From DATKZS01 sp035527835 [NCBI: bacterium] (lineage in GTDB: Bacteria > RBG-13-61-14): a stretch of DNA of 17,689 bases. The stretch is from NCBI GenBank assembly GCA_035527835.1, contig DATKZS010000226.1, positions 1 through 17,689 on the forward strand. The letters are read 5' to 3'. Shown here in pieces: positions 1 through 17,689 of the stretch. Made by a program: the position numbers and the translations under genes. Numbering within the stretch: the first letter of the stretch is position 1; each line of letters begins with the position of its first letter. The notes under the pieces are model-generated. The model was given only the letters and a program-made list of their open reading frames with translations. It made no database searches and was not told the origin of the DNA.

Positions 1-217
1 CATGCACTTCGGCCCGGAGGAGGTGCTGTTGAACATGGGGATTATTTTCCGGCCGGAGCTGACGGCCACGGAGGTCGCGGAGGCGGTGGACCGGCTGGAG
101 AAGGCGATCCGGGAGAGGCACCCGGAGATCCGGTACATATATTTAGAGACGAAGGCGCTGTACCGGGAGCAGGAGGGGAAGAAGTACGAGTACGGGAGCG
201 GGGCGGGGAGGCAGTGA
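1..217 (+). CDS. Cation diffusion facilitator (CDF) C-terminal end, partial
   Basis: Only the last ~71 codons are in the window; the gene begins upstream, so the first ATG seen (position 2) is an internal Met. The residues MHFGPEEVLLNMGIIF, followed by an amphipathic helix (EVAEAVDRLEKAIRERHPEI) and a strand with YIYLE, match the cytoplasmic C-terminal domain of CDF transporters. This is a ferredoxin-like domain that dimerises and binds regulatory metal in Zn2+/Fe2+/Mn2+ exporters. The membrane part, which would show the metal-coordinating residues, is outside the window, so the metal cannot be named. The last ~14 residues are charged and Gly-rich, which looks like an untemplated tail. The codons ATA and TTA near 136-143 are uncommon for this GC-rich DNA. 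The family call is fairly sure; substrate is unknown. Confidence 0.8.
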   Translation, partial: MHFGPEEVLLNMGIIFRPELTATEVAEAVDRLEKAIRERHPEIRYIYLETKALYREQEGKKYEYGSGAGRQ

Positions 218-238
218 GGGCGCCGGCGTACTCGGAGA

Positions 239-268
239 AGACGCGGGTGAGGGCACCCGCTCCCCTTT
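239..268. repeat. Dispersed hairpin repeat, copy 1
   Basis: A perfect stem GCGGGTG (243-249) / CACCCGC (254-260) with loop AGGG is followed by TCCCCTTT. The same 30 bases occur at 872-901, and the core occurs again at 932-958. It lies just after the CDF gene and could act as a weak terminator or an RNA-processing site, but the T tract is short. The rest of the 218-331 gap shows nothing else I can support. Confidence 0.7.
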
Positions 269-331
269 AACGACTGCGGCGGGGCTGCGCACAGAGCAGA
301 GCTATGTGGGCCATCCGGGGAGGGGCGCGCG

Positions 332-883
332 GTGGAGGGAAAGGTGAAAATATTGGGGATCGCGGGGAGCCTGCGGCAGGGGAGTTATAACCGGGCGCTG
401 CTCCGGGCTGCCGCCGAGCTCTTGCCGGAGGGGGCGGGGCTAACGATTTTTGATCTCGAGGGCATCCCGCCGTTCAACCAGGACCTGCTCGCTAGCATGC
501 CGGAGCGGGTGAAGGCGCTGAAGGCGGCGGTGCGGGCGGCGGACGCGGTGCTGTTCGCGACGCCGGAGTACAACTACTCGGTGCCGGGGGTGTTGAAGAA
601 CGCGTTTGACTGGGGCACTCGGCCAATGGAGGATAACTGCTGGGTGAGGAAGCCGGCGGCGATCATGGGCGCGTCCACGGGGCGGATGGGGACGGTGCGG
701 GCGCAGATGCACCTTAGGCAGTGCTTCATTTACATGGACATGCCGGTGGTGAACAAGCCGGAGGTGATGGTGAGCATGGCGGCGGATAAGTTCGACGCGG
801 AGGGGAAGCTGATTGACGAGGAGACGCGCAAGTTGGTGGCGCAGCTTGTGGAGAGCCTGGTGGAATTGGCGAGACGCGGGTGA
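332..883 (+). CDS. NADPH-dependent FMN reductase-family flavoprotein
   Basis: The 183-residue protein has the flavodoxin-like fold of the NADPH-dependent FMN/azo/chromate reductase family, which typically reduces FMN, quinones or other small acceptors in the cytoplasm. The phosphate-binding loop near the N-terminus reads GSLRQGSYNRAL (about residues 12-23). The flavin-contacting motif PEYNYSVPGVLKNAFDW lies at about residues 81-97, and a further Gly-rich segment (GASTGRMGTVRAQ) at about 112-124. Length is normal for the family. The start is GTG at 332, preceded by a purine-rich GGGGAGGGG stretch; no ATG in frame is better placed. It stands 129 bp before the ThDP enzyme pair on the same strand and could supply or use electrons with them, but that is inference. 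Its stop codon and last few residues lie inside hairpin repeat copy 2. Confidence 0.88.
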   Translation: MEGKVKILGIAGSLRQGSYNRALLRAAAELLPEGAGLTIFDLEGIPPFNQDLLASMPERVKALKAAVRAADAVLFATPEYNYSVPGVLKNAFDWGTRPMEDNCWVRKPAAIMGASTGRMGTVRAQMHLRQCFIYMDMPVVNKPEVMVSMAADKFDAEGKLIDEETRKLVAQLVESLVELARRG

Positions 884-901
884 GGGCACCCGCTCCCCTT
901 T
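872..901. repeat. Dispersed hairpin repeat, copy 2 (overlaps a stop codon)
   Basis: Stem GCGGGTG (876-882) and CACCCGC (887-893) with loop AGGG, then TCCCCTTT. It is identical over 30 bases to 239-268. The TGA of the flavoprotein gene (881-883) is inside the left arm and loop, so the repeat supplies the end of that reading frame. Confidence 0.75.
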
Positions 902-931
902 GGGCGAGGGGCTGGGGAAGGGTGAGAAGGC

Positions 932-958
932 GCGGGTGAGGGCACCCGCTCCCCTTTT
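932..958. repeat. Dispersed hairpin repeat, copy 3
   Basis: Stem GCGGGTG (932-938) / CACCCGC (943-949), loop AGGG, followed by TCCCCTTTT. It lies 56 bp downstream of copy 2. The linker between them (902-931) is G-rich and pairs partly with the CCCC of copy 2, so copies 2 and 3 may belong to one larger composite element in the leader of the ThDP operon. Confidence 0.7.
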
Positions 959-975
959 GGCGATGGGCTGTGAAA

Positions 976-991
976 GGCGGGAAGGCCCGCC
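976..991 (+). promoter_or_regulatory. Short hairpin in the leader of the ThDP enzyme pair
   Basis: GGCGGG (976-981) and CCCGCC (986-991) form a perfect 6-bp stem with loop AAGG. It ends 9 bases before the AGGAGA ribosome site (1001-1006) of the next gene. It is not followed by a T tract, so a terminator is unlikely. A role in translation or RNA stability is only a possibility. Confidence 0.35.
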
Positions 992-1012
992 GATTGTTAA
1001 AGGAGACGATCC

Positions 1013-2848
1013 ATGGGGGAACAGGTGAATGGCGCGGGGCTTCTGCTGCAGGCGATGCTGCGGTGCGGGGTGGACCACGTGTTCGCGGTGGAGAGCGAGG
1101 CGGCGGGTCCGGCGCTGGCGGCGCTGGATGCGGCGGCGGGCGATGATTTGGAGGTGGTGAAGGCGCGGGACGAGATCGCGGCGGCGGCGATGGCGGACGC
1201 GTTCACGTTCCGGTCAAAGAAGATCAGCGCGGTGGTTACGGGGAGCGGCGGCCGGTCGCTGGCGCAAGTGAGCGCGGTCACGAACGCGTGGGCGGACAAG
1301 ATACCGCTGCTTTCCATCTCGGTGTGCGACGACGACGCGCCGGACTTCAACAAGGGCGTTGACCGGCGGCGGTTCGACCAGACGGGCGTGTTCCGGGCGG
1401 TTACGAAGTGGCACGCGCGGGCGGAGGTCGTGGAGGACATCCCGGCGCTGATTATAAAGGGTCTGGCGGAGAGCGTGCGGGGCCGGATGGGTCCGGTGCA
1501 CATTGACATCCCGGCGCGGCTGCTCCGCGAGGCCGCGGATGTTGACCTGTTCGCGGGGCTGACGGAGGGCGCGCGGCCGGCGTTCGCGCCGAGGCGGCTC
1601 CGGCCGGACCCGGCGCTCGTGGAGAAGGCGGTGGATGAGCTGTTCCAGGCGCGGCGGCCGCTGTGCTTCATCGGGGCCGGGGTGATGCGGTCGGGCGCGG
1701 AGGCCACGCTGGCGGCGTTCCTCACCAAGACCGGCATCCCGGTGACCACCAGCATGGCGGGGATGGGCGGGGTGTCGTCGGACCACGAGTGTTTTATCGG
1801 CGGACCCAGCTACGCGGCGGGCGAGGCGTTCCACCGGGCGATCAAGAAGGCGGACTGCGTGCTGGCGCTGGGCACGGCGTTCGGGGGGCTGGAGGGCTTC
1901 GGCAAGCCGCCGCTGTGGAACGGCCGGATCAAGTTCATCCACGTTGATATAGACCCGCTGCAGATCGGGCTCAACGTGAGCCCGGCCGTGCCGGTGCAGG
2001 CGGACGTGAACACGTTCCTCACTGAATTGGCGGCCGCGATGGAGCGGCACAACTTCCGGACGCCGGCGGCCTGGGGAGAGTGGCGGTCTGAGCTCCTGGC
2101 TCTGAAAAAGGGCCGTTACGCGCGGCTGCTCAAGGAGGCTTACCGCGACTGGCCCGCGATCCACCAGGGCCGGCTGGCGCATGAGCTGGGCAAGAAGGTC
2201 GCCCAGGACGATCTCCTGATGGTGATTGACGGCGGCAACACGGCGCTGTACGCGGCGATGTACGCGCCGCCGCTAAAGCCGGGCCAGAGCTTTTTCCCCT
2301 ACGGGATGGCGGCGCTGGGCGCGGGGGTGCCGGCGGCGGTGGGGATGCAGCTCGCGTCTCCGGAGCGGCGGGTGATGTTGTGCACGGGCGACGGGAGCAT
2401 GCTCTACAACGTGCAGGAGCTGGAGACGATCGCGGACCGGGGCCTGCCGATCATGATCGTGGTCAACAACGACTCGGCCTGGAACATGATCCGGTGCGCC
2501 CAGACCTCGATGTACGCGTGCAACTACATCGGGACGGACCTGCCCGACATTGACTACGCCCAGATCGCCAAGGGCTTCGGGTTCCATGCCGAGACCGTGA
2601 CCAGGGCCGCCGAGATCGTGCCGGCCTACGAGCGGGCGCGTGACTCGGGCGGGCCCGCGCTCGTCAACGTGGTCACGGACAAGACCAACTACCCGGACGC
2701 GGTGATCAGCTTCGCGCTGGTCGAGTTCGACGGGGTGGAGCTGGACCCGGGGAACCTGCTCAAGGGCTTCTGGCGGAGCCGGTCGGACGGTTTCGCGCGG
2801 GCGGCCGAACGCGTGGCGTACATCTACAAGAGCTTTATCTCGGGGTGA
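1013..2848 (+). CDS. Thiamine diphosphate-dependent enzyme, acetolactate synthase-like, subunit 1
   Basis: The 611-residue protein has the three-domain layout of the acetolactate synthase/benzoylformate decarboxylase superfamily. The N-terminal PYR domain has catalytic Glu54 in KARDEIAAAAMADAF. A central Rossmann-like domain (~200-350) includes FIGAGVMRSG and IHVDIDPLQIG. The C-terminal PP domain has the Mg/ThDP signature GDGS at 459-462 and NN at 485-486. The ALS-like 'KW' strand and GPVHIDIP are also present. It should decarboxylate or ligate a 2-oxo acid or acyl-CoA in the cytoplasm; the substrate cannot be read, and ilvB is not justified because no regulatory subunit or other ilv gene is nearby. 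The ATG has AGGAGA six bases upstream. The gene is followed 10 bp later by a degenerate paralogue, which suggests co-expression and perhaps one complex. Confidence 0.88.
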   Translation: MGEQVNGAGLLLQAMLRCGVDHVFAVESEAAGPALAALDAAAGDDLEVVKARDEIAAAAMADAFTFRSKKISAVVTGSGGRSLAQVSAVTNAWADKIPLLSISVCDDDAPDFNKGVDRRRFDQTGVFRAVTKWHARAEVVEDIPALIIKGLAESVRGRMGPVHIDIPARLLREAADVDLFAGLTEGARPAFAPRRLRPDPALVEKAVDELFQARRPLCFIGAGVMRSGAEATLAAFLTKTGIPVTTSMAGMGGVSSDHECFIGGPSYAAGEAFHRAIKKADCVLALGTAFGGLEGFGKPPLWNGRIKFIHVDIDPLQIGLNVSPAVPVQADVNTFLTELAAAMERHNFRTPAAWGEWRSELLALKKGRYARLLKEAYRDWPAIHQGRLAHELGKKVAQDDLLMVIDGGNTALYAAMYAPPLKPGQSFFPYGMAALGAGVPAAVGMQLASPERRVMLCTGDGSMLYNVQELETIADRGLPIMIVVNNDSAWNMIRCAQTSMYACNYIGTDLPDIDYAQIAKGFGFHAETVTRAAEIVPAYERARDSGGPALVNVVTDKTNYPDAVISFALVEFDGVELDPGNLLKGFWRSRSDGFARAAERVAYIYKSFISG

Positions 2849-2858
2849 GGAGGCGGTG

Positions 2859-4397
2859 ATGGCGAAGATGACGGGCGGCGACCTACTGGTGCAGTGCCTG
2901 GCCGGGCATGGGGTCAAGTATATATTTTCGATCATCGGCGGGCAGATGTGCTCGGTGTACGAGGCGGCGCGGGTGCGGCCGGAGATCGCGCTGGTGACGT
3001 TGCGCAACGAGGCGGCGGCCCCGGTGATGGCGGGAGGCTACGCGGCGGCGTCGTGGATTCCGGCGGTCTCGATGTGCACGGTGGGCGCGGGCGTGGTGTA
3101 CGAGGTGGCGGGCCTGATGGACGCGTGGATGAGCTATTTGCCGGTGATCTCGATCGCGCCGCAGGTGCAGAGCTGGAAGATGAAGCCGCACCAGGAGAAC
3201 CTGCAGGGCATGAACCAGGACGAGATTTTTTATCCGATCACCAAGTGGAACGCGATCGTGTACCACTGGGAGCGCATCCCGCAGATGGTGGCGCGGGCGC
3301 TCCGGGAGGCCCGGGCCAACGCGCCGGGCCCGGTGCACCTGGACCTGCCGGTGGACGTGCTGTTCAAGACCGGGAAGCCGAGCGATAAAAAGATGCGGGA
3401 GCTCATGCCGCCGCCGGAGACCACCCGTTTCAGCGGGGCGCTCCCGGGCACGGAGGACGAGGTCAAGGCGGGGATCGAGGCGGTGCGGGCGGCCCGGCGG
3501 CCGGTCGCGCTGATCGGCCAGGCCATGGGCACGGCGGGGCGGTACGAACAGATGGCGGAGCTGCTGAACGCGGCGGGCCTGCCGGCGCTCACGGCGCGGT
3601 CGAGCTCGAGCGCGATGAGCGGAAAGGACGGGTGCTTCGCGGGTCCGCTCGGGCTGTTCATGGAGAGCGGGACCGGGCGGGCGATCCTGGAGCAGGCCGA
3701 CGCGCTGGTCGTCGTCGGCATTGACCCGGAGATCATGGACGCGCTCAAGGCGCTCACGGGCTTTGGCGGGACCACGGTGCAGGTGGAGGTTGACCCGTCG
3801 GCGGTGCTGACCGGGAGGGCTAAGCACGTCGGGGTGAACGCGGACCCGGTGTCGTTTTTCAAGCGGCTCGACGCGGGCGAGGGGCGATGGAAGGAGTGGG
3901 CGGGAAAGGTGAGAGAGGCGCGGGAGGCCATCGTCGCCGATGAGAAGAAGAACATTCCTGATGCGGCGCTGTACGAGGGACTGGCGCTTGCGGTGAAAGA
4001 TGATGACGTGCTGGTGGTTGACGGCAAGGCCCCGGCGCGGGCGGCCCGGGCGCTGCTCGCCAACAACCGGCACCACCGCCTCTTCATCATGAACCACCGC
4101 GACATGGCGGGCCCGGGCCTGCCCTTCGCCATCGGCGCCAGGCTCGCGCTCCCCGCAAACCCCGTGACCCTCATCACCGACCTCGATTCCCTGATGCGCC
4201 ATCCCCAGGAGCTCAAGACCGCGGAAGGCCTCGGCCTGGACGTGCGCATCGTGGTGACCGACCCGGGCCGGGACCAGCGCCACGCGCGGACGGAGGCGGT
4301 CCTCGGCGGATTGGGGTGCGAGATAAATACGTTGCGGCCCGGCACAGGCCCGGACCGGGAGAAGCGGAAGCGGCCGTCGGCGTGGCTGGTGCAGTAG
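2859..4397 (+). CDS. ThDP enzyme paralogue with degenerate cofactor site, subunit 2
   Basis: This 512-residue protein has the same three domains as its upstream neighbour. The PYR domain is well preserved, with Glu51 in LRNEAAAPVMAGGY and the conserved run ending in ITKW. The central domain has VVVGIDPEIM and VQVEVDPS. The PP domain aligns well (LPFAIGARLALP), but the GDG...NN signature is replaced by DLD (441-443) and TD (467-468). The metal-binding Asp position is Leu. The protein therefore probably cannot bind Mg/ThDP itself. In this superfamily an active site is built from the PYR domain of one subunit and the PP domain of the other, so it may donate its Glu to the PP domain of the first protein in a heterodimer (inference). 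ATG at 2859 was chosen because AGGAGG (2848-2853) is five bases away; a GTG three bases earlier would be too close. Confidence 0.85.
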   Translation: MAKMTGGDLLVQCLAGHGVKYIFSIIGGQMCSVYEAARVRPEIALVTLRNEAAAPVMAGGYAAASWIPAVSMCTVGAGVVYEVAGLMDAWMSYLPVISIAPQVQSWKMKPHQENLQGMNQDEIFYPITKWNAIVYHWERIPQMVARALREARANAPGPVHLDLPVDVLFKTGKPSDKKMRELMPPPETTRFSGALPGTEDEVKAGIEAVRAARRPVALIGQAMGTAGRYEQMAELLNAAGLPALTARSSSSAMSGKDGCFAGPLGLFMESGTGRAILEQADALVVVGIDPEIMDALKALTGFGGTTVQVEVDPSAVLTGRAKHVGVNADPVSFFKRLDAGEGRWKEWAGKVREAREAIVADEKKNIPDAALYEGLALAVKDDDVLVVDGKAPARAARALLANNRHHRLFIMNHRDMAGPGLPFAIGARLALPANPVTLITDLDSLMRHPQELKTAEGLGLDVRIVVTDPGRDQRHARTEAVLGGLGCEINTLRPGTGPDREKRKRPSAWLVQ

Positions 4398-4403
4398 TAA
4401 ATA

Positions 4404-4684
4404 ACCCCTTCGGGGTACAATCGTGGCGCGTCGCGGGTATTCCCAGGGTAGCCCCGCCGATGGCGGGTCAACCCTGGGCTACGTTAAAGATGCCCCGTTG
4501 GGGCAGGAGAGACATTGAACCTGTTGACCCCGTGCGTATTACCATTTAGGAGCGTCGGTGTTGCGAGGGATAAATCCCGATTTTTCGAGAACCCCGTTGA
4601 AACGGGGTCCTGGGGGAAGCGATGCGGCGGCTTACCCGCGCTAAAGCACGGGCCTGCACCAGGGCCAAGGCCGGTGAACCGGCC
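4404..4684. repeat. Composite array of short hairpins
   Basis: Six inverted repeats stand in a row in a gap with no credible gene. They are: ACCCC/GGGGT (4404-4416); CCCAGGGT/ACCCTGGG (4442-4449 with 4471-4478) enclosing CCCGCC/GGCGGG (4453-4467); GCCCC/GGGGC (4492-4504); ACCCCGTT/AACGGGGT (4591-4608); CCCGCGCT/AGCACGGG with one mismatch (4635-4652); and GGCCGGT/ACCGGCC (4669-4684). Several have very short A-rich centres (TGAA, AA, GA). The layout resembles the multi-hairpin intergenic repeats (REP/BIME-like) found in many environmental bacteria; it could be transcribed from the ThDP operon as a 3' tail. Short reading frames across it look like chance translations of the repeats. Confidence 0.6.
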
Positions 4685-4755
4685 TGAAAAGTCAGGAGAG
4701 CGGCGACGCGATCGGCAATGGGCCTGAGCGGGCGGCTCCGCGAATCGGTACTCTC

Positions 4756-4771
4756 CGGCATTGCGAAAAAA
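4756..4771. repeat. 16-bp direct repeat, left copy (flanks cyclophilin pair)
   Basis: CGGCATTGCGAAAAAA here recurs with one change (CGGCATTGCAAAAAAA) at 6676-6691, on the other side of the two cyclophilin genes. Function unknown. Confidence 0.45.
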
Positions 4772-4800
4772 CAGCCGCAGGCGCCCGGGCGCGAGGAAAA

Positions 4801-4830
4801 GGCCGCGGGTGGGGGCACCCACGGCCCTTT
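4801..4830. terminator. Hairpin repeat, copy 4; possible terminator between convergent genes
   Basis: GGCCG and GGGTG (4801-4811, one mismatch between them) pair with CACCC and CGGCC (4816-4826) around the loop GGGG, and CTTT follows. It belongs to the same family as the hairpins at 243, 876 and 932 but with an extended stem. It stands between the convergent ThDP operon and cyclophilin genes, where a terminator would be expected. The T tract is too short to be confident of intrinsic termination. Confidence 0.45.
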
Positions 4831-4881
4831 GTCGGCCGCACGTGACAAGAAGCAAGAAGCGGGCGGCTGTGGCGTTTTTGC

Positions 4882-5613
4882 TCAGAGTCCTTCGATGTAG
4901 ACCTTTTTCATGATCTGTGGTTCGATGGGCCGGTCGCCGGGTCCGGTGCGGGATGAGCCGATCTGGTGGACGACGTCCATGCCTGAGGAGACCTGTCCGA
5001 AGACGGTGTATTTGCGGTCGAGCTTGGGTTGGGGCGCGAGGCAGATGTAGAACTGGCTGCCGGCGGAGTTGGGGTCGGCGGAGCGGGCCATGGCCACGGT
5101 GCCCTCCAGGTGCTTCTGGTCGCCGAACTCGGCCTTGACGGAGTAGCCGGGTCCTCCGCTCCCGTTGCCGATGGGGTCTCCTCCCTGGATCATGAATCCG
5201 TCAATGATGCGGTGGTAGGTGAGTCCGTCGTAGAAGCGGGACTGGGCGAGCTTGATGAAGTTCTTGCAGGTCTCGGGGGCGACCCGAGGATAGAACTTGA
5301 ACCTGATGGTCCCGCGGTTGGTCTCGATCACGGCGGTGAGGTTTTCCATCGAGGCCGGTGTCAGGTCCTTGACCTTGGCGTCCCAGAGCTCGCGCAGCGC
5401 CTCCTTGGCCTCCTGGGCCTTGGGGCCTGCGGGGTAGTTGTCAAGATAAGCGTCGTAGGCGGCGGGGCTCTGGTCCTTCTCGGCGCGGGCCCATTGGTCG
5501 GGCTCGGCGAGCTTGGGCACGGCCTCGTTCTTGGCGGCCTCGTCCTTGTGACAGGCCGGCTGGCAGATCCCGGCGGCCAGGACCAGGGCGAGCAGCACAA
5601 TTGTCCTTTTCAT
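4882..5613 (-). CDS. Exported cyclophilin-type peptidyl-prolyl isomerase (active-site residues present)
   Basis: This 243-residue protein starts with a signal sequence (MKRTIVLLALVLAAG) with two cysteines at 17 and 21. The lipobox is imperfect, so it may be a lipoprotein or be cleaved by signal peptidase I. Residues ~40-75 hold one helical repeat with the pattern AYDAYLDNYPAGPKAQEA. The cyclophilin domain (~93-243) follows, with YHRIIDGFMIQGGDP (Arg135, Phe140, Gln143) and SAGSQFYICL, the residues that bind and isomerise Xaa-Pro bonds. It should help fold envelope proteins. Its ATG overlaps the stop of the upstream cyclophilin gene (ATGA), so the two are translationally coupled. AGGGAGG-type ribosome sequence lies inside the end of that gene. 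Confidence 0.9.
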   Translation of the reverse strand: MKRTIVLLALVLAAGICQPACHKDEAAKNEAVPKLAEPDQWARAEKDQSPAAYDAYLDNYPAGPKAQEAKEALRELWDAKVKDLTPASMENLTAVIETNRGTIRFKFYPRVAPETCKNFIKLAQSRFYDGLTYHRIIDGFMIQGGDPIGNGSGGPGYSVKAEFGDQKHLEGTVAMARSADPNSAGSQFYICLAPQPKLDRKYTVFGQVSSGMDVVHQIGSSRTGPGDRPIEPQIMKKVYIEGL

Positions 5614-6503
5614 TTTTCATCCTCCCTTGATTCTTCGTTTTCGGGTTCTTCCTGATTGACCTGAACGCGGTCCCAGTTGAGCTCGATGCCGGAGACCTCG
5701 AGCTTCTTGATGTAAATGGTTTCGAGCGGCTTCCACGCGGGCGATCCCTTCGCGCCGGTGGTCTCGACGTTTCCGATGCGGTCGAGCACGTCCATGCCGG
5801 ATTGGACACGGCCGAACACGGTATAAGAGCCGTCCATCTCGGGCAGGTCCCGGAGGCAGATAAAGAACTGGCTGCCGGCGGTGTCGGGGTCCACGGGCAG
5901 CCGCCACATGGATACGGCGCCGCGGGTTTGCTTATTTTCGTTGATTTCCGCGGTGATCATGTAGCCGGGTCCTCCGAAGCCGTTGCCGAGGGGGTCGCCC
6001 ATCTGGACGATCTTCCCGTCAATAACGGGGCTTACGGTGAGGCCAATGTAGAAGTGGATCCAGGCGAGATAGAGAAGGTTGCGGCAGGTGGCGGGGGCCC
6101 GGACCGGATCGAGGGAAAGGGTAAAGGACCCGAGCGAGGTTCCCACGATGACGCGGGCGGCCGCCATTTCCCCGGCCGTGAGCTGGTCCGCCTTGGCGCG
6201 ATAGAGCTTCTTGATGTTGGCGCGGGCCTTGTCCGCCTTTTTCCCCCGCGGGAAGTCTTGGAGGTAGCGGCGGTAGGCCTCGGGCGTTTTTTGTTTGTAA
6301 GCGTCCATGAAGGAAAGATGGTCAATCCCGGCCCAGGCCCTCTGGGCGTGCTCTCCCTGGGGATATTTTTGGAGGTACTCTTGATAGCCCTCGACAGTTT
6401 TTTTCCGGCGGGTCTTTTCCCATTCCTTCCGCTCGCACCCGGCCAGACAGAGCATGACCAGGGCCAAGGCGAGGACGGTGATTATCGCGTAACGCTGTCG
6501 CAT
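5610..6503 (-). CDS. Cyclophilin-like lipoprotein with altered active site
   Basis: The 297-residue product begins with a clear lipoprotein signal, with lipobox LAGC and Cys23. It then has two helical repeats of the type YQEYLQKYPQGEHAQRA (~37-56) and AYRRYLQDFPRGKKADKA (~76-93), and a cyclophilin domain (~115-275). The fold markers GDPLGNGFGGPGY and TAGSQFFICL are intact. In the active-site strand, however, the His-Arg pair is Ser158-Pro159 and the following Phe is Lys164, so the catalytic Arg is missing. It may bind prolines or proteins without isomerising them, which is inference. The start at 6503 was preferred over an in-frame ATG 48 bases further upstream because only it begins with a proper signal peptide and has GTGAGG just upstream. 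It overlaps the next cyclophilin gene by four bases. Confidence 0.87.
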   Translation of the reverse strand: MRQRYAIITVLALALVMLCLAGCERKEWEKTRRKKTVEGYQEYLQKYPQGEHAQRAWAGIDHLSFMDAYKQKTPEAYRRYLQDFPRGKKADKARANIKKLYRAKADQLTAGEMAAARVIVGTSLGSFTLSLDPVRAPATCRNLLYLAWIHFYIGLTVSPVIDGKIVQMGDPLGNGFGGPGYMITAEINENKQTRGAVSMWRLPVDPDTAGSQFFICLRDLPEMDGSYTVFGRVQSGMDVLDRIGNVETTGAKGSPAWKPLETIYIKKLEVSGIELNWDRVQVNQEEPENEESREDEK

Positions 6504-6522
6504 GGGCCTCACTTTCGGGGTT

Positions 6523-6551
6523 ATTCTCCCTGCATAGACTCCGGCTGTCAA
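6523..6551 (-). promoter_or_regulatory. Candidate promoter of the cyclophilin operon
   Basis: Read on the minus strand, TTGACA (6551-6546) is a perfect -35 box, followed after 17 bases by GAGAAT (6528-6523), a 4-of-6 match to the -10 box. Transcription would start about 13 bases before the ATG at 6503. The weak -10 is the main doubt. Confidence 0.4.
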
Positions 6552-6559
6552 CCCGGAGT
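6538..6559. promoter_or_regulatory. Inverted repeat over the cyclophilin -35 box (possible operator)
   Basis: ACTCCGG (6538-6544) and CCGGAGT (6553-6559) are perfect arms separated by 8 bases that contain most of the TTGACA -35 box. The placement is what a repressor or activator site would look like. No regulator is encoded next to it. Confidence 0.35.
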
Positions 6560-6643
6560 TCCGGCCGGGGTTCCAGGAGCAGGGCGTGAAGGGCGATTTT
6601 CACGGGCGGCCGAGGGCGGCGATGCCGGCCGCGGCCGGGGCGC

Positions 6644-6672
6644 TTGACCGGGGCGGCCAGAGTGACTATGCT
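6644..6672 (+). promoter_or_regulatory. Weak candidate promoter, plus strand
   Basis: TTGACC (6644-6649), 17 bases, then TATGCT (6667-6672). It points toward the hairpin at 6776-6803 and the response regulator gene beyond. No coding region starts directly downstream. Confidence 0.25.
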
Positions 6673-6675
6673 ATG

Positions 6676-6691
6676 CGGCATTGCAAAAAAA
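6676..6691. repeat. 16-bp direct repeat, right copy
   Basis: CGGCATTGCAAAAAAA, 15 of 16 identical to 4756-4771; see that entry. Confidence 0.45.
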
Positions 6692-6745
6692 TTTTCCGGG
6701 CTTGCCTTTTCGGGCGGGATGCGGTTTCATGCGGGATAAAGTGGA

Positions 6746-6781
6746 GTGAGCGAGCGGGTGAGCGAGCGGGTGAGCGAGCGG
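6746..6781. repeat. Three perfect tandem copies of a 12-mer
   Basis: The unit GTGAGCGAGCGG is repeated at 6746, 6758 and 6770 without any change. The last unit merges with the left arm of the hairpin at 6776. Perfect identity suggests recent slippage. A reading frame through it would give a low-complexity ERAG repeat and is not believed to be a gene. Confidence 0.8.
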
Positions 6782-6803
6782 CTGGGGGCAGCCGCTCCCC
6801 TTT
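6776..6803. terminator. Hairpin repeat, copy 5; possible terminator
   Basis: GAGCGGCTG (6776-6784) and CAGCCGCTC (6789-6797) form a perfect 9-bp stem with loop GGGG, followed by CCCTTT. The layout equals the hairpins at 243, 876 and 932 although the stem bases differ in a compensating way. It could end plus-strand transcripts before the response regulator gene. Confidence 0.45.
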
Positions 6804-6871
6804 AGCGGCAGCTCGACATTAGTGCAGCCGCTTCGCTTTTTGCCGGTCCGAGTGTCCTTGGCGCATCCGGG

Positions 6872-6900
6872 CTGACAAGGCGGTAAAATCCGGATATATT
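6872..6900 (+). promoter_or_regulatory. Candidate promoter of the REC-GGDEF gene
   Basis: CTGACA (6872-6877), 17 bases, TATATT (6895-6900): each box matches the sigma-70 consensus at 5 of 6 positions. Transcription would begin near 6907, about 17 bases before the ATG, leaving room for the ribosome site GAGG (6912-6915). Confidence 0.55.
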
Positions 6901-6923
6901 AGGTGGGCCAAGAGGCTTAAGCC

Positions 6924-7841
6924 ATGAAGAACGCGGTGCTGATCATAGACGACAACGACCAGATCCGGCGGGAGGTCCGGAACTCTCTCCGTGAGGTGCG
7001 TCTGTTCGACGTGTTTTACGAGGCGCCGGACGGGATTGACGGATTCAAGATCCTGCTGAACAAGCCGGTGGATTTGATTTTGTGCGACGTGGTGATGCCG
7101 GGGATTGACGGTTTCAAGTTCCTGAGCATGAAGCGCGCCCGTTCGGAGTTCGACGACATCCCGGTGATCATGCTGACGGCGGAGGAGGACGTGAAGCTCA
7201 AGATCCGGGCTTTGGAGCAGGGTGCGTCGGACTACATCACCAAGCCGTTCAACCCGGGGGAGCTGGTGGCCCGGGTGAAGGTGCACTACAAGATCAAGGC
7301 GCTGCAGGAGGAGCTTCGGGAGACCAACCGGCGGCTGGAGGAATTGTCGAACACGGACGATCTGACCAAGCTTTACAACCGGCGTTATTTCATGGAGCTT
7401 CTGGAGCTGGAGTTCCAGCGGGCGCAGCGCTACGAGTCGCGCGTCAGCTTCGTGATGATAGACATAGACCATTTCAAGAATTTCAATGACAGCTACGGCC
7501 ACCTGATCGGGGACCGGGTGTTGTACGAGGTGGCGCAGATTCTTCGGGAGAGCCTTCGGGTCCACGACATCGTGGGCCGTTACGGGGGCGAGGAATTCGC
7601 GCTCTTGATGCCGGAGACGGATCTCAAGGGGGCCCTGGTGGTGGCGGAGCGTTACCGGAAGCGGGTGGAGGACTTCGTATTGCTGGAGCGGGGCCAGGAG
7701 CTCCGGATCACGATCAGCCTGGGCATCGCGGCGTACCCTCGCAAGGACATCCACTCGGTGGACGACCTGATCCGCCTCGCGGACAACGCCCTGTTCCAGG
7801 CCAAGAAGAACGGGCGCAACCGGGTGGAGGTCGCGGAATAG
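6924..7841 (+). CDS. PleD-like response regulator: REC + GGDEF diguanylate cyclase
   Basis: The 305-residue protein has a receiver domain (1-122) with acidic pocket Asp9/Asp10, phospho-acceptor Asp55, Thr85 and Lys107. A helical linker (~123-142) follows, then a GGDEF domain (~143-303). The signature GGEEF is at 221-225, the substrate-site motif DIDHFKNFND at 180-189, and the inhibitory I-site RVHD at 212-215, exactly five residues before GGEEF. All expected catalytic and feedback residues are present, so it should make cyclic di-GMP when phosphorylated and be product-inhibited. It has its own promoter and stands alone: no histidine kinase or c-di-GMP effector is adjacent. Phosphorylation by an unlinked kinase is therefore likely. 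Confidence 0.95.
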   Translation: MKNAVLIIDDNDQIRREVRNSLREVRLFDVFYEAPDGIDGFKILLNKPVDLILCDVVMPGIDGFKFLSMKRARSEFDDIPVIMLTAEEDVKLKIRALEQGASDYITKPFNPGELVARVKVHYKIKALQEELRETNRRLEELSNTDDLTKLYNRRYFMELLELEFQRAQRYESRVSFVMIDIDHFKNFNDSYGHLIGDRVLYEVAQILRESLRVHDIVGRYGGEEFALLMPETDLKGALVVAERYRKRVEDFVLLERGQELRITISLGIAAYPRKDIHSVDDLIRLADNALFQAKKNGRNRVEVAE

Positions 7842-7887
7842 GGGGCGGTGCATAAACGTTGCGGCACGGCGTCGGGCGATTGGTTTC

Positions 7888-7957
7888 GCACCGAGGCACG
7901 GAGCACACAGAGTGAAGAAAAAATTATTATTCTCCGTGCGCTCTATAGCCTCTGTGC
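7888..7957. repeat. Imperfect long inverted repeat with AT-rich centre
   Basis: The left arm (7888-7912, containing GAGGCACGGAGCACACAGAG) is nearly the reverse complement of the right arm (7932-7957, containing CTCCGTGCGCTCTATAGCC), with a few changes. The centre (7913-7931) is almost all A/T. This type of 'cacggagcacacagag' palindrome is a dispersed intergenic repeat seen in many bacteria. It lies between the response regulator and dapA. Confidence 0.6.
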
Positions 7958-7972
7958 GAGACGAGCCCGGCC

Positions 7973-7990
7973 GGAGTGATAATTCACTCC
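7973..7990. terminator. Small perfect hairpin upstream of dapA
   Basis: GGAGTGA (7973-7979) and TCACTCC (7984-7990) with loop TAAT. There is no T tract, so a true terminator is doubtful. The rest of the 7842-8062 gap shows no gene. Confidence 0.3.
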
Positions 7991-8062
7991 CTGAGGGTCC
8001 ACCGGTCACTTCATGTATTCCGTGGTCTCATCAGCGGGTTCACGTCGGTTCATTTTCACCGC

Positions 8063-8092
8063 TTGCCTTGACAAAACGCGCCATGCTAAAAT
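8063..8092 (+). promoter_or_regulatory. Candidate dapA promoter with extended -10
   Basis: TTGCCT (8063-8068), 18 bases, TAAAAT (8087-8092) preceded directly by TGC. A better-looking TTGACA at 8068-8073 is only 13 bases from the -10 box, so it is probably not the -35. The start would be near 8099, about 26 bases before the ATG. Confidence 0.5.
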
Positions 8093-8124
8093 CTTGATGG
8101 TTCCGAGAGAGGGAGGAGAGGAAT

Positions 8125-8997
8125 ATGTTCGAAGGCACCTTGACGGCCCTGATCACGCCGATGCGGGAGGGCGCGGTGGATGAGGACGCGTTGCGCCGGC
8201 TGGTTGACTGGCAGATCGGCGAGGGCATTCATGGCCTGGTGCCGAGCGGGACCACCGGCGAGTCCTCGACCATGAGCTACGCTGAGCACGAGCGGGTGGT
8301 GGAGCTGGTGGTCGAGCAGGCGGGCGGCCGGGTCCCGGTCCTGGCGGGCACTGGCAGCAACAGCACCTGGGAGACGATCAAGCTGACGCGGCACGCGGCG
8401 GAGGCCGGGGCGCAGGGGGCCCTGCTGATCACGCCGTATTACAACCGTCCGACGCAGGAGGGCCTGTACCGGCACTTCGAGACGGTGGCCAAGGCTGTTG
8501 ACATCCCCATCGTGCTCTATAACGTGCCGTCGCGCACCGGGGTTAACCTGTTGCCGGAGACGGTGGGCCGGCTCAGCAGGATTGACAACATCATCGGCTT
8601 GAAGGACGCCGCGGGCAGCATCAAGCAGACGCTGGACACGCTCGAGGCCTGCGGGGGCGAGCTGGTGCTGCTCTCCGGCGACGATTTCGCCAACCTGTCC
8701 CTCTTGTCCATCGGCGGGAAGGGCGCGATCTCGGTCACGGCCAACGTGGCGCCGGCCTTGTCGGCGGAGCTCTACAACGCCTGGGAGCAGGGCGACGCCG
8801 ACCGGGCGCGCGAGCTGCAGCAGAAGCTGCATCCGCTGAACCACGCGATGTTCCTGGAGACGAACCCGATCCCGGTGAAGTGGGCGGCGCACCGGCTGGG
8901 GCTGTGCGGGGATGAGATCCGGCTGCCGCTCACCGTGCTTACGGAGCAGTACCGGCCGAAGGTGGAAAAGGCGATGAAGGACCTGGGGTTGATCTGA
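8125..8997 (+). CDS. dapA: 4-hydroxy-tetrahydrodipicolinate synthase
   Basis: DapA condenses pyruvate with L-aspartate semialdehyde, the first committed step of diaminopimelate/lysine synthesis, as a cytoplasmic TIM-barrel enzyme. At 290 residues it has the usual length. The Schiff-base lysine is Lys160 in GLKDAAG. The catalytic triad is Thr43-Thr44 (PSGTTGESSTMS), Tyr106 region (TPYYNRPTQEGLY) and Tyr132 in LYNVPSRTG, with Arg137 binding the carboxylate. These place it with DapA rather than N-acetylneuraminate lyase or KDG aldolase relatives, and the following dapB confirms it. The start ATG has a strong GGAGGAGAGG ribosome site. Its stop TGA overlaps the dapB start by one base (TGATG), so the pair is coupled. 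Confidence 0.96.
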   Translation: MFEGTLTALITPMREGAVDEDALRRLVDWQIGEGIHGLVPSGTTGESSTMSYAEHERVVELVVEQAGGRVPVLAGTGSNSTWETIKLTRHAAEAGAQGALLITPYYNRPTQEGLYRHFETVAKAVDIPIVLYNVPSRTGVNLLPETVGRLSRIDNIIGLKDAAGSIKQTLDTLEACGGELVLLSGDDFANLSLLSIGGKGAISVTANVAPALSAELYNAWEQGDADRARELQQKLHPLNHAMFLETNPIPVKWAAHRLGLCGDEIRLPLTVLTEQYRPKVEKAMKDLGLI

Positions 8998-9812
8998 TGG
9001 CCGGGATCGGGGTGGTGGTGGCCGGGGCGGCCGGCCGGATGGGCCGGCGACTGGTGGCGGCGGTGGCCGAGGACCCGGGGCTTGAGCTCAAGGGCGCGGT
9101 GGAGGCCGCGGGCCATCCCGAGCTGGGCCGCGACGCGGGCACGCTGGCGGGAGTGCGGGAGTTGAACGTCAAGATCACGGACGCGCTCGCGCCGCTGCTG
9201 GCCGGCGCCGGGGTGGTGATGGATTTCACCAGCCCCGAGTCCACGCTCAAGAACCTGGAGCTGTGCGCGAAGAGCGGGGTGGCCATGGTGATCGGGACCA
9301 CGGGTCTTGGCGAGGCGCACAAGGCGCGGGCCGCGGAGCTCGCCAGGTCCGTGGCGGTGGTGCTGTCGCCTAACATGAGCGTGGGCGTGAACCTGCTTTT
9401 TTACCTGACGCGGCGGGCGGCGGAGATCCTGGGGGCGGGGTTTGACATCGAGGTGGTGGAGGCCCACCACCGCCTGAAAAAGGACGCGCCGTCCGGCACG
9501 GCGCTGAAGCTGGCGGAGATGGCGGCCGCGGGCCGGGGCTGGAAGCTTTCGGAGACTGGCCGGTACTGCCGGGAGGGGATGATCGGGGAGCGGCCGGAGC
9601 GGGAGATCGGGGTGCAGACGCTCCGGGCCGGCGACATCGTGGGCGATCACACGGTGCTGCTGGCGGGCCCCGGGGAGCGGATCGAGCTCACGCACCGGGC
9701 GCACAGCCGGGACACTTTCGCCAAAGGGGCGGCGCGGGCGGCGCACTGGGTGGCCGGCCGCCCTCCCGGCCTCTACGACATGCAGGACGTGCTCGGGCTT
9801 ACGGGGCGCTGA
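8997..9812 (+). CDS. dapB: 4-hydroxy-tetrahydrodipicolinate reductase
   Basis: DapB reduces the DapA product with NAD(P)H to tetrahydrodipicolinate. The 271-residue protein begins with the Rossmann motif VVVAGAAGRMGRRL. It has DFTSPES (~76-82), GTTGL (~101-105), SPNMSVGVNLLF, and the catalytic/substrate motif EAHHRLKKDAPSGTAL, with the His pair and the Lys. The C-terminal segment has RAGDIVGDHTV and RAHSRDTFAKGA, as expected. It overlaps dapA by one base. No later step of the pathway (dapL, dapD or others) follows; the next gene encodes a secreted protein of unknown role. Confidence 0.96.
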   Translation: MAGIGVVVAGAAGRMGRRLVAAVAEDPGLELKGAVEAAGHPELGRDAGTLAGVRELNVKITDALAPLLAGAGVVMDFTSPESTLKNLELCAKSGVAMVIGTTGLGEAHKARAAELARSVAVVLSPNMSVGVNLLFYLTRRAAEILGAGFDIEVVEAHHRLKKDAPSGTALKLAEMAAAGRGWKLSETGRYCREGMIGERPEREIGVQTLRAGDIVGDHTVLLAGPGERIELTHRAHSRDTFAKGAARAAHWVAGRPPGLYDMQDVLGLTGR

Positions 9813-9840
9813 GGGGGAGCGCGCGGGCGGGGGAGAGCTG

Positions 9841-10626
9841 ATGCTGAAGCGAATGAAAGGACGCGATAAAGCCCTGGCCGCGATGGTCATCTTCCTGGCG
9901 CTGCTGCCCGGCGGCCGGGCCGTTTTGCAGAAGAGCTACCAGCTCACCTACCGCTTCGCCCCCGGCGACCGGTTCCAATACTCGATGTACATCGTGGGGC
10001 AGATGACCACCGGCGAGAGCTCGGTGCAGCAGATCAAGCTCCAGTACTCCGACCTGTGGGAGGTGGTGGAGGAGGACAAGATCCACGGCCTGTTCAAGGT
10101 GGTGGAGAGCAGCGCGGAATTTTCCGGCACCGAGTTCGACCTGCGCAGCTTCGGCGTGCCCGCCAAGAGCGAGCGCATCGAGCGGATGATTGACCCGTCC
10201 GGCCAGGTGGCCAAGGTCGTGCATTACACCGAGGGCACGCGCTATTACCTCCTGCCCCTGGTGCTGTCGCCCAACCCCGTCGCCGAGGGCACGAGGTGGA
10301 AGCTGGCCCAGCCCCTCAAAATGCCCCTGCTCGACAGCGAGGCCGTGACCAGCCTGGTCGTCGTCTACACGGTGGAGGACATCAATTCCAATTACAAGGG
10401 GCGCGGCCACGCCTACGCCCGCGTCCGGGTGGACGGCAATTACAATTATGACTCCGACGACAAGAGCTCCGGCATCCTCGGCGCCTTCCAGGGCAAGATC
10501 ATCTTCGACCTGGTAGACAGCCGCATCATGGATTATCAGATCACGGAAAACCGCAAGGAATGGAGCAAGCCCGCCAACCGCGGCCGGACCACCAATCTCC
10601 AGATCACCTGCATCGAGCACATGTAA
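9841..10626 (+). CDS. Secreted protein of unknown function, third gene of the dapAB operon
   Basis: I do not recognise this 261-residue protein. It has a basic start and a hydrophobic stretch (ALAAMVIFLALLPGGRA, 11-27) with a likely signal-peptidase site near Ala27. The rest is rich in beta-forming, charged residues: YQLTYRFAPGDRFQYSMYIVG, strands around VVVYTVEDIN and a terminal TTNLQITCIEHM. No cysteine pair, membrane helix or catalytic motif is evident. The overall look is of a beta-sandwich or LolA/LppX-like periplasmic protein, but this is only an impression. The gene starts 28 bp after dapB with a GGGGGAGAG ribosome site and probably shares its transcript. A link to cell-envelope peptidoglycan precursors would be a guess. 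Confidence 0.75.
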   Translation: MLKRMKGRDKALAAMVIFLALLPGGRAVLQKSYQLTYRFAPGDRFQYSMYIVGQMTTGESSVQQIKLQYSDLWEVVEEDKIHGLFKVVESSAEFSGTEFDLRSFGVPAKSERIERMIDPSGQVAKVVHYTEGTRYYLLPLVLSPNPVAEGTRWKLAQPLKMPLLDSEAVTSLVVVYTVEDINSNYKGRGHAYARVRVDGNYNYDSDDKSSGILGAFQGKIIFDLVDSRIMDYQITENRKEWSKPANRGRTTNLQITCIEHM

Positions 10627-10691
10627 CCGGGCCGCCTCCGCCCGAACGCTCATCGAAATCAACCCCGCCCTGCTCAACCGCCCGGGAACCA

Positions 10692-10708
10692 GCCGCGAAG
10701 CTCGCGGC
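10692..10708. terminator. Hairpin after the dapAB operon
   Basis: GCCGCGA (10692-10698) / TCGCGGC (10702-10708) with loop AGC is a perfect 7-bp stem located 66 bp beyond the last stop codon. No T tract follows, so Rho-independent termination is uncertain; it may be another dispersed repeat. Confidence 0.3.
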
Positions 10709-10761
10709 AAGCCAGTTGTGCGATGTGAATATAGCCGGCGGGTATGGAATCTCCCGCGATT

Positions 10762-10770
10762 TGCTATAAT
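10762..10770 (+). promoter_or_regulatory. Extended -10 promoter of the hydrolase gene
   Basis: TGC followed by the perfect consensus TATAAT (10765-10770). No good -35 box lies 16-18 bases upstream, as is normal for extended -10 promoters. The transcript would start near 10777 and carry a leader of about 130 bases that includes the palindromic element at 10791-10877. Confidence 0.5.
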
Positions 10771-10790
10771 GACTTCGTTCCGAGGAAGTG

Positions 10791-10877
10791 GTGTGGGAGT
10801 GCCCTTCCGGGCACGATCCGTGTTCTTGCGTCGGGCGCTCTTCCGCGAAGATCGCGCCCGGAAGGGCGCTCCCACGC
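10791..10877. mobile_element. 87-bp MITE-like palindromic element in the hydrolase leader
   Basis: Two 28-base arms (10791-10818 and 10850-10877) are reverse complements at 25 of 28 positions, separated by 31 bases. Each arm also folds on itself: GTGCCC/GGGCAC around TTCC on the left, GCGCCC/GGGCGC around GGAA on the right. No coding capacity exists, and target-site duplications are not clear. It looks like a non-autonomous, REP-like or MITE-like repeat. Confidence 0.6.
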
Positions 10878-10905
10878 ATGGATTGAATCGAGGAGAGGTA
10901 AAACA

Positions 10906-11826
10906 ATGAATCGGGTAAGAATCTCACGTCGTTTGCAGGCGGTTGCGATACTGCTGCTCTTCGCGGCCGTGCTGGCGGCGCCGGCCGCGGCGGAGAGGGC
11001 CTTTACGCCCGCGCCTTATTACTCGCCGGAGCAGTGGCTCACCATCGGCGGCGCGAAGATCTGTTACCTGGATGAGGGCCAGGGCGAGGCCATGGTGCTG
11101 GTGCACGGGTGGGCGGGCAACGCCTGGAACTGGGAGAGCGTGTTCGGTCCGCTTTCCGAGCATCATCGGGTGGTCGTGGTGGACCTGCCGGGCCACGGCA
11201 AGAGCGGGTGCCCGGAGGGGTTCGGCTACACCATGCCCGGGCTCGCGGACTTAGTGGTCCAGGTGATGGACGAGCTGAAGATCGAGAAGGCCACGGTGGC
11301 CGGGTCCTCGATGGGCGGCGCGGTCACGGCGTGGGTGGCGATCCGCCATCCGGACCGGGTGGACCGGCTGATCCTGGTGGACGCGGCCGGGACCGGCATC
11401 CAGAACAATCTCATGAAAATGGCCGGCCATCTCATGACGCCTTCCACCGTGATCCCGCTCATCCACCTCGTGTTCCCGGTGAATGAAAAACGCCAGGCCG
11501 CGGTGCCCGTCTCCGAGCGGAAACGGGTCGTGCTCGCCGAGGAGCTCTACGCGAGCGGCCGGAAAAAATGCGCGGCGCTCGCGCTGGCGCGGACGATGAA
11601 GAGCATCAGCAAGGACGTCGTGGACGACCGTCTGGCGGCCGTCACCGCGCCCACGCTGGTGATCTGGGGCTCCGACGACGGGCTCCTGCCCCGCGCCGCC
11701 GGCGAGTTCTACCGCGACCACATCCCCGGCGCGACCATGGTCATCGTCCCGGGCGGCAACCACACGCCCATGCAGTGGCAGCCCGATGAATTCCTGCGCG
11801 TGGTGAATGAATTCATGGCGGAATAG
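10906..11826 (+). CDS. Exported alpha/beta hydrolase
   Basis: The 306-residue protein starts with a signal peptide (hydrophobic 12-25, likely cleavage at APAAA near 29). It then has a complete alpha/beta hydrolase fold: oxyanion loop VHGWAGNAWNW (66-76), DLPGHGKSG (93-101), nucleophile Ser135 in AGSSMGGA, acid Asp258 in WGSDDGLLP, and His286 in GGNHTPM. This is the pattern of small-molecule esterases, C-C hydrolases and haloalkane-type enzymes; the substrate cannot be told. The ATG at 10906 was chosen because AGGAGAGG stands seven bases before it and the signal peptide begins there. An in-frame ATG 162 bases upstream would translate the palindromic element and the promoter. The gene is probably monocistronic and converges on the YfhO-like gene. 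Confidence 0.9.
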   Translation: MNRVRISRRLQAVAILLLFAAVLAAPAAAERAFTPAPYYSPEQWLTIGGAKICYLDEGQGEAMVLVHGWAGNAWNWESVFGPLSEHHRVVVVDLPGHGKSGCPEGFGYTMPGLADLVVQVMDELKIEKATVAGSSMGGAVTAWVAIRHPDRVDRLILVDAAGTGIQNNLMKMAGHLMTPSTVIPLIHLVFPVNEKRQAAVPVSERKRVVLAEELYASGRKKCAALALARTMKSISKDVVDDRLAAVTAPTLVIWGSDDGLLPRAAGEFYRDHIPGATMVIVPGGNHTPMQWQPDEFLRVVNEFMAE

Positions 11827-11853
11827 TTTGTGGTTTGTGGTTTGGGGTTTGTG
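11826..11853. repeat. Four tandem 7-mers between convergent stop codons
   Basis: GTTTGTG, GTTTGTG, GTTTGGG, GTTTGTG in a row. The run starts on the last base of the hydrolase stop (TAG, 11824-11826) and ends two bases before the opposing stop (TAA, 11857-11855). It fills the whole gap. The strands are strongly biased (G/T on plus, C/A on minus). Confidence 0.8.
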
Positions 11854-11854
11854 G

Positions 11855-14485
11855 TTATAAGAACGGGGACCGCAAGGATAGTCCGTGCATTGCGCCTAAA
11901 AATACGATGACAAAAAGGCAAGCCAGCGCCGCCCACAAGGCCACCCGGAACGATACCGGCTCATAAATAAACTCGACCACCGATTTCCCCTCCGGCACCG
12001 GGACCGCGCGCAGGCCGTGAGCGGTCTTCGCGATCCTCGTTTCCTCGCCGGCCACCAGTGCGCGCCAGCCTGGGTAATAGGCATCGGCCAGGACCAGTAA
12101 GCCGGTGCCATCGGCCGCGGCCCGGCATGACACCCGCTGCAAGCCGTAGCGCTCAATTGCAGAGCTTCCCCGGCCCGGACGTTCCAGCTCCGGCGCTCCC
12201 GCATCCGCGAGAAAGACCCGCGGCCCCGCCGGTTCGTCCTTATACAACCGGAAGCCGTTCGCCATCTCGTCGGACGGCCGCCGGCCATCGCCCGCCCTGA
12301 CGTCGCCCCAGGCCGCCCAGTCGTGCTCGATGGATGCGGCCGGCAAGGTGGCCAGGGTCAGTCCTATTTCCGCCTGCGCCCGCAGCTCAATGTTTTTCCA
12401 CGAGCGGTCGCCCGGTTGTTGGCGCGAATCAATATAGAGCGCCCAGAGCAGCGACGGACCCATCTCTCTTGACAGGGCCATGAACCAGACGCCGTCTCCC
12501 GCGAGATTCTTGACGCGCGGATCGAGGCCTGCCGAGAAGGAGACGGAGACGGGGCCGGCGCCGGAGCTCTTCATGCCGAGATCATCGGGAATGAGTCTGA
12601 TGGCGCCGGGCGGGTGCGCGAAGATGGCCTCGCGCTCGTCGTCGGCGATGGTCATTCTGACCTTGGCGAAATGCGCGGGGGAAGGCGCGGCCAGCTCGGC
12701 GCGGGACATGATGGCGTCAATGGTTTTATTCGCGGGCAGGGGGAGCCGGGTAAGGCGGTGGCGCAAGCCGATCAGGCGCGAGAGCGGGGAATCAAGAGCG
12801 TCGAGCGGGACGCGCAGGGAATGGTAGCGGGTGAATTCATGGTAAAGAGTGTCGCCGGACAGGCCGGAGACGGCGCTGAACAGGTCCACGCTGTCCCGGA
12901 TGATGAGGCCGTCGGCAAGTCCGAACTCGAAGGCGGGGACCAGCAGGCCCTGGTTGGGGACCATGACGTTGTCGGAGGCGATGAAGCGGGCGTAGGCATC
13001 GTCCTTGCCGATCATGCGCTTGATGGCCGCGAAGTCCTCGCGCGCCATGTTGCGGAACATGAAGGGGCGGTTGACGGCGGAGGCGGAGACCAGATCGAGG
13101 ACGACGAGCGCGATGAGGGCGGCGGACAGCGCGCGCGCTCCGCGCGGCCCCGGGGCCTTGACCGATGCGAGCGCGATCAAGGCGGCGGACCCGGCCAGCG
13201 CGATGAGGAGAAGGACCGCGCCGTTCATGTCGCGCGCGGTCTCGGCAAGTTCGGGGTGGATCAGGGCGCAGGCGGCGACGGCCGCGCCGATAAGAATGAG
13301 CGCTGACGCGGCCACTCGGAGCCGGCCCTGCCCGCGCCGGAGCTCATCGGTCATGCTCGCGGCGAGGAAGGCGGCCGAGAAGGCGATGAGCGGCTGGATG
13401 TACTTGATGAAGGTGAGGAAGGCAAGGCCGGGCAGGCGCGGGATGAGATCGAAGAGCGGCAGTCCGGCGAGCACGCCGAGCGAAAAGGCGAGAACGGCGG
13501 CGAAGAAGGCGTCAGGGGCGCGGCGCGGCCGGAGCGCGGCGGCGAGGGCGAGGGCCGCGGGCGCGGCGCCGAGGTAGGGCGCGATGCGGATGAGCGGCAG
13601 GACTTTTTGCGCCTGATCCAGCGGGCCGTAAAAGCCGGGCGCGATCAGGGTGATGAGCCCGGAAGGCGGCAGGTGCTCGGCGCCGAAGCCGGCCTGGTGA
13701 AAGGTCCAGGCCTGCGGCATGAACTCGAAGAAGGGCAGGAGCTGGGGCAGCGAGACGATGGAGGCGATGATTGCCGCGGCCGCGATCAGCGCGAGCGTCC
13801 CCATGCGGCGCGGCGTGGCGGCAAAAAAAATAAAGAGCGCGTAGCCATAGCCGAGCGCCAGGGTGAAGATGGCGGCGCCGGGCTGGCCGCCGAGGATGAC
13901 GAGAGCGGAGGCGGCGCTCATCAAGATGACGTCAATGAGGCGTCGGTTTTTGATGAGGCGGTGGGCGGCGACGAGGAGCCAGGGGATGAGGAGGTCAATC
14001 ACGATGTTCTGGTCGTTCACGTACTGGACGAGGTATCCGGTGAGGCCGAAGCTGATCGCGGCCACGGTCGCCGCTGACTTGCTGAGCCCGAGGCGGCGGC
14101 CGAAGACGTACGCGCCCCACCCGGCAAGCGCGAGCCGCGCGAAGAGATAAGGCACGGCCAGCGCCTCGATCGGCCCGAAGGTGAGCGGCCAGAGCAGCGG
14201 CGAAAACACCGCCGACTGATAGCCGGCGACCAGCGGCGTGCCGAGCAGGTTATACGGGTTCCACAGCGGGAACAGGCCCAGGCTCCAGCTCATCAGGTCC
14301 AGGCGCAGGAAGGGGTAGCCGTACGTGATGGGGTTGATGTCGCGATAGGCTTTGAAAAAAAGATCGGCGCCGGAGAAAAGGTCGGCATGGAAGATGACGA
14401 CGAGCGCGGCCAATAGAATAATGAGCACGCGGGCGTGGTCCGCGGGCCGGTCCGGGCGGAGGTTATGGGCGATCTTTTCCGACAT
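11855..14485 (-). CDS. YfhO-like multi-pass membrane protein
   Basis: The 876-residue product has a long N-terminal region of about a dozen hydrophobic helices (~18-480), a soluble, probably periplasmic domain (~500-830) and a final helix (WAALACLFVIVFLGAM). The loop after the first helix carries FFKAYRDINP and PLWNPYNLLGTPLVAGYQ (72-90). This is typical of the YfhO family, GT-C-like membrane proteins linked to glycosylation of lipoteichoic or other surface polymers in Firmicutes; in other phyla the role is unproven. The start is taken as ATG 14485, with CCAGGAG just before it. ATG 14503 is possible, but the candidate promoter would make it leaderless. The longest open frame, back to 14590, translates a dispersed repeat (LICVHLWF) and should not be used. 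Confidence 0.85.
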   Translation of the reverse strand: MSEKIAHNLRPDRPADHARVLIILLAALVVIFHADLFSGADLFFKAYRDINPITYGYPFLRLDLMSWSLGLFPLWNPYNLLGTPLVAGYQSAVFSPLLWPLTFGPIEALAVPYLFARLALAGWGAYVFGRRLGLSKSAATVAAISFGLTGYLVQYVNDQNIVIDLLIPWLLVAAHRLIKNRRLIDVILMSAASALVILGGQPGAAIFTLALGYGYALFIFFAATPRRMGTLALIAAAAIIASIVSLPQLLPFFEFMPQAWTFHQAGFGAEHLPPSGLITLIAPGFYGPLDQAQKVLPLIRIAPYLGAAPAALALAAALRPRRAPDAFFAAVLAFSLGVLAGLPLFDLIPRLPGLAFLTFIKYIQPLIAFSAAFLAASMTDELRRGQGRLRVAASALILIGAAVAACALIHPELAETARDMNGAVLLLIALAGSAALIALASVKAPGPRGARALSAALIALVVLDLVSASAVNRPFMFRNMAREDFAAIKRMIGKDDAYARFIASDNVMVPNQGLLVPAFEFGLADGLIIRDSVDLFSAVSGLSGDTLYHEFTRYHSLRVPLDALDSPLSRLIGLRHRLTRLPLPANKTIDAIMSRAELAAPSPAHFAKVRMTIADDEREAIFAHPPGAIRLIPDDLGMKSSGAGPVSVSFSAGLDPRVKNLAGDGVWFMALSREMGPSLLWALYIDSRQQPGDRSWKNIELRAQAEIGLTLATLPAASIEHDWAAWGDVRAGDGRRPSDEMANGFRLYKDEPAGPRVFLADAGAPELERPGRGSSAIERYGLQRVSCRAAADGTGLLVLADAYYPGWRALVAGEETRIAKTAHGLRAVPVPEGKSVVEFIYEPVSFRVALWAALACLFVIVFLGAMHGLSLRSPFL

Positions 14486-14506
14486 GGCTCCTGGGTCCGT
14501 CATACC

Positions 14507-14535
14507 ATTGTATTTTCGGAGCGGCCCGGGCGCAA
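14507..14535 (-). promoter_or_regulatory. Candidate promoter of the YfhO-like gene
   Basis: On the minus strand TTGCGC (14535-14530), 17 bases, TACAAT (14512-14507, 5 of 6 to consensus). The start site would fall at about 14500, which supports translation from 14485 rather than from further upstream. Confidence 0.45.
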
Positions 14536-14567
14536 TTCGGCTGGGCGGAGGCGACGATTCAGGGAAC

Positions 14568-14597
14568 CACAGATGAACACAGATTAACACGGATTCG
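14568..14597. repeat. Dispersed 10-bp periodic repeat (cacagatgaa type)
   Basis: CACAGATGAA, CACAGATTAA and CACGGATTCG follow one another, the third degenerate. This 'cacagatgaacacagat' text is a common dispersed intergenic repeat in bacterial genomes. It lies between the divergent YfhO-like and glycosidase-like genes and, when translated on the minus strand, creates a false N-terminal extension. Confidence 0.6.
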
Positions 14598-14623
14598 GAC
14601 CAGATGATTTGAGGGCGGCAAAG

Positions 14624-14632
14624 TGCAATAAT
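14624..14632 (+). promoter_or_regulatory. Possible extended -10 of the glycosidase-like gene
   Basis: TGC followed by AATAAT (14627-14632), about 50 bases before the ATG at 14685. No convincing -35. It is listed because the TGC extension recurs before three other genes in the window. Confidence 0.3.
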
Positions 14633-14684
14633 GGTGCGGGCTGCGCGGGGAGCGGTGAATCTCGGCGGTTACGGGAGGTTTGAC

Positions 14685-17057
14685 ATGAACAAGGCGGGGA
14701 ATCGGAGGTCGTGGTCAGTGGCGCTGGGGCTCATGGCGGGTGTTTTTTTGGTGAGCGCGGCGGCGGGCCCTGGTCCGGGGAAGCCCCGGCCGCGGGTCAC
14801 GGACCTGGTGAACACGGTGGTGCGGAACGCGCTGGTCGGCGTGACCATGGACGCGATCCCGAAGCCGATGCTCGACCCGGCGCTTGACGACGGCGCGACC
14901 TTTTCCTATTTCGCGCGGCCGAGCTTTCAGATCGGGATCAGGGGCGAGCCGCGGGCGACGCAGGTCACGGACAACGGGCATTTGTGGACCGGCGCCGCCG
15001 AGTGGCTCGCGCTGGCCGGCGATCCGCTCGCGCCGGCCAACCAACGCATCTACACCCTTTACAAGGGATACCTGCCTTGCATCACCTATACGGTCGAGAG
15101 CGGCGGCGTGGCCTACACCGTGCGCGCCTTCCAGTACTGGCTCGATGGCGACTCGTTCGGCCAGTCGCCGCCCGTGAACTTCATCCGGATCACCGCGGAG
15201 AACCCAGGCGATAAGGAAGCCCAGGCGCGGTTCGCCGGCGGCTTCATGTACGGTCCGCGCGACCACCGCTCGCAGCAGATGCGGCAGATGAACTTCAACG
15301 CTTTCTGGAATTACGAGATGACGGAGCGGGCGGCCACGCGGGGCGGCAAGATCATTTACGCATGGGGCAAGAAGCCGGACACGCTGGAGTCGCGGGCGGG
15401 CAAGGCGTACCGGAAGGCGTTCGTCGGCGCGGGCCGGGAGGAGCCGGTGTGCCTCGCGGTGTATAAGAGGACGCTCGGGCCGGGTGAGAGCTTTTCGGCG
15501 GACTTTGCGATGCCGCACTACCCGGCGGACGCGGTCATGGCGCAGCGTCTGGCGGGGGCGGACTTTGATGAGAGGCTGGCCGCGATGGAGTCGTACTGGG
15601 AGGGGTGGCTCGGGCGGGGCGCGCATTTTAAGGTGGCGGAGCGGAAGGTGAACGACGCTTCGCGGGCGTACGTGATCCACTCGCTGATGAGCCAGAACGT
15701 AATCAGTGATGACGAGGTGGAGCAGCACGTGAACCGTTTCCAGTACAACCGGTTCTGGCTGCGCGACTCGTCGTTTTACGTATCGCTGTACGAGACGTGG
15801 GGGTATCCGGAGGTGGGCCGGGCGCTGGCGCGGCATTTTTATCCGTATCAGAGGGACGACGGCAATTTCCTGAGCCAGCGGGGCCAGCTTGACGGATGGG
15901 GCCAGAGCATGTGGGCGCTGGGCACGGTGGTCCGTTACACCGGCGACGTGGAGTTCGCCAAGGACGCGGTGCCGCGCGTGGAGGCGGCGGTGGGGTGGCT
16001 CGACACCGCGCTCACGAATGACGCGTGGGGCCTGATGCCGCCGACCGACGCGTTCGACAACGAGACGATCACGGGCCGTTACACCGGGCATAATTTCTGG
16101 GCGCTCACGGGCCTGGACGCGGCCATTGACCTGTGCCGGGCGGCGGGCCGCGACGACCTGGCGGAAAAATACGCTGAGCTGCGCGGCCGATATTATGACC
16201 GGTTCATGACGCGGCTTGGCGAGGTGGCGGCCCAGCGGGACGGGGTGATCCCGCCGGGCCTGGACGTTCCGGGCGGCACGGAATGGGGCAACCTGCTGGC
16301 GGTTTACCCGGGCCACATCATCGCCCCGTTCGATCCGCTGGTCACGGCCACGTTCGAGCACTACCGGCGCGACCGGATGCAGGAGGGCATCGGGATGTGG
16401 CACCAGAGCCTGCACCATTACCTCACGGAAAGGGTGGCCCAGACCATGCTGATCCGGGGCGAGCAGGAGCGCGCGCTCGACGATTTTTACGGCATGCTCC
16501 TGCACACGGGCGCGTGCCACGAGGGGTTCGAGTGGGCCATCTTTGCCTGGGACGGCCGCGACTACTGCCAGGGCGTGGGCAAGGTGCAGACGTGCAACTT
16601 CCCGCCGCACGGCTGGTACGCGGCCGATTTTGACCTGCTGTTGCGCAACATGCTGATACGGGAGGACGGCAAGGAGTTGCACCTTGCATCGGCGCTGTCA
16701 CCGGAGTGGACCAAGCCGGGCGACCGGATCACGGTGGAAAACGCGCCCACCTGGTTCGGGCCCGTCTCTTATGAGCTGTCGTTCTCCGAGACCTCCGCCA
16801 CGCTGGACCTCACCGGGTACTGGCGCAACGCGCCGGACTCGGTTACGTTCCACGTTCCGTATTTTCTCAAGCTCACGTCCGCCGCGGTTGACGGGAAGCC
16901 GGTGGCCCGGAGCGGCGGCGCGATCTCAATGCCTGCCGGGAGCCGGAAATTGACCATCGAGTTCGAACGCCTGGCGGTGGAGCCGAAGAGCTACGCGGCG
17001 GCGGTGGACCGCTACAAGAAGGAGTATCGGAGGCGGTGGGAGGAGCGGGGTCGCTGA
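14685..17057 (+). CDS. Secreted six-hairpin (alpha/alpha)6 glycosidase-like protein
   Basis: The 790-residue protein has a signal peptide (hydrophobic 12-27, AAA cleavage near 28). A beta-rich N-terminal domain (~30-300) follows, then an (alpha/alpha)6-barrel-like catalytic region (~320-670) and a short beta C-terminal domain (~680-770). The barrel shows FWLRDSSFYVSLYE (Arg360-Asp361), QRDDGNF with QLDGWGQSMWALG, GLMPPTDAFDNE, TEWGNLL, GIGMWHQSLHHY, CHEGFEWAIF and PPHGWYAADFDLLLRNML (His642). This pattern is shared by glucoamylase, GH63, GH78 and GH95-type enzymes; the exact family and catalytic Glu/Asp pair cannot be fixed by eye. It should cleave a glycan outside the cytoplasm. ATG 14685 has GGGAGG six bases upstream; an in-frame ATG 54 bases earlier gives no signal peptide. 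Confidence 0.85.
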   Translation: MNKAGNRRSWSVALGLMAGVFLVSAAAGPGPGKPRPRVTDLVNTVVRNALVGVTMDAIPKPMLDPALDDGATFSYFARPSFQIGIRGEPRATQVTDNGHLWTGAAEWLALAGDPLAPANQRIYTLYKGYLPCITYTVESGGVAYTVRAFQYWLDGDSFGQSPPVNFIRITAENPGDKEAQARFAGGFMYGPRDHRSQQMRQMNFNAFWNYEMTERAATRGGKIIYAWGKKPDTLESRAGKAYRKAFVGAGREEPVCLAVYKRTLGPGESFSADFAMPHYPADAVMAQRLAGADFDERLAAMESYWEGWLGRGAHFKVAERKVNDASRAYVIHSLMSQNVISDDEVEQHVNRFQYNRFWLRDSSFYVSLYETWGYPEVGRALARHFYPYQRDDGNFLSQRGQLDGWGQSMWALGTVVRYTGDVEFAKDAVPRVEAAVGWLDTALTNDAWGLMPPTDAFDNETITGRYTGHNFWALTGLDAAIDLCRAAGRDDLAEKYAELRGRYYDRFMTRLGEVAAQRDGVIPPGLDVPGGTEWGNLLAVYPGHIIAPFDPLVTATFEHYRRDRMQEGIGMWHQSLHHYLTERVAQTMLIRGEQERALDDFYGMLLHTGACHEGFEWAIFAWDGRDYCQGVGKVQTCNFPPHGWYAADFDLLLRNMLIREDGKELHLASALSPEWTKPGDRITVENAPTWFGPVSYELSFSETSATLDLTGYWRNAPDSVTFHVPYFLKLTSAAVDGKPVARSGGAISMPAGSRKLTIEFERLAVEPKSYAAAVDRYKKEYRRRWEERGR

Positions 17058-17059
17058 AG

Positions 17060-17089
17060 CGCGGGCTTTTCTTGTCGCGGGCTTTTCTT
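17060..17089. repeat. 14-bp direct repeat between genes
   Basis: CGCGGGCTTTTCTT occurs at 17060-17073 and again at 17076-17089. The T-rich ends could help terminate the glycosidase-like transcript, but no stable stem precedes them. Confidence 0.5.
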
Positions 17090-17117
17090 TGACGGTTTCC
17101 GGGCCGTATGCTAAATT
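17089..17117 (+). promoter_or_regulatory. Promoter of the B12-binding protein gene
   Basis: TTGACG (17089-17094, 5 of 6), 17 bases, TGC-extended TAAATT (17112-17117, 4 of 6). The start would be near 17124, just before AGGAG (17126-17130). Confidence 0.55.
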
Positions 17118-17139
17118 CAATTTTCAGGAGAGTTATCGG

Positions 17140-17689
17140 TTGCGGGTGGCGCTCATATTCCCCCGGGTGCGGGAGCAGGTGCACGGCATGTGGCCTCCGC
17201 TCGGGATCATCACGCTGGGGACGGTCCTGCGCGACGTCGGCCACGAGGTGTGGCTGTTCGATTCGAGCTTCGATCCCGGCCCCGAGCGGGTGATCTCCGA
17301 GCTCGGTCGGATCAGGCCGCAGGCCGTGGGCGTGTCGTGCCTCACCGACTTTTTTGCGAACGCCGCGAAGATCGTGGCCGCGGCCAAGGGCCTGGGCGCG
17401 GTGACGCTGATGGGCGGTCCGCACCCGACCATCGCGCCGGAGGCGACGCTGTGCGCCATCCCGGAGCTGGATTACGCGGTGATGGGGGAAGCGGAGCGGA
17501 CGCTGCCCCGCCTGCTCGCGGCGATTGACGGCGGCGGCGACGGGCGGGAGCTCCCGGGGCTGGCGCTGCGCGACGGGGAGGGCGTGCTGGTGACGGGGCC
17601 GGCGGAGATGATCGCGGACCTGGACTCGCTTCCGATCCCCGACCGCGACCTGCTCGACGTGATGGGCCAGTACCTCCGGGCGCGGGCCA
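17140..17689 (+). CDS. B12-binding domain protein, probably radical SAM, 3' end outside window
   Basis: The first 183 residues are open to the window edge. They form a cobalamin-binding-like Rossmann domain: RVALIFPRV, a short WPPLGIITLGTVLRDVGHEVWLFD segment, VGVSCLTDF, VTLMGGPHPTIAPEATL and YAVMGEAERTLPRLL, then a linker with LPIPDRDLLD. This order is the N-terminal half of B12-dependent radical SAM enzymes such as BchE-like or hopanoid-modifying proteins. The CxxxCxxC cluster motif would lie after the window, so that part is inferred from the family. The only plausible start is TTG 17140, nine bases after AGGAG, with a GTG two codons later as a weaker choice. The DxHxxG motif of true B12 mutases is absent, as is common in this family. 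Confidence 0.82.
   Translation, partial: MRVALIFPRVREQVHGMWPPLGIITLGTVLRDVGHEVWLFDSSFDPGPERVISELGRIRPQAVGVSCLTDFFANAAKIVAAAKGLGAVTLMGGPHPTIAPEATLCAIPELDYAVMGEAERTLPRLLAAIDGGGDGRELPGLALRDGEGVLVTGPAEMIADLDSLPIPDRDLLDVMGQYLRARA

Follow-up and report, generated by a model that had tools for sequence, protein, structure and literature searches.

Systems of the XamI and SalI type recognise GTCGAC, and the site of AccI is GTMKAC. The degenerate form RTCGAY is listed among the sites of Bifidobacterium breve UCC2003 in a paper citing Bottacini 2018 (PMC12592239), so that a statement in the first-pass annotation of the DNA studied here, that no named enzyme has exactly this site, is outdated. M.BbrUII of the same strain is described as a 5mC methyltransferase and a homologue of M.HgiDII (PMC5867850), itself a 5mC enzyme with the site GTCGAC (PMC5867850, PMC6329791), and BbrUII is presumably the RTCGAY enzyme of UCC2003. 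Avoidance of their sites is established for orthodox Type II systems, and is described as commoner for those that are long resident (PMC4687349). Among the papers listed on palindromes and their avoidance in Acidobacteria, and on restriction-modification in Chloracidobacterium, no title or abstract opening reports a gap at RTCGAY.

The window, meaning the whole stretch of 17,689 nucleotides that was analysed, contains no RTCGAY at all. Its 72 TCGA words (1..17689, unstranded) divide into 36 YTCGAY, 22 RTCGAR, 14 YTCGAR and 0 RTCGAY, against 11 of the last expected with independent flanks (Fisher p = 4e-9). These figures match exactly the flank counts and expectation of the first-pass annotation, which had put the TCGA total at about 70. 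Codon usage was held constant in 12 hand-picked CDS of the window, 15,174 b in total and spanning 332..17057 (forward strand: 332-883, 1013-2848, 2856-4397, 6924-7841, 8125-8997, 8997-9812, 9841-10626, 10813-11826 and 14631-17057; reverse strand: 4882-5613, 5610-6551 and 11855-14590). In 500 synonymous-codon shuffles of these genes RTCGAY was expected 25.4 times (sd 3.3, minimum 14) and it was observed 0 times, while the sister forms were normal (YTCGAR 12 vs 12.9 expected, RTCGAR 22 vs 22.2). Among 416 palindromes tested in the window RTCGAY was the most depleted by z, the runner-up being GTAC (31 vs 50.9). One palindrome is depleted beyond codon and composition bias, as in Type II site avoidance; the depletion is real, and a strong footprint of a known kind.

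The gap shapes codon choice in two reading frames. Across the 12 CDS, the 21 Ile-Asp pairs use ATT (17) or ATA (4) and never ATC, which bears out an earlier reading of 18 and 4 among 22 pairs. Ile-Glu pairs use ATC in 13 of 16 cases and ATT in 3; the earlier reading had given ATC in about 12 of 13. GTC is likewise absent from the 23 Val-Asp pairs (14 GTG, 8 GTT and 1 GTA), and the single GTA had also been noticed before. The stretch ATAGACATAGAC (7458..7469, forward strand), within the gene for a GGDEF protein (6924-7841), holds two Ile-Asp pairs, both written with the rare ATA and not ATC; of four quoted coordinates that were checked this one was exact, and the other three were off their codon pair by one or two bases. 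Serine before a codon starting with AC or AT is never TCG after a purine (0/11) and is TCG in 8 of 16 cases after a pyrimidine. Because TCG is avoided only after a purine, the gap is seen in this second frame as well, where the 11 serines in the forbidden context are written AGC (6) or TCC (5).

No restriction or methylation gene was recognised among the 12 CDS of the window (Pfam, 12/12; PADLOC, 10/12, without DapA and DapB); the gene content of 17058-17689 and of the intergenic parts was judged from the open-frame list alone. Two genes for TPP enzymes lie side by side at 1013-4397, and a relative of the second adjoins the relative of the first in at least 14 of the loci fetched with 1013-2848. 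The product of 14631-17057, of 808 aa, has no Pfam match, and relatives of it occur in 7 of the 142 genomes of one class at 1e-60. Its best match (41%) is in G078 and that of the window cyclophilin (51%) in G138, both members of this class, where GTCGAT is present hundreds to thousands of times in the majority of genomes. The DapA of the window had no match at 1e-85 among 297 Acidobacteriota genomes; it reached 2e-99 among 18 other genomes that were reached through loci. The matches of the 14631-17057 product and the cyclophilin suggest that the window may be related to the class of G078 and G138.

The first-pass annotation had proposed a test of relatives, and the same gap is present in several Acidobacteriota genomes, with 1 RTCGAY among 1070 TCGA in G016 against 181/674 in the control G282. 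A search with the TPP enzyme of 1013-2848 gave 71 loci of relatives, 7 of them without RTCGAY: three of these, titled Acidobacteria, hold 53, 104 and 48 TCGA, and the remaining four no more than 4 to 9 each. Across the 297 Acidobacteriota genomes, the density of GTCGAT spanned a range between a few copies and well above a thousand copies per Mb. Sampled avoiders, besides G016, were G150 (1 RTCGAY in 369 TCGA), G308 (3/349), G141 (7/645), G114 (5/358), G136 (2/273), G118 (0/97), G183 (0/90) and G069 (2/151); G114, G141 and G183 are taken here to be Chloracidobacterium, and Blastocatellia-like is a label given in this analysis to another group of avoiders. A second control, G033, had 185/834, and two more were partly depleted (G027, 54/364, odds ratio 0.22; G104, 91/596, odds ratio 0.35). 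Several genomes low in GTCGAT proved on sampling to be AT-rich or undepleted (G078 18/174, G138 24/118, G218 10/36). Within genes, which outside the window were greedy longest open frames, so that counts are approximate, RTCGAY observed and expected was 1 vs 230 in G016, 1 vs 104 in G150, 2 vs 73 in G308, 2 vs 52 in G136, 0 vs 20 in G118 and 11 vs 170 in a larger sample of G069; of the partly depleted controls, G027 had 48 vs 77 and G104 had 83 vs 97. RTCGAY and its member GTCGAC, and no other palindrome, had a ratio below 0.3 in all nine avoiding sets.

Most residual RTCGAY of the avoiders stand alone and scattered, though some form clusters, and inspection by eye showed no flank that they have in common. 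One lies within a tRNA (Rfam scan of 18 of 30 residual loci). The idea that the site is lethal was rejected, as single leftover sites lie in ordinary sequence, including that tRNA. Among eight 20-kb stretches of G058 the leftovers are clumped, with 9 RTCGAY each in L090 and L292 and 0 in L288, L290 and L294, and the clumped stretches are possibly recently acquired DNA. Other words are scarce in some of these genomes as well. The sampled genes of G016 (L054, L218 and L222-L231) are near-empty of CAGCTG (0 vs 74), CCCGGG (0 vs 58), CGGCCG (1 vs 142), CYCGRG (2 vs 152) and GRGCYC (2 vs 133). G069 carries an XhoI-family nuclease (L265:7100-7837) and has CTCGAG 2 vs 20, and a BsuBI/PstI-family nuclease is found in G141 (L273:7094-8053).

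The missing RTCGAY is likely to be the footprint of a long-resident Type II restriction system cutting this site in the lineage of the window. The first-pass annotation had proposed a cause of the restriction type, and 0 sites against 25.4 in the window, together with the same gap in relatives, support it well; restriction is the probable agent, and probably acted in the host of the window. Sites that escaped protection would be cut now and then, and base changes destroying them would be favoured until the genome was almost free of the site. A further reading, which seems doubtful though not far-fetched, is that several Acidobacteriota lineages inherited an ancient lack of RTCGAY, and that the site has been taken up there by one unrelated enzyme after another. 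If so, a new nuclease for the absent site would be harmless to its host, the empty site would decide which restriction systems settle, and restriction could operate almost or entirely without methylation. That divergent genomes are so nearly empty of the site raises the question of whether site-free genomes stably host restriction with little self-protection.

Decay of 5-methylcytosine in RTCGAY from C to T, without any restriction, is an improbable alternative. By such decay GTC-Asp would become GTT-Asp, and in the window GTT does make up 8 of 23 Val-Asp codons, when Val in its remaining contexts has 15 GTT altogether. A similar lean is seen in G136 (Val-Asp GTT 34, GTG 19, GTA 1; before Glu GTT 27, GTG 21, GTA 9) and, for Ile-Asp, in the Blastocatellia-like group (316 ATT and 22 ATA; before Glu 208 and 28); M.BbrUII and M.HgiDII are, moreover, described as 5mC enzymes (PMC5867850). 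Against this, Val-Asp in the Blastocatellia-like group has GTG 200, GTT 163 and GTA 51 (before Glu 101, 149 and 23), and in the Chloracidobacterium-like group GTG 196, GTT 58 and GTA 9 (before Glu 96, 128 and 16). In both large groups any allowed codon replaces the lost one, as selection against the site predicts. Serine in the forbidden context of the window is never the decay product TCA (0/11), and the odds of RTTGAY are only slightly raised (G016 1.34, window 1.08; four controls 0.88-1.17). The C5-cytosine methyltransferase family of BbrUII and HgiDII (PF00145) is absent at 1e-10 from 8 of the 11 strong avoiders searched, and present in G016, G183 and G308. The argument made earlier, that plain C-to-T decay does not account for the codons used, is thus upheld by two groups of relatives; the window, where GTC went mainly to GTT, does not by itself settle it. 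The relatives weaken the deamination reading, which keeps a small probability for the window; the GTT lean there and in G136 would also be given by decay, or by a more recent loss.

Selection against RTCGAY by an agent other than restriction, for instance a recombinase or a DNA-binding protein present in abundance, was likewise judged to have little probability. The gap is common to divergent genomes, several of which are without the candidate enzyme pair described below, and most leftover sites are scattered singles. However, the depleted site has the full degenerate palindromic form, and the same genomes are empty of other restriction-like sites, in places beside matching enzyme families, as with CTCGAG and the XhoI-family nuclease of G069. 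Somewhat less credence is given to a restriction system formerly present and now lost, with the gap as its trace. Such traces are described (PMC4687349), and an AccI-like nuclease is absent at 1e-5 from six avoiders (G016, G017, G150, G308, G136 and G118), but mutation would restore the sites, and a value as low as the 1 vs 230 of G016 points to pressure that is ongoing or recent. Chance or codon bias, for which only the short length of the window (17.7 kb) speaks, is refuted by the codon-preserving shuffles, 0 of 500 of which fell below 14 sites, and can be dismissed.

The first-pass annotation had proposed looking for a methyltransferase of RTCGAY specificity. A candidate was found beside a nuclease in six Acidobacteriota genomes, but at 1e-5 that nuclease is absent from the avoiders G016, G017, G150, G308, G136 and G118, which may have another enzyme, have lost theirs, or have assembly gaps. 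The families searched in avoiders were PF07669, PF00145 and the AccI-like profile, and in G118, G136 and G150 the PF07669 methyltransferase is also absent at 1e-5. At Eco57I-type methyltransferase loci of G114, G141 and G069, a nuclease of 320-335 aa lies beside a methyltransferase of 507-534 aa, and the methyltransferase of G183 is 99.6% identical to that of G141. The nuclease matches Pfam RE_AccI (PF09545) in G183 (2e-15), G114 (8e-19) and G069 (4e-14), and PADLOC REase_II at about 1e-16; the neighbouring methyltransferase in G114 and G183 matches PF07669 and PF02384. A PF09545 nuclease thus stands beside an Eco57I-like N6-adenine methyltransferase in G114, G183 and G069, and in G141 by profile.

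A profile of three of these nucleases matched 6 of the 297 genomes, namely G114, G141, G183, G069, G208 and G058. In the last two the nuclease is a divergent protein of 298 aa that shares 25-28% with the remaining ones and matches nothing in Pfam at 0.01, and opposite it lies a methyltransferase with 46-50% identity to its counterparts; the pair is oriented divergently, and its membership is by profile and neighbour only. All six carriers are among the 26 genomes lowest in GTCGAT density, a set picked by eye at below 70 GTCGAT per Mb with G015 outside the draw. The profile was seeded from avoiders, leaving only G058 and G208 as independent carriers, for which P is 0.005 or 0.075, as the two, with a common gene order and 74-75% identity, may count as one lineage. 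More telling is the site itself. Ranked by ratio, GTCGAC and RTCGAY come lowest of all palindromes in G208, and first and third lowest in G058; in all four pair-bearing lineages RTCGAY and its member GTCGAC are strongly depleted (ratio below 0.3), and no other palindrome is. G058 (27 vs 28) and G208 (28 vs 18) retain the forms of the AccI site apart from GTCGAC, and in G069 these are mildly reduced (26 vs 37). In sampled genes of the Chloracidobacterium-like genomes (G114, G141 and G183), GTMKAC is 0 vs 131, and a second system or plain AccI specificity is possible there. The AccI-related nuclease and N6-adenine (Eco57I-like) methyltransferase of the four Acidobacteriota lineages are predicted from sequence to recognise RTCGAY, a prediction about evenly balanced between right and wrong. 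A restriction specificity was predicted by counting words in raw sequence, which pointed in relatives to an AccI-related pair that is uncharacterised.

Plasmid searches with two of the nucleases returned one record each, the identical record, and in a PDB sequence search with the nuclease no hit was better than E 0.58. A Salinibaculum plasmid carries a distant gene of the AccI family that lends the pair no support and speaks against it, since RTCGAY makes up 55 of 267 TCGA there, which is no gap.

Compared with the described systems, the pair resembles the AccI family through the PF09545 matches of G114, G183 and G069 and the PF07669 and PF02384 matches of G114 and G183. It differs in that the nucleases of G058 and G208 have diverged too far for Pfam to match them, and in that G058, G208 and largely G069 keep the non-GTCGAC forms of GTMKAC. 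To XamI and SalI type systems it is linked by a plasmid sequence distantly homologous to the methyltransferase (25%), with a XamI-family nuclease annotated under the match, although RTCGAY is broader than GTCGAC. As in orthodox Type II avoidance, where short palindromes are depleted genome-wide under long-resident systems (PMC4687349), a short palindrome is depleted here, but the emptiness is near-total. Finally, set beside the 5mC enzyme M.BbrUII of B. breve (PMC5867850), 8 of 11 strong avoiders differ in having no PF00145 match at 1e-10, yet the RTCGAY listed for UCC2003 (PMC12592239) is exactly identical to the site avoided in the window.
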